Part shown: positions 1 to 64,000 of the stretch, piece by piece
Layout of the letters: every line of letters starts with the position of its first letter
Numbering within the stretch: the first letter of the stretch is position 1
Translations under genes and position numbers: made by a program
Notes under the pieces: model-generated
What the model saw: the letters and a program-made list of their open reading frames with translations, nothing else
Databases searched by the model: none
What the model was told of the DNA's origin: nothing
From: Allomyces arbusculus
Taxonomy: Eukaryota > Blastocladiomycota > Blastocladiomycetes > Blastocladiales > Blastocladiaceae
Assembly: GCA_027604705.1 (NCBI GenBank)
Contig: JADHYV010000005.1
Location: forward strand, 553,726-617,725
Direction: 5' to 3'
Length of the DNA: 64,000 nucleotides

Positions 1-2110
1 GTTGAACGCGGCGAGCACGGGGTCCTGCGCCATGTACCGCCGCTTGAGCCGAGTGTAGTCGCTGCTGGCCATGTGGTGCTGCGCGTTGGACGCCTTGTCG
101 TAGGTCTCGAGAACCGCGTTGAAGTCGAACCCGGGCGTCGTGAGCATCGCGCGCAGCTCGGGCACGCTCATCGACAGCCCGGTGAAAAAACTGCGATGGC
201 CAGGGTCGATCACTTTTACGCGCGCGTAATCGTCGAGCGAGACGTCGCGCCGTCGTACGCGCGAAACTCGTCAGGACCATCGGCCGATAACCACGACTTG
301 AGGATCTTGACCGACGAGCCCGAGGGCACGTTATTTTTCGAGGCCCGATGCCTGCGCGGGACCTTGGTAATGGCCTGCCGCTGCTCGACCTGGCTTGGCT
401 AGAAGAGAGGGGACGCGGTCGGTCAGGAAAGGACGTGAGAGAGGGGAGGAGAACGAGGACCAGATGTTCACGCCGGACCGCGACCGTGTAGCCATTGGTC
501 GCGATCGAGGCGACATGCATCTTGCGGCGCCAACGACTGTACACGCCCTCCCCTCGGGGGCTCGAGCGCCGGTACTCGGGTTTCATGAGCGCAGTAATCA
601 CTTGCGGCCGCCCATGGCCTGGCAGCTCGCCGTGCAGCGTCTCAAGGTCGTCGACGATGTCCTGCCATGTCGTCCTATGCGGGCTGTACCGCTCCAACTC
701 GGCCTCGACGCGGCGCCGAATGAACTGCGAAATCACGGGTGACGCCAAACACCACTTGGCAGTAGCCGTGTCGATTGCCAAGTTGCGGCGAGCGACGCGT
801 CACGTCGGCACAATGGTCGGGCACAGCACGACAAACGCGCGCAGCTCATGCCACGAGAGAGGCGCGACCGAGTCGGGCAATGTGGTCTTGATCGGCTAGC
901 CGCATGGCGCGCGACATCGAGCGATTCGATGAGACACAAAAGTTGGATCCACTGGTGAATCGGCGTCCAAAACCGTTGCCGGGGGTCTGCTTGCCGCAAC
1001 ACGAGCCACTCGCGCAAGACGAGCACAAGCTTGGCCCGCACGAGCACGCGCCGCTCGTCCTTGGAAATGCGCGGCAGCCGCTGGCGCACCGTCGGCGGGC
1101 GCGGGTCGCGGCGGTAAGGACGAGCATGGCCGGGTCCCTACACGGGAACGGGAGCGGGACCAGGTGGCGGCGGCGGTGGCGGCAGCGGCGCTGGTACCGG
1201 TGCGGGTGCGGGTGGTGGCGGCGGTGTGGGTGCGGGTGGTGGTGGTGGTTGCACCGGTCCGTGAGCCGCGGGCACTGGTGACAGCGCGCGCTTGCCTGGC
1301 CACTTGCCGGTGCACCGCGGCGGTGGCGGTAGTCGCGCCGGCGTCGCGAGACAGAACCCGGGCCCTCGTGCAGGTACCATTGAGCGACATGCTCGCGCTT
1401 CGAGACGTGGTCGCGGTTGCCGCCCTGCGAGCGCGGGAACGCGAGCGGGTCCTCGGGCATCGGCGTCGCACGACGGGCGCGGGCGGCGGCAGCGGCAGCT
1501 CATCGCCGTCATCGTTGTCGTCTGGCGGCAGTGGCGGCTGGGGGTTGCGCTGCCGCCAGTCGCGCAGCGAGCTCCGCGGTTGGCGGCGCGCCGGCCGCAC
1601 GAAAATCGCGGTACCGGTCAAAGTCGGCCCAAGTGCTCGCGACCTTTTTCAGGTACCGGTCCTTTGGATCACGCGGGCGCGACTTGATGCGCGTCGCCTC
1701 GGCCTGGATCCACTCGTTGATCTCGTCGTGCATGCGGTTGTCCATGTTGAGCGTCGCGTAGTAGTTGGCCAAGTTGTTATACGTGCTCCGGGGGAATGTT
1801 TGGAGCACGCGCAGACAGCCGTCGGCCGTGTTGAAGCGCGGGCCCGAGAACTTCGTCGAGAAACGGCCAGAAACATGGCACTTGGTCAAACGGCCCGTGC
1901 ACGCCGTCGTCGTGCTGGGTGAGCAGCGTCGCCTCGCCGCTCACTTTGGTCGTGAGAGCGAGAGCAACTACAAGGCATCAAGACAGGTCAGTAAAAGCGT
2001 CGACCAAGTCACTTCCATGGCGGATCCAGGTCAGATACGCACCTTGGTCGTGTTGTTCGACCCCGGAATTTTGTCAAAAATGTCGACCTCGATGGCTTAT
2101 GGCAAGTACG
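1..2110 (-). CDS. Multi-exon RuvC/TnpB (Fanzor)-like gene candidate, 3' end cut by window edge, possibly decayed
   Basis: Several minus-strand stretches read as real protein and are separated by plausible introns. One block (about 2100 to 2047) ends at a GTGCGT donor. A second block, about 1889 to 1510, contains NNLANYYATLNMDNRMHDEI. Others lie at about 1080-900 and 800-480. An intron at 399-478 (branch TTCCTGACC, acceptor TCTTCTAG) joins ATNGYTVA to the next block. Nearer the edge lies VIDPGHRSFFTGL followed by SSDYTRLKRRY. This resembles the first RuvC aspartate region of eukaryotic TnpB/Fanzor-type proteins, whose N-terminal halves are long and divergent. The frame must shift once near position 270 and I could not place an intron there, so the copy may be broken. 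The start codon is unresolved and the C-terminal half lies outside the window. It could also be an unrelated lineage-specific gene. The family assignment rests on motif resemblance only. Confidence 0.4.
1140..1260. repeat. GGT/GCGGGT low-complexity tract
   Basis: Simple repeat of GGTGCGGGTGGTGGCGG-like units. On the minus strand it would encode a Pro/Ala-rich run. It lies inside the candidate gene at the left edge and may be a disordered linker or a non-coding insertion. Confidence 0.6.
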
Positions 2111-2326
2111 GGAGCGCGCGGCCCGCAACAGCTTGCCAAACACCGGCAGCGCCCGCGCCGTAGATTTCGCCTTGCCCGAGACCATCCCCTTGCCCGACTT
2201 CAAGTACCGGATCCGCGACTAGAGCAGCAGCAGCAGCAGGTTCGCCATCGACTGGCGCAGCAGCCGCAGCAGCAATGGGCGGCGCGTTCGCGAGCGCTGC
2301 GTGCATCCGGTAAATGTGCCCTTGGA

Positions 2327-2680
2327 TCAGCGGACCGGTGAACGCAGCCTTGTGCGTGATACCCTCAATGAGTTCTGAGATTCGGGCAGTAACACCGTGC
2401 GTCGCACGTCCATGCACGAGCGCACGCCGCAAGCGCATTGTCGTCGTGCCAGATAGCAATTGGGCATGGTGTAGTCGGGCAGGTAGACGTCGGGCGCGAG
2501 GGCAAGAGCGACGAGGAGCAGGAACACAGGCAGGACGACGTCAAGCACGGACGTGAAGAGCGGGAAGACGTTGGGCGCGGGCGCAGAGAGCAGCGCGAGC
2601 AGCAGCACAGTCGTGAGCACGTCCTTGATGTGCAAAACGACCAGGTGCAGCGCGACCAGGTCGGCGACACAGTCTAAAAA
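2327..2680 (-). pseudogene. Hydrophobic coding remnant, unidentified
   Basis: The minus strand carries a stretch with strongly hydrophobic segments (VLTTVLLLALLSAP and PVFLLLVALALAP) that looks like one or two membrane helices. It has no convincing start, and no family was recognised. It adjoins a degenerate tandem repeat whose translation shows stops, so the region looks like decayed membrane-protein coding sequence. It could also be a short lineage-specific gene whose exons I did not resolve. Confidence 0.25.
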
Positions 2681-3090
2681 TGGGGTTCAGATTGGTGGAA
2701 CGCGTCAGTTTCGCGATCCATGAGAACGCTGACGCGTAGAGGGGAGAGAGGAACACATACATGCTGTGCACTAACTGGTTGATAATGCGCGTGACGAGCA
2801 GCGGCGTGGGATCAGCGATGCCATCTAAACATGGGGTTCAGGTCGGTGAAGCACATCAGTTTTCAGGTCTACTCAAGCGTGGGGGTGAGGGACACGTCCG
2901 CGTCTTGCACGGACCGGTTGGTTATGCGAGGTGAAGACCAGGTGCAGTGTGACCAGATCGGCGAAGCAGTCTAGACGGTTTTGGATCAGTGAAATGCGTC
3001 CGTTTCACGGTGCGCGGGAACGCCGACGTGTAGAGAGGAGAGAGGAAGACGTACGCGTCGTGCGCCGACCGCTTGATGTCACCCGTGATG
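2640..3090. repeat. Degenerate tandem repeat, three units of about 150 bp
   Basis: Three related units begin near 2676, 2828 and 2976, about 150 bp apart. Each has a version of ATGGGGTTCAGATTGGTG, then an AACGCTGACGCGTAGAGG-like block, then a block around a CGGTTGNTNATGCG core. The segment GACCAGGTGCAGNGNGACCAG also recurs, 297 bp apart. Minus-strand translation gives related peptides (YVFLSPLYASAF, YVFLSPLYTSAF, ADVSLTPTLE), so the unit was once probably coding. The middle unit has in-frame stops. Confidence 0.6.
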
Positions 3091-3219
3091 GCGGCCGTGA
3101 GGGCCCAGGCGGCAGCAGGTCTTGGTGGACCCGACACGAGTTGGCACTCGGCACACTTGCATCGGGGGTGCACGCGCGCGGGGCGCGAGCGAGTCGTGCC
3201 GGCGGTGACCGTGGCCACG

Positions 3220-4608
3220 GTGGTGGTTGGTCCTGGGCGGTTGGGTGGGTGGGTTGGTTGCGTGCGCCTTGGTGCCTTGGAGCAGTGGTGCGCAGCAGGG
3301 ACAGGAGCGACCGTCGCGGGGGGACAGTGCGGTCTTTATACGCGCGCGCATCGTGCAGGGCAGCGCGTCGTGGGAGGACGCGCGCCGTCGTGGATGGTGA
3401 TCAAGGGTGGGAGGGCCGGCGAGGGGATTGCGAAGCCTGTAGATAATCGTGAATGATCCATCCAAGGACAAGAATGTATTTTTCATTTCCGTGTCGCGCC
3501 GCGGTAGATCCCACATTCAAACAAGCACCATCGCTTATCAGTTCTTCCTTGATTCCCGACGCGCACTTGCGCCGTGAAAGCATGCATTTCGGCGGGCGCG
3601 GTGCCACCGCTTGGCATGCGTACCTGGTCGCGTCGGTCGCCGTCGAGCGACTGCTCGTAATCATGTTGATGGCGATTGCAACGGACGTGAACAAGCAAGT
3701 CACCGATCTGGGCACAAATCCGGATAGTGAATGACCTGGGCAAACGACGATCACCGCACAGCAGCGGTTGTAACTAGGGCGCATCAAAATGATGATGGCG
3801 GTGCGCGACCGCGTTGCTGGCATTGCGGGACACGGGCGCGCCGCATTCCATGCGTTACCAAGTGTGGAATAAAGCCAAATGTCCGTGAGCGGTCAGCAAG
3901 CGGTTGTGTTGACTCTGCGACAGGAGCGTCGCAGTGGAGCGCGACTTGAATGAAAACGTACAGCGGTCAATTCGAGTTGGTTGTCGACGAGAAAGAGGGA
4001 GCGGCAACGGCTCGAGGCGCAGGGGAGATGTCGCCCACAGGATGGGGATGGTGAGCGCGCCGCGAAGAAAATGTCGTTTGGGAACCATTTGTGGAGCTGG
4101 CTCATCACGAACGCGCCTTTCACGGAAACTCAGGTCAAGCAAACGCCACAAACTATCAATTAAACCATACTGCAAACTCCAAACCGTCATATCGAAGACA
4201 TCAAACCACCAAACCAGCTAACCGGCCCGTCATACCAGCAAACCCACAATCCACTTCAAATCAACTGCCTGGTTTGCTCGTTAGCCGGTTTGCGCCCCCT
4301 TCCCCTCCCCAGCGAACCAAGGTCGGGCGCATGCCCATATACCACTTAGCTGCCTGGGTGCATCCATACCCATCACTGAATGGGAGTGATGATGGAGCTG
4401 TCACTGTCACCAGACCAGGGACACGCCGCGTGGATAGTAGAGGACGGCTTTCAATTGATCAAAGAGCAGAAGCGGATGTATTCAAGCGGCAACTGCAGGC
4501 ACGAAAAAGAGGGTGATGCTTGACGACAACGACGATGATGGCGAGAAAAATGATACAGAGCAGCAACGCGCAAACGCCAACCAGACTCTCCCGATCATCC
4601 TGCAGCGA
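3220..4608. other. Intergenic stretch without a supported gene
   Basis: No reading frame here has the length, composition or splice signals of the neighbouring genes. Part of it (about 3430-4290) is less GC-rich than the genes. A CAAACCA/CCAAACCAGC-type low-complexity patch lies near 4190-4260. It probably contains the 3' flank of the four-TM gene and relics of the repeat region to its left. Confidence 0.5.
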
Positions 4609-5115
4609 CTACGCGCCCACATACCCGCCTCGTTCCCTGGCCTCGACGGCCATCGTCTTCGAGTATTGCCAAAACTCGTATAGAAAATAGAGCTGAAGAA
4701 TGCCCCAGATGAGCGACGTCCAGCGCACTGCCCCAGACGCGACGCCGAGAACGATATTCGTAATTAAGAACAACGCCGTGATCGCCGTGAAGACCTTGAA
4801 CGCGAGCCGCCAGCGCTTCTTGGCCGCGACAAACCCAAACAGCGACCATAGGAACATGACGCCGAAGATCACGGTGAGAGCGTAGACAACGGCCTTGACG
4901 TGGTCCCTCGTCAAATTGGAGTTGCCGCCCGCAGCGACCACGTCGGACGAGTCGTTTGTAGAAGCAGCGCCGTCGGCGGATTTGGCGACGCCCAGACTCG
5001 CAAGCAGGTAGAGGACAAAGACGACGAGGTTCACGATGAGGTTGATGCCGAGGAGGAGCAGGACGCCGAGGCGGAGGTCCATGCATCCACAGAAAGTGCG
5101 CTTGGCGGCCGCCAT
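4609..5115 (-). CDS. Four-transmembrane small membrane protein (fungal FCGC-x-x-LR-GV type)
   Basis: Encodes 168 residues from the ATG at 5115; an in-frame ATG at 5196 would add 27. The N-terminus has a Cys-rich, Leu/Arg motif (FCGCMDLRLGV) followed by four hydrophobic helices, with a short Ser/Asn/Asp-rich loop between helices 1 and 2. This pattern is familiar from small fungal four-helix membrane proteins that resemble lysosomal LAPTM/MARVEL-like tetraspans, but I cannot name the family with certainty. It is expected to sit in an endomembrane or plasma membrane; no enzymatic residues are visible. The shorter start is preferred because it begins just before the conserved Cys motif. A good GTAAGT donor at 5278 (minus strand) upstream suggests a 5' UTR exon. 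The C-terminus is short and hydrophilic. Confidence 0.7.
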   Translation of the reverse strand: MAAAKRTFCGCMDLRLGVLLLLGINLIVNLVVFVLYLLASLGVAKSADGAASTNDSSDVVAAGGNSNLTRDHVKAVVYALTVIFGVMFLWSLFGFVAAKKRWRLAFKVFTAITALFLITNIVLGVASGAVRWTSLIWGILQLYFLYEFWQYSKTMAVEARERGGYVGA

Positions 5116-5876
5116 GATGACGCGGTCGGGCGGAGATGGTATGGTCTGCTTTCGAGGAACGGCTCGGTGAGTGGCCATCCAGGGACGGAATGGCATCGTG
5201 TTTAGCGCGGGCGACTATCCGACGCGATCCGTCGCCGCACCCTCGTAGACAATAGTTTGGTCGGGATGAGGTACCACTTACCTGAACGAGGTGTTGGTTG
5301 GTGCAAGAGCAATCGGGCCGACGTGCAAAATCCAAGCTGATACAAAGAGATGGAAAGCAAGGACCGAGAGGGTCTCGTCGGTTAGGTACTTGGAGGAGAT
5401 GTGAAAAGGCGCGATGGCAAGCGGGGGCACGCGCTGTATTTGTTCTCTCGCCGAAGGCAGCAGCCCTGAGTTGTCGGACCAAGGCAAGGAGAGGCAGGGA
5501 GGGCGCAGTTTGCCCTCAGCATGAACGCCCAGCCCCAGGCGCTTGGTGCGCACCCGGGCGAAGTCCGCCCCGAGTGGTTCAGGATTGGTTGGTTTGGGTT
5601 GATGCTGGTGTGCTTGGTTGCGCGTGCGTGCGCGGATTTGTTCGACGTTTAGCGTGCGCATCAGCGGAAATACATTCAACTCCTTCTGCAAAAATGGATT
5701 CCACACGTCACACATGCCCGAACGTGCGCACAGCACCGTGGATGCCGCGCTCCAGCAGGTTGTAAGGGGCGCGAGCGGCGTGCGTACGACGATGCGTACG
5801 GGCGCGCGCTGTGGTAATTAGTGCAGCGTGGTCGTTGCCGTCAGAGCCTGCGCCAAGTGTTTCCCGTGCTTCCAAA

Positions 5877-5926
5877 TCAACCAATCAACCAACCAACCAA
5901 GCAACCAACCAACCAGCCAACCAACG
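5877..5926. repeat. (CCAA)n microsatellite
   Basis: Imperfect CCAA/CCAAC tetranucleotide repeat, roughly 12 units, in the spacer between the four-TM gene and the Mim2-like gene. No function is inferred. Confidence 0.85.
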
Positions 5927-6119
5927 AAATGATGCACAATGGGAAACTAGACGCGGAGCGTGCGTGCGGGACATGCCGAGCAAGCACTGAAGGCGTTTGA
6001 GGTTGCCTTGGTATTACGGCAGGGGCGCATGGACGACAGGCTGCCAAGCGTTTCTGTACCCATCGACTGTTGGCAGGATGAAAAAACGGCACACGACAAG
6101 ACGGGTTCATTCATTCATT

Positions 6120-6783
6120 TTACATTGGGAACCACGCACGGATCACGTTCGGGAACACTAGGCCGAGCGAGTTGGTCAGCACAATGATTGTCGGCTCGGT
6201 TCACCTGCGCGCGTCCAAGAAAACGTACATGTGAGCGCGAGGCGACGCCCCACAAACTTGGCGACGAGCGGCAGGACCATGGTCGTGAGCGTAGTCTTGA
6301 GCACAGTCATTTGCTGCTCGTACTCGGCTTCGAGCCGGCGCAACTCCTCGTCTGACTCGTCGTCGAGATCCTCGTCACCGGCAAGCCCCCACTCGTCGTC
6401 ATGGTTCGACAAGATGCCAGTGCCGGCCACGTCGGCCCAGAACCCGGAGCTGAGGTCGTCGTCATCGTCGTCGAGCTCGGCAAACGGCGGCGTCGACATG
6501 CCGCGGCTAGCGGGTCCGGAAAAGCACGTGAGATCGTCGTGTTTCGTGGAGAGGAAATGGCGCGGTCGAAAGCGAACCTCGACGAGGAATCTACAGACGC
6601 GCCAGCGGTCCACGACGCAGACGTGGTCGTGGGCGCAGATGCAGCCGCCTCGCCCACGACAAACCCGTCCTCGTCGGTGGGCAGTAAAGTCGCAGGCACG
6701 TGCTCGGGCGAGGCCGGCAGTGGCACGCCCGCGGCGACCGAACTGGTGGGCGACGTGGGGCTGGCAGGCAGATCTTGGTCCAT
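6120..6783 (-). CDS. MIM2: Mim2-like mitochondrial outer-membrane import protein
   Basis: Three exons on the minus strand: 6578-6783, 6229-6506 and 6120-6157, giving 173 residues. Both introns are 71 nt; the last has donor GTACGT, a GTGCTGACC branch point and acceptor CCTAG. The N-terminal two thirds are disordered and end in an acidic run (DDDDDD, then DLDDESDEELRRL). A single hydrophobic C-terminal segment reads TTMVLPLVAKFVGRRLAL. The acidic stretch, helix and VLP-x-x-x-KF-x-GRR signature match what I know of fungal Mim2. Mim2 partners Mim1 in inserting alpha-helical proteins into the mitochondrial outer membrane. The protein is longer than yeast Mim2 because of the N-terminal extension. 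The last exon adds only about 12 residues. An unspliced reading would end differently, but the splice signals favour this model. Confidence 0.55.
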
Positions 6784-7196
6784 GGCGGCAGGCTGCGCGT
6801 CGCGATTGCAGGCAGTTGCGCGTCTCGAGCTCGTTACGGCGTGGTGGTACTTTGTTGGCACTTGCTGTGGGCGATTTTGTCGCGAGAGATGCGCTTTGTC
6901 GGCTGGGTGCCAAAGAAATCACGACGCGTCGTGGCCTTGCAGGTTGCAGCGAGTTGCAAGTTGCAACCGAACGTTGACGGGCCGGTTCCTCTCATCGCCC
7001 GCAACACTGCGATCGCTGGCGATTGCTCGGCATGCTGCCATCCACCCACACCCGCGACTAGCTGCATTCAAGGTGCCAAGTTCCGCACGCACGCCCACGC
7101 CAGCTCGAAGGCGCTCTCCTGCACTCGACCCTGCGAGCTGATCAACGGGCGACGCCAGCACGGCCAGTACCCGCACCAGCGCTGGTGCCCGCCGCT

Positions 7197-8206
7197 ATGG
7201 CGCAAGTACTTCGCGCCTGCGTCGCTGCCGCGACCGCGTCCTCGTCGCGCCGCCTGCACTCGGCCACAGCGCGCGCGCACCATGTTCTCGCCGACCATTT
7301 GCCGCCTGTTGCCGTGTGCCTGCCACACGCGGCTGTCCAAGTAAATTCGGCCAAGCTCTTCGCCATGCTCTCTCGCCGAGCCGCGGCGCACCATTTGCCG
7401 ACCAGAGTACTGGATGCAACGGGTGCCGCGCGCCAGAGACGACGCATGGTGCTGCTGCACGAGCTCGCGCCCGCAGCGGATAGTGCCGCGATTGTGCACC
7501 GCGTCGCCGTGCACGAGGTGGTCGTCGATGCAGCTGTTGGCGCGGTCGAAATGCCGCAAGGTGCGCGCACCCGCATCGTCTCGCCGTTTTCCGTGATCAA
7601 ACTGACGATAATTCACCCAAAAGCACAGCTACCGCACTCGAACCCGCCGCTCTCGCGCGATACCCCCCACTTTGCACGCCCCAAACTGAGCTCCTGAACC
7701 TCGCGACCGAATACTCCCTTCCCGCATCACTCGGTCTCGTCATGTTCGTGCGGCACCCGCTCCCGACCGCCGCTATTTTTGTGACCTTACCGGTCATTCT
7801 CGACGTCTACCTCTACACGTTCATCCTCGCCACGTCGGTCCTGGTCCTGCTCTGGGCCGCGACACCGAAACGCGTGCATGCACGCGACGTCCACGCGCTG
7901 GCTGCGAACGTGACGAGGTTGTTGGTGAGTGCGGCACGAGGGACTGCGGATGCGCCAGCGCCGCGGGTGATCTGGGTGGAGCCGTGCGATGAAGTCGCGG
8001 ATGATCCGGCACGGGTCACGGTCTGGGCGGACTCGGCGGTGCGGTTGCCGGACGTGCCAGTGCCGCGGAAACGGGCTACGTCGGCGCCGGTTGATGCCGA
8101 TAGGGTGGACGAGGACCGCGGAGGCAGGAATCCTGCGATGCAGGGACCTGACGCGGTTTGGGGGTCCAGGGACCGGATGCCGCATGCGCCGGGACTGGCA
8201 CGATGA
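7197..8206 (+). CDS. Mitochondrial two-TM protein, unidentified (TMEM70/186/223-like topology)
   Basis: Two exons, 7197-7592 and 7691-8206, joined in phase 0 across a 98-nt intron (GTGATC ... ACTGAG), giving 303 residues. The first 35 residues are rich in Ala, Arg and Ser with no acids (MAQVLRACVAAATASSSRRL), a typical mitochondrial presequence. Exon 2 encodes a hydrophobic hairpin, LVMFVRHPLPTAAIFVTLP and DVYLYTFILATSVLVLLW, then a hydrophilic domain. A presequence plus helical hairpin plus matrix-side tail is the layout of TMEM70/TMEM186/TMEM223 assembly factors, but no signature residue lets me assign one. The C-terminal 40 residues look low in conservation and an earlier end is possible. 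The gene runs toward TTI2 in the same orientation. Confidence 0.5.
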
Positions 8207-8433
8207 TGATGGGTGTGGAGCAGCTGGGACTTCAGAGATATTGAGCCGTGCACGCACGGGCGTGTGTGAATAGACTTAGTTGGTGTTGCTAGACGAAAGA
8301 ATACATGGATGGATGACTCGTTGCAATAAGGCCATGTGTTGTTCATTCATGTCTGCGTCGTGGGTCTGCTCACTCAAAGCAGAAAGCATGATCACTCAAG
8401 TTCTCTTAACTACCACCAATTTTGCCAATTTTG

Positions 8434-9622
8434 ATGCACGCCATGGACGACGATTTGCGAGACCTTGTGCAAACGTTTCGCCAGATATCCAGCAACACGT
8501 CTGACACGCCGGCATGGCAGAACTCGGCCGTCCTTGACCGGCTGTCGACAAGGATCCTTAAGAGCTCGTACGGACGCGATCCAGCCTGGAAACTCACGCG
8601 CCAACCTGCCGCTCTCGACGACGAGATTTGACCGTCATCGCATATGGTCGCGTTCTAATGACTTGCGCTATCCCCTCGTCCACCCAGCTCCGCCAACCTC
8701 GCTGACCTCCTCCCGTACCTGACCGCACCCCTCATCACCGTCATCGAATCCACCGACCCGTCCATCCGGCACCAAGGCCTCGTTCTCCTCACACACATTG
8801 TCCGGACCCTGCCGCCCGCCGTCCTGCGCCGATCGAACCGCACAGGCCTCTTCTGGGACCTCGTCACTCGCATCCTCGCCGCGACCCAGGCCACGACATG
8901 GACCCCCAAGAACGCCGACGTGGTGGACTCGGGCGTTGCCATGGCTCTCGACCTGGCGCGAGTGCGACACGCGTGTGATGAAGGTGGGATATTGTGGCAG
9001 AGTGATGCCGAGACAGTGTTGAATCGCGCGCTTGCCGCGTTGGAGACGGCGGCGAGCGGGTTGCAGGCTGCAGCCGCGCAGGACGTGAGTGCGCGCTTGG
9101 TACGTCCTTCTCCACCCTCTTATCTGTCCGGATTGTGCCGGTTCTGATATTGGCGTTCCCGAGTAGGCCTGGACCCGCGCGGCACGGACTGTCCTGACCG
9201 CCCTCGGCCCCGTCCTTGCGCTCCGTTCGACAGCACGCGTACTCGCGTCGCTCTGCCACCCGCTCTTTTCCCCGCGCGGTATTGCCGAAGGGCGGCACCT
9301 GCAGCTGCTTGCGCTCTCGACCGTGATGGATGTGTACCTGGCACCAGAAAACTTACCGGGCGCGCCAGCACCGCCCGTTATTGCTGAAGCTCCGCGGTTA
9401 CTTGCGGCGCTGTGTCACTGGTGGGCGCATGCATCGGAGGAGGAGCGGGTGGGCGAAGCCGGCACCTTGGTGCGACGCGCGTGGAGGGTATTAAGGCCGC
9501 GGTACCCGAACCCCATGGATTTGGAGGCGGTGCGTGCCGTGTTTTGCCCCTCGGTGGACGAGCTTTTGCTCGTGGACGAGGAGGAGAGAAGCGACGATGT
9601 CAAGAGCCCAGTGGTCGTGTAG
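8434..9622 (+). CDS. TTI2: TELO2-interacting protein 2 homologue (TTI2)
   Basis: Exons 8434-8567, 8688-9099 and 9167-9622 join to 333 residues (start ATG 8434; 8443 is an alternative). Intron 1 is 120 nt with a TTCTAATGAC branch point; intron 2 is 67 nt, GTACGT ... GAGTAG. The protein is all-helical and ARM/HEAT-like. Its central part, LLPYLTAPLITVIESTDPS followed by a Gly-Leu-x-Leu-Leu-x-His motif (GLVLLTHIV), matches the TTI2 family pattern of a short repeat followed by RTGLFWDLV. In known organisms TTI2 works with TELO2 and TTI1 as an HSP90 co-chaperone that stabilises PIKK kinases (TOR, ATM, ATR). The protein is shorter than animal TTI2 (about 500 residues). The family call rests on pattern; another ARM-repeat protein is possible. 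Confidence 0.55.
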
Positions 9623-9719
9623 AAAAGCAAAAGAAAACAGCTATGTTTGTAGAAACGACGGCCGAACAGGACAGAAAATAAAATGCAAACGAATCAACCA
9701 AACCAACCCAACACCGCGC

Positions 9720-10856
9720 TCACTTCTTCCCCGACTCGCCCGCCTTGGCCACCTCCGCGGCCTCCGCAGCCGCCTGCTTGGCCACCTTCTCATTGAACAC
9801 CTCGGCATGGAACACGACCCCACGGTTGGCACGACTCTTATCAAATACCGCACGGGACAACTTGCGCACCTCCGGGTCGTTCGACTTCAACGCGGCCGCA
9901 CGCACCTGGTTCACGACCGCGGCCACGTCGCGCGTGGCCACCGGCCCGAACACACGGCGCGGGTTCGCGGCGCCACCGGCGCGCTCCAAATCCACCGCGC
10001 GGCCCAGAGCCTCGAGCAACGCCTTAGCGTCCTTGGTCACGACCGGCTTCTTGCCGGGAGTCTTGACTTCGCCGAGCATGAACTGCAGCCGCTGCAGTTC
10101 CGACGCACACGACTGGCGGTCCTTGTTGGCGGCAATCTCCTCCAAGAGCGTGCGCGCAGTGGCATGCGCGTCGCGCGACCCGTCAGCCAAGCACGCATCG
10201 ACTGCGCGCGCATAGGCCCGGGCCGACGGCGCGCCGAGGGCGTACGTCTCGTGCAGCGCGAGCACGGCGAGCGCCGCCGTGAAGACGCGCACTTTCTCCT
10301 TTTCCCCAACAGTACCCGTCTTCTTGCCGTTCCGCGCATGAATCGCCAACTCCTCGAGGATATACTCCAAATCCGCGCGGCCGGGCACGATCCCGTACGT
10401 TTCCGGGTCACTGACCCAGGTAAGTGCGCGGAACGGGGACTTGCCGCCAATCCGAGCGACGCGGATCGCATTGGTCGCAGCAACCGTCGGGATCGGCAGG
10501 TTTTTACCGCGCCAGGCGCGCAGGACGGACTCAATGTCGTTGATGCGCATGGCGTGTGGGCGCAAGTGCCGCGCCGAGACGAGCAGGTGCTGCACGAGCG
10601 AGTGTTGCGCGCCAAGCGCTGGCAGGGCGGCCAGGGCGGACTGCGTTTGCGCGAGGATCGTCCCGAGCGGGAGTGGGCGGTACTGCATGAGCGGCTTGGC
10701 GGGCGGGTTCTTCTTCTTGGAGGACACCGGTGGCGGGACTGAGGTGCTCGACGAGGTCGAAATCTCGGCGGCGGCGGCCGTGGCGAGCGCGCGATGCGCG
10801 GTGGCCGATGCGGGGCGGGCCGCGGCGGTGCGGGCGGCAAGAACGCTGGCAATCAT
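9720..10856 (-). CDS. Mitochondrially targeted helical protein, unidentified
   Basis: Single exon, 378 residues, from the ATG at 10856. An upstream in-frame ATG at 11063 would add 69 Pro/Arg-rich residues that look untranslated. Residues 1-35 (MIASVLAARTAAARPASATA...) are Ala/Arg-rich and lack acids, so a mitochondrial presequence is likely. A Lys-Lys-Lys-Asn/Pro linker follows, then a mostly helical domain containing HAMRINDIESVLRAWRGKN and a Lys/Ala-rich C-terminus (VAKQAAAEAAEVAKAGES). The size, the helical content and the Lys-rich tail would suit a mitochondrial ribosome or RNA-metabolism factor, but I recognise no family. It is convergent with TTI2, with about 100 bp between their stop codons. 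Confidence 0.7.
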   Translation of the reverse strand: MIASVLAARTAAARPASATAHRALATAAAAEISTSSSTSVPPPVSSKKKNPPAKPLMQYRPLPLGTILAQTQSALAALPALGAQHSLVQHLLVSARHLRPHAMRINDIESVLRAWRGKNLPIPTVAATNAIRVARIGGKSPFRALTWVSDPETYGIVPGRADLEYILEELAIHARNGKKTGTVGEKEKVRVFTAALAVLALHETYALGAPSARAYARAVDACLADGSRDAHATARTLLEEIAANKDRQSCASELQRLQFMLGEVKTPGKKPVVTKDAKALLEALGRAVDLERAGGAANPRRVFGPVATRDVAAVVNQVRAAALKSNDPEVRKLSRAVFDKSRANRGVVFHAEVFNEKVAKQAAAEAAEVAKAGESGKK

Positions 10857-11331
10857 CGTGACGGGGGCGGGATTGGCTTGGAAGCGACCAGAAGCGACCG
10901 GGATTGGGCGCCGGCGGCTCGACGGCGGGACGAATGGGCGGGCCACGACCGCTTGCAGCGAGTTCGGCGGGGCCGTTGAGCGTGGTTGGGCCGTCGGTCG
11001 GGATTGACGCGAGGTCGGCTTTCGTTCTGGCGAGATCAGCGTTGGAATGATAAAAGTGATCAACGTCTAACGTGACCACACATGCGTGACCACATCACAG
11101 GTATCACAAGCAGCCAAAATAAGAGAACGTGCTACATTATTGCGTAATTTATCCATCCAAATATCTGCAATACCGAACGAAGACAAGAGAGAACAAGCGA
11201 CGCGACAAGGCGGCGACGACAGCAACGACGACAAAAGGGACGGCGCCCCCACGACGCGTCACAGGCCCCGTCGCCCGCGCTTACAACCGCGCGCCCGGCA
11301 CGCCAGGCGCCGGCGTCGACCGCGTCCCGAG

Positions 11332-12473
11332 TCACTCCTGCGCCTCGAGCCACCGCTCGCAGTCGAGCGCGGCGGCGCACCCGGACCCAGCGGCCGTGAT
11401 CGCCTGGCGGTACTTCTTGTCGGCGACGTCACCGCAGGCAAACACGCCCTCGACCGACGTGTGCGTGGTGCCTGGCGGCACAACCACGTAACCGTCCTGG
11501 TCAGTCTCGACCTGATACTTGGTGCCGTTGGCCTGCGCGTCCGCGACCTTGAGCCAGTCGACATTGGGCTTGTGGCCAATCGCATAGAAGAAGCCGTTCA
11601 CGGGCAAGTCAATCTCCATGTCCTCCTCGCCGGGGATCGTCGACTTGAGCACGATCGTCTCGAGCAGGCGGCCGTTGCCCTTGGCGGCGACCGGGATCCG
11701 GTTCCAGAGAATCTCGATCTTGGGGTTGGTGAGCGCGCGGTGTGCCATGACCTTGGACGCGCGCAGCTTGTCGCGGCGCACAATCAAGTACACCTTGCTG
11801 CCGTACTTGGTCAAGTGCGTCGCCTCCTCGACGGCCGAGTCGCCGCCGCCAACGACCGCCAGGGGCTTATTGCGGAAAATGGGCGCGGGACCGTCACAGA
11901 CGGCGCACGCCGACATGCCCGCGTTCCAGTAGGTGTCCTCGCCCGGCATGTGCATGCGCTTGGCCGTCGCGCCTGTCGCAATGATCACCGACTCGGCGAG
12001 CACGGGCTCCGACGCGCCCTCGGGCCACAGCTTGAAGGGGCGCTCAGAGAAATCGACCTTCTCGATCGTCTCGGTGATGATGGTCGCGCCGCAGTGCTCC
12101 GACTGCTGCCGCATGCGGTCCATGAGTTCCGACCCCTGGATGCCCGTGGGCCACCCGGGGAAGTTCTCAATCTCGGTCGTCGTCGTGAGCTGGCCACCTG
12201 CGGCGATGCCGCCTGCCATGAAGCCCTCGTACATCACAGGGTTCAGGTTGGCGCGACCCGTGTAGATGGCCTAGTTGAACGTGGCGGAGTGGGTGGAGGT
12301 GAGCATGCTGTCGGGCATCGGGTTGGCAGGCGGAGTATCTGGGCGGATCACGGCCATTGCGGCGGCGCGGCGGCGCGAGCTCTCGCCCGAAAAAGAAGCG
12401 AGAAGAAGACACGTACGGCCGTGTGGGCAGCGGGGCCCGACCCGACAATGATGACCTTGTGCACCGTCGACAT
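11332..12473 (-). CDS. TRR1: Thioredoxin reductase (low-Mr, NADPH-dependent)
   Basis: Exons 12417-12473 and 11332-12270 (146-nt intron, GTACGT ... CAACTAG) give 331 residues, close to the 320-340 usual for fungal/bacterial-type TrxR. It transfers electrons from NADPH through FAD to thioredoxin. Visible signatures are the FAD-binding [13 protein letters not shown] at the N-terminus (split by the intron), the redox-active CAVC at about residues 141-144, the NADPH site [12 protein letters not shown], and the C-terminal FAD motif [15 protein letters not shown]. The start at 12473 matches the cytosolic form. Upstream the frame stays open to an ATG at 12827. That adds 118 residues rich in Arg, Ser and Ala with almost no acids, so a mitochondrial isoform from an upstream start is possible. 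The family assignment is secure. Confidence 0.95.
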
Positions 12474-13772
12474 GGTGGAAGTGGAGGAAGTGGACGAGTT
12501 AGGGGGAACGATGCCGGCGAAAGTGGACGGCGCGGAGGGCGACGACGACGAGGACGCAGAGGAGGCCGTGGCGTGCAGGGAGAGCAAGGCCGACGAGGCA
12601 AAGGCGCGAGCGAGAAGTGCGCGGCGCGGCGACGGCGGGCGGAAAAGAGTGCAGTAAGTGCGGCGCGCGGGCAGCGGCGGCGAGTAAGTGGGCAGAGACG
12701 GCGACGCGAGAGTCGGGACCGATGGGGGAGCAGCAGCGTCGGCGGTGCGGGCAGCGCGGTTATAAAGGGGCGCCGGCGCAGGGGCTGTTCGGTCGGTCGG
12801 TGGTGGTGAAGTGAGGTGGAGGATCAAGCAAAAGCAAAAGCAAGCGACCCGGCACGGGCACGCGATCAGTCAGCCTGGCCAAACCGATCCCCGAACGAAC
12901 GAAACGACTTCCCCGAGCGAAACCCCCACCGGCACCCCGCACAGTAACCCGATGCACGACGATGCCGCGGCGGCGCGCGCCCTGCATCAGCTCCCGGCCG
13001 CGGGCCCGAGCGCGGGCGGGACGCGGGGGCCGGCGCCAGCAAGCAAGGCGCCTGAGGCGAGTGAAAGGCAGCTCGGGCGTGCCAAGCGCACATCACGCCA
13101 GCCGTCAAAAGAGAAATCCACGACGTACCGCCGCGCATGGCGCCGGCCGGTGAGCGCGCCAGCTGCCGCGCCAGCGTCCGGGCCATGGCCGTGGGCATCG
13201 TGCTCATCGTTGTGTCGTTGGTGTGCGGCGAGCGGCAAGCGTCGAAAACAGCTCCAGCAACGAAGCGATGCGGCCGCGCGTCTTGCTGCGTCTTCCGGCA
13301 GGCCTGCCAAACGTGCCCGAGCACGATCTCGCGGAGGAGATCGCTCGAGGAGTGGTTTGCGGTGGAGCGCCACATGCTGTTCACGCGTCAGTCACGCTGT
13401 TTTCATCACCGCTCGTCTCGCACTGCGCCATCCTGTCCCGCACCTCCGCGACAGCCAGCCAACCTGGCCTGCCGCCTCGCCACGCCTTGCCGTTCCCGGG
13501 CGACGAAAAGGACCCCTGGATGCTCATGACTCGCGCCTTGGCGCCGACTTCGCAACCGCGGCCTGTGTGACCTATCGGCTGACGAAGATGCTGGCTCACG
13601 CTCCTGCCCTCCCCGTGCAGTTGGAACACAAAACCGGGCACTTGGGTGCAACGACCTGTGGCCGGTTCTTCGATTTATAAACGGGCTCGTGCCCTCCACC
13701 CGCGCGCCCACCCCGGCTGCTAGCAAGCTGTCCTCGTCCATCCATCGACCACCGTCCACCACACTTGACACC
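12474..13772. other. Spacer between thioredoxin reductase and TCP11; unresolved minus-strand mini-gene possible
   Basis: This holds the upstream region of TrxR, including a TTATAA core near 12761, and the promoter of the TCP11 gene. On the minus strand, around 13384-12987, there is a short open stretch rich in Ala/Arg (MARTLARQLARSPAGAMRG). It runs into a GTACGT donor and rejoins after a CCTCAG acceptor, giving a possible 47-residue product. Composition and splice signals look genuine, but I recognise no family and do not call it as a gene. Confidence 0.3.
13673..13680 (+). promoter_or_regulatory. TATA box of the TCP11/SOK1 gene
   Basis: TTTATAAA lies about 95 bp before the chosen ATG (13773). 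It is too close to the in-frame ATG at 13689 for that codon to be the start, so it helps decide the start. Confidence 0.5.
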
Positions 13773-15812
13773 ATGCCGTTGCCCACCACGCACCCAGGCC
13801 GTGCGCGGCCGGCACTCCTTCCCCGCACCCATCACCATGACCATCATCTCGACGGCGAAGATGGTCGCTTCAAGAGCCAATTCGCCAAGGCGGTCGCGAC
13901 CTTCCACTCGCTCGACCTCGCCTCGCTCGCCCTGGACCCGTCTTCGGCCGAGAAACTGTGGACGCACGATGCACTCATGGACCAAGTCGAGGATCCCGCT
14001 GCGCTCGCAGCGGCCAGACTGCTCGTCAACGAAATCGCGCTCATTACGACGACGATCATCGGCCAGTCATTACCACCGCAATTCGATGCGCGCGCGTTGC
14101 TCGCAGCACTCGTCACGGCCACATTTCCGTCCATGGTCGTGCCGGAATCATCGGAACCTGGTCGCGGCGCCGCTACGGACCAGGAATCCTCACATCTCAT
14201 TGCTACTGCTCGCACCCTCCTCATGGCCCTTGCCAGCCTGCTCTTGTGCCGTGCCCAACCAGACCGACCCATCCTCGCATCATTCGCTCGCGCCAGTACC
14301 GCCTACGTCTCGGCCCTGACTGCTTGGAAATCCGCGCGCACGCACCACCTGGCTGCCGACCTCCTCGCGCACGCACGCGAAGCCAACCTCCTCTGGATCA
14401 CGGCGCGACCACGGCTCGCTTCTCTCGGTGGCCAACCGGCACGTGAATACCTCGACGGCCTACGCACGCGCATGCAGCTCATTCACAACCGGCTCGTGCG
14501 CGTGCTTGGAACCAAAGGCGCCGCGGACGCGGTGCTCGCACAGGCAAGACGTGATGATGGCGTCGAGTTTGATTTGGTTCGGGATGATGTCGAGGAATTA
14601 CTGGGTGAGAGCGCAGGCAGCAGCCTGAACTCGGTGTGGGTCGATGGCGACGACGAAGACGAATCCGCTTCGTGCGGGCCAAACGACGACGATGCAGCGC
14701 AGCCCATTTCCGCACGTAACCTGCAATTCGCGCACGACCTCCACCTCGGCCCGGTACCTGAGACCATGTTCGACGCTGCGTTTCGCGACCGTATCCGCTC
14801 AGCACTCCGCACAGCGTTCCGCGCCCGCGCCTCCGAGCAGTCGTCACCCACCGACCGCACCTCACCATATTTGATCGACATCCTCGCCACCGCTTGCGAC
14901 CACATCGCCGCGTCCACCCCGCACCCGGCATCCACCCGTGCGCAACTCGATGCTGCTATCGACCTCGCGTGCCCGCACGCCGACCTGCTGGACGCGGCAC
15001 GTGCTGTCGTGCACGCGATCCGCACCGTCTGCGCCGCCACGCGCGACTCCGACGTCGACCGCGTCGCAACCCTGATCGAGTCGGACCTGGTCGCCGGCGT
15101 GTTTGCCGCTGCCGACCTGGCTGAATCCGTGCGCGCCGATTTTGCCCAATGCGCGGCCGCGGCTCTACGCCCGCGGGTCGTGCGACATGTCGTGACCTGG
15201 GAACGCGCCGCGTTCGAGCGTGCCATGGACAGCGGACGGGTTCCAGCGGACCTTCCACGAACGCGCACGTGGCTCCGTGCGGCCGCATCTGCCGGATCTA
15301 CAGCAACGGGGGGTGCATCGTTCGTGACGGTCTGGAACGCCGCGTTTGCGGACCTTCTCCTTGCCCCCACCAGCGAGCACATACCCGAAACGTTCCCTTA
15401 CGACACGGAGCGCATCGGGCACCTTGCGGACCGCGCGCACCGACTGGCCGTAGCTGCAGCGGTCGCGACGCACGCGCGTGCGCGGAACAAGGGCGCTGAT
15501 GCGCGTGCCACAGCGACACGGTTTCTTGCCAACACCACCGACTCTGGCACGGTCGATGTGACGCGCGAAACGGTCGCGCGGTGTATCGCACGGACGGACC
15601 CGGTGTACCGTGTCGTCGCGCGGCGTGTGCGCGAGTCACTCCTGGCCGGGTTGGTCGCAGGTGGACAAGGTGCGAGGGTCGCGCGGGGGTTGGAATGTGT
15701 GGAAAATGAGGTGCGGCAGTGGGTGGAGAGTGCAGTGATGTTGGCGGCGCATAATAAGCGCGTGTATGCGCCGTGGTATGATCGGATGTTGGATGAGCTT
15801 TTGAATATGTAG
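13773..15812 (+). CDS. SOK1: TCP11/SOK1 family protein
   Basis: Single exon, 679 residues, almost entirely helical. The T-complex protein 11 (TCP11) family includes yeast Sok1, a high-copy suppressor of protein kinase A loss, and mammalian TCP11, which acts in cAMP signalling in sperm. Family-like features are the acidic insert in the middle (VWVDGDDEDES), the C-terminal motif ETFPYDTERI followed by RLAVAAAVATHARA, and DPVYRVVARRVRESL near the end. The start was placed at 13773 because the TATA-like element at 13673 lies too close to the upstream ATG. Residues 1-20 contain a His-rich patch (HHHDHH). In a zoosporic fungus a link to flagellar or cAMP signalling would be attractive, but that is inference. 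Confidence 0.7.
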   Translation: MPLPTTHPGRARPALLPRTHHHDHHLDGEDGRFKSQFAKAVATFHSLDLASLALDPSSAEKLWTHDALMDQVEDPAALAAARLLVNEIALITTTIIGQSLPPQFDARALLAALVTATFPSMVVPESSEPGRGAATDQESSHLIATARTLLMALASLLLCRAQPDRPILASFARASTAYVSALTAWKSARTHHLAADLLAHAREANLLWITARPRLASLGGQPAREYLDGLRTRMQLIHNRLVRVLGTKGAADAVLAQARRDDGVEFDLVRDDVEELLGESAGSSLNSVWVDGDDEDESASCGPNDDDAAQPISARNLQFAHDLHLGPVPETMFDAAFRDRIRSALRTAFRARASEQSSPTDRTSPYLIDILATACDHIAASTPHPASTRAQLDAAIDLACPHADLLDAARAVVHAIRTVCAATRDSDVDRVATLIESDLVAGVFAAADLAESVRADFAQCAAAALRPRVVRHVVTWERAAFERAMDSGRVPADLPRTRTWLRAAASAGSTATGGASFVTVWNAAFADLLLAPTSEHIPETFPYDTERIGHLADRAHRLAVAAAVATHARARNKGADARATATRFLANTTDSGTVDVTRETVARCIARTDPVYRVVARRVRESLLAGLVAGGQGARVARGLECVENEVRQWVESAVMLAAHNKRVYAPWYDRMLDELLNM

Positions 15813-16461
15813 ATGTATGAGTGGATGCTGGTGATTGAATATTCTGCTGGTCAGAGATTTTGATGGCACTTGTCGCAATTTGAAGAGATAACAATGTTGG
15901 GTCGGCGTTGCTTGCGCTTTTCTGAATGTCCGCTTTATTTACGTCGCTTGCGGCAGCAATTTGAGCGGGGTGGGCTGGTCGATGTCACTGGGACACTGAC
16001 CGCACACCAACTCTAGCGCTAGTCGAACAGTGCACTGGCCGAACCACTGGCCGGAGCACGCCCTGTCCTCCCTCGAGCACGCTGAACTCATTATTTGTCC
16101 AAGAAGCACTATTGTGCGCGCGGCCCGCAGCGTGTGATTCGACTCTCGAATGCATTTTGGTCTGGGTTCGTGTCTGGCTCGCCGCGTTTGTCTTGTGCAT
16201 GTCACGGCTTGGCAGAGCGTCAGCTGCGTCAGTTGCATTTGACGACAGTGACGAGTCCACCTTGTTGATGCTCAACTTGCTCAACCATGTCAGACAAAGC
16301 TGAACCACGTCACGAACGCTGAACCACAGCGGCACTCAAGAGGCTCTTCGCTCCCCAAATTGCATGACGAGACCGGAAGATCCTCTTCCCGCTACCTCCC
16401 GCATACGCGCGACCAAGAACGCACCACCAAGAGTCAACTCGCCACCACGATCCTCGACTCA
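15813..16461. other. Intergenic, upstream of the F-box relic
   Basis: No supported gene. Base composition falls noticeably relative to the genes on the left, in line with the decayed F-box relic that follows. No repeat or RNA gene was recognised. Confidence 0.4.
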
Positions 16462-17530
16462 ATGCCAGAAAATCTCTCAGATGCTGTGACCCCGACTTGC
16501 GCTCAAGCAAACACCACTGTGCCAGGAGTAACTATTGCCAGTCTTCCTCACGATGTGCTCCTTATCATTGTCGACTTGATCGTTGCTCGCGCTCCAAGGA
16601 AAGACCGTGTTGAGCGTCATCTTCGCGTGCCCTCACAGACTGCATGGACACTGTTTGAGGAGCTGCGCCGTATGTCCTGTGCACGGAGCGCTGCCATTGA
16701 CGCACCCTGACCAAGTGGATTGTATCACGTTGACCTCAGTCTCGATGTTGTTTATTTGGACACAATGGCCAAGCGCCATTCAGATCGAATGTGTTGGCAG
16801 CTTACTGCAACAGTAACAACCACCACTCAGCGCCCAGTATCGAATTGCCCAAGAACAGGACCGGCCCAAATGGGGAGCCTCTAGTGGCAGATTTGTTCCC
16901 TCGACTGACGATCAATGCACACGACGATGCGCGCACAATGCAGTTGTTCCAGTGCTGCACTTTTGCAGCAACAACTGATGTTCACTGGTCGCTGTTGACT
17001 TGATCATGGCGCTTCAGCTGAACGAAACAAAGGATGCAGACTGTGCAGATCATCAAGATCCCCAAGGAGTGAGCACCATGTTCAGAAAAGTCGCTGTTTC
17101 GCTCCCCAAGATATCGTGGCTCCACCTTAACCTGCGAACGCATTGCATGCAAGCATCTGCAGCTGTATCTGCCCTCCCCACTTGGAGTGCAACTTTGACG
17201 ACCCTCAACTTGTTGGTCAAGTCTTGTTGGAACGAAGCAGCAAAGTTGCTCAAGCTGCCACACTTGCACACGCTCACTGTCCAGGTAGGATGGGGCTACC
17301 TGAAAACGCTACCAAAAGCAATATAAACTGACGTCGTTGGCTGTCACTGCATCTGATGTGTACACCAGTGCAATTGCACAGTATGCTTGCACACTCTCCA
17401 GTTTGACAATCACAATAAGGTTAGGCAATGCCGCATCTGATCATTCGACAATTGCATTTTGCTGTTTCAACTCTGGCAAGAACGGACCTTTTCTGTGGCA
17501 TTATTGGAGCACAGCCAATAGCCATCTCTT
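16462..17530 (+). pseudogene. F-box-like/LRR protein pseudogene (relic of the gene at 47.8-49.9 kb)
   Basis: It starts with an intact beginning (ATG 16462) that matches the intact paralogue: SLPHDVLLIIVDLIV against TLPLDVLRIIVDFLV, then RHLRVPSQTAWTLFEELRR against HHLRVPSSTALTLFDLRR. The frame then breaks. Homologous pieces continue in other frames: SLPKISWLHLNLRTHCM near 17100, LPHLHTLTVQV near 17260, SAIAQYACTLSSLTI near 17370 and a RQLHFAV block near 17450. The first two correspond to SLPNVAWLEL and LPHLRSLAIKI of the intact copy. At least three frame breaks and an in-frame stop at about 17325 rule out a working protein. It ends where the HAT1 pseudogene begins. GC content is lower than in the surrounding genes. 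Confidence 0.8.
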
Positions 17531-17559
17531 TCCATCGCAGCCCCTCTTCTTCCTCCTTT

Positions 17560-19199
17560 TCAGCCCTTTTCCGCGTCCGCGGCGCACGCCGACCACCTCC
17601 CCCGCGCCCCTGGCGTCCTATACCCTGCCCCCGCGCGCCGCTCCGTCCCCTTCTCCCCCGCCCTCTGCGCCGCGACCCACGCCCGCACCCGCCCGGCATA
17701 CACGATCCTTGCGTACCGATCCATGACCGCCACGTACTGCCGATGCAACACATCCACCTGCTCGCGGCGCGGCACATCCACCCAATCGGCCTTCCCCTCC
17801 CGAAACAACCGCTGCTTGACCAACATCTGCAACTCGTGTGGGACCGGGACTCGCGCATCCCGTAGCGCTGCAAGGACCACCATTTCCCACACCCGTGCCG
17901 CCTGCCTCGGCTTGAGTTTCCATTCGAGCTGCAACCCACGAACCCAGTCCCGCGCGACGTCCGATAAACGCAAGTCGGTCACGGGTCGCGCGCAGCCGCG
18001 GTGCACGCGCGCGCGCGCGTACGGGTCGCCCTCGGCGAGCGGGAGGAGTTCCACTTCGAGTACGCGCAGCAGCGGTGGCGCGTTCGGGTCCGCGCATGCG
18101 AGAACCGCGGCCAAGTCGGCAATATCGCGTAAACTATCGAATGTGGGAGTGGTCGCTTCGACGGCGACTTCGAGCGCGTGCGCGGACGTGGTGTTCAGGG
18201 AAAGGACTTGAATTTCGAGTCGAGCAACGACGCGAGCCCTTGCCGCTGGAACGGGGGGGGGGGGGGGGGACGAGCAGATGCGAAATTCGCCGCCGGTGAT
18301 ACCCTTGGTGGATGGCCGTGTCGGCGAGCCATGGTGGGTCCATAAAAAAGGTGCACGCGGCGAGAAGACCGACGAAGATGGACGGCCCGGCAGCAGAAGG
18401 TTTACGGTACTAGAGAGGAGGTTCCACCGCTCGTCGGACTCGTCGAGGTCGGAGAGAACCAAGGCCGAGTCGCGGTCGAGGAAGTGACGGGCCAGGAACT
18501 TGGCGCGCGCAAAGAAGTCGTGGAAGCCGGGTAAAAGAAGGACGACTACGCGTACGATGGGCGCGTCAGATCCAGCGCTACGGCTGCGATTTGGTGGAGC
18601 ATCAAGAGTCCGTGCACCGCATACAGCTCGTAGACGTGGCTGTCATGCACCACGTCCTGGAAGTGCTTGCCGGGCGGAACGACACGGCCGCCATGCTCGT
18701 CGCGCAGCTGCTGCCAGAACTGGCTTTTAGGACTGGCAAACAGGTCTGAAACCCCCGGAGGCGCGATTGCCTGATCAGCTTCCTTCATCAACCGTCAGCG
18801 ACACGCACCCGGTGCCAACTGCTGATGCATCCGCTCCAATACGGCATCCGCGCCTGGCCCCATCACATGTGGAACCAAACTGGTCGCTAAAAACCGCACG
18901 CGCACGCGCGGATCCGGTAGCTCCGCGAGCAAGTCCTGGAACCCCTTGTCGTGGACGGCTGTCGTCGCCGTCGGATATAATGAATTGGGTAGAGGCGGCT
19001 CCACCATCTTGTCGTGCCCAATGACAAGCCATAGAGTCATGGCATGGCAGAGGTCCAGTCGTGGCGGGAGAGCCGGATCGGTCGCATCCTCGGCGTGCCC
19101 GCGATGGTCCACGTTCTCAGCGGCCGCAGGAGGAACTGGCGCACCGCCCATGTCCATGGGCTTGTCGATACCGCTCGGATCGTGACCATGGGCTGGCAA
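17560..19199 (-). pseudogene. HAT1 pseudogene (histone acetyltransferase type B catalytic subunit copy)
   Basis: A closely related copy of the intact HAT1 at 43.6-45.2 kb. It spans the acidic N-terminus (19199-18795), the HVYELYAV segment (near 18600) and the C-terminal half (18462-17560). The C-terminal part, for example RQAARVWEMVVLAALRDARV, matches the intact copy nearly residue for residue. The GNAT core is broken. HRRRISHLLVPPPPP lies in one frame and the flanking blocks in two others, so at least two frameshifts interrupt the acetyl-CoA motif. One lies at a 17-G run (18253-18269). The second intron of the intact gene is still present (GATCTGACGCG branch point, CGCGTAG acceptor). That makes this a DNA-level duplicate and not a retrocopy. 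A sequencing error could explain the poly-G break but not all of them. Confidence 0.85.
18253..18269. repeat. Homopolymer run of 17 G
   Basis: Uninterrupted G run within the HAT1 pseudogene at the position corresponding to the VLPPFQRQG motif of the intact gene. It coincides with a frame change. Confidence 0.95.
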
Positions 19200-19644
19200 G
19201 GTCTAGGCTGCGCGGTCGCGCGCTATCGTGAGCCGAAGCTTGTGGCAGGTCCAAAATTGCGCGCCGCGGTTTGTGACGGTTTCCATGAATGCAGTAAGTT
19301 TTGCTTGCACGTCGTGGTTGTCGTGGTTGCCGTGCCGGTGACTGTCGGCGAGTCCGGCTGGCTATCCGAGTGAATGAAGGAGTCACACTTCCCACATCGC
19401 CACGATCGTGTCTTTCTGCGAAGCAAGACATGACACGATGCGACGCACGTTCATGCTGCTGGTGGCCTTGATTCTAGCGCTGATCCTGGGCACTTGCTCG
19501 CGATCCAGCTGCCTTTTGCGACCCAGAGGCCCTTTCGCGACCCAGAGGCCCAGTCTCGAACGAACCAGCGGCGCGTCAGCAACCAACGGCCCCCATTCTC
19601 TCCATTACCCATTCCTCTATTTCTCCTCCCCTCCCTTGCTCCCC
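19200..19644. other. Intergenic, upstream of the HAT1 pseudogene
   Basis: No supported gene. Short patches resemble the region just upstream of the intact HAT1 (43.44-43.59 kb, reverse strand), suggesting that the duplication included some 5' flank. Confidence 0.4.
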
Positions 19645-20860
19645 TTACTCGGTCCACACCTCCTCCGCATACCGTGTCGCGTCCCACACCATTGCCTCCT
19701 GCGACACACGCCACTTTTCTCTCCTCCACTCGCCCCTTGCCACCTGCGCCAACTGATACTCGACCAAGCTCGGCCAAAACGTCCAGAACCCAAATTCAGG
19801 CCAGGCCGGGCTTACAAATCGCAGAAGGCACTGCTCCGACGCCTGCCACATGAGAAAGTCCGATAGCCGATGTTCGCCGGACGTGCGCACGAGCAAGTCG
19901 AGCGGCGGGCATCCGGAAGTTCCGAGATGCTGTGCGACGGCTGAAATGGGATCGAGGTCGGGGCGCGGGTGGGCGCGGGCGTGCGAGACGGCGGTGAGCA
20001 TTTCGTGCCGCGAGGTGTACGGGATGCAGATGTTGAGGATGGCGCTAGTGGCAGGTGCAATGAAGTCGTTGAGCGAAATAGATCAAGTATACGCGCGAAA
20101 GAAGGGTGGCGCCGCAGCGTCTGTCGCTTCGTACCCAGCATGGTGGCACGTGCGCCGCTCGGCCTCGGCCGCGGCGCGCTGCACGGTGATCGGCAAGAGT
20201 CGCACGTCGCCGAGGATGCGGATGCGGATCTGGTGCCGCTCCACGAGCTCACTACGAGACACTCGTCAGTAAGTGTCATGGAAACGGTCAACCGCAACGC
20301 CATCCCAGCGCCGTACCTCTCGGTGGACAGCAACGCCAACTTATCAATCATCATCGCAAACAAGTACGCGACCTCGTCCTGGTCGCGCTTGAAGTTTTCA
20401 ATACTGAACGCGTAGACGGTCACGCACTGCACGCCGAGCTGCAGGCACCAGTCGAGCGCCGACTCGAGCGCAAGCCAGCCGAGGTAGTGCCCGTGCCGCT
20501 TGTCGCGGTGGATCTTTTTCGCAAACCTGGCAAAGCATAGGGGTGAGGTCGTGCTTGGCAAATGGTTGGGTGCGGACCGAATACGGACCGCCGGTTGCCG
20601 TCCATGATGAAGGCAACGTGCCGCGGAACGGGACCGCATGCCATGATGCGGAGGCACCAGTGTTGCGACCAGGCGACGAGGGCGGTCCAGGCCGCAGCGA
20701 CGGTGGCAAGGATGGCGCTGAACAGGCCGGTTGGTGCGGGGTCGTCGTTGATGATGGTGGTCATGGTGGGTTCGGCGCGTGCTGGTGCTGCTGATGCTGC
20801 TGATGTTGTCCTAGCATCCGGAGCCGCAGCGGGTGTCGGTGGTGGGTCCGTCGTGGCCAT
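19645..20860 (-). CDS. RER2: cis-prenyltransferase (dehydrodolichyl diphosphate synthase)
   Basis: Four exons: 20589-20860, 20317-20526, 20135-20251 and 19645-20044 (introns 62, 65 and 90 nt), giving 332 residues. It elongates farnesyl diphosphate with isopentenyl diphosphate in cis to make the dolichol precursor at the ER. Visible signatures are the catalytic HVAFIMDGNRR at about residues 81-91 (split by intron 1), GHYLGWLALESALDWC, VTVYAFSIENFKRDQDEV, RIRILGDVRLLP, AILNICIPYTSR and LLVRTSGEHRLSDFLMWQ with FWPS near the end. A hydrophobic N-terminal segment (SAILATVAAAWTALVAW) is probably a membrane anchor. The intron junctions restore each conserved block exactly, which supports the model. 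SRT1 would be an equally good yeast name. It is divergent from mS33, with 209 bp between the start codons. Confidence 0.93.
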
Positions 20861-21069
20861 GGGTATTGATATTTTGCTGATGATGTCGCCCGGGGAGGAG
20901 GATGAAGAGCAGACGCGATGCGAGGCCGCAGCCCCCGCATCAGCAAGACTCTGAGCCCTCGGCACCCGCCACGTGCCCTGGTGAAGCTGCCTGTTCATCC
21001 CGCGACCGTTGCAACACAGACACCCACCGACACCAATCCGCCACTGCCATTGAATCCGGCACCACCACC
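20861..21069. promoter_or_regulatory. Short bidirectional promoter between cis-prenyltransferase and mS33
   Basis: Only 209 bp separate the two start codons, so both promoters must fit here. No TATA box is seen. Confidence 0.6.
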
Positions 21070-21466
21070 ATGTCCACCACACTCGCCACCAAGACGCGCC
21101 ACTTGCGGCAACTGTCGTGCCAGATCTTCCAGACCGTGCACAACCCGACGCATGCGCGCACGGGCCACCGCATCCTGCGCGAGCGGCTCGCCGGACCGCA
21201 CTTGACCAGCTACTACCCCATCGAACCGCCGACCATCAAGAAATTGAACGCGGTTTGCGAACCGCTCGGGCTCGAAAAGTTGATCGATATGCAGGAGGTG
21301 CTGCGGTTGAACAAGATCAAGGGCTTGAATGCGCGCAACAAGGGCGCGCCCAAGAAGGGTGCGTTGCGGTTGGTGGTCACGGTGGTGGAATGCATGGGAA
21401 CTGACGCCGTTGGTGGCGGTGCTAGGCGAGGGCAAGCGTGCTGCGCTCAACAAGAAGAAAAAGTAA
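21070..21466 (+). CDS. RSM27: Mitochondrial small-subunit ribosomal protein mS33
   Basis: Exons 21070-21358 and 21426-21466 join across a 67-nt intron (GTGCGT ... GTGCTAG) to give 109 residues, the usual size for mS33 (yeast Rsm27, human MRPS33). The family pattern is visible throughout. It begins with a short basic start, then QIFQTVHNPTHARTGHRIL, then YYPIEPPTIKKLNAVCEPLG. The basic tail reads KKGEGKRAALNKKKK only after the intron is removed. The unspliced frame would lose the GEGKR signature, so the splice is well supported. The protein is a structural component of the head of the mitochondrial 28S/37S subunit. The start is the first ATG and no separate presequence is obvious, which is normal for this family. 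Confidence 0.88.
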
Positions 21467-21658
21467 ACCGGCGGCGGCGTGTCGGTCGTTGTCGTCGTCG
21501 CTTGGTTCCTCCAGCTCTCGGTGTGCCTGTTGCTGCTCTTCGTTCCATATTTAGTACAATCGTCTATCTCGATAGCCTCCTGAGCGTGCGTGGTGCTCCC
21601 GCCTACTTGTCGGCCAACCGCTTTTCCCGCTCCATGACCTACCATCGCACGCGCATCG

Positions 21659-22539
21659 TCAGTCCACAGTCATGCCCCTGACCGCGTCCACGTCGTCGTC
21701 GATGTGGCGCACCTTGGCATCAAACTTGATCAAAATCGTCGTACGGAACGGGAACCCTGCAACGGGCACCGTATGCGCCGTGACCCGTGCCGGGAACCCG
21801 CTCCCATCCAGCATCGCCTCGACAATCCCGGCCACAAACGCGCCCGTGTTCAGTTGCGCCATTTCTTTTGGGATCGAAATGTACCGGTTCACGACGAGGT
21901 CGTTGTCGCTGATCATGTCTACACAGACCGCACGGTGAGCAGTGGAAAACCAGGCGGGAGTGAGAGCGGACACATACACTCGTCGTCGTGCTCCGACGAC
22001 TTTTCAAGTGAATCCGCGGGCTTGCCAAACAGGGCTTTCCAGACGTTGGTGTTGATGAACAGCAGCGCATTGAGTAACTTCACGTCACGCTTCGATCCGC
22101 GGTCCCGGAAGACGAGCAATTCCAGCAGCCGTTGGCCGACGCGGTACCCGACGAGGTTTAGGCTAGTCGCGTACGGACGGGTTGGTTCGGGTCAGCAACG
22201 CGGCGCGACACGACGGGGGGGCAGAGGGAGCTGGTGGAGGGCAGGTACCGCTTCTCCAAATCCTGGATCCCCTTGACGTGTTTCTGCGAATACTGCACAA
22301 GTTCGGAAAATAGGAACGCAAACGCGCTCAGCGAGACCTGGCCATGGCGCACACGGAGCCGGTCAGCGTCGTCGTGGTGATTGCACGCAACGTTTGGCAT
22401 GCGTGCAGGATACCTCGCCAACGCGTGGCCTCGTAATCGACCGGTCGAGCTGCGCGCGCGTGCGCGCGTCGCCCGCGCCCACGACCGACCCGCCAATCGA
22501 CGAGAGCCGCGAGTTCATGCCGCTGAGCGCTTGCTGCAT
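21659..22539 (-). CDS. TRS31: TRAPP complex subunit 5 (TRAPPC5/Trs31)
   Basis: Four exons: 22414-22539, 22249-22337, 21978-22162 and 21659-21918 (introns 76, 86 and 59 nt), giving 219 residues. It is a core Bet3-fold subunit of the TRAPP tethering/Rab1 (Ypt1) GEF complexes acting at ER-Golgi and Golgi membranes. Matching blocks are SLSAFAFLFSELVQYSQKHV, LNLVGYRVGQRLLELLVFRD, WKALFGKPADSLEKS and, after the last intron, YMISDNDLVVNRYISIPKEM followed by AFVAGIVEAMLDGSGFPARV. The junction DDE|Y comes from a perfect GTATGT donor. The N-terminus (MQQALSGMNSRLSSIGG) is longer than in yeast and looks disordered. It is convergent with mS33. Confidence 0.93.
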
Positions 22540-23123
22540 GGTGGAGATCTGGGGAAATGGATCGGAGCGTGGATTGCTGGTGGTTGGGCTTGGACGCGGT
22601 TGCAGCTGCTTGAGGTGGTGCTGCCGGTTCAATGACGAATGGAGCGTGGCGGAGAACAGTCGAGGATGTCGAACGTGAGCAACACGCTGGTGGGTGCGAG
22701 ACGAGTTCGTGTGTGACGGGGGGGGACTAAACCACGATCCACGACCACCGCTCCCGAACACTGCGACGGCAGACGATCGCGCCAAGGTGGCCTCTATCTC
22801 AGTGTCGTGTATCGTGTATTTATATGGACATGATGGGCCCGCAAGGGGCATGCGCGCACAACAGGAAGCCCACCAAAAAATTAACCAGACAAACTGCAAA
22901 ATCGAAACACAAGACAGGCTCGTCCCACGATCGGGACCTGACAGAGGGGTGGACAGGCACGACATGCCGTTGGGCAACAAGAGGGAGGGGCGCACGAGGA
23001 TGCAGATAAGCAAGGTGAGCGGGAGAGGCGGAGAAGACAAAGAATGGGTGGCCTAGCCAGAAGAGGACACGTCCCCAGCTGCCAGGGCGCGAGAAAGAGG
23101 GAGAGGGGCAATCATGCCGCATG
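22540..23123. other. Intergenic between TRAPPC5 and a Pro/Ser-rich gene
   Basis: Contains the TRAPPC5 promoter and the 3' flank of the Pro/Ser-rich gene (both minus strand). A TATTTATATGG element near 22816 (TATA-like) and less GC-rich sequence at about 22860-22920 are the only notable features. Confidence 0.4.
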
Positions 23124-25820
23124 TCATGGCCCCGCGGCCACAGGCGTCCGTGGACTCCCCACGGTCGACCGCACCGGCGAATCCTCATCCAAGTCGCGCA
23201 TCGCGCGATGAATCTGCGCGACCAAATGCGCCACCTCTGGATCGACCTCCTCTCCACCCTCTTTATCCTTGACCGGCTCGACTGCGGGCGCCGTCTCCGC
23301 CGCAGGCGACTCGTCGTCGCACAACCCGGCATACGCAGCAATCAAATCCATGGTCGCCTCCTGCGCCGGTTTCGGCGACGACGGTTCCAGCACTGGCCCC
23401 ACCGCCGCCGAGTCCTTGGACGCGCGCTTACTGCCCTTCCCCGCCGACCGCGCGCGCTTCAGCGTGCCTGGTACGTCCGCCGCGACCGCCGACAAAAGAT
23501 CACGCAGCGTCCTCGGTTTCGTGCTCGCCGACGGACTCGTCACGGACTGCGGCGGTGAGGGACTCGCGGCGCGCCGCAGCGGCGGCGGAAGGTCCTTGGG
23601 CACCGGTTCCGGCGGCGGCGTCGGCGGTGCACCTCCCGTCATGGCGGGCGTCGAGCTGGAAAGAAAACTCGCAAGCATCGCGCGTTCCTCGTCGACCGTG
23701 CGCGCCATGAGCGATTCGAGCCGAGACACGTCGTCGGCACTTGGCGGTGCCGCCGCGGCGGGACTCGTTGGTGGTGGCGCGTCGGTGTCCCCGTCGGCCG
23801 CGACCGTCGGCACGTCCGCTGCGGCAGGCGGGAGGGATGACCGTGCCGCTGACACGACGGATGACCTCGATCGCGAGAGGGACCGTTTACTCGACCCCCC
23901 AGTTGTAGCGCCGACTCCGGCAGCCAGGGCGTCCAAGTCCGACCCGATCCACGACGGTAACCGCCACGCATCCCCACCGTCGATCCCCGGATCCGAATCC
24001 GCAATCAGCTTCGGCGTCAGCGAAATACGTTTCGTCACGTGCGCCGGTGGCAACCAGGCAGCATCCAACGCCGCGTCGTCGTCGGGCATCGTCGACGCGC
24101 GCGACCGCGACGCCGCGGGCGATCGCGACCGGGACGTCGGTGGTGGCGGGAGCGGTGCGGGAACCGGGACCGCCACCGCCGTCACGTGCGCGGTCGCCGT
24201 CGTCGTGGGGGACATGGGCGGGACGGGCGGGACCGAGCCCGCCGGTGGCGGCATCGGTGGTGGCGGAGCGGCGGCTGCGCGGGGGCCCGAGGGCGTGCGC
24301 GACCGTGAGCCCGTGGGGATTGTCCGCGCGGAGGTCCGGCTCGGCGGGCGGGGCGGGAGCGGCGCGGTCTCTTCTTCGCCGTCGACTTCGACCACATGGA
24401 CGAGCGGCGACGCGGCAGAGACGGCGTGTGCGGCGTTGCGTGCGGGGGACGCGGCGCGGACCATCGAGTGCGGCGCGTCGAGTCGCGGGAGGTCCGAAAA
24501 GGACATGGATCGCCGCCGTAACGCGGGGGACGGTGGTGGGTGCGCGGCACGCGGGCGTTGTGAGGTGCCTGCTGGTGGTGGAGGCGTAGAGCGTGGGAGG
24601 GACGCGAACCCCGTCGTTTGTTGCCGCAGCGCGGCCTCGGCGAGCGGGACGACCCCGGCAAGGACCGTGCGCGCGGTCGCGGCAACGAGGTGCGGCGAGG
24701 AAATGGAGACGCGCCTTGGTTCCTCGGCCAAGTCAAAACTGCCGCGAATCGAAGACGGGGTCGCCAGGTCCGGCGGTCCCGAGCGCGGCAAAGTACCAGC
24801 CCCACGCGTCGACGACGACGAGGACCGCGTCGCGGACGAAAACCCGTCCGCGAGCGTGCGCGCCAACATGCGGAACACGCCGGGCGACTTGCGTTTCTTT
24901 TGCGTTGCCGGCGAGAGCATCGCGGGCGTCGGTGGCGGTGGGGCCGGGATCCCGTTGCCCGGTGGGGGCGTGACCGTGATTCCAACGCGCGCCAACGCAC
25001 GCAATCGCGCCGCCGCGTCGTTGTCGGCCTCGTCAGAGTCGCTCGATTCGTCCAAGGTACGCTGCCGAGCGAGAACGCCCGCGGCGACGGGGGACCTTGG
25101 CGCGGGCGCGTGCACGGTCGGGCCCAAGGGGACGGCACCGGGGTTGCTGGATGCGGCGACGGCGACAGGGGCTGAAATGACGGACCGCAGCCGCGCGCGG
25201 ACGGCGTCGTCGCTGTCGGAATCGGACGTGTCGGCGTTGCCCAGACCGGACGCGCGCGGTTTGGTCGGCGAGAAGAGCAGCATCATCGACCCGCGCGACC
25301 GGCGCCGGCGATGGTGCGTGGCCGAGGTCGGGGTTGTGGCCGTCGTGGGCGGCGCGAGCGCCGGTGCGCCTGCCAGGAGCAAGGGCGCGGCATGCGGCGG
25401 CGAGGTGGCGAGTGCGAGCGGCGGGGGTGGTGGCGGCACATGGTGATGCGGTTGCTGCTGTTGCAGGTGCGCGCGCTCGTCGAGGCGGCGGCGGCGGCGG
25501 TCAAGCAGCGATTCGTGCGGGTGCAACGGGTCGGCGAGCGTGGAAAAAGTGGGCGAGGCCGGGATCGCTGCTGTTGCGGGTGGAGGAGCAGCGGCGGCGG
25601 CCAAGTCGGGCGCGTGCCGCGCCATGCCGCCGTTGTCGTTGTCGTTGTCGTCCAGGACATCGACGTCCTCGTCCTCGCCCGCTCCGCGCGACTCGTGCTC
25701 GGGCAGAGGTTGCAGCGCGTGCAGCATGGAGACGGCGCCCGGCGCCGTGCCCGACGAGACGTGCACAAAGGATGCGCGCACGGGCGCCGAGATGGAGGGA
25801 CGCGCCGGCGGCTTGCCCAT
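23124..25820 (-). CDS. Large Pro/Ser/Ala-rich, largely disordered protein, unidentified
   Basis: Single exon, 898 residues, from the ATG at 25820. The frame is open further upstream, but there the translation is Arg/Ala/Gly-rich and looks like GC-rich spacer. The protein is dominated by Pro, Ser, Ala and Arg with many SP and RS sites and acidic patches such as EDEDVDVLDDNDNDN near the N-terminus. A Gln/His patch (QQQQPHHH) and several poly-Pro runs (PPPPPP) could bind SH3, WW or EVH1 domains. A small ordered part lies at the C-terminus (EVDPEVAHLVAQIHRAMRDL). No catalytic domain is visible. The layout suggests a scaffold, cytoskeletal or signalling adaptor regulated by phosphorylation; this is inference. 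It is divergent from the gene at 26455. Confidence 0.6.
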   Translation of the reverse strand: MGKPPARPSISAPVRASFVHVSSGTAPGAVSMLHALQPLPEHESRGAGEDEDVDVLDDNDNDNGGMARHAPDLAAAAAPPPATAAIPASPTFSTLADPLHPHESLLDRRRRRLDERAHLQQQQPHHHVPPPPPPLALATSPPHAAPLLLAGAPALAPPTTATTPTSATHHRRRRSRGSMMLLFSPTKPRASGLGNADTSDSDSDDAVRARLRSVISAPVAVAASSNPGAVPLGPTVHAPAPRSPVAAGVLARQRTLDESSDSDEADNDAAARLRALARVGITVTPPPGNGIPAPPPPTPAMLSPATQKKRKSPGVFRMLARTLADGFSSATRSSSSSTRGAGTLPRSGPPDLATPSSIRGSFDLAEEPRRVSISSPHLVAATARTVLAGVVPLAEAALRQQTTGFASLPRSTPPPPAGTSQRPRAAHPPPSPALRRRSMSFSDLPRLDAPHSMVRAASPARNAAHAVSAASPLVHVVEVDGEEETAPLPPRPPSRTSARTIPTGSRSRTPSGPRAAAAPPPPMPPPAGSVPPVPPMSPTTTATAHVTAVAVPVPAPLPPPPTSRSRSPAASRSRASTMPDDDAALDAAWLPPAHVTKRISLTPKLIADSDPGIDGGDAWRLPSWIGSDLDALAAGVGATTGGSSKRSLSRSRSSVVSAARSSLPPAAADVPTVAADGDTDAPPPTSPAAAAPPSADDVSRLESLMARTVDEERAMLASFLSSSTPAMTGGAPPTPPPEPVPKDLPPPLRRAASPSPPQSVTSPSASTKPRTLRDLLSAVAADVPGTLKRARSAGKGSKRASKDSAAVGPVLEPSSPKPAQEATMDLIAAYAGLCDDESPAAETAPAVEPVKDKEGGEEVDPEVAHLVAQIHRAMRDLDEDSPVRSTVGSPRTPVAAGP

Positions 25821-26454
25821 CGTGGAGGCGGTGTCGCGGGGCGAGTGCGGCGAGCGGGGCGGGGCGGGGCGGCGCTTGCCGTTGGCGTGTTCGTGGTAGT
25901 GCGTGAGTGCTCGAGCGCGGTTGCTTTGGGGCGGCGGCGGGGAGCGGGCGGGCGCGCGCCGGCGCGACAGAGCCGCTGGCCGGGTGGGCGACCGTGCGCG
26001 ACGGTCTGTGCGACGTGTCGGTGGTTGGCGTGGTGGAGGCACAGGGCGGGGAGCCAGCGTCGCATTTCGCCCCCGGGTCGCACGCGTGGCAACGGTGGGC
26101 GCGGTGGCGGCGGCCGCCTGCGAACGGCCGCGCTGCGAGGGATCTGCAGGCCGGGGCCACGCCGCGGCCGTGCCACTCGGCGCGCCCACGTGTGCCCACC
26201 GCCCTCCCACGCCCCGCCCACGTGGCCGCGTCGGGCCTGCGAGACGTCCCGCACCGCATCGCCGGTCGAGGACGCAAGCCGGCCGCGGCCGCTGCGGCGC
26301 ACCGCACCACGCACGACGCGCACTGCCAGCGCACACACGACTTGGTGCACTCCGACCCTCGACACTCCACCGCGCACGCCGGCGCCAACGATGCCGCTCG
26401 CGAGGCCACGGCACCCACCCACCTGACGCTGCATGGACCCGACACAAGACGGCC
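25821..26454. promoter_or_regulatory. Divergent promoter region between two large disordered-protein genes
   Basis: 634 bp of very GC-rich sequence separate the start codons of the minus-strand gene (25820) and the plus-strand gene (26455). Open frames here are Arg/Ala/Gly-rich and look non-coding. No TATA box was found. Confidence 0.4.
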
Positions 26455-28639
26455 ATGCCCCCGCTCAGCGACCCCTTTTCCGCCGACTCGGCCACCACCG
26501 ACGGCTTCCACTTCGACTACGACATCGACCGCAAGGAACAGCTTGCCAGCGCCTTACTGCACGTCGAAGAATGGCTCAACGACGGTTGGTATCTGCCGAG
26601 GAGGCCCAGCACCGGACGACGCTGCCAACTTCGTCGATTAAACGCGATCTTGTAGAGATTGCCGCGCTCGACCCACAAATCATCGGCGGTACCGACCTCG
26701 TTGCCGAGGCTGCGCGCTGGAAGCAGCGGTTCCCGCACTTTCGGTGCGTGCTCTGGCCGCTTCTGGCTGCCAACGACGTCGCCGAGACTGAACGATACGT
26801 TCATCCTCCACAGCGTCCGCGGCACTGCAATACCACGGCCAAACGACACCGCCCCACCCGACCCGCTCGCGGTGGCGATTGCCGCGCCCGAAGTGGACCC
26901 ACCACTAACAACCATCGGCAAACCGTCATGGGCCATCCCATCGTCGATGCTCGATTGGCCCGCCGTCGCGCCCGCCCTCGACTGGCTTCTGTGCCCAAGG
27001 CAGGACACGCACGATGCCTGGTGCGTGGTCTCCACCCGGCTTCTCGTGCTCTGTGAGCATGCACAGCTCACGGCGCGACTCTGTTCCCAGGATTGTGTTT
27101 GCGCAGGATGACGCCGTCGACACGGGCGCATTTGGCCCACCACCACGAATCCCGCTAATCGAGCTCGCGCGCGGCACCGACCTCGCATCCCTGCAGCTGC
27201 CAGACCCACCATCCTCCGCGTTTGCTCTCCTCCGCACCGACCCGACGACGCTCTATTTCGCGCCTCACACGAGCACCGTCACTGTCTATGACCTCGTCCA
27301 GCTTCTCTCTTCCTCCTCCACCAGCTCCGATTTCTCTCTCTTTGAACTTGAGCCCACCTGGGACCCGACCTCTTCACCCCTCACCGACGCTGTTGCCGTC
27401 CCGATCCTCGGCCCTGCTGCAGGTACCGACACGGTCGACCTTGCGCACGGCACCCCACCACTGTCCGCCGAAGAGCTTGAGCAATACAAGCACCATGCGC
27501 GGCACGACAGTGTCGCGTCATCACTCGCGTCGGCCGACCGGTTATGGAGTCTGTCGGACGAACTCCTCTCATCATTACCGGATACGTGGAGTAGTTGCGG
27601 TAGTTGGGTGCACGATGACGAGGATGACGACGACTTGGCCGCGATTCGCACCGCCGAAGACTCGGACGACGGCGATGACGACGACGACGGCTGGCCGCGC
27701 CCCGGGTCCATACTCACGCTCAATGGCACCGCCTGCACAACCACCGCTCGTCCCGCCGCCGCTCCGCGGTTCCCACCCCGTCCATCAGCGCCGCCACCAC
27801 CGCCCCTCGCCGCCCGCGCACGGCTTTCATCCGCCCACCCGCGTTCGACTACCGGGTGGCCGCCCGCACCTACCGCCGCCGCAACCACCCGGCTCCCATC
27901 CGCGCGATCCACGCACGCGGCACCGCTTCCGGCCATCACCTCCCGCCCAAATACCGCGCACCCGCCCTCCTCCTCCTCCTCGACTCGACCGGGCAGCGAC
28001 CGGCTCGCGGCACTCGTCTGTGGTCGGGCCGCTCCACTGCACGCGAAAGCGCGGTGCGCCTCGCCCGTGCGCGGCGGCGGTGCCCCGGCGTCGGCGTGGA
28101 CTGCGCGGCCGACGACGGCGGGCGTGCATTTGGCCCCGCCCGCGGTGGGTTCGAGGCCGGGATCCACGCGGCTCGCGCCATTGGCGCCGGCACGGGTCTC
28201 GCACGCGCCGGGGGTCGCGTGGCCGCGCGCGGCGTCGGCACATCCGGGGGTGGCAGCGGGGACGACGGGGATGAGGCGGCCGGTCCAGCGTGGACCGGTG
28301 GTGGGGGCGGGCTCGGCGTCACACCACGTCACGATCGAGGAGAGCAGCGGTGGTGGTGGTGGCGCCGGTGGCACGTCGCCGCGCACGCGCGCGCTGGCGT
28401 CGGCGAGAGCAAGGAGTCCGGTGCTCGCGCGGGCCGCCGGTGGGGGGCGTAACGCGGCACGCGTGACGGCGGGTCCGGACGTGCATCCCAGTGGAGATGC
28501 GGGGCCGTGGGGGTCGCCACCACCCTCACCACCGCCCCCGCCAGGTGGGGAGGGCCACGGCGGCACGGTGGATGCGTTTGGGCGCGTGGTCTCGGCGCGC
28601 ACGGGGCGGCGGATTCCGGTGCTGGTGGCGCGCAGATGA
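26455..28639 (+). CDS. Unidentified protein with ordered N-terminal domain and long disordered tail
   Basis: Four exons: 26455-26584, 26656-26743, 26814-27020 and 27091-28639. The introns are 71, 70 and 70 nt, the second with a GACTGAACG branch point. They join to 657 residues. The N-terminal ~260 residues look folded: DGFHFDYDIDRKEQLASALL, then QIIGGTDLVAEAARWKQRF, then SSMLDWPAVAPALDWLLCPR and SSAFALLRTDPTTLYFAPH. The rest is Pro/Ser/Ala/Arg-rich with an acidic cluster (HDDEDDDDL) and Gly runs (SGGGGGAGG). I recognise no family. The near-uniform intron length and the in-frame junctions make this a convincing gene. It is transcribed toward muskelin and divergent from the Pro-rich gene on its left, with no evidence for a shared function. 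Confidence 0.65.
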
Positions 28640-28872
28640 GCGCGCGCGTGGGCGGGATCGGCGGGTGGAGTGGGGCACCGGCGTATGTGAATCAAATCAT
28701 TCCAGATCATTTCCATGGCGCTCATTGAGGGCGGCAAGGCGCGTCCCGCGAGCACGACGAGCGGTCAGGTGGACGGCACGTGCGTGTCCCGCGTGTCTCC
28801 CTCGCTTGGCCGTACGACGTCGCGCCCACGGCCGCCGCCGTGCCGTCCGCATCGTCGTCCGCGACGTGCTCG

Positions 28873-28879
28873 TATAAAA
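28873..28879 (+). promoter_or_regulatory. TATA box of the muskelin gene
   Basis: TATAAAA in the 413-bp spacer, 174 bp before the muskelin ATG. Confidence 0.55.
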
Positions 28880-29052
28880 CGGCCGCGGCCCTCGTTCACG
28901 GCGCAACCTCCCGCAGTGACCGCGCTGCTTGCCCGGCAGCACCGCGCCGCCGCCCGATCCGACTCTTGCCGCTTGATCCGCATTCGCTCGCCTGATCCAC
29001 TCTCTCGCGCTCGACCGTCTCTTCCACCCTCCACTCTACCATCACCATCATC

Positions 29053-31739
29053 ATGAACTCCTCCAACTCGGCCGCGTCCCCGCACGGGTCCGCGCCCAAC
29101 CTCCCCGCTGCCGGCGCATCCGCCGCGGCTGCAGCCCTGCCCAAGCTCGCGACCCCGGCATGGCCGCCGACCTCGTCCAGTCCAGCGCGCCCGGCCGCCA
29201 CCGCTTCCTCGCCCGCCATCTCCGCCGCTGGGCTCGCGACCGACCTCGACCTGACGACGACCCCACCTTCCGCAACCTGGGGCCCCATGTCCCCACTCGC
29301 CGCGGCCGTCGCGTCCTCACCCATGGCCATCTCGCCCGACGGGACACTCGCCGGCGTGCGCGCGACCCCGCTACCTTACGCGATCCACGACGTGTCGTCG
29401 GCACAACCGCCCTACCACGCACACCACATCCAGTACTCCCGCCCGCACGACGAGGCTTCGCGGTGGACGTCGCGGTCGACCGACCAGGCGCAGTACCTGA
29501 CGGTCGTACTTCCGGCGCCCTCGATTGTTACGTCGCTCGTGTTTGGCAAATTCCACAAGCCGCACGTGTGCAATTTGCAGGAGTTTCGCGTGTTTGCCGG
29601 GATGTCGCCCGACACGCTCACGGAAGTCTTCCACGGCGGCCTCGAAAACACGAGCGAGACGGAAACGATTGCCGTCAAGCACCGCGTCGCGTCGACGCCC
29701 GGGTCCGCCATCGCCGACTCGATGACCCCGGCGGCGTTCCCCGTGCAATTCATCAAGATCGTCCCGCACGCGGCCTACCAGCGCGACTTCCCCTTCTCCA
29801 TCTGGTACCTCGAAGTGCACGGGATTGCCGACCCGCAGATCGTTGCGCAATGCACGCGCGAGTACGCGCACTGGCGTGACTTGCTCGCGCTGCGCGCGTG
29901 CCTGGCATTCACCCGCCGCCGACCGCACTTGCACGCCGCGCACGCGGCGCTTTTGGCCTCGGCCCCGCCCGGATTGGCCGTCGACGCGCCGATCGTCGCA
30001 CACTTGTTTGACGCGCTTGTGCGCCGCGCCGACTACGTGCAGGCCGAACAGATTCTCGACGAGGCCGCGGCACGTGGGATCTTGGGCGAGGCGATTGCCG
30101 AGTCCCCCTGGCGGCCGCAGTGGCGCAAGATCGTCCCCGCTGGTGGGGCGAGTCCGGGCGCGCGCGCCGGGCACCAGGCGGTTCTCGACTCACTGGGCAA
30201 CGCAATCTACCTGTTTGGCGGGTGGGACGGGGCGCAGGATCTCGGCGACTTCTGGCGGTTTGATCTTTCGAGTGAAACCTGGACGTGTTTGGCGCGCGAC
30301 GTGCGCGCGCACCGCGGGCCGAGTCCGCGGTCGTGCCATCGCGCGGTCATGGATGTTGGGAGGCGGTGCATGTACGTCCTGGGCCGGTACGTCGAGAACG
30401 GGGTACCCGCAGAACCGGATTTCTGGCGGTGGGACGTGGAGTCTGGCCGGTGGACGTGTTTGAGTGGGGATACGGCGGCGGAAGGCGGGCCCGCGACGGT
30501 CTATGATCACCAGATGGTCTTGGATGAATCAGAGCAGGTGGTTTACGTGTTTGGTGGCCGCGTCTGTGGGGTGCTGTCGCCGGCCGACGGTGGTGGCGCG
30601 CGCACGACCGAGTACTCGGGACTGTTCAAGTACGCGATTCGCAACGGGACGTGGGAGCAGATCCAGTACGTTCCCCTCTTCCCACTTCCAATTCCCTCGT
30701 CACCAGTCACCCAACTCACCTCGCTCCCGGTAGACTCGCATCGACCCCGGGCTCGACCGACGTCAAGCCGCGCACGGGCCACGCCATGACCTTCCACGCG
30801 CGCGCACGACAACTCCTGGTTCTCGGCGGCCAACGCGGCCGCGAAGCCTACGGCCACTTCCTGGCCATTGACGTCGACAAGCACACCGCCGCGAAACTCC
30901 CGACCTGTGCGGCCCCCGCGGGCACCGCCGCGAACCAGCGCGCCGTGCTCGACGACGAGTCGAATGCCCTCCTCGTCTTGTCGCACGTCGTTCCGCAACC
31001 GGCGACGGGCGGATCCGCGGCCGCAAGCGCCGTCGCGCAGCATGCGGCAGCGGCGGCAGCGGCGCACGCAGCCGCAGGGGGTCCGACCGCGTCGAGCGGG
31101 TCCCCCGTGTCGCCGACCTCGGCCACGAGTTCCTCGACGGCGACGCGTCGCGCGCACGTGCAATCCGCGGCCTCGACCGCGGCCGCTCGCGCGGCGCGCG
31201 CCGCACGGCCGGCGCTCTGGACCTACCGCGTCGCCACGGGCGAGTGGACGCGGACGCCCATCAGCCCCTCGGCGACGGACGGCGAGCCGCCCGCCCGATT
31301 CGCGCACACTTTGACCGTGCACACGCGCGCACGCACCGCCTACCTGTTTGGCGGGAACCCGAACGACCGCACCTCGCCGCAGACGCGGCTCGGGGATATG
31401 TGGGCGCTGGACATGCATGCGCCGTCCTTGGACGCGGTGGTGCGTGCGGTCACGTTCCATGTCCGTCGGGCGCGACTGGTCGAGATGGCGCGCCGTGGGG
31501 ATGTGGGTGCGGCATTGGAGTATCTGAGGGAGAAGGTGACGCCGGTCGCGCCGAGCGCGGCGGAGGTAAGTGAATTGGCGGCGGGCGTGTTCTTGGCGAT
31601 GGGCGGGATGGAACAGGGGGACAGTGAGGATGGCGGGTGGACTGAGCGGTTGGCCGTGTTTGATGCGCTCGTGCCGTGGTTCCCGGCGCGGATGCGGCCG
31701 CCGGTCGCGGACGTGGTGGATTTTATGCCGGTCGCGTGA
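29053..31739 (+). CDS. MKLN1: Muskelin (kelch-repeat subunit of the CTLH/GID E3 ligase)
   Basis: Two exons, 29053-30665 and 30734-31739 (68-nt intron, GTACGT ... CCGGTAG), give 872 residues. In order: a disordered Ala/Ser/Pro N-terminus (~1-105); the discoidin-like muskelin N domain (IHDVSSAQPPYHAHHIQYS, then YLTVVLPAPSIVTSLVFGKF, NLQEFRVFAG, FPFSIWYLEVHGI; ~106-265); a helical LisH/CTLH-like region (to ~355). Kelch repeats follow, for example NAIYLFGGWDGAQDLGDFWR, YVFGGRVCG and RQLLVLGGQRGREAYGHF. The C-terminal helical part (AALEYLREKVTP) closes it. Muskelin is known as a substrate-recruiting or scaffolding subunit of the CTLH (GID) ubiquitin ligase. An Ala-rich insert near 31040-31200 interrupts the last kelch blades. 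Animal muskelin is ~735 residues, so this is longer by its N-terminus and that insert. The intron is supported by continuity of kelch repeats across it. Confidence 0.93.
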
Positions 31740-32105
31740 AGGCGCGCGATGGATGGTGGATGAGGAGGGGGGACTGGAGGAAGGAAGACTGGTGGCGGGG
31801 TCTGATGGGGGGACTTGCATCAATTGATCATAAATGCACGGCACATTGGGGATATTCTTGGGCCCTTGGCCAAGGCCGTGACCGCGAGCTGTGTCGGATC
31901 CCGGGTGAGCACAGCGTCCAGCAGGTCCTCTATCTCACAGTGCTGTCGCGACGCGGTCGGCCGTATCGTGCTGCACGCGGTTCAGGAATCCATGTTGACT
32001 GAAGTAGGTACGTGAACAACAAACTTCCATTTCCACACAATCACCGCCTCTCCGCGACCTCGGTCGCAACTCTCCACCCATCCACGGGACGCGTGCGCGT
32101 CGCTC
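31740..32105. other. Convergent 3' flanks of muskelin and INTS2
   Basis: 366 bp between the two stop codons. A minus-strand open stretch (EDLLDAVLTRDPTQLAV, near 31930-31870) looks partly coding but is not needed by either gene model. It could be an alternative last exon of INTS2. Confidence 0.4.
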
Positions 32106-35100
32106 TCAGCGCGCACAATGCATCAGCTCGGCATCGGCTATCGCAACCATTTCGCGCACCCCATCAAGCAACACCGCATACTGATCGTTCCACGCGTCGC
32201 GGTGCGCGCCCGCAGGTCCATGCGCGATCAGCTGCACGAGCCGCGCGCGCGCATCTAGCAAGCATCTCCGTTGTCAGTGAACATCGATCGATTCAATCGG
32301 CCGAGCACCGAAAACACGCACCCTGCATCAACTTGGTCAATCCACCGCCGATGGACGGGAACGCGCGGTGCAGCTGCACGGCCGCGCCGACGGCCGCACG
32401 GAAATCGCCGACGCGTGGGACCGGCGCGGTCGTGGGGACCGCCGCGGCGGCCACGTCCGGGCTCGTGTCGTAAGACCGCTTGAGAACCACGCTGAGCCGT
32501 GGAGCCAGGACTTGCGCCGCCGTTTCGAGCCTAGGGACCGACCACTACGGATGAGCGAGTGGAACAGGGTGGAGAAAAAAGGCGGTGGGGGGGGGGAGGG
32601 GGGTGCGTGCACGTACGTGTGCTGGAACGGGAATTCGGCCATGAGGCTCGCGACAAAATAGAGAACAAACGCCGGGTCCTTTTCGAGCGGGTCGACAAAG
32701 TCGTTGAGGAGCACATCTGGTCAAAGTGGAGCGGTGATGAAATGAGTTGGCGCGCGCCGGTGTGGACGGAATTGTTACGCAAACGTACGCATCGCCGGGA
32801 TCTTGACGACGAGCGGGACCAAGTCGAGCGCAAACCCCGGGTACAACAAGTGCTTGGCGAGCGGCGGGTGTCGGCGCACCATAACGTTCACAAAGTCTTG
32901 GATCACGCCCTTGGCAGCTAGATAATTGCCCAACGTGATTCAGCTCAATTCGCCGGCATTGGTGCATCGTGCCCGAAATGCGGGCCACGTAGTACCGTCC
33001 GAAACCATTGGATCCACCATCGGCTCCATGACCCGGCGCACCAACACATTCTCCTGATGCCGCACGACCTCCTGCATCTCGCGCAATGTCGTGGGCGGCC
33101 TTTCCTGCTGTGCCGCCGCTGTCGCCATTTGCCCCTCCTGCTCGCGCTGCGCGCGCGCGACCGCCGCACGCACAATCGCGTCCCGTGCGACCTCGATCTT
33201 GTACGACGCCGACGCGAGCTGCACGTACTGCGCAAGCAGCGTCACGACGGTCGCCGTCGGTGCCGCGCGCAACAGCGGCGTGCACCCGCCGACATGGACC
33301 GGGAAATCGAGCAGCATCGCGTACGAGACGCTCGGCGGTACCACGCCGGGAGTCGCGGCGGTAGCCAGGGCGAGCGCGTAGTTCACGGTCAAGACGGCGA
33401 CGGCGCCCGGGTGGGCGACGAACGCGGCGCGCCACGCCGACAAACTTCCGGCACCGAGCCAGTCGACGACGGTGTCGAGTTCCGGCGGATTGGTCGTGCG
33501 GGACCAGTCGGTCGAGGAGGTCGGGTCGCTGGCGGCGCCGTCAGCGGCCGCGGTGACGAGGAACGCGGCTTCGGGCGGGAGGGCTTGCAGGAGCGGCAGA
33601 CCGATGGGCGCGTCGAGGTGCGCGAGGGTGATGGGCGCCATCGGGATGGATTGCAGAAAGGTTTGCGGGAACCGCGGCCAGGACCGCGCGGCGGAGACGA
33701 CCACGTCGATCTGGGTCGGCATGATGGCGAGCCCCGTGCGCGCGTGGTAGACGAGCACGTAGTAGAGCAGCAGCGCGTGGCCGGCGGTCCATGACCGGGG
33801 GAGGGTGGGTGGCGCGGGGGCGAGGAACGCGTAGAGCCGGGCCGCGTCGAGCGGTGGGGCCGTAGTCGGATTGTTGTCGAGCCTATGGGATCAACATGGT
33901 CAGTGTCGAGTCCAGCGAGATAAAGCGCCATCACGGATCGCGTACAAGAAATCAATAAACGCCTTGATCAGCTCGACGTGCACAAACGTGGCCTCCTCGG
34001 CCACCAGCAAGTGCGTGAGCACCCACTCGCTTAACGCCGGCCCATGCATCTTCATCGCGCCGTTGCGCAGCAACTCCAAGACAACCCTTGGGTTCATGGC
34101 GTCCGGGTGCGCAAGCGCAGCACGCACGAGATCGTCCTTGTTTTGCAGGAGCCGGCGCACGTGCACGGTGGTCGCACTGCCATGATCAATTCGCAGCACG
34201 CCCGGGACGCCGAGCCAGTCGCCCAGGACGGCCTCCAGCACGCCCCAGCTACCTTGATACGCGTGGTAGACGAGCACAACTGCGGCCGGATTCCACCGCA
34301 TCACGGTCGTGACCGTCGCCAAGTCGTACTCGGTGGGCCGGTGCGCCAAACACGCCATGAAGAACGCGGCCAAAACTTCGGTGAGCCGCGGCGGGACGGG
34401 TATGCGCGGCGCTGCTGCCGCCGCGCCCGGGTCCAGGAGACACGACTGGTGGATGTGCACAAGCGCCTCGGGCGGGACGTCGAGATTGATCTTGGCCGCG
34501 AGCAGTGCGAGCACTTCAACCCCTTGCAACTGCGTGATCCGCGCCGGTGCCGTTGTTACCAACGTCTCTGCGGCGCGGCGCACGGCCTGCACAATCTCGG
34601 GCGACTGCACGAGCCCCTGGACCGTGGCCGCGTAATTACGGTGAAACAGTGTCGTCACGAGCCGCACCAACCGATCGGCCTGTTCAGCCGCCGCGTACTG
34701 CGCGACCAGCCGAACCTGTACGAGTGGGAGCACTGCGTGTGCCGCGAGTTGCGCGGCAATCATGAGGGCAGCAGTCTTGCCGCCATTGATTTCCAGCTGC
34801 AGGAGACAAGCTTCGACGGCAGGCCGGATCGCGGCGCGGTTCGCGTGCCCACGGTAGAGGTCAAGGAGCCGGGTGAGGTGCATGCGCGCCGTGTGCGGCC
34901 GCATGCAGACCAGGTAGGCAAAGACGACGGGGAAGTGCACGTGATGCAGGAGCATGTCGAACGGCACGAGCACGCAGTACTGGTGGTGGATGAATGCCGT
35001 GGCCGCGCCGAGAAGCACATTGTGCCGTGGGGAGACGGCGTTGTGGCCGAGGGATGGGAGCGTGCCGCACAGCAGGTGCTGGATGATGATGCTACGTTTC

Positions 35101-36380
35101 GCGAAGGAGGACGAACGTCAGCAAACAGTATGCACGCGTGCCAAATGAGCAGACTCGACGCGAGAGTTGCGAACTACGCACTGAACGAGTGACTTGGCCG
35201 GCATCGTGTCGGGTTCGACGACTTTGGGTTCCATCAAGGGGCCCGTCGCGTTCACGGCCGCGCGTTGCGCTTGCAGCGTGACAGCAGTCTGCTGCATCCT
35301 TGCCATCGTGGCTACGATCTCAGTCTCGGCGGTCTGCAGGTACTGGGCGATTTGGACGATGCAGTTCTGTCATCGGGGAGCAAGAAAATCAGCTCAACCG
35401 TTGTGCACAAGATGAGAGCCGGCAATAGCACACGTACGACAGTGGCATCTTGTGCGCAGTTGTGGTCAACAACAGCCGGGACGTTCTGGCACGCGAACAG
35501 CAGGTGGACGAGGAGCGGGTAGGAGGGGCTCTACATGGAAGACGACCATCAGCGAGTGGAGGGCTCGGGATCGCACGACCCGGATCGGATCTGTTTCGGT
35601 GATTGTTTCGACAACTCGCGGCCCAGGCCCCCGACGGTCGTGGACAAGCGGTCCACAGATGCACACGAGGCGACCATCGCAGTGAAGTGAGCAAAACGAG
35701 AAGAGGGGAGCCGCCCTAGGCTCGTTCGCCGCGTCGCCAAGACCACAAGAGTAGCATGTCGAGTTTGTCTGTGTGTCAAGAAATCGGTGATGAGCCTGTC
35801 CTGCCTGGAATCGCATGCGCTGCTCATGCGCGACTGCTCTCCACCCTCTCCACCCGGTCTGGTTGTCTAGCACGGCGGCGATGTCGACGAACATCAAGTG
35901 GCGAAGGAGGCTCGCAGGGGAGCGCGGTCGCGTAACCGCGTGGTCACGGCGCCATCAATGGAGCATAGATCAAGGGATTTTGTCGTAGGTAGTCCATTGT
36001 AGCACAGCGAGATGGGCGGCGCCGGTGCACTTGCTTTCACGAAGCTGTCGCGGACGTGACACAATGTGGCAAGCATATTGATGGTGGATCTAAGATTGCT
36101 GGCGAGCTTTCGAGCGGCCCCCCTCGTGCTGGGTGGGTGCTGGTCGGCACACGTAAAAAATTGATCATTTCCGCTCGTGCAAGTGGAGTGGTCGTGGTCC
36201 GCGGAGTCTGGTCGGTCGGCCGGGTGGCCGGCTGCACAGGTCGCCTCGAGCACGATTGCCGCGAACGACGGGCGCCGGGCGCGAGACGCGGCCAAGAGGG
36301 CGGCGGCGCACCAATTGCCACTCTGCGGCAAGTGCCAGCAGGTTGGCGTCGTGCCGCTGCACCGTCGCAAACAGGTCCAT
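32106..36380 (-). CDS. INTS2: Integrator complex subunit 2 (INTS2), 5' exons unresolved
   Basis: Nine exons read continuously: 35580-35804, 35438-35528, 35182-35366, 33946-35091, 32996-33882, 32789-32917, 32617-32716, 32322-32530 and 32106-32254 (introns 49-90 nt). They give about 1040 codons in one frame. INTS2 is a helical scaffold of the Integrator complex, which cleaves snRNA and paused Pol II transcripts. The diagnostic C-terminal block is restored by splicing: RHPPLAKHLLYPGFALDLVP, then IPAMHVLLNDFVDPLEKDPA, FVLYFVASLMAEFPFQHT and LHRAFPSIGGGLTKLM. Animal INTS2 has ...LVHFQGYPCELLPL...GIPSMH...AFP at the same spacing. Upstream, NVLLGAATAFIHHQ and RWNPAAVVLVYHAY also fit. Further 5' exons probably include FVDIAAVLDNQTG (35897-35854) and a start near 36380 (MDLFATVQRHDANLL), but their joins are uncertain. 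MED1 lies head to head on the other strand. Confidence 0.75.
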
Positions 36381-36461
36381 GGTCACGTGGAGAGCTGGAG
36401 CAACCGCGACGGCAACTTTCGTGCCTTGTGCCGTTCAGGACGGTGAGACATCCACCACCAT

Positions 36462-36482
36462 GACGACGACGACGACGACGAC
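36462..36482. repeat. (GAC)n / (ACG)n microsatellite
   Basis: About seven GAC units in the INTS2/MED1 divergent promoter region. Confidence 0.85.
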
Positions 36483-36632
36483 TATCTCGACCAACACCAG
36501 AGCGAAAAACTGTGCAGCGGCAACGGCAACGCCAACGACCAGGTCGACACGCACGCCGTGCATGCAGCTTCACAGCTTGCTTGGCCCCGTCCTCGACGTG
36601 ATCGCGACACCGACCAAGCTGATTCGCCAGCC

Positions 36633-38339
36633 ATGTCTCAGCTTTACGAATACGTTGCGCCGCCAGCACTACCAGAGGTGTCCACCAGCACGCGCTCGGC
36701 ATCCGGTGCAGCACCGTCCGCGCCGCTCGACGATGTACCTGAACTGCTGTTTCGTGCGCCGACCTGGGCCGCGCTGACGCGTCTCGTTGCGCGCGCGCCC
36801 GCAGACGACGCGCCCAAGGCTGCTCTCTCGGCGAGCGGCGAGCTACGACGGTGCCAGCACATGCTCGCGGCGGCCGGGATCGCGCGCAGCGACGCGGCGC
36901 TCGCAACGGCTGACGACATCAAGCGCGCGATCCAAGCGGCGTGCGCATCCACTGGCCGGCCATTTGATGTCGAGTCAATTCCGCTCGGTGAGACGCGCGA
37001 GCAGGTGTTGGTCGCGGGCCAGGAATTGCTGCTCGAGGTACGTTTGGGTGACCTGGTTGAGAATTCGAGCGATCCGCCTCCGAGACTGAACTTGGCCCGT
37101 TGTAGATCAACTTGGCAGCCGGCACCGTCGAGAGCGCCAAGGTGGAAGTGCCCGAAATGCTGTGCCCGGCCGAGTACCGCGCGGCCGGAGAGCGCATTGT
37201 GATCGAGTCGATTCGTCGACGCGACGTCGATGGTCTGACGCGCGCACTGCACCAGATTGTGCTGCTGGACGAGGTGGTCGCGGCCAAGATTGCGGCCGTA
37301 CCATGGTCCATGGCGGTTCTGGCCAATGATCTCGGCAAGCTCGCGTTGGGTACCGGAATGTACGTCGTGGAGGTGGTCGTGGTGTGCATGGGCTGATCTT
37401 GAACTAATAGCCACGATTTGGCACACGGTAGGGACCCGAACGCGGGCTGCGGTGCCGTGCGGGCCAACGAGGAGCGGTTGGGCATTTCGCTACAGTATTT
37501 CGCACCACCGAAAGCCATGATTCTCGGCCAGCCGCCGCGGATCGGGGACAAGGGCGTGTGTGCGCTGCATTTGACGTGGACCAAGGCCCTGAGCGAGCAC
37601 CCGTTCCTCTCCACCATTTCGTCCACGTTTTTGGATAAGTGCGTTGCCTCTTTCGTGATATCGTCTCTGTTTGATCCCTCGGCTGACTTGATCCTGTTCC
37701 TGTTTCAGCAACGGTACGTTCCGCGCTTTGGCCGTGGATCCGACGACGGTGCGCGCCGCGTACCAGTGGACTTGCGATCTGGACCCGCCATTGCCCGTGA
37801 GCCCTGCTACCTTGGCAGCACTTCAGTCGGTTGCTGGTACGTGAGCCTGGCCTTTTCCTTCCATTTTGTCGATCCACTCTGACGTGTCGACCACGACGAT
37901 AGAATGCACGACCGTGGCCGACGCGGCCTTCACCCTCGAGGACCTCATTGGGGTGGCAACCGCCGCTCGTGCTCCGACTTCGCATGCACCACCTGCCGCC
38001 GCCGCATGCCAAGTGCGGTCCCTCTCGTTTGGTGTCCCTGGCGCGCTCCCCGTGATCGTTGCGGCCCTGCGGCCACAGGCTGCGTTCAACCATTTTTTGC
38101 GCGACCTCGACGCGCTGTCGGGTGTCACCAGCGTGCGTGTCGACTACCCTGCCGTCGACTTGGTCATTGGTGCTCTGCCGGTGCGCGTTGCCGTGGAGCA
38201 CCGTGACGGAGCCATTGACTGGACGATCGCGTGCGGCCCGCGGGACTCGACGGTCGTGGCGAGGATGCGCGCCGTGGTGCTTGCCGCAGGCGAGGCCAAC
38301 GTGCTGGCGCGGTGGTGTGTTGAGCGTGGAATTGTGTGA
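36633..38339 (+). CDS. MED1: Mediator complex subunit 1 (fungal-type MED1)
   Basis: Five exons: 36633-37037, 37106-37359, 37411-37638, 37709-37836 and 37903-38339 (introns 68, 51, 70 and 66 nt), giving 483 residues. MED1 is a middle-module Mediator subunit that links activators to RNA polymerase II. The fungal MED1 order is recognisable. An ARRCQHMLA-type helix comes first. Then FDVESIPLGETREQVLVAGQ is followed, across intron 1, by INLAAGTVESAKVEVPE. Later come GLTRALHQIVLLDEVVAAK, IHDLAHGRDPNAGCGAVRAN and LGISLQYFAPPKAM. The C-terminal domain (AFTLEDLIGVATAARAP onward) also fits. The start at 36633 was chosen because it precedes the conserved helix; an in-frame ATG at 36558 exists. Nuclear location is expected. 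The distance to INTS2, transcribed the other way, is only a few hundred bp. Confidence 0.7.
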
Positions 38340-39089
38340 CGTGGACGCAAATTGCGCTAATTTTGCGTGTATTTGTTGCACTGTTCTTCCGTCGGTTCGG
38401 GACTGAGTCAGCGTGGCCACCAAAAAGCCTGAAAAAATGTAGATGCGGGGCTGGACCGCTGGACCGGGGGAGGATCACGCCATAAATCAGCGCCAGGCTT
38501 TTGGCGCCCCCAATTGTGGTTCCGGGGTGGATCGCAGGGGCTGCAAGCCCACTCCCAGCCCCATGTTGAGCCTGTTGCGGGCAGGTGCGTGGTGGCCATG
38601 CTTGTGGCCGTGTTCTGTGCCACAGTGCCCGGTTTTATCAGTTCAAAGTTCTGGTCACCCGCCCACCGTTGCCCGGCTCGCTCCGCGTTGATAAGGAGGG
38701 TGAAACGCTTGGTGAACGCCTGTTGGTTCGTGAGCCTCCGGGTTCGACAGCTTCCACCCTGTTCCAAGCACCGTCAAACACGGTGCCCGAGCCCGATCAC
38801 CAACGTGGCCCCCCGGCACCGCCACGGGTATAAAACGCGGCCTCCCCCGCGCGGTCTTGCTCAGGTTACCGCCCCGCGTGCTTCGATCCAACAGCTTGGT
38901 GTCGCCTCTGCGACTTCCCGCCCAACTGCCGCCGCGACTGCTCGACACTCGCCTGTCGGCCACGGCGACGACGACAACAACGACGACCTGCTGCTGCTCA
39001 ATTGATATACAATTTTCCAGCCCGTCAGCCAGTCGCTGATCGTCCTCCCCCTGCTCGTTTGATTTGTTGTGCAAAAATACACCGAGAGA
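38340..39089. promoter_or_regulatory. Intergenic region with TATA box for the Ser/Pro-rich gene
   Basis: 750 bp between MED1 and the next plus-strand gene. TATAAAA at 38829-38835 lies about 255 bp before the next ATG. An untranslated leader with a small intron is possible. No other gene is supported. Confidence 0.5.
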
Positions 39090-40259
39090 ATGGCTTCGCT
39101 CGTGGTTCCAGCACATGCTGAGTCCGCCAGTTGTGCTGGTGTGCTGCCGTCGCTGCCGGCGGCGCTGCCCCGCACACTGTCTTCGCAGCATTTGCACGGC
39201 GTCATGCGCACCACCAGCGACAACCCGCTGCTTCTCTCCCCCGCGGCCTCGCCCGCTTCAATCCCGCTCCCCCCTACTCCCCACTCTGCCATCCCGACCG
39301 CCGTCACGACTGCGCCCAAGCATGCTGCCGCCGCTACGCCGCTCCCGCCGACCCCTATCTCGACACTCTCGGCCCCGGCGCGCGCACCCGCGCCCGCCAC
39401 CCCCGCGGCCGCCGCTGCACCGATCCGGCTCACCGTCGGCGACGTGGTCCTGACAGCCTCGCGCGTGCGTCCGGGCGTCGTCGACTATGCGCGAGTCGAG
39501 TCATTGGCCGCTGGCGACCGCGGCGCAGTGCTCTGGCGCCGCCGCACGCTCTACCTGCGTGTGCACGGCGGCAACGTGCATTTTTACCCTGGGCCGACCT
39601 CGGCGCACTGGGAACCCATTGACCGGATCGTGCGCGTCGTGGCCAGTCCTGGTGCCGCGCCAGCGCCAAGCGGAATGCCGATTGTCGCCGCATCGCCGTT
39701 CCGCGCGTCCACGCCAATTGCGCGCCGTCGCGCTGCCATGGGCTCCGCGAGCTCGTCGTCGTCGTCGTCCAATTCGCCGAGCACGGCCATGACGCCCACG
39801 TCGGCGCGCGCGCACCCGTACGCGCGCGCGGCACCGGCGACGACCAAGGCCTCGTCTTCTGCATCGTCGTCCTTGGTCATTTCCGTCCCGTCCAGCACTG
39901 CCCCGACTCCGAGCCCGACGCCGTCGCCGCACCGTTCTGCGCCCGCGGCCATGACGATCCCGAGCTCGCCGCGCGTCATGCCCGTTGTCAAGCCGCGGCG
40001 ACGGCGCGGGTCGGCTCCAATTCCGCCTCCGCTCACGCTGGCGCTCGCAATCCCGGCGACGCCGCCGCCGCCGCCAGCCGTGCCGTCGATTCACGAAATG
40101 GTGCCGACGACGCCGCCGCCGCTCGAGTTGCCGGCGTCGGCGTTCGACCCGTGCGTGCACGTTGCGAGGCCGTGGTGCTTGCGGCGCGTGGACGAGGAGG
40201 GGCCGACGGTCGAGGACGCGATGCTCCTGCTCGGGCTCGCGATGAGTGGGCGACGGTGA
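39090..40259 (+). CDS. Ser/Pro/Ala-rich protein, unidentified
   Basis: Single exon, 389 residues. Residues ~1-110 are disordered (Ala/Pro/Thr). A small ordered segment follows: IRLTVGDVVLTASRVRPGVV, then GAVLWRRRTLYLRVHGG and VHFYPGPTSAHWEPIDRIVR. It resembles a short beta-rich (PH- or SH3-like) module of ~80 residues. After that come long Ser runs (SASSSSSSSN), poly-Pro (PPPPPA) and a basic patch (VKPRRRRGSAP). The C-terminus (CVHVARPWCLRRVDEEGP) looks conserved. I recognise no family. A TATA box upstream supports transcription. It could be a signalling adaptor, but no function is claimed. Confidence 0.6.
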   Translation: MASLVVPAHAESASCAGVLPSLPAALPRTLSSQHLHGVMRTTSDNPLLLSPAASPASIPLPPTPHSAIPTAVTTAPKHAAAATPLPPTPISTLSAPARAPAPATPAAAAAPIRLTVGDVVLTASRVRPGVVDYARVESLAAGDRGAVLWRRRTLYLRVHGGNVHFYPGPTSAHWEPIDRIVRVVASPGAAPAPSGMPIVAASPFRASTPIARRRAAMGSASSSSSSSNSPSTAMTPTSARAHPYARAAPATTKASSSASSSLVISVPSSTAPTPSPTPSPHRSAPAAMTIPSSPRVMPVVKPRRRRGSAPIPPPLTLALAIPATPPPPPAVPSIHEMVPTTPPPLELPASAFDPCVHVARPWCLRRVDEEGPTVEDAMLLLGLAMSGRR

Positions 40260-40979
40260 GGGAGTGGCGGTCGGTTACTCAGTCGTGAGCGGCTGCCGCG
40301 GCACTCATGTACATACTCGCCCGGTCGGTCAGCTCGACTCAAATTTTACTCTCTCGCACACGGCTCAGACGACACGACACGCACGCGCTGGGGCGCTCCC
40401 CTGGCGAACCTCTGCGCGGCCGCGGCGCACCGCCCAGGGCCGTGCGTCGTCACCATCGGTCTGGTCGGCGCTCTATTCAAGTTACCCTCGCCGTCGGTCG
40501 GCGCCGTCGGTGTCGACGTCGCCATAGTCGTTGCCCGATGCGGGCGCTCCACCACGTGCGCGCTGGCAGCGTAGTTTGTCCGAGTTGGGATGTGTTCTTA
40601 TTTTGGTGGAAACGGTTTGTCGATTTTTTGTGCTCAAAGATCCCCGCGTTTTTTGGTGGCTTCTGGTTGGCCCGGGCTCTGGCTTGGGCTCTGGCTTGGT
40701 CCCTTGTGCGATGTGTTTGGCAGGCGACAGGCGTGGTTGCTTGTGGCCACAATGAAGTTTGGCAACGACGCGCTTTCCAAAGCGTTGGCGACGGCGTCGT
40801 TGCCCACCGCGAGCAAATGCCCCGCAAATCATGATCTCGTTCGCGCTTCGACCACCGACCTTGCGAGCCCACGACCGCCAGCGTCGTGCCGCCCCCGACG
40901 CCCCCGCAGACTGATCAATCAACTCGGCCCGGCAGCACTCACGCTCACGACACACTCCGCGCCCACCACAACCACCAAC
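40260..40979. other. Intergenic, upstream of the ArsB-type transporter
   Basis: 720 bp without a supported gene. A short GGCTCTGGCTT tandem lies near 40675-40705. The transporter promoter should lie in the right half. Confidence 0.4.
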
Positions 40980-43243
40980 ATGTCACCGGGCGCGGCACCG
41001 CCACCACCGCTCGCGCCGCTCACGGCCGCGTCGGTCGTGACGATCCTGCTGTTCCTGCTCGTCAACGTCTTTGTTGTCCACCCGGTCGAGTTCCGCGTCA
41101 AGGCCGCATTCCGCAAAGCCGCGGGCCAGCCGGGCACGATTCCAATCGTGCTCAATTATGCGACTGTCACGTTCCCGGCTGCGCTCGTGCTGCTGGCCAC
41201 GGGTGCGATTGCGCCCGACACGGTGCGCCGCGCGATTGTGGGCGACGATAAGTTGGTGCCGTGGGTCGTGGTCGTGCTGTTCTTCAGTATGGCCTACATT
41301 TGCATCAGGTAATACTTTGGGCGACAAGCCGGAATTCGCCGTGTGAGTTGCTGATCCTGACGGTGGTCGTCGACGGCAGTCTCGACTTGACAGGTGTGCT
41401 CGAGTTCATTTCGCTCAAGGTCTTGCAACTGCTCGGCAAGTCGGGCAAGCGGCTCAACATGGCCGTCTTTGTGCTCACCTCGGTCATGACACTCTTCACG
41501 TCCAACGACGTGGTGATCATGACGCTCACGCCCGTGATCCTCTACTTGGCGCGGCATACGGGCTGCAACCCGCTGCCGTACCTGTACACGCAATTCTACG
41601 CGGCGAATATGCTCGGGATGATCTGGTTTATGGGCAATACAACGAACGCACGTTGCTCGAATCGATTTGTTTGTTTCCCGCTGCAGGGCGGACCGAAAAG
41701 GCGTGGCTGACAATCTTCCTCCATTCTCCCCTACCAGGTCGTCGTCGCCATGGCCTTTGGCATCCAACCGCTCGACTTTTCGCTCGTCATGGCGCCTCCG
41801 ACCCTCGTCATGCACCTGCTCGCGTTTGCCGGCGCGGCCTACTACTTCCGGCACGACCTGCCCGAGACCATGGACGCGATCACGACCGACCCGCGGCATG
41901 TCCTACGCGACGGTGCCGGCGGCATGTTTGTTGGCCTGATCGTCTTCGTCTGCATTGTCCTGCTCTTTGTCTCGAGTTTCGTGAACGTGCCGATTTGGCT
42001 GATCACCGTGACCGCCGCGGGGATCACGCTTGCGCGCGACATTCTCGTGGATTTCGTCACGCGCCGCGAGTATCGTGCCGCGTCGGTGCTCATGGACGAG
42101 ATGGTCGAGGTCGGTGAGCGTGCCGCAGCAGCGGCGGCGGGGCATAGCGACGATGATGGGGATGCTGCACACAATGCCAATCCGGCGGTCGCATCGACGT
42201 CGGCACTGACCCTGCCGGACCCGCACCCGCCACCGCCGTTCGACGCACACGACTCGGCCCCCGCATCCGGTTCCGGTAAAGGTTGGCTCGACCGTGCGCC
42301 CCATGCCGCGGGAGGGTCGACGTCCGTGTGGGATTCGGACGTGACCGCGGTCGCGACCGCCACACCGGTTTCGGCTACCAAGGACGCGTCATGGACCAGC
42401 CCCGCGGCACCGTCGCTGCACGCGCGGCACCATCATCACCTCGCTGGCTCCGCGAGCGACGTGGACCTCGTACGCGCACGCACCGTGTCCGGTGCAGGGG
42501 ACCGCTTGCCGTCGCTCCTGGCCGCCGCCGACGCGCGCGGCGCCATGGTGCCCTCTGCGGCAGCATCGCCCGTGCTTGTCACCGACGGCAAGCAGAGCAC
42601 GTCCTCGGACGCGCCACCATCGACCTCGATCCCGCCGTCAGCGCCCGGTGTCGTGACCGGCACCAACGCCCCACCACCCACGGCCGTCCGGCACGCGGCC
42701 TATCGCGCGCTCGTTCGCGCGCGGCGGCGGTTCCCGCACGTGGCCGAATGCCTCGAACGCGTCCCCTACTCGGTCCTGCCGTTCCTCCTCGGGCAATTCA
42801 TTCTCGTCGAGGCGCTCGACGCGACACAGGTCGTGCCGTACCTGGCCGTCGCAGCAGCGGAACTCTGTGCGATTCATCCGGTCGTGACGGCGCTTCTCGT
42901 GGCGCTCGTCGCGTGCATGCTGTGCGCGGTCATGTCGAACTTGCCCATGACGATTCTCATGACCAAAGTGCTCCTGAGTCCGGGGTTCACGGCACGCGTC
43001 ACGGGCACCGCGCATCGGGCCGCGGCCATGTATGCGGTCGTGGTTGCATCGAATGTAGCCACGTGTTTGGCGCTGCCCGGGTGCTTGGCGGGACTGATGT
43101 GGGCCGCGATGTTGGGCGCAAAAGGGGTCGCGATGCGGCCGGCCGCGTTTGCGAAGGTTGGCTTGGTCGTCTTGACGGTGCCCGTGCTTGTCGGAGTCGC
43201 GGGGTTGGGCGGGATGGTGGTTGTCACGACCAAGGAGGCGTAA
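40980..43243 (+). CDS. ArsB/NhaD-type ion transporter (arsenite-permease-like)
   Basis: Exons 40980-41308, 41380-41647 and 41738-43243 give 700 residues. Intron 1 (71 nt) restores MAYICISLDLTGVLEFISLK. Intron 2 (90 nt) restores GNTTNVVVAMAFGIQPLDF, the equivalent of the GNPTN loop of ArsB-type permeases. Together with FTSNDVVIMTLTPVILYLAR this places it in the ion-transporter superfamily that exports arsenite, citrate or Na+. The two halves each hold about five to six helices. They are separated by a ~200-residue hydrophilic loop (about residues 320-520, rich in Ala, Ser, Pro, Asp and His) that bacterial ArsB lacks. The C-terminal half ends with NLPMTILMTKVLLSPGFT and further helices. The substrate cannot be read from sequence. 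The start is the first ATG, directly before the first helix. Confidence 0.8.
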
Positions 43244-43590
43244 GGAGATAGATGGGTTTCGTTTCTGCACTGGATTGTTGAAGCGCTTCAGCGCACATTA
43301 CCATTCGATTTGGGACGGGCTTGGTCTGCCGTCTCCACCGTGTCCACGGCGTGAAAGGAAGGTGAACGTCACGTCATATCGGAGGTGCCATTGACGTGGG
43401 CTGGGAATGACTCCTTGCACATCGCGACCACCAACGGCGTCCATGAGTGGCCAAGCATCACGACCACGAGCACGGCGACCAGCACCGCGTAGACTTGCTG
43501 CATTGCAAGCAATCTGTGCCTACGAGCCAATCAATTTTTTTGCGGCTGTGGACCAAGTGCCAGCCAGCCCGCGCTCGCCAGATCCCAGGC
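43244..43590. other. HAT1 upstream region
   Basis: 347 bp between the transporter stop and the HAT1 start. The right half has patches matching the flank of the HAT1 pseudogene. No separate gene is supported. Confidence 0.4.
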
Positions 43591-45222
43591 ATGGTTCACC
43601 ATGCTGCCGAGCCGGCGCCTGCGCGCGACCAAGATCCGAACATTGTCCACGACCCTATGGACATTGACGACGCGCCCGCTCCAGCCGCTCCGGAAGACGC
43701 GGCAGATCATGGCCATGGCAATGCGCCAGCTCCACCACCACAGCCGGCGGCGGGCGTCGACCTCAGCAACGTGTTGACGCTATCACTGGTTATCGGGCAC
43801 AATGCCGACGCTGCGCCGCCTCCGCCCATTTCATTTCACCCTACAGCGACAGCAGCCGTCCATGATGAGGGGCTCAAGGACGTGCTCGCAGGACGACCGG
43901 ATCCGCAAGTGCACGTGCGGTTTTCGGCCATGGAGTTGGTTCCGACGGTGACGGGGACGGAAGCGGACGCGATCATGGAGTCGATGCATCAGCAGTCGGC
44001 GCCAGGTATGCTTCATTGTTGCTTGGGCAGCCGCCCCGATCTTGCTTGAAGCTGACCTGGCGTTTCTGTTCGAATCAGAGCTGTTTGCCAAGTCGGAAAA
44101 GCAGTTCCAGCGACAACTGCGCCACGAGTACCGTGGCGGCGCCATCCCGCCCGGCAAGTACGTCGAAGACGTTGTGCATGACTGCCACGTCTATGAGCTG
44201 TACGCGGTCCGTGGTCCTTGCTTCTTTTTCCACCCACCAGGAGCGCCGGATCTGACCCGTGCATTGCGTTCTAGTCGTCCTTTTTCTACCCCGGCTTCCG
44301 GCTCTTCTTCACGCGTGCCAAATTCCTCGCGCACCACTTCCTCGACCGCGACTCTGCCTCGGTCCTCGCTGACCTCGACGACACCGACGAGCGGTGGAAC
44401 TTCCTGCTCCTCTATCGTCAACCCCCAACCGCCGGGCCGTCCATTTTCGTCGGTCTTCTCGCCGCGTGCACCTTTTTCATGTACCCGCCGTGGCTCGCCG
44501 ACACGGCTACCCACCAGCGGTACCACCGTCGACGCATTTCGCAACTGCTCGTCCTCCCGCCGTTCCAGCGCCAAGGACTCGCGTCGCTCCTCTACTCGAA
44601 ATTCATGTCCCTGAACGCCGCGTCCGCGCACGCGCTCGAAGTCGCCGTCGAAGCGACCACGCCCGCATTCGACGATTTACGCGATATCGCCGACTTGACC
44701 GCGGTCCTCTCGCGCGCGGACCCGAACGCGCCACCGCTGCTGCACGTACCCGAAGTGGAACTCCTCCCGCTCGCCAAGGGCGACCCGTACGCGCGCGCGC
44801 GCGTGCACCGCGACTGCGCGCGGCCCGTGACCGACTTGTGTTTACCGGACGTCGCGCGGGACCGGATTCGTGGGTTGCAGCTCGAATGGAAACTCGAGCC
44901 ACGGCAGGCGGCACGGGTGTGGGAAATGGCGGTCCTCGCAGCGGTACGGGATGCGCGAGTCCCGGTCCCGCACGAGTTGCGGATGTTGGTCAAGCAGCGG
45001 TTGTTTTGGGAGGGGAAGGCCGATTGGGTGGATGTGCCGCGCCGCGAGCGGGTGGAGGTGTTGCATCGGCGGTATGTGGCGGTCATGGAGCGGTACGCAA
45101 GGATCGTGTATGCCGTGCGGGCGCGGGTCGCGGCGCAGAGGGTCACGGAGAAGGGGGTCGGGTCGTGCGCGGGGGCAGGGGATGGGACGCCGGGAGGAGT
45201 GCGGGGGAGGTGGTCGGTGTGA
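43591..45222 (+). CDS. HAT1: Histone acetyltransferase type B catalytic subunit (HAT1), intact copy
   Basis: Exons 43591-44005, 44052-44206 and 44275-45222 (introns 46 and 68 nt), 505 residues. HAT1 acetylates newly made histone H4 (Lys5/Lys12) with the WD-repeat partner HAT2/RBBP7. N-terminal domain: NVLTLSLVIGHN, FHPTATAAVHDEGLKDVLAG and QLRHEYRGGAIPPGKYVEDV with HVYELYA before intron 2. Catalytic domain: SSFFYPGFRLFFTRAKFLA, DDTDERWNFLLLY and the acetyl-CoA loop RRRISQLLVLPPFQRQGLAS (Q/R-x-x-G-x-A, about residues 276-295). A long Arg/Glu-rich helical C-terminus follows. The acidic start (PMDIDDAPAP) is disordered. The start at 43591 aligns with that of the pseudogene copy. The gene is longer than yeast Hat1 (374 residues). 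It is convergent toward the F-box gene, with the DUF4804-like gene between. Confidence 0.9.
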
Positions 45223-46043
45223 GCCGTGGATGCGGATTCGGGTGGAGATGGAGGAGCGGCTACAAAGGAATGAATTGGCGATAGTGCTTCTTCCAAACCA
45301 CAGTGTCAATAGCCGCGGAGATGGTCCAACTAGACTTCATGATACGGCAACGCATCATCGTATCAGATGACTAGTCTATTCAATGCGCAAAGTATCAGTG
45401 CGGGTGCAAAAGTGATAAAGCATGGACAAACACGTGAAGATACTTGCAGGATATTGGACCGTCAGACAGCCGGCTGGACGGGCATTGCTGGCGATTTGAA
45501 AGCAGACGCGCAGTCCAACAGTCGGGCGATATTCCCTTGGATGCACACATTTATTCACTCGTTGCCATTCTCATAAACAATCAAAAAGCAAGAGCACAAA
45601 ACGGACGCGCTGCTGCCAGCTTTATGACCGCCAGCACACTGGTGGCGGGGTGCAGGAGACTCGGAGATGCGGGAGAGGCAGCAACATTATTGTTTGCGTT
45701 GCATGAGCCAGGAGCAAAATGAAAAGTATTGCTTCCATGCAAAATCCAATCCATGGAATTTTGAAATTATTCCAGTGCTCCAGCGCCTGGATATGCGTGA
45801 GGAGTGTGTGCCTACCACGCACAGGTCGTCAGTGACATGCTTGCAAGGCACGTCCAATTTCACAAATCCCTGGGATCAGAAAGTCAGAAAAATGCGACGT
45901 GGGCTGAAAAATGTCTGAGCTCTGGCCGGCTGGCTGGTAATTTCGCTCGGGCGGTTGGCATGCCGATGTTGTGACATAACTCTCACAGTGCCCAACACAC
46001 TCGACGTGAAGTGTAGTCTCCACACCCTCACGAGTCCCCGCAT
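45223..46043. other. AT-richer intergenic region between HAT1 and the DUF4804-like gene
   Basis: 820 bp clearly lower in GC than the flanking genes and without a supported reading frame. It forms the left flank of the intronless DUF4804-like gene. No terminal repeats or target duplication were seen by eye. Confidence 0.4.
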
Positions 46044-47375
46044 ATGGCCGACCGTCAATCGAATGACGCGCATCCAGGGCCGACAGACAAGACCGCCGAC
46101 GCGATTATTGTTGAGTTGCTCGCAGCCTCGGCCCGCTTCCAAAAAGCTGTGCGCGAGATTCCGACCAAGAACAACCAGATTGCCGCGTTTACCGACCCGG
46201 CCGACCGCTCCATTATTGCTCGTGCTGCCAAAACGACGCGCATTCTCGTCCCGCATCGCGCGATTGCGCTCATGGACGCGTTCCTGACGCGCAAGCGCAG
46301 TCACGGCGTGCCCACTGAGCAGCGCCTCTATGCGACCATGGATTGGCGCGCGCTAGTCCAGCGTCTCATCAAGTGTCGCCCTCTCGCCTTCTACCTGGCA
46401 AGCGATAGCGCTCTGACCCGCGACGGTGTGTCCCTGCACGGCAATGCGATCTGGAAGTCGATCGAAAATCGCCCACCGAAACTGCCGCTCGCCGAGTACC
46501 TGTCGTATGACGAAATGGCCATTTCGGCACTCGTGGCTGTCTCGACGCCGACGCTGTTCATCAACGATGGCAGCCGCGGCAATGTCGGTCGCAAGGGTCG
46601 GCTGGAGACGTTTGAGCGGTTTGGCATTTACATTGCTGTCGTTGGTGCCCGCTTCGAGGTGGACGATGAAATGGAGGCGCGGTTCATGCTCGGCACGGTC
46701 GGAATCCCGCCCCCGTCGTCCAATTCGCTCGAACCCGAGTGGTTGGCGTTTTACGGTGCCGACGAGACCGACCGCAAGTTGCTTCCGCTCTATCCCAATC
46801 CCGTGCCGGACGCGACACGTGTTCTGGACGCGGTACGGTACCGGCGTCGCATGCGCGCGACGTTCGACCTGATCTTGGCCGAGTGCGCGTCGCGCAGTGC
46901 CGAGTACCACCAGCCCGCGTACTTGCGGCTCTTGGGCCTGGGCCTTGGCGCTTGGGCCGTTCACAAGGCCAAACAGACGGCGCTCTACGTCGGCGAGTTG
47001 CTCGAAGCGGTCAAGGCCTCGTCGTACACGACCGACCAGCTCGCGTGCGTCGACTTGCTTCGATTTGACCTGTCGCTTTTGGATTTTGCTCTGCCGGAAA
47101 CCGTCACGACGCGCAACGGTGCCCAAGTGGCACTGCGTGCATCGCGTGATAACCCGGCAGCCCTGCTGCCCGAGCCGTACCACGGCAAGTGTCTTCTTGT
47201 CACGACCTATCCATGGGATGGGAATTCCTTTCCCGGGAACGAGTACTGGCTGGGAGCACTTGCCGCCAGCGGTGACCCGGCGGCCGCGTGTTGCTCACTG
47301 ATTCCGGAACTGCAGAACCCATACATCAACTCGGGGTTGCTGGACCGGATTGTCGTGCATGGTCATGATGAGTGA
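46044..47375 (+). CDS. DUF4804-like protein, intronless
   Basis: Single exon, 443 residues. It has features I associate with the DUF4804 family. The N-terminal half has YLSYDEMAISALVAVSTPT, LFINDGSRGNVGRKG and TFERFGIYIAVVGARFE. The C-terminal half has LRLLGLGLGAWAV, LLVTTYPWDGNSFPGNEYWL and ASGDPAAACCSLIPELQNPY. The family occurs in some bacteria (Legionella-type among them) and scattered eukaryotes, and has no assigned biochemical function. The sequence lacks a signal peptide and membrane helices, so a cytosolic enzyme is likely. The gene is intronless among intron-rich neighbours and sits in AT-richer flanks between HAT1 and the F-box gene. It is absent from the inverted copy of that pair at 16-19 kb. 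Horizontal acquisition is possible but unproven. Confidence 0.6.
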   Translation: MADRQSNDAHPGPTDKTADAIIVELLAASARFQKAVREIPTKNNQIAAFTDPADRSIIARAAKTTRILVPHRAIALMDAFLTRKRSHGVPTEQRLYATMDWRALVQRLIKCRPLAFYLASDSALTRDGVSLHGNAIWKSIENRPPKLPLAEYLSYDEMAISALVAVSTPTLFINDGSRGNVGRKGRLETFERFGIYIAVVGARFEVDDEMEARFMLGTVGIPPPSSNSLEPEWLAFYGADETDRKLLPLYPNPVPDATRVLDAVRYRRRMRATFDLILAECASRSAEYHQPAYLRLLGLGLGAWAVHKAKQTALYVGELLEAVKASSYTTDQLACVDLLRFDLSLLDFALPETVTTRNGAQVALRASRDNPAALLPEPYHGKCLLVTTYPWDGNSFPGNEYWLGALAASGDPAAACCSLIPELQNPYINSGLLDRIVVHGHDE

Positions 47376-47804
47376 ACGATTGTTGTAGAGTTATAAATTG
47401 TCCATTTTTTTCCGACATTTGTCAGTTGACAAGGAGTGACGCTCGCTCTGCAATTTCACGATGATGCGGACAACAATAAAGCTTCCATTTTCACCGCGGT
47501 ATTTTGTATTGACAGGGGACGATCGCATACTGGTGGCTCATGGAATGGTGATGGCGACGTTTCTAATGATAAATAATGCAAGCGTTGGAATCGAGGTGTT
47601 GATGTGCTGCCGCGCTTCTGCTCCAGATGTCATGCTCGTGGACTAGCATCCCTGGCCCACGACCGCCTTGACTGCATCAGCGGGCTGGATCAGATTGTTG
47701 GGGGAGAGAGAAATGAGGATCGGGTAAGGAGAGGTTCATTTCGACGATACAGACATGAAATCAACCAACCAGCAACACGAACACAAACCACCATTTCCAG
47801 GCTT
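47376..47804. other. Convergent 3' flanks of the DUF4804-like and F-box genes
   Basis: 429 bp of AT-richer sequence with no supported gene; both neighbours end here. Confidence 0.45.
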
Positions 47805-49919
47805 TCAATTCGCGACCATAATTTGCCCAACAATACCATCTGCTGCGAGCGCTTGGACCATGGCCTCAATGTGCTTGAACGCTTCCGTATCAATAACGCT
47901 CACAGGCACTCGCACTTCGAGCGGGAACGGATCACGCTGGCGCTCACGCACCTCCACCGCATCATCCTCACCAACCCACGGCCGGCATTCAACACACCAT
48001 CGAGCCACGTTCGTAATCTCCTGGATCATTTGCTCAACGTCGTTGAACTCGCGCAGCTCGACCACGAGCATGTGCACAATCTTCTTCCATCCAGCGTGGT
48101 TCTGTTGGAAGTCCATGGATGGAATGACGCCCCACAACGCGTTCTTCTGCACATACACGAGCCGCCATTCGGCCAGTGGCGCGTCGTCCTCGTCAAACGC
48201 GAACGGCGCTTCATCAATGTGATAGAGCCGTGGCATGTGCGAGAGGAATTCGGCGAGCTGCATGCTAAATTCGCCCGTGATGCGTTCGAGTGTCGGCAAG
48301 CATGCTGCAGGCAGCGAGCGCAAAGTTGACGGTGGTTGTTGGCCAACGTCGTTTTGATCCGAAATGAGACTCGCACTGAGTTCAACATGTTCGAGGGAGG
48401 GCAAGGCGCGGTCAGAGAACGTTGCTAACGTTTCGGCCGAGATGATCAAGTGCGTGACAGGTGCCAGAATTGGTGCGCTGTCATCAATCCATTCCACGAG
48501 CGGCGGGAGCGTCAGCGTCGTGAGATTGATGAGCACGTCGAGGTTGACGCCGGACATCATGATGGGAAGCAACTCCGAGCCTCGAGAAATCGACAGGGTT
48601 TGAATCGACGGCCACATTGCGTCTGGCACAGGCATGTGCCAATATCCTTGTTCAATCCACATGGCAACATTGGCAAGACGTGGGGCAACAAGACAACGCG
48701 CAAGTGCAGCAACTGCGTGGGCGTTCCCGCGCAGCGAAATCAGGTTCGGGCATGGGCTGGTCGTAAACAATTCAGTGACCATACCCGGTGGAGCCCACCC
48801 TTCTACTGAAAGCGACTCGAGAGCAGGAAGACCTGGGCTGCCAGCAGCAAGTTGGAAGAAGACGGTCGTTTTGCCCGTAAACTGTCGCAGCTCGCACCAG
48901 AGGGGCATGTGTGGTGGGTCAAGTTTTGCGGACGCAAAAATGTCGGCTTGCAAGGTGGCAAGGCTGCTAAGCGTGCCGGCGTACTGCGCAATCGCACTCG
49001 GATGCAACTGCGCTGCAGTTACCGAAAGCGACGCGAGCTGCAGCGCTTTTGGCAACGCTTCCAAATTGCCAACGTGACTATTCGACACTTGAATCTTGAT
49101 CGCAAGACTGCGCAAATGCGGCAGCTCAATCGATTGGGCAACTTGGTTCCAGCTCTGATCGACCGTCAGGTTCAGCGAGGTCAACGCTGCGCTCCACGAA
49201 ACAAGCGCCGACGCGACAGAACGAGTTGGTGAGCACTCCGCCATGGCAAGCTCGAGCCACGCAACATTGGGCAACGATGCAGCAAGTGTCTCGAGAACAA
49301 CGCCGGGTCCTTGCGCGCGTTTGAGCGGGTTGCTCTTTGCAGCGTCGCGCACTGCAACTGATTCGGTCAGCGACAGCGCCATGATCTGGTCGGCCGCAAC
49401 CAGCCAAAATCGGTCGTCATGGCGAGAGCACGGTACGGGAACAATCGGCACGCACGCATCCTGCGTGTCGAATTTGGGAAGACCGAGTGTTTCCGTGAGA
49501 CGTTTCCCGTCTGGCCCGTTTCGATTCTTCTTCTCAAACGCAATGATGGGTGCGGACTGGCGGCCGAATCCGTTTGCAACAATAGTCCACCGCATCGGGA
49601 GGACAGGCTTTTGGCCTCGACGCTCTGACAACTTGTCGAAAGCAGCATCAAGACTCAACTTGACGTAAAATCCCGCCAAAGCATCGTCAATAGCAGCGCG
49701 CCACGCGCGGGAAACGCGACGCAGGTCAAATAATGTTAGCGCCGTCGATGAAGGCACTCGAAGATGATGGTCGACATGGTCTTGGTCGGAAGCAGTCACG
49801 ACAAGGAAGTCGACGATAATGCGGAGCACATCAAGTGGAAGCGTGGCGAGAGTTGCTGGCGCTGCCGTGGTCGACGTGAATTCACCGGCCTCATGGCTCG
49901 TGATGACGGCTTGGTCCAT
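47805..49919 (-). CDS. F-box-like/LRR protein, intact copy
   Basis: Single exon, 704 residues from the ATG at 49919. Near the N-terminus, TLPLDVLRIIVDFLVV with HHLRVPSSTALTLFDLRRVS and RAWRAAIDDALAGFYV has the LP-x-x-V/I-L-x-x-I-x-x-x-L and L-x-x-V-S-R-x-W-R layout of an F-box-like domain. The rest consists of leucine-rich repeats of irregular length: LPNVAWLELAMAE, LVSWSAALTSLNLTVD, LPHLRSLAIKIQ, LPALESLSVEGWAP, CPNLISLRGNA, SIQTLSISRG and LPSLEHVELSASL. F-box/LRR proteins usually recruit substrates to SCF ubiquitin ligases, but the substrate is unknown. Lower GC than its neighbours and the absence of introns suggest a rapidly evolving family. The pseudogene at 16.5 kb is a second member. 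The N-terminus before the F-box is a short Thr/Ala-rich leader. Confidence 0.7.
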   Translation of the reverse strand: MDQAVITSHEAGEFTSTTAAPATLATLPLDVLRIIVDFLVVTASDQDHVDHHLRVPSSTALTLFDLRRVSRAWRAAIDDALAGFYVKLSLDAAFDKLSERRGQKPVLPMRWTIVANGFGRQSAPIIAFEKKNRNGPDGKRLTETLGLPKFDTQDACVPIVPVPCSRHDDRFWLVAADQIMALSLTESVAVRDAAKSNPLKRAQGPGVVLETLAASLPNVAWLELAMAECSPTRSVASALVSWSAALTSLNLTVDQSWNQVAQSIELPHLRSLAIKIQVSNSHVGNLEALPKALQLASLSVTAAQLHPSAIAQYAGTLSSLATLQADIFASAKLDPPHMPLWCELRQFTGKTTVFFQLAAGSPGLPALESLSVEGWAPPGMVTELFTTSPCPNLISLRGNAHAVAALARCLVAPRLANVAMWIEQGYWHMPVPDAMWPSIQTLSISRGSELLPIMMSGVNLDVLINLTTLTLPPLVEWIDDSAPILAPVTHLIISAETLATFSDRALPSLEHVELSASLISDQNDVGQQPPSTLRSLPAACLPTLERITGEFSMQLAEFLSHMPRLYHIDEAPFAFDEDDAPLAEWRLVYVQKNALWGVIPSMDFQQNHAGWKKIVHMLVVELREFNDVEQMIQEITNVARWCVECRPWVGEDDAVEVRERQRDPFPLEVRVPVSVIDTEAFKHIEAMVQALAADGIVGQIMVAN

Positions 49920-50647
49920 GTCAAGTAATCCTTGGTCTCGTGGAAATGCGGACAGTGCCGTTATGCTGTGATGAGTGAAAAGTATGTGAGGTCGGCGCCT
50001 TGCTCGCCAACGCGATTTTGTCGTTCTTGAAGGCGGTCCAATCAAGAAGAAACAGCCTCAACACGACACCCAATCGACACTGTTTGGCCAACGACTCTCG
50101 ATCGACGCCCAATCGACGTTCAGCCGCGTACGAGAAGCTGCAGTTCGTCAGAATGTTCTTTTCCAAGGCTTTTACACACAGAACGAGCTGTCCTGATTCG
50201 AGTCCAGTTATATATCCTGGTGCCGCTCATATTCTGCGGACGATTTTTTATCACACCTTCTCTCCGTGAAAATCTGTTACGGTCAAAGCGCATCTAGACT
50301 TGCAGCAGCGATTGTGGTTGCATGCACTGTCTCTGCATGAATGAGCCACTCTGCGACTCGGAGTTTGGTGCACGTCCATTACGTCGCATGGTACTTTATG
50401 CACAGGCCGCCCCGGCTCGATCTCGCTCAGAAGACGTGGCTGAGTGCCATCATAGGTATTGATTGGGCTCCGGACGCCGCTTGCGATGCCTTGTGAGGTT
50501 TGTGCAGACACACACTTGTGGTGCTTTTCGGTGCGTCCAAGTCAAATGCAGATGCGCTTCCACGTCAAACAGGGCCTTTTGTTGTGATGTCAGCAACATG
50601 TGCTCGCGGTTTGTTCGGTTGCGATACGCCAAATGCAGAGTGCCGAG
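49920..50647. promoter_or_regulatory. Divergent promoter region of the F-box-like gene and PEX6
   Basis: 728 bp separate the two divergent start codons. TATATATCC near 50209 on the plus strand is a candidate TATA element. No reading frame here is convincing. Confidence 0.45.
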
Positions 50648-53600
50648 ATGACCGACAGAACCGACCACCACCAACACCTCCACCAACCCGCTCCCGAGCA
50701 CGCACGCACCAACGGCACGGCAACGGCCAAAGTAACATCGAAAGCACCAGCGACACCAAAGACATCCTCGACAGCCATGCCCGACAACGCTGCGACGCCA
50801 CGCGCACAAGCAGCGCGGTTGAAGCCGCAAACTTGGCGTGCAGAGCTCGTCGACCCACCTACCAATGGAAACAAGCATGACGCTGCGTCCAATTATGTCT
50901 CCATTGATGTAACCGTCTCGACATACGCGACCGTGCCGCGACCGCGACCTCGCACGTTCCAGCGCGTCCTTGTACCTGCACCAAGGGAGGAAAACGCGCC
51001 GATTGCCATCCGTCATGATTTGCTCGCCGCTCTCGGCATGCGCGAGTACGCCTGGCGGCTGGACAAGGTCGCAGGGCCCGTAATCCACCCTGGCAACGTG
51101 CCGGAACTGGATGCGGTCGCAGTCGGCGTGCCCGACGCTGAATTCGACCATGTTACGACCAACGGTACGCGATTTGGACGCGCTCTCGTCATTTCGACGC
51201 ACTCTCATTCATTTATGAATTTTTAGACGTTCGCTCCCGCTTGCTCGGCACGGTGATCACGCCCGGGCTCGACGGTATTGTCAGCTGCGGAACGACCGCA
51301 CGCCAAGGACGTGTGGCGACTACCACCAAGATCCTGCTTGTCAAGCAATCGCGGGCGCCACCATCGCTCTCGTCTGTCGCGGCTCCGCGGTTGCCACCAG
51401 CCTACGTCGTTAAACCGGTCCCGACCGCAGGAACGCACGACCTGTGGCGCGCGTGCGCCGATGGCGCGTTCGACTTTACGCTGCCACTCGGCGTGCAGAT
51501 TGCACAGTGCCCGCTGTTCGTCATTGCCGCAAGTTTCGGCTCCATAGAATTGGACGTCAAGACGACCGCTGCCGTCTGGCCCGCGCACGAGCTGCTCGTC
51601 GACCCATTGTTGACGGGCGATGACGTTGTGTTTGTCTCGCCTAACGTGGGTGAGGCTCTTGCTGTCGCAAACGGCTCGCTCGTGCGCGTTTCGACCGAGT
51701 CCACGGCACGCGTGTTCCGGCTGTCGTTTTGTAACTGGACCGCTCCCGCGGCCATTTCGCCCATCGCGGCCCACCATCTCGGAATCGACACGCAGTGGGG
51801 CGGCTCTGGACCGGATGCGCTCGTCACGCTGACGCCGTGCTTCCGCGAGGACTTGCCGGCCGCCAACGAGGTGCAACTCGCGCTCGTGCAGGCGCCCGGT
51901 ATGGACAAGCAGCACGTGCTTGACGCAACACTACCAGCTGTCGCTGCATGGCTGACCACTACACGCGGCAAGTGGAAACGTATTGTCGACCGGAACGACG
52001 TGCTCGCGTTTGACGTGCCCAACCACGTCCTCAACACGATGCGCATGGCGCGCGCGACCAAAGTGGATGTGGGCAACGTCGCGATTCTGAACGCGTGGTG
52101 GGATCAACCCCGCACTACCGGCGCGTGCACGACGGTCGTATTTACCGTGGCTCAGATCCTCGCCGACGGCGAGCCTGGACCCTGGACGACTGACGCATCG
52201 ACGCGCATCATGCACCGCGGCGTTGTCCCCGCACGCGTGCCAAGACCTTCTCTGGCGCCAACGGCGCGCGCGCTCACGCATCCAGTCATCGATCTGATCG
52301 GGTCTGGCCTCGACCCACGCGCCGCCGCGCTCGCCGTCCTCTTACACGGACCCCCCGGGTCGGGTAAAGCCGCACTCACGCTCGCCGCGGCACGCCGCGC
52401 GGGTGCCGTCGTGCACGCGCTCTCGTGCCACGCGCTTCCGCGCGACCCGCAGCGTGCTGCCGACATGGTCGCGAGCGAAGTGCGCCGGCTGACAACCACA
52501 GCCGCGACCCCGCGCGATGTGCGCACGAGCACGGTCCTGCTCCTCACGCACATTGACGACTGGTGTCGCGGGAAAGACGCGGGTGCACAGGCTGCGCTCG
52601 TACCGGCGTTGCGTGCCGCTCAAGACGCGATGCCGCTCGTAGCGACCGCCAAGGACTTGGACAAGGTCGGGCGTGACGTCAAGGCTGCGTTCTCGCACAT
52701 GGTCGAAGTCCCCGTTCCGGCGCTGCAGGAACGCGCGACGCTCTTGCGTGAGTGTGCGCTCGCCGAAGGAGTTGTGCTTGCCCCGCGCACCGTGCAGCGC
52801 GCGGCCGCACAAACAGCTTCCTTGACGCCGCGCGACTTGCAGCACGTCGTGGCCTCGGCCGCAGCGGAAGCTCATCGCGTCGGTGGCGGTGTCGTTGACG
52901 TGACTGTTCCGTGGCCGACACTCGCCGCCGCGCTCGACAAGCACCGCGCGCACCAGGCCGACGTGCTTGGCGCGCCCAAGATCCCGACCGTGCAATGGGC
53001 CGACGTCGGTGGGCTCGCCAACGTCAAAAAAGAGATTCTCGCCACGGTCCAGTTGCCGCTGCAGCACCCGGAACTGTTCGCGTCGGGCGTCAAGCAACGG
53101 TCGGGCGTGCTCCTGTACGGCCCGCCTGGGACTGGCAAGACGCTTGTGGCCAAGGCCGTCGCCACCGAATGCCAGCTCAACTTCCTCTCCGTCAAGGGTC
53201 CCGAACTGATCAACATGTACATTGGCGAGTCCGAGGCCAATGTGCGGCGCATCTTCCAGCGTGCACGCGAAGCCGCGCCCGCCGTGATTTTCTTTGACGA
53301 ACTGGACTCGGTCGCGCCCAAGCGCGGCGAAAAGGGGGATGCTGGTGGGGTCATGGACCGGATCGTCTCGCAGCTGCTGGCGGAACTCGACGGGATGAGT
53401 TCCACGGGCGCACAGATCGCGCCCGTGTTTGTGATTGGCGCGACGAACCGGCCCGACTTGCTCGACGAGGCCCTCCTCCGTCCGGGACGGTTCGATACTC
53501 TCGTCTACCTTGACGTGCCGTCGACCGACGACGCACAGCGACACGTGCTGCAGGCGCTCACGCGCAAATTCCCGCTCGCCGAGGGACTCGATTTGGACGA

Positions 53601-54105
53601 GGTCGTACACCATTTGCCGTTCTCACTTACGGGCGCCGACTTGTACGCGCTCGCATCGGACGCGATGCTGCATGCGCTCACACGGTGCATTCACGCCGCG
53701 GAAGCCGCGGGCGAGGACGCAAATGCGCACGACGCGAGTTCTGTGCAGGTCGGGATCGACGATTTCTTGAGCGCGCTGAACGCGCTCACCCCGTCCGTGT
53801 CACCTGCGGAACTCGCGCATTATCGGACACTGCAGGCACGGTTCAGTAACAGCAAGGAACCGAATGGCGCCGCTGCCGCCGCGCCGGCCGGGTCGGCGGG
53901 CGCGAATGGGGCTGCGTCGTCCGCGTCGGGCTCGCGCGAGTCGCTGGTACCGGGAATGTTTGTCAAGTCGATGAGTTTCCATGAGGGCGCGGTGATTGAT
54001 TTGACGGCGGACGGCGTGGAGGCCCCGAGTGCGAATGGGGCTGGCGCGTCCGGGTCAGGGTCAGCGCCGATCAACAAGGGTAAGGGCAAGGCCAGGGCGC
54101 GCTAG
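50648..54105 (+). CDS. PEX6: Peroxisomal AAA-ATPase PEX6
   Basis: Exons 50648-51164 and 51227-54105 (62-nt intron, GTACGC ... TTTTTAG), 1131 residues. With PEX1 it forms the heterohexamer that extracts ubiquitinated PEX5 from the peroxisome membrane and recycles it. N-terminal domains (~1-500) are divergent. D1 has a Walker A-like HGPPGSGKAAL at ~546, but its Walker B equivalent reads VLLLTHIDDW, without the usual Asp-Glu. D2 is canonical: VQWADVGGLANVKKEI, LLYGPPGTGKTLVAKAVA (~804), INMYIGESEANVRRIF, FFDELDSVAPKRGEKGD (Walker B ~859), then ATNRPDLLDEALLRPGRFD. The degenerate D1 and intact D2 fit the known PEX6 pattern. A C-terminal Ala/Gly/Ser tail ends with KGKGKARAR. The fungal length is usually ~1000-1200. 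N-terminal residues 1-70 (His/Thr/Ala) are disordered. Confidence 0.93.
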
Positions 54106-54473
54106 AGGTGGAGCATAACGATGCCGGGGCAAATATATTCAGTTTCATGAATAGTTTGTTCTTGCTCGAACACCGGTCGCAAGTCACCGGTCGCAAGTTG
54201 GAGCGACTGTGTTGGCGCGGGATCGCGGGGGGGCTGCACTGCTACGGCATCATGATCTGGCCAACACTGTCGATGTTGTGGAGCGGTAGAGAGCTTCGCA
54301 AGAAACTCAAACAATGCTCTTAGAAGCAAAAACGGCAACGAAAAGGCAGAATACACAGCATGTCCAGCTCTCACACCAGAACAGGACTTGCTTCAAACAC
54401 GACATCTATTCTCTGCGACATCTACCCTCTGCTGTTCATTGCAAAACGCGACCTCAAAACACCCAACAAACAA
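54106..54473. other. Convergent 3' flanks of PEX6 and the GPI-anchored protein gene
   Basis: 368 bp, AT-richer than the genes; no reading frame supported. Confidence 0.45.
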
Positions 54474-55688
54474 TTACTGCATACCAAACATGGCCATCAC
54501 GGCACCCAGGAGCACAAGCGGCACAACCGAAGCGTCCGCCTTGCCCGCACCCGACCCGCCAGCAGCCGACCCACCGGCAGCCGTCTGCGCCTGCGCGGTG
54601 CCAAACACGAGCGTGCCGTCCTTCTTGATGTAGTCGGCGCCGCAAATGTCATTGTAGCCCGAGATGGCCGAGTCGGTCGTGTTCTTGAGCTCGGTCGAGG
54701 CCGACTTGGACATGGCTGGAATCGCCTTCTGCTCCATGAACAGCACCGACTGCTGGTTCACGAGCTGCATGCACGGCGTGCACGTCTCCGACTTGGGGAT
54801 CGACTTGAGCGCGGTCGAGTTGAACGATTCGCCCAGGGTGCCAATTGACATGCCGGAACCGGCCGCCGACATAGACGACGAGGACGAATGCGAGGACGAC
54901 GACGAGGAAGACGACGAGAACGACGAGTCGGCCATGAGCTCCGGGTGCTTCTGCGCAAAGGTCATCAACTCCTTGATGCAGAACGACGAGTTGTCGGCGG
55001 GAGCTAGAGATGGGCGCGCGTGAGCATTTAAACACGACTTTCAAGAGTCAAGCAAGGGAGCTCAGGTAACGTACACTTGGAACAGACCATGTCAATGGCA
55101 AAGTTCATCGTGTCGACCATGAACGCGGGTGACAAGCTACCCATTCCTTCGATCGACGACATGGACGACTTGAAGAGGGCCTCGCACCCGTCTACCAATG
55201 CGGAAATCGGCGGACAAGCAAGCATGGTCAGGACGTCTGTGATCACCAGAAAATGAGAGAACACAGCGCGAGCATGGCAGACGGACCAAACATCGACTTG
55301 AACGCTGCCTTGATGCCCGGCTGGCACTTGGCCGTGCACACGTTGCTCGTGACCTTGTCAATCATGGGGCCCATCTGGAGGTTTGGCAGGCTCATGGTCA
55401 GCTTGAGCAAGCAGCGCACGCGCGCGTGTCGAACATGTTGGTCAAACAAATGGCACGCACCGTGTTCATGTCGAGCGTTGGCATCGCCATGGACGTGGTC
55501 GACGACCCAGCGCCCGCCGCCTCGATAAACGCCTTGAGGCACGCGTCGTTTTGCAGAGCGACCATGGCGTCGTTGCACTTCTTCATGTCATCGTTCGACT
55601 GCGCAAGCGCGGCGGGCGCGGCCAGGAGCGCGAGCACGGCCGCGGCAAGAACGACGAGGATAAGCGGGGAAGCGGCACGGCGGGCCAT
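54474..55688 (-). CDS. Secreted, probably GPI-anchored Cys-containing protein, unidentified
   Basis: Four exons: 55461-55688, 55287-55401, 55075-55236 and 54474-55003 (introns 59, 50 and 71 nt), 344 residues. Residues ~1-28 (MARRAASPLILVVLAAAVLA...) form a signal peptide ending near ALAQS. The mature part has Cys residues spread in two similar blocks: a C-x7-LQNDACLKAFIE unit, then NVCTAKCQPGIKAAFKSMF and CPPISALVDGCEALFKSSM. A poly-Ser stretch (FSSSSSSSSSHSSSSS) and a second Cys pair (CTPCMQLV) follow. The C-terminus is a small-residue linker (GGSAAGGSGAGKADASVV) and a hydrophobic tail ending AVMAMFGMQ, the classic GPI-attachment layout. It is probably a surface protein. No family is recognised. 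A TATATAG box lies about 80 bp before the start. Confidence 0.7.
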
Positions 55689-55765
55689 GTTGGACAACGT
55701 AGGTGGAGGGAGGAATTGGTCGCAGTGAGGGCGAGAGAAAGCGGTGCGTCGGGGGGGCGCCCACT

Positions 55766-55773
55766 CTATATAG
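55766..55773 (-). promoter_or_regulatory. TATA box of the GPI-anchored protein gene
   Basis: TATATAG (minus strand) about 80 bp upstream of the ATG at 55688. Confidence 0.5.
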
Positions 55774-56813
55774 GCGCACGCGCTTGCAGACCAGCATCGG
55801 CGCGCTTCATGGCCACAGCAAATCGAGTCATGGTTGCCAGAGCATAGGAGCGTTGGTTGCCTGGCGTTGGCATTCGAGAACAAAATGGTCCAGCGTGTGT
55901 TGAGCGCGCGCAGGTCCAACCGAAACTTCCGCCCAAAACTGGCGCAAAAGGCGAAGTAGGTCGTTCCGTGCACGCGTGAACGAAACGCGAGCGTTTTTTG
56001 CGTGGCGTTGGCGATCACCGGCGGGACAGGCTGTGCCCTTTTGAAGTTTTGCGTGTTAGGCATGGGCGCAAGCACCCGATGAAAAGAAAGGCTTCGGCCA
56101 CAGCATCCCATACCAGATCCGACGAGGTGGAACCAAAGTCAGATCAGGCACGTCTGTTTGAACGAAAACACAAGCACCAATCATGCTGCGCTCCTGGGCC
56201 TTGAAACCACTGCATGCAAGGTTGAGTCGGCGCGCGCGCCCCGACAAGTTGCACACGAACCCATTACCCTGCCACGCTGGAGCAAGGCTGGAATACCGCT
56301 CGGCCACCACCAAAGCGCCGAACGCCGTGCTCCCCTTGCATGACGACCAACTGGGGGTAGAATGCGGCAACTCGCATTCTCCTGCTTGCGTCCGTTGGCC
56401 CAAGACGTCGTGCCTGCGGCCGTCACAAAATCAAGGCGGTCATCAAAAGGGGTGGGCGGGAAAGGGCTGGCGTGAACAGGGGAAAAGACTGGCGTGAACA
56501 GTGGCTGCACGTGGAAGTCATGGCATTGCCGCGAGACAAGTGCGAGACGCCGCTGTCATCCGCTCTCAGTTTGCACTTTGCGCGCAGCCAGCCGGCAACT
56601 GGCCGCACAATCAGCCATGGCCTCCACAGAGCGGCGCACGGGATTCGGCGACGCCCAGATTCCCTGCAAGTCGATCTCGACGACAAGCCAAGCAATCGGG
56701 CGGCCCGACGGCCCGTGTTCGCGCAGGACGCAAGCTGAATGCTGGCTCGCTCCAACAACCAACGGCTCGACACGCATGACCACGACCGGGAACAGACAAG
56801 GCCGCCTAGGACC
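55774..56813. promoter_or_regulatory. Divergent intergenic region
   Basis: About 1 kb between two divergent genes. It holds the promoters of the GPI protein and the multi-TM gene. Short open frames on both strands look non-coding. Confidence 0.4.
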
Positions 56814-58550
56814 ATGACGACGGGCACCACCGAGAGCTTTGGCTACGTGCTACAGTCGTGGGAGGTGGTTGGCGCACGCGCGTTTGCTCTCATCGCCACA
56901 ACCGCATCGCTCTCCCTCTTTCTGTGGCTCGCGATCACCAGCATGCGGTCCGGGTCACGATCTCGATTGCAGCGCACGCGCTCTCAGTCTTTACCGTCGC
57001 TCCGGCAATCTTGCGGCTTTCGCGCGGCCATGACGAGCCTGTGGGCCACGGTTACGGCTGACGCTCGCGTCGGCATGCTGCTCTACTGCTCGCTGAGCAT
57101 TTTTGTCGATTCCATCAACTGCCTCGCCCAGACGTTCACGACCGCCTACCCGTTCGTGGCCATGTGGCCGGGCCTGTACCAGGTGCGCCTCGGGGCGTTC
57201 ATTCCCATTGGCGGCATCAGTACGCGTGTCCCTCGCAGCGTTCTCGTCATTGCGTTCCCCCCGTTTTCGTGATTGGTCGCTCATCTTCCCCTTTTGTGAC
57301 CGCAATTGATTGTAGTTAATCTCGTCATTGTTCGCCGCGTCTCAATGCTCGCCTTCTCTTCGCCCGAACGGCGCACCTGGCTGTGGCGCGGCATGCTGCT
57401 CGTGTTTGCTGTCGAGTTCCCCGCCAACATCATTGTACTACTGCAGGAAATCTACCGCACTAATGCCAACAATGCGTGGTCGACGTTCCGCATCGGACCC
57501 ATTCTCGTGATCATCAACACCCTCTACCCGCTCTCGTCGTTTCTCGCATCGGCCTACATGCTGCACCACGCGTTTGGCCGGCGTGCGGCACACGCGCTCG
57601 CCGCGACGACGGCGGCGACGGCGGGGGCGAGTGGGACGCTGAAGCCGGTACCAACGTCGCCGTCGCAACTGCCGCCGACGCCGATTCGGTCGGCTTCCGT
57701 GTCGGAGCTCCCGCCGTCACCCGCATCGTCCCGCGACGCCGAGGACACCGTCGAGCCCACGGCAGAACCGTCCGGGCCGTCAAACAGATCAACGCCCACC
57801 AGTCGCGCCAGCGCCCCAGCCGAAACCGCAACGACCACGCCCGCCCGGCACACGACCAGCACGGCCGGTGCCGGCGGTCCTCGCGCGTCGGCCGCAACCG
57901 AAGTCCAAGAATCGATTGGCGCGTCCTTCCGCCTTCTCCACATCAGCATTGTCGTCATCTGGTCGACCTACCTCGTCATCCACGGGTTCGCCATCACCTC
58001 ACCCTTTGTCCGGTCGGCGCTCTCCAACGTACTCGTCGTGTTTGTCCTCGCCCTCGAAGCCGCACTCAAGTACCTCGTGCGCGGCGCACACCGGCGCGCG
58101 CGGCGGCGGAAGGGCGTCGTGGTCCCGCGCCACGCGACGGCCGTGGCCTACTTTGACGACGCGAGCCAGCTTGAGACGAAAGCCGAGCTGGCATCGGCAC
58201 CAGGGGCACGATCGATGCCGCTCGTGTGCGCAAAGTCGGTGAATGTGTTGGCGGTCATGCGGTCGTCACAGATGCTCGCTGGGATGCGGTCGGTGCAAGC
58301 GCTCGCGGTGGCTCCGCCGTCAGCGCATGGGCGCGGGTCGGCGGAGCACGACGGTGGCGTCGAGTCGGCTTCGCCGCCGCACATGATGGACACGCCGCGA
58401 CGATCGCCGCCTAGCTCGGTCGCGGTGCTGGTTTTGAGCGGGTCGTTGCCGAGGCCAGTAGGGGTGCGGTCGGGTGGAGGTGAAGGGGTGGGGAACGCGG
58501 CGACGGCGTCAAGGTTCACGCTGGCGTCGCACATCAGCGACTTGGGGTAG
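56814..58550 (+). CDS. Multi-transmembrane receptor-like protein (about seven TM), unidentified
   Basis: Exons 56814-57219 and 57316-58550 (96-nt intron, GTACGC ... GATTGTAG), 546 residues. Hydrophobic segments in order: FALIATTASLSLFLWLAI; VGMLLYCSLSIFVDSINCLA; a third around FVAMWPGLYQVRLGAF; GMLLVFAVEFPANIIVLLQE; IGPILVIINTLYPLSSFLAS; then, after a ~120-residue Ser/Thr/Pro-rich cytoplasmic-looking loop, FRLLHISIVVIWSTYLVIHG and ALSNVLVVFVLALEAALKYL. The basic stretch RGAHRRARRRKG follows the last helix and a ~150-residue disordered tail ends the protein. A seven-helix count with a long third loop and tail is the layout of a GPCR-like receptor, but no DRY, NPxxY or family motif is visible, so only topology is claimed. 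The segment between helices 1 and 2 (56930-57060) is Arg/Ser-rich in the chosen frame and another splice form is possible. Confidence 0.6.
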
Positions 58551-60820
58551 AGGGTCGACTCGGAACTGGGGTACGCGGGATAGATTTATGTGACGGGTGC
58601 GTTTCTTGCCCAGCGCGTCGTGTCGGTCGTCGTGCGAGAGAGAGAGAGTGGGTGGGTGTCGCGCTTGGTCGGCTCGGTCGGGAGCGTGAAGGCGACAAAG
58701 CGGCTGGCAGTGGCAAGGAGCAACACGCAGCAGGCATGATCGGGTGCGCAGATCACGACCGATCAGGACCACATCATCAGCCAGGACAATGGCATGGCTG
58801 CCACAGGCACGCGCCAAGCACTTGTGCTTCGTTTCGCACAACCCATCACGATGCACGCATGCAACCCGTCGCGCGACTGTTCTTCTCTCGATCCTCGCGT
58901 CCTTAAGTTCGTGTGTGGCCACGGTGTGAAGTGCCCATGCGCGCACGTCGACGTCGCTTGCCGCCCATCCTCGGCAAGCGTGCGTCACTTGTCGGCCGGC
59001 AAGTCTCACAACCAACGATCCTCTCCCGGCCGGTCGTCGGCTGGTGGCCCGTATGCGACGAAAGGAGGGGGTGGAGATGGAGATGTTGCGCGTGCGCGTG
59101 GCCCAAGGGCCTGCGCATGGACCGTGGCCACCAGGAAATGCCGAACGGCGCGCCCTGATTGGCTCGTTGGGCCGAGGGCATTCCTGTCGATCTTGGTCTG
59201 AGTCTCCAAGAAATCGCTCGTCCCGTCGCGTCTCCAGTATCTCCACCATCGACGTTCAAGGAGCAAGAGGCCGGGCCATGACTGGCCATCGCTGTTGTCT
59301 TGGCTGCAGCAGCCACCACAAGCGGCGCACCGACGATCTGTCCACCGACAGGGTCGCGACTGGGGCGCCGCTTTTTTGCAGCCATGCCATTGTTGGATCC
59401 TCTCTTGTTAGTGTTGGTAGAGTCGCACCGCACCGCTTGCCGGTCGTGTGCGGACCGGCGCGTCCCGGAAAAGAACCGTGCACCGCATTGGCTTCTTTCG
59501 GTGTTTTCGAAGGCACGCCCAACAGTACGACATACACCGTGGTGAGCGATGGACAGCCACAGCCCTCGCGTACGACGCGCTCGATGAGGATGAGTGAGTG
59601 GGAAGAGACAAAGATTTACATTTGGCAACGATTGAGCGTTGATCAACAAGTCGAGGACCGTGTCGTCGGGCGGAGTATCTCTCCATGTCCGTGCAGGTCA
59701 AAGAAGGGGAAACGAAATGAATGGCGGTGTGCCACCACCACCACCACCGCCCTCGCCCGCGAGCACGGCGCTCAGCGACAAGGGCACCCATCCGACAAAC
59801 GTGGGTGTAGGGACGATGAGGTGGTGGGCGAAGGTGGCGACGGTTGCGCGGCGCAACAACGGCCAGTCGCAGCCCAGGCAACGTACAGTGAGAGCACGAC
59901 AGGTGCTAAACAACGGTCGTGGAAAAGCAAAACTCGACAACAAGGGTGCGCGCGCACACGCCGCGCGAGGTCGGTGGCCGCCCTTGTTCTCGGTCCATGA
60001 AGTCGCCACCATAAGTAACGGCCTCCGCCGTCGCCGTCGTTGTGGCCGCGATCAAGGTTTGCCTGCCCCCACCATTGCCCCGTGCCCGCGCTCGTGTTGG
60101 TTGCCGGCGAAGGACGCTCTCGCTCGCACACGCCCTTCCCGCCCATCCTCTCTCCCTCCTCTCGCGCTTCCAGCTCGCCAATTGCCCAAACGACGGCGGG
60201 CCCGCGATCCTTCCACGACCCGGTTTCGATTTCTCACTCTTAAACCCGCACGACCGCGCGCTCCTGCTGCGGGACGCGGCGACCGGTCGATCAAGCTTGA
60301 CGAGCGGCAGCAAGAACGTCACGCACATCGACCGACGAGTCTGTCTGGCCGTGCCCTGCCCTGCCCTGTCCTGCCCTGCTCGCACCCGTTCGGCCAACAA
60401 CCAACCAATTCATTCACCTGCCTGCCACGGACTGAGGCGAAGCGACCCAACTTGCTGCAGGCAGCGACGTTGCGCGCATCTCCCTCGTCCTCTCTCCTGC
60501 CGTGTGCGTGCGCTCGCCTGGTTCGTCGGGGATCTGCCGCCGCTGGCCGTGAGCACTGGCTGGCCACTGGTTCGACAGCCTGCTCGACAAGCAGGAGCGG
60601 CCCAAACGAAACGACGTAACGGGGCGGCTGGTGAAGCGCGACTTTGGCGACGAGTTGTAAGTGGGCCTTGCCGCTGGTCATGCCGCAACGTTCATCGGTG
60701 CTGCCCAACCTCGCGCCGGGCTCGCATTTTGCCACCACTACCACCAAACACTGCCAGCACTTGCCTTCCGCGACAACGGCAACGACGACGACTGCCCCGA
60801 CGCCGACGCACCCCACCGCC
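58551..60820. other. 2.3 kb without a confident gene
   Basis: Open frames are long on both strands (for example a 318-codon plus-strand frame at 59044-60000), but they are Arg/Gly/Ser-rich, lack splice signals, and look like by-products of high GC. Simple repeats occur: GA-rich near 58637, CCACCACCACCACC near 59730 and CCTGCCCTG near 60356. It probably contains the 3' flank of the multi-TM gene and the promoter of the FHA gene. A lineage-specific gene cannot be excluded. Confidence 0.4.
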
Positions 60821-63158
60821 ATGACCGTCCCCGGCGCGCCCGCATCAGCACCTGCCGCGCCCGCATCGGCACCGGCAATGGCATCCACCTCCGTGCTGTC
60901 CGCTCATCACGCTCATCACGGCCCATTGCCCGCGGATACGACTGCGACGGCGGCAGCAGCAGCGATGTCGCCACCTTCGATCCCGAAACTGTTCGTGTGC
61001 CCGCTCACGCACACGGTTATGGTCGAACCGACGGCGTCCAAGTGCGGCCACATGTTTGACCGCGCCGCCATTCTCAAGTGGATCAAGGGCGAGTACGACC
61101 CGGCACGGTCGCGCGCGCTTGCACATTCGTGTCCTGTATGCTTTGCGCCGCTCGACGAGGCCATGCTCGCGCCGTGCTACCCGCTCAAGGCTGCGATCCA
61201 GGAGTGGGCCGAGCAGCAGCAGCAACAGCAGCAACAGCAACAATCGAGTTCGCGGCCCGGCGGGGTAGGTGCCGTTGGCGGCGACGCAAGCGCTAGTGGT
61301 GAGGTATTTCTTTTTCTGTTATGTTTTGCTTTCCGCCCAGTTTCACCGTGGTGGTGTGGGGGGTTGATGCGTGTCGCACGCACCGCGACTTCCTGCTTCT
61401 TAACTCCCGATCACACCGCGCGTTAGGGTCGGAACGAAAAGAATGGCAACGCAGTCCTGTCGCTCCTGCGCGACAAGTTCCGCCTTGGCAAGCGTACCAA
61501 GGCCGGGGCTGGGACCAGCAACAAGTTGACCACGTCGTCCGCGTCGATGCCAGACCTGCGCCAGTACGCTTTATATTTTTCTTGTTCTATTTACCGTGGT
61601 CCGAGCAAGTCGCTGACCTGTTCTCTGCTCTCTCTCCCACTCCATTAGCCCGCCACGCGCCGGCCCCGCTGCCACCGCACCCGACGCGCACGCGCGCGAC
61701 CCGAAGCGCTCCTTCTTCTCGTCCTCGCGGTCGTCCGAATCTCTCTCCGCCGCGCCCGGCGCCGGGGGGTCAACGACCCCCGGCCACAGCCACGGCGACG
61801 CCGTGCAATTCGCGTCGGCCCCTGGCGCGTACCCTGCATCCGGCACGGCCCTGACCGACCCGGTCCTGTCGCACACCATGTCGGCGACGGCGCCCGCACA
61901 CCGGACACTGGTCGTCACGTCGCATGGCAGTGCCGGCCCCGCGGGGGACTCGGTGCTGTCGGCCGACGAGGCTGCCGCACCGCTCGTGCCCGTATGGGCG
62001 CACCTGGTCCCGCTCGTGCCCTTGCACCCGATGCTGACGCTGAACCGTGAAAAGTTTGTACTGGGGCGGCACGTGTCGTGCCATGGCCGGCTCAACTTGT
62101 CGGAAATGAGTTCACGGCACGCGTGCCTGTGGCGGCAGCGGCGCGACGACGGGATGTGGGAAGTCGTGATCGAGGACCGCAGTACGAATGGCACGTTCGT
62201 GAATGGCCGCACGCTCGGGAAGGGCCACCGCCGTGTCGTGGGCCACGGCGACGAGATTGCGTTTGGGCGGAAATTCACGTCGCGCAAGGCGATCCCCACC
62301 GTTGATGCTTTCCTCGACTGGGTGTTTGTCGGGACCGCGCTGGCCGACGAGTTCCCGGCGAGTGTCAAGTGCGCCAAGGCGAATGTGACCACCTTCGATG
62401 CGCTCGTCGCGATCGACGACGCGGCGTTGCTGGCCGCGGGGGTCGATGCCGAACCCGTGCGGCAAAAGATTATTTCCGCTGTCGCAAATTGGAAACACGA
62501 GCACCGGTTCCCGGCGTACCGGTTGGCCCTGATCGACCCAGACCGGTACGCGCCCGTCGAGCCACCGCCTCCACCGCCAGTAGCCACACCTCTCGCTCCC
62601 GCGCACCATGCCGCCGCAACAACCACGTCCCCACGACGCGCGTCGGCGCCGTACCCGATCCCGGGCCCGCGGCATGCGAGCACGGCCGCGGCCAACGACG
62701 TGGAAGCAGCCATGGCGCGGATGAACGTGGGCGGCGCGCCCGATTTGGTCGCAAGGCTGCGCATGCAGTTCCCACGCATGGACGCCGACGCGATCGCCGT
62801 GATCGTCCAGTACGAGCGGCTCATGCTGTCAACGAGCGCGCGGCGCGTCGCGCCCGACGAACTGGAACGCCGGTGTGCCGCGCAGCTGGCCGACTTGCAG
62901 GCGAGGCAACTCGCGGCGCGGCTCGCGCATCCGCTCGCGCCGCTGCCGCAGGCCGTGGTCGCAGCCGCGACGGGGATGCAGTTGCCGCCGCCGCCGCAGC
63001 AGACGGCGCAACCGGCAGCGAGTTTGCCGGATCCGACACGCGCGGGGCCGGCATCGCACGTGCCGAGTCCCGCGTCGGCGGCACCGCCCGCGATCCCGCC
63101 AGCGGCCGCGGCGCTTGCGATGATGCAGGTCCTGCAGCGGCAGATGCAGCTCGCGCAG

Positions 63159-63190
<32 letters not shown>

Positions 63191-63479
63191 GCACCAAGGC
63201 GTGCCGACCGCATTGCGCGTGCCTGGAGCTCCCGCACCATGGGCCGGTGCGCCACCACCGCAGTCGCCGTCGGCGGCCGCATTCCCGCCCGCTGCCATGG
63301 TTGCGGCCATGATGCAGCAGCAGCAACACCATCAGCAGCAGCAGTACCTCCAGCAGCAGCAGCAACTCGCTGCGCACTGGCAGCAGCACCAGCAGCAGCA
63401 GCGGAATCACCACCACTACGACCGTGCTGACCCACCGTCCGACGCATTGCCGGGTCTGTCGGCGAGTGATATCGAGTAG
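60821..63479 (+). CDS. U-box/SP-RING-like, FHA and SAM-like domain protein with polyglutamine
   Basis: Exons 60821-61303, 61427-61563 and 61649-63479 (introns 123 and 85 nt, the second with a CGCTGACC branch point), 816 residues. Residues ~55-130 hold a RING-type fold (FVCPLTHTVMVEPTASKCGH, FDRAAILKWI, SCPVC, PCYPLKAAIQEW). It has CPLT, CGH and CPVC but not a full RING set, so a U-box or SP-RING is likely. A 10-Gln run follows (61214-61243). After exon 2, an FHA domain carries FVLGRHVSCHG, SSRHACLW and DRSTNGTFVNG, the phosphothreonine-binding residues. Next comes a SAM-like helical domain (AFLDWVFVGTALADEFPASV ... IISAVANWK), then a long Pro/Gln-rich tail with glutamine runs near 63155-63400. 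The combination suggests a phosphopeptide-directed ubiquitin or SUMO ligase; this is inference. The start at 60821 precedes an Ala/Pro leader. Confidence 0.75.
61214..61243 (+). repeat. CAG/CAA run (10 Gln)
   Basis: Polyglutamine-coding run between the U-box-like domain and exon 1 end of the FHA protein. Confidence 0.9.
63155..63194 (+). repeat. CAG/CAA run in the Gln-rich tail
   Basis: Polyglutamine-coding run in the C-terminal tail of the FHA protein; shorter CAG/CAA runs follow to about 63405. Confidence 0.9.
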
Positions 63480-64000
63480 ATTGCGTCGGGCTGAGCTTGG
63501 GCGAAGCGGAATTGGGCGAGCAGGACGAGCACATGGTCATTTTGCACACCACCATGACTTGTCGATTCATTTACATATTTTCAAACGTAGTTGTTGGATT
63601 TACGACAATTGGTTATGGATCTTGCCGGGTTCCTGCGGCCGATTTGGTCCAGGGGCCTGAAGCTGACAGCATTTGATCTTCAGCGAGCACTTACACGCGA
63701 CGACCTGCCACAGGGCATGGCACTTCCCTTGTTCTTGACGTTGAGGGCACACATGCTCGACGAGGGAGTCGAAAAATAGAACAGCGACACAATGAGACTT
63801 AAAATCGAAGAAGGTGGATCACGACTGAGGGTCACTTTGGATTACTTCAACCAAGTTTGGGACCGCGTCGCGAAGGTGCTTTGCGAGTTGGTTTTGTGAT
63901 AAGAACAACGGTCAGCTAAACGTGAGCGTCACAGATCGTGTTTGAGTGGACCGCGACGACGCTCAGGATGGATGGATGGCGCTTGGCCCATGATCCAGTC
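63480..64000. other. Right edge, possible start of another gene
   Basis: About 520 bp after the FHA gene, GC lower than the genes. A plus-strand frame ending at 63779 (LRPIWSRGLKLTAFDLQRAL) looks protein-like but has no clear start, and no family is recognised. It may be an exon of a gene running off the window. Confidence 0.25.

Follow-up and report, generated by a model that had tools for sequence, protein, structure and literature searches.

The window analysed here is a stretch of 64,000 nucleotides from the Allomyces arbusculus genome (G000:C5:553726-617725, running to the contig end; genome of 25.9 Mb in 197 contigs). It holds a HAT1-like GNAT gene, a gene of the MavL-like ADP-ribosylhydrolase family and an F-box-like gene on the opposite strand and, about 24 kb away, a dead and shortened mirror copy of this locus. 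The features are listed in Table 1.

Table 1. Features of the intact locus, its mirrored relic and related genes elsewhere in the genome (window coordinates unless a contig is given).
Feature	Position	Strand	Basis
F-box-like relic, codons ~16-320 of the 47805-49919 gene	16510..17405	+	translated matches, searches, tree
Relic junction	17406..17492	.	similarity to 45250-48960 within control range
Relic of HAT1-like 3' flanking DNA, matching 45223-45303	17493..17583	-	flank test
HAT1-like relic; both introns recognisable; frameshifts and stops	17584..19211	-	self-BLAST, translated matches, alignment
Relic side of high-identity tract, partner of 44592-45130	17673..18222	-	alignment, codon-position counts
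Weak upstream match to 43402-43538, marking the outer edge of the detectable block	19253..19394	-	flank test
Unduplicated 24-kb segment separating the mirror copies	19395..43401	.	self-BLAST: no further long pair in the window
Intact HAT1-like GNAT gene, exons 43591-44005, 44079-44206, 44275-45222	43591..45222	+	hand model
High-identity tract, exon 3	44592..45130	+	codon-position counts, block scan
MavL-like ADP-ribosylhydrolase family (PF16062) gene, absent from relic locus	46044..47375	+	215.6 bits, cut-off 27
F-box-like gene, 704 aa, open, intact	47805..49919	-	Pfam models below cut-off
Canonical HAT1 with Hat1_N	~2625-4018 within G000:C10:278500-285500		Hat1_N search, human HAT1 match
MavL-like family places	C68:39477-40802, C34:74144-75409, C1:839-844 kb and 1003-1004 kb, C100:4.4-6.1 kb

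Self-BLAST of the window linked the two loci by two pairs, both in minus orientation, 17551-19055 with 45255-43759 (79.7% over 1534 columns, E 0) and 16527-16702 with 49857-49685 (68%, E 2e-10); the other four of the six pairs above 40 bits came from short local repeats, around 2.6-3.1 kb and 63 kb. Translated matches extended the F-box-like similarity to 17405/48960 with a near constant offset and in the same inverse order. The relic block (~16510-19394) is collinear, in inverse order, with 43402-49874; the similarity begins just 5' of the HAT1-like gene and stops around codon 320 in the F-box-like gene. Consistently with the original prediction that the pair at 16.5-19.2 kb is an inverted, trimmed mirror of 43.6-49.9 kb, there are two copies in inverse orientation with their order preserved, i.e. 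an inverted segmental duplication. Elsewhere in the window, a direct repeat of ~145 bp (74% identical) occupies 2639-2783 and 2936-3077, and an open frame of 1124 codons without a Pfam match lies on the minus strand at 23124-26498, the region that contains the most G+C-rich part of the window (0.737 in 24001-26000).

The reach of the similarity beyond the genes was assessed by comparing local scores with those of 300 Markov shuffles and 300 real segments of the window. Upstream of the HAT1-like gene, the score for 200 bp was reached by 0/300 shuffles and 3/300 real segments, and that for 500 bp by 2/300 and 21/300; 3' of the gene it was reached by none of the 300 controls of either kind. On the F-box side, relic and intact copies had no similarity above control in the upstream 500 bp (score reached by 259/300 shuffles and 240/300 real segments), in the upstream 200 bp (135/300 and 146/300) or beyond 48960 (193/300 and 194/300). 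These scores show that the HAT1-like similarity passes both gene ends and that the F-box flank is undetectable, so that the flank similarity looked for by the original prediction is found at one gene and missing upstream of the other. The outer breakpoints are blurred by divergence.

About 3.65 kb of the intact locus, which takes in the entire middle gene and the 3' portion of the F-box-like gene, is represented in the relic by ~87 unalignable bases, in which no remnant of the middle gene was detected (17406-17491 against 45250-48960, score reached by 95/200 controls). This middle gene, predicted to be DUF4804-like, is a member of PF16062, which we take to be the family formerly named DUF4804. 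MavL-like copies are scattered over the genome (C68, 78% protein identity; C34, 48%; fragments on C1 and C100), some of them with stops, and the C68 copy matches window positions 46026-47371 at 81.5% and shares no flank. This scatter and the lack of a shared flank indicate that the MavL-like gene moves or is copied alone. Beside the C68 copy lies a gene with a Fungal_trans domain just above threshold (23.7 bits, cut-off 23), which points to a fungal genome.

The solitary copies leave room for a reading in which the MavL-like gene arrived at the intact locus once the duplication had taken place, the relic having lost only the F-box 3' part. The C68 and window copies agree at 307/439 third positions (70%), and are as diverged there as the HAT1-like pair outside its high-identity tract (see below), which would suit such a late arrival; however, copying between C5 and C68 could have run either way, and one 3.65-kb deletion would by itself account for everything. 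We consider late entry a possibility, albeit on the doubtful side. The absence of the F-box 3' part does need a deletion in either case. Accordingly, of the proposal of an inverted duplication minus its middle gene, the duplication, order and orientation held, whereas the middle gene may never have been in the relic, since MavL-like copies disperse singly.

The intact HAT1-like gene resembles HAT1 (the type B histone acetyltransferase, KAT1) in its GNAT core, whose similarity to solved HAT1 proteins reaches E 4e-7 for yeast Hat1 and E 2e-5 for human HAT1, and in its RISQ-L-PPFQ-QG motif. In contrast to HAT1, it has no detectable Hat1_N domain (PF10394), and its exon 1 is without any Pfam match. 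A genome-wide Hat1_N search found only a gene on contig C10 (Hat1_N 76.7 bits; E 1.6e-19 to human HAT1; 39% identical to the window gene). Because the C10 gene alone combines Hat1_N with a far better match to human HAT1, the window gene is a divergent HAT1 paralogue and not the canonical HAT1 of this genome, and the 'HAT1' label originally given to it has to be amended. The genome thus has one canonical HAT1 together with the divergent pair on C5. A review places Glu187, Glu276 and Asp277 near the active site of the human enzyme, Glu276 being crucial (PMC10092946). With residues counted along alignments, the window gene keeps the Glu276 equivalent, but has Ala for Asp277 and Asp for Glu187.

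The HAT1-like relic retains both introns, of which intron 1 is identical to the intact copy at 37/57 positions and intron 2 at 48/62, and it is for this reason a DNA-level copy. A retrocopy, derived from mRNA, was rejected as next to impossible: besides the aligned introns, one block holds two convergent genes and includes upstream DNA. The expectation that both relics are pseudogenes was confirmed by frameshifting indels and stops in each. In the aligned HAT1-like exons there were 22 indel runs, 14 of them of a length not divisible by three, and three of the 447 aligned relic codons were stops in the intact-gene frame, all outside the 177 codons aligned in 44592-45130 (the stop count excludes 45131-45222). 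Three of the 14 non-triplet runs fell inside 44592-45130, where two cancel each other and one sits at the left edge. The relic also carries a run of 18 G (18 C on the coding strand) at ~18252-18269, the run being short and interrupted in the intact gene; it could stem from slippage or from the assembly.

Identity between the HAT1-like copies is far from even. Contrary to the suggestion of one block of uniform identity, 100-bp windows are 62% identical close to the 5' end of the gene, climb to 96% within exon 3 and fall to 73% after the stop. We labelled the columns of the relic/intact alignment by codon position of the intact gene and counted identities in ungapped pieces of at least 40 bp. 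At codon positions 1, 2 and 3, identity was 92/116, 89/115 and 65/115 in exon 1, and 106/123, 115/123 and 85/121 in exon 2 plus exon 3 before 44592, so that just upstream of this point third positions were 70% and second positions 93% identical. Between 44592 and 45130, the three positions were alike (161/177, 169/177 and 166/177; 91-95%). Third positions were identical at 73/106 left of the tract and 163/174 inside it (Fisher p 1e-7), while positions 1+2 did not differ between the two (p 0.26); third positions lagged positions 1+2 left of the tract (p 2e-6), and no lag was seen inside (p 1.0). A block scan over 483 third positions gave a log-likelihood of 31.2, against a maximum of 12.3 in 2000 permutations. 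The best block of the scan reached 45219, but since total identity falls to 81% after 45130 and to 73% past the stop, we set the right edge of the tract near 45130.

The lag of third positions left of the tract reflects long selection on both HAT1-like copies. With the C10 HAT1 as outgroup, seven amino-acid changes fell on the relic and none on the intact gene left of the tract (88 codons), and eight and three, respectively, inside it (163 codons). Loss of CpG from the tract on the relic side (13 vs 6) was in the expected direction, but the numbers are too small to count. Gene/pseudogene interlocus conversion leaves a short tract with raised silent and replacement identity and older divergence at its edges. 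Likewise, we find here a bounded tract of raised silent-site as well as replacement identity with older divergence around it; unlike that general case, the two copies lie in inverse orientation at a distance of 24 kb and are fairly divergent beyond the tract, and the direction of transfer has to be deduced. On these counts, exon 3 carries what we read as a gene-conversion tract of ~540 bp over an older divergence under selection, followed by a presumably brief relaxed decay in the relic. The transfer probably ran from the living to the dead copy. As DNA, the C10 HAT1 is too distant to polarise it, since blastn matched a single 67-bp stretch of the HAT1 locus. Of the three explanations originally offered for the uneven identity, gene conversion of HAT1 is thus directly supported for this ~540-bp tract, which accounts for most of the unevenness; conversion of the whole gene was rejected, the signal being confined to the exon 3 tract.

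Could exon 3 merely be constrained, or constrained on both strands, with no conversion at all? Antisense frames across the tract are open in both copies and give high translated scores, as double constraint might produce. Nevertheless, third positions are just 69-70% identical left of the tract, where the catalytic part is located, and within the tract all positions differ equally; moreover, the relic takes most of the amino-acid changes, as expected if the copies were homogenised recently and the relic then decayed under relaxed constraint. Constraint without conversion is consequently very improbable, and we retain the conversion of exon 3.

The gene at 47.8 kb matches PF00646 at 14.4 bits (cut-off 20.5) and PF12937 at 13.3 bits (cut-off 24.3), at the expected N-terminal place in both cases. 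Since neither F-box model passes its Pfam cut-off, we call the gene F-box-like, a weaker form of the label first assigned. Matches to its family lie at 55 places in the genome, this gene and its relic counted (63 of 70 candidates scored); many members are clustered on contigs C56 and C50. The relic, whose matched pieces are separated by frame shifts, was nonetheless traced to the 47.8-kb gene, as predicted: this gene was the top non-self match for one relic piece searched alone (E 7e-13, next 3e-5) and for a second piece (E 5e-10, next 3e-7), and shared 86/159 identical residues with the relic, compared with 62/153 for the next best. A tree with 17 rows drawn from part of the family (the relic, one fragment, the intact gene and 14 other full-length members) also joined the two (SH-aLRT 95.5, UFBoot 97), and neither the family search, the two relic pieces nor this tree revealed a closer relative elsewhere in the genome. 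A DNA search of the genome with the relic returned only the relic, but it also missed a known 68% match and so carries little weight.

Final F-box counts were restricted to ungapped pieces, because gapped alignment of the whole relic inflates identity, giving 73% even in the upstream stretch without homology by the flank test. The pieces were identical at 91/142, 112/142 and 60/142 of codon positions 1, 2 and 3, a pattern that points to probable protein-level selection on both F-box copies before the death of one. Third-position identity was 42% in the F-box pair and 57% and 70% in the HAT1-like parts outside the tract; the F-box pair is thus more diverged than HAT1-like exon 1 (60/142 vs 65/115, p 0.025) and than exon 2 plus early exon 3 (60/142 vs 85/121, p 7e-6). 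This excess could reflect older, overlapping conversions of the HAT1-like gene, a gradient rising towards its 3' end, faster decay of the F-box copy as originally suggested, or a separate and older duplication of the F-box gene. The last would mean two events, an older F-box pair beside which the HAT1-like gene was copied later, and the greater F-box divergence from both unconverted HAT1-like parts, in a family with so many genomic places, speaks for it. However, a second insertion would be required in the mirrored place and orientation within ~90 bp, the difference from exon 1 is seen only at p 0.025, and the same gradient would arise if conversion had recurred around the 3' end of the HAT1-like gene, which makes two events improbable. 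Adjacency and mirrored order favour a single event, and a single duplication is accordingly what we infer.

Taken as a whole, inverse duplication, decay of one locus and conversion of the exon 3 tract form the best explanation, which we hold to be probable. A block of ~6.5 kb, with the HAT1-like gene, the F-box-like gene and anything between them, was duplicated inversely ~24 kb away, as the order and orientation of the similarity show, and probably in a single event. The codon-position pattern shows that the two HAT1-like copies diverged mostly while selection still acted on their proteins, and the F-box copies probably did likewise. One locus would subsequently have lost ~3.65 kb and decayed and, at about the time it ceased to function or later, gene conversion between the inverted copies would have homogenised ~540 bp in exon 3 of the HAT1-like pair.

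Staggered breaks leave inverse copies on both sides of an inverted segment. By analogy, such breaks are a candidate origin of the mirrored block; replication template switching is an alternative from which the same picture would be expected. If the inversion model is right, the 24-kb segment between the copies is the inverted segment. In Drosophila mojavensis, inversions 2h and 2q are reported to be flanked by inverted duplications attributed to staggered breaks, the inversion being proved against D. virilis, and one copy at 2h is intact (7.1 kb) while the other was reduced to 2.7 kb by deletions (PMC3355041). The A. arbusculus locus likewise has a once-single block inverted on both sides of a segment, with an intact copy of ~6.5 kb and one cut down to 2.9 kb; in contrast, only one genome is compared here, the segment is no longer than 24 kb and divergence between the copies is far greater. 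That the mirrored block is the footprint of a staggered-break inversion of 24 kb, and that two working divergent-HAT1 copies exchanged repeatedly from a hot HAT1-like 3' end even as one of them died, is a speculative and rather unlikely extension of the history above.

The literature listings searched gave nothing on this mirrored locus. The change itself is of an ordinary kind. If the inversion model were true, the block would date and mark a small inversion. The locus also illustrates how raw DNA identity misleads on age, the HAT1-like copies seeming young only through one homogenised patch of an exon. Finally, the presence of a divergent HAT1 paralogue beside the canonical HAT1, with residues altered next to a retained catalytic Glu, may be worth an enzymologist's test.
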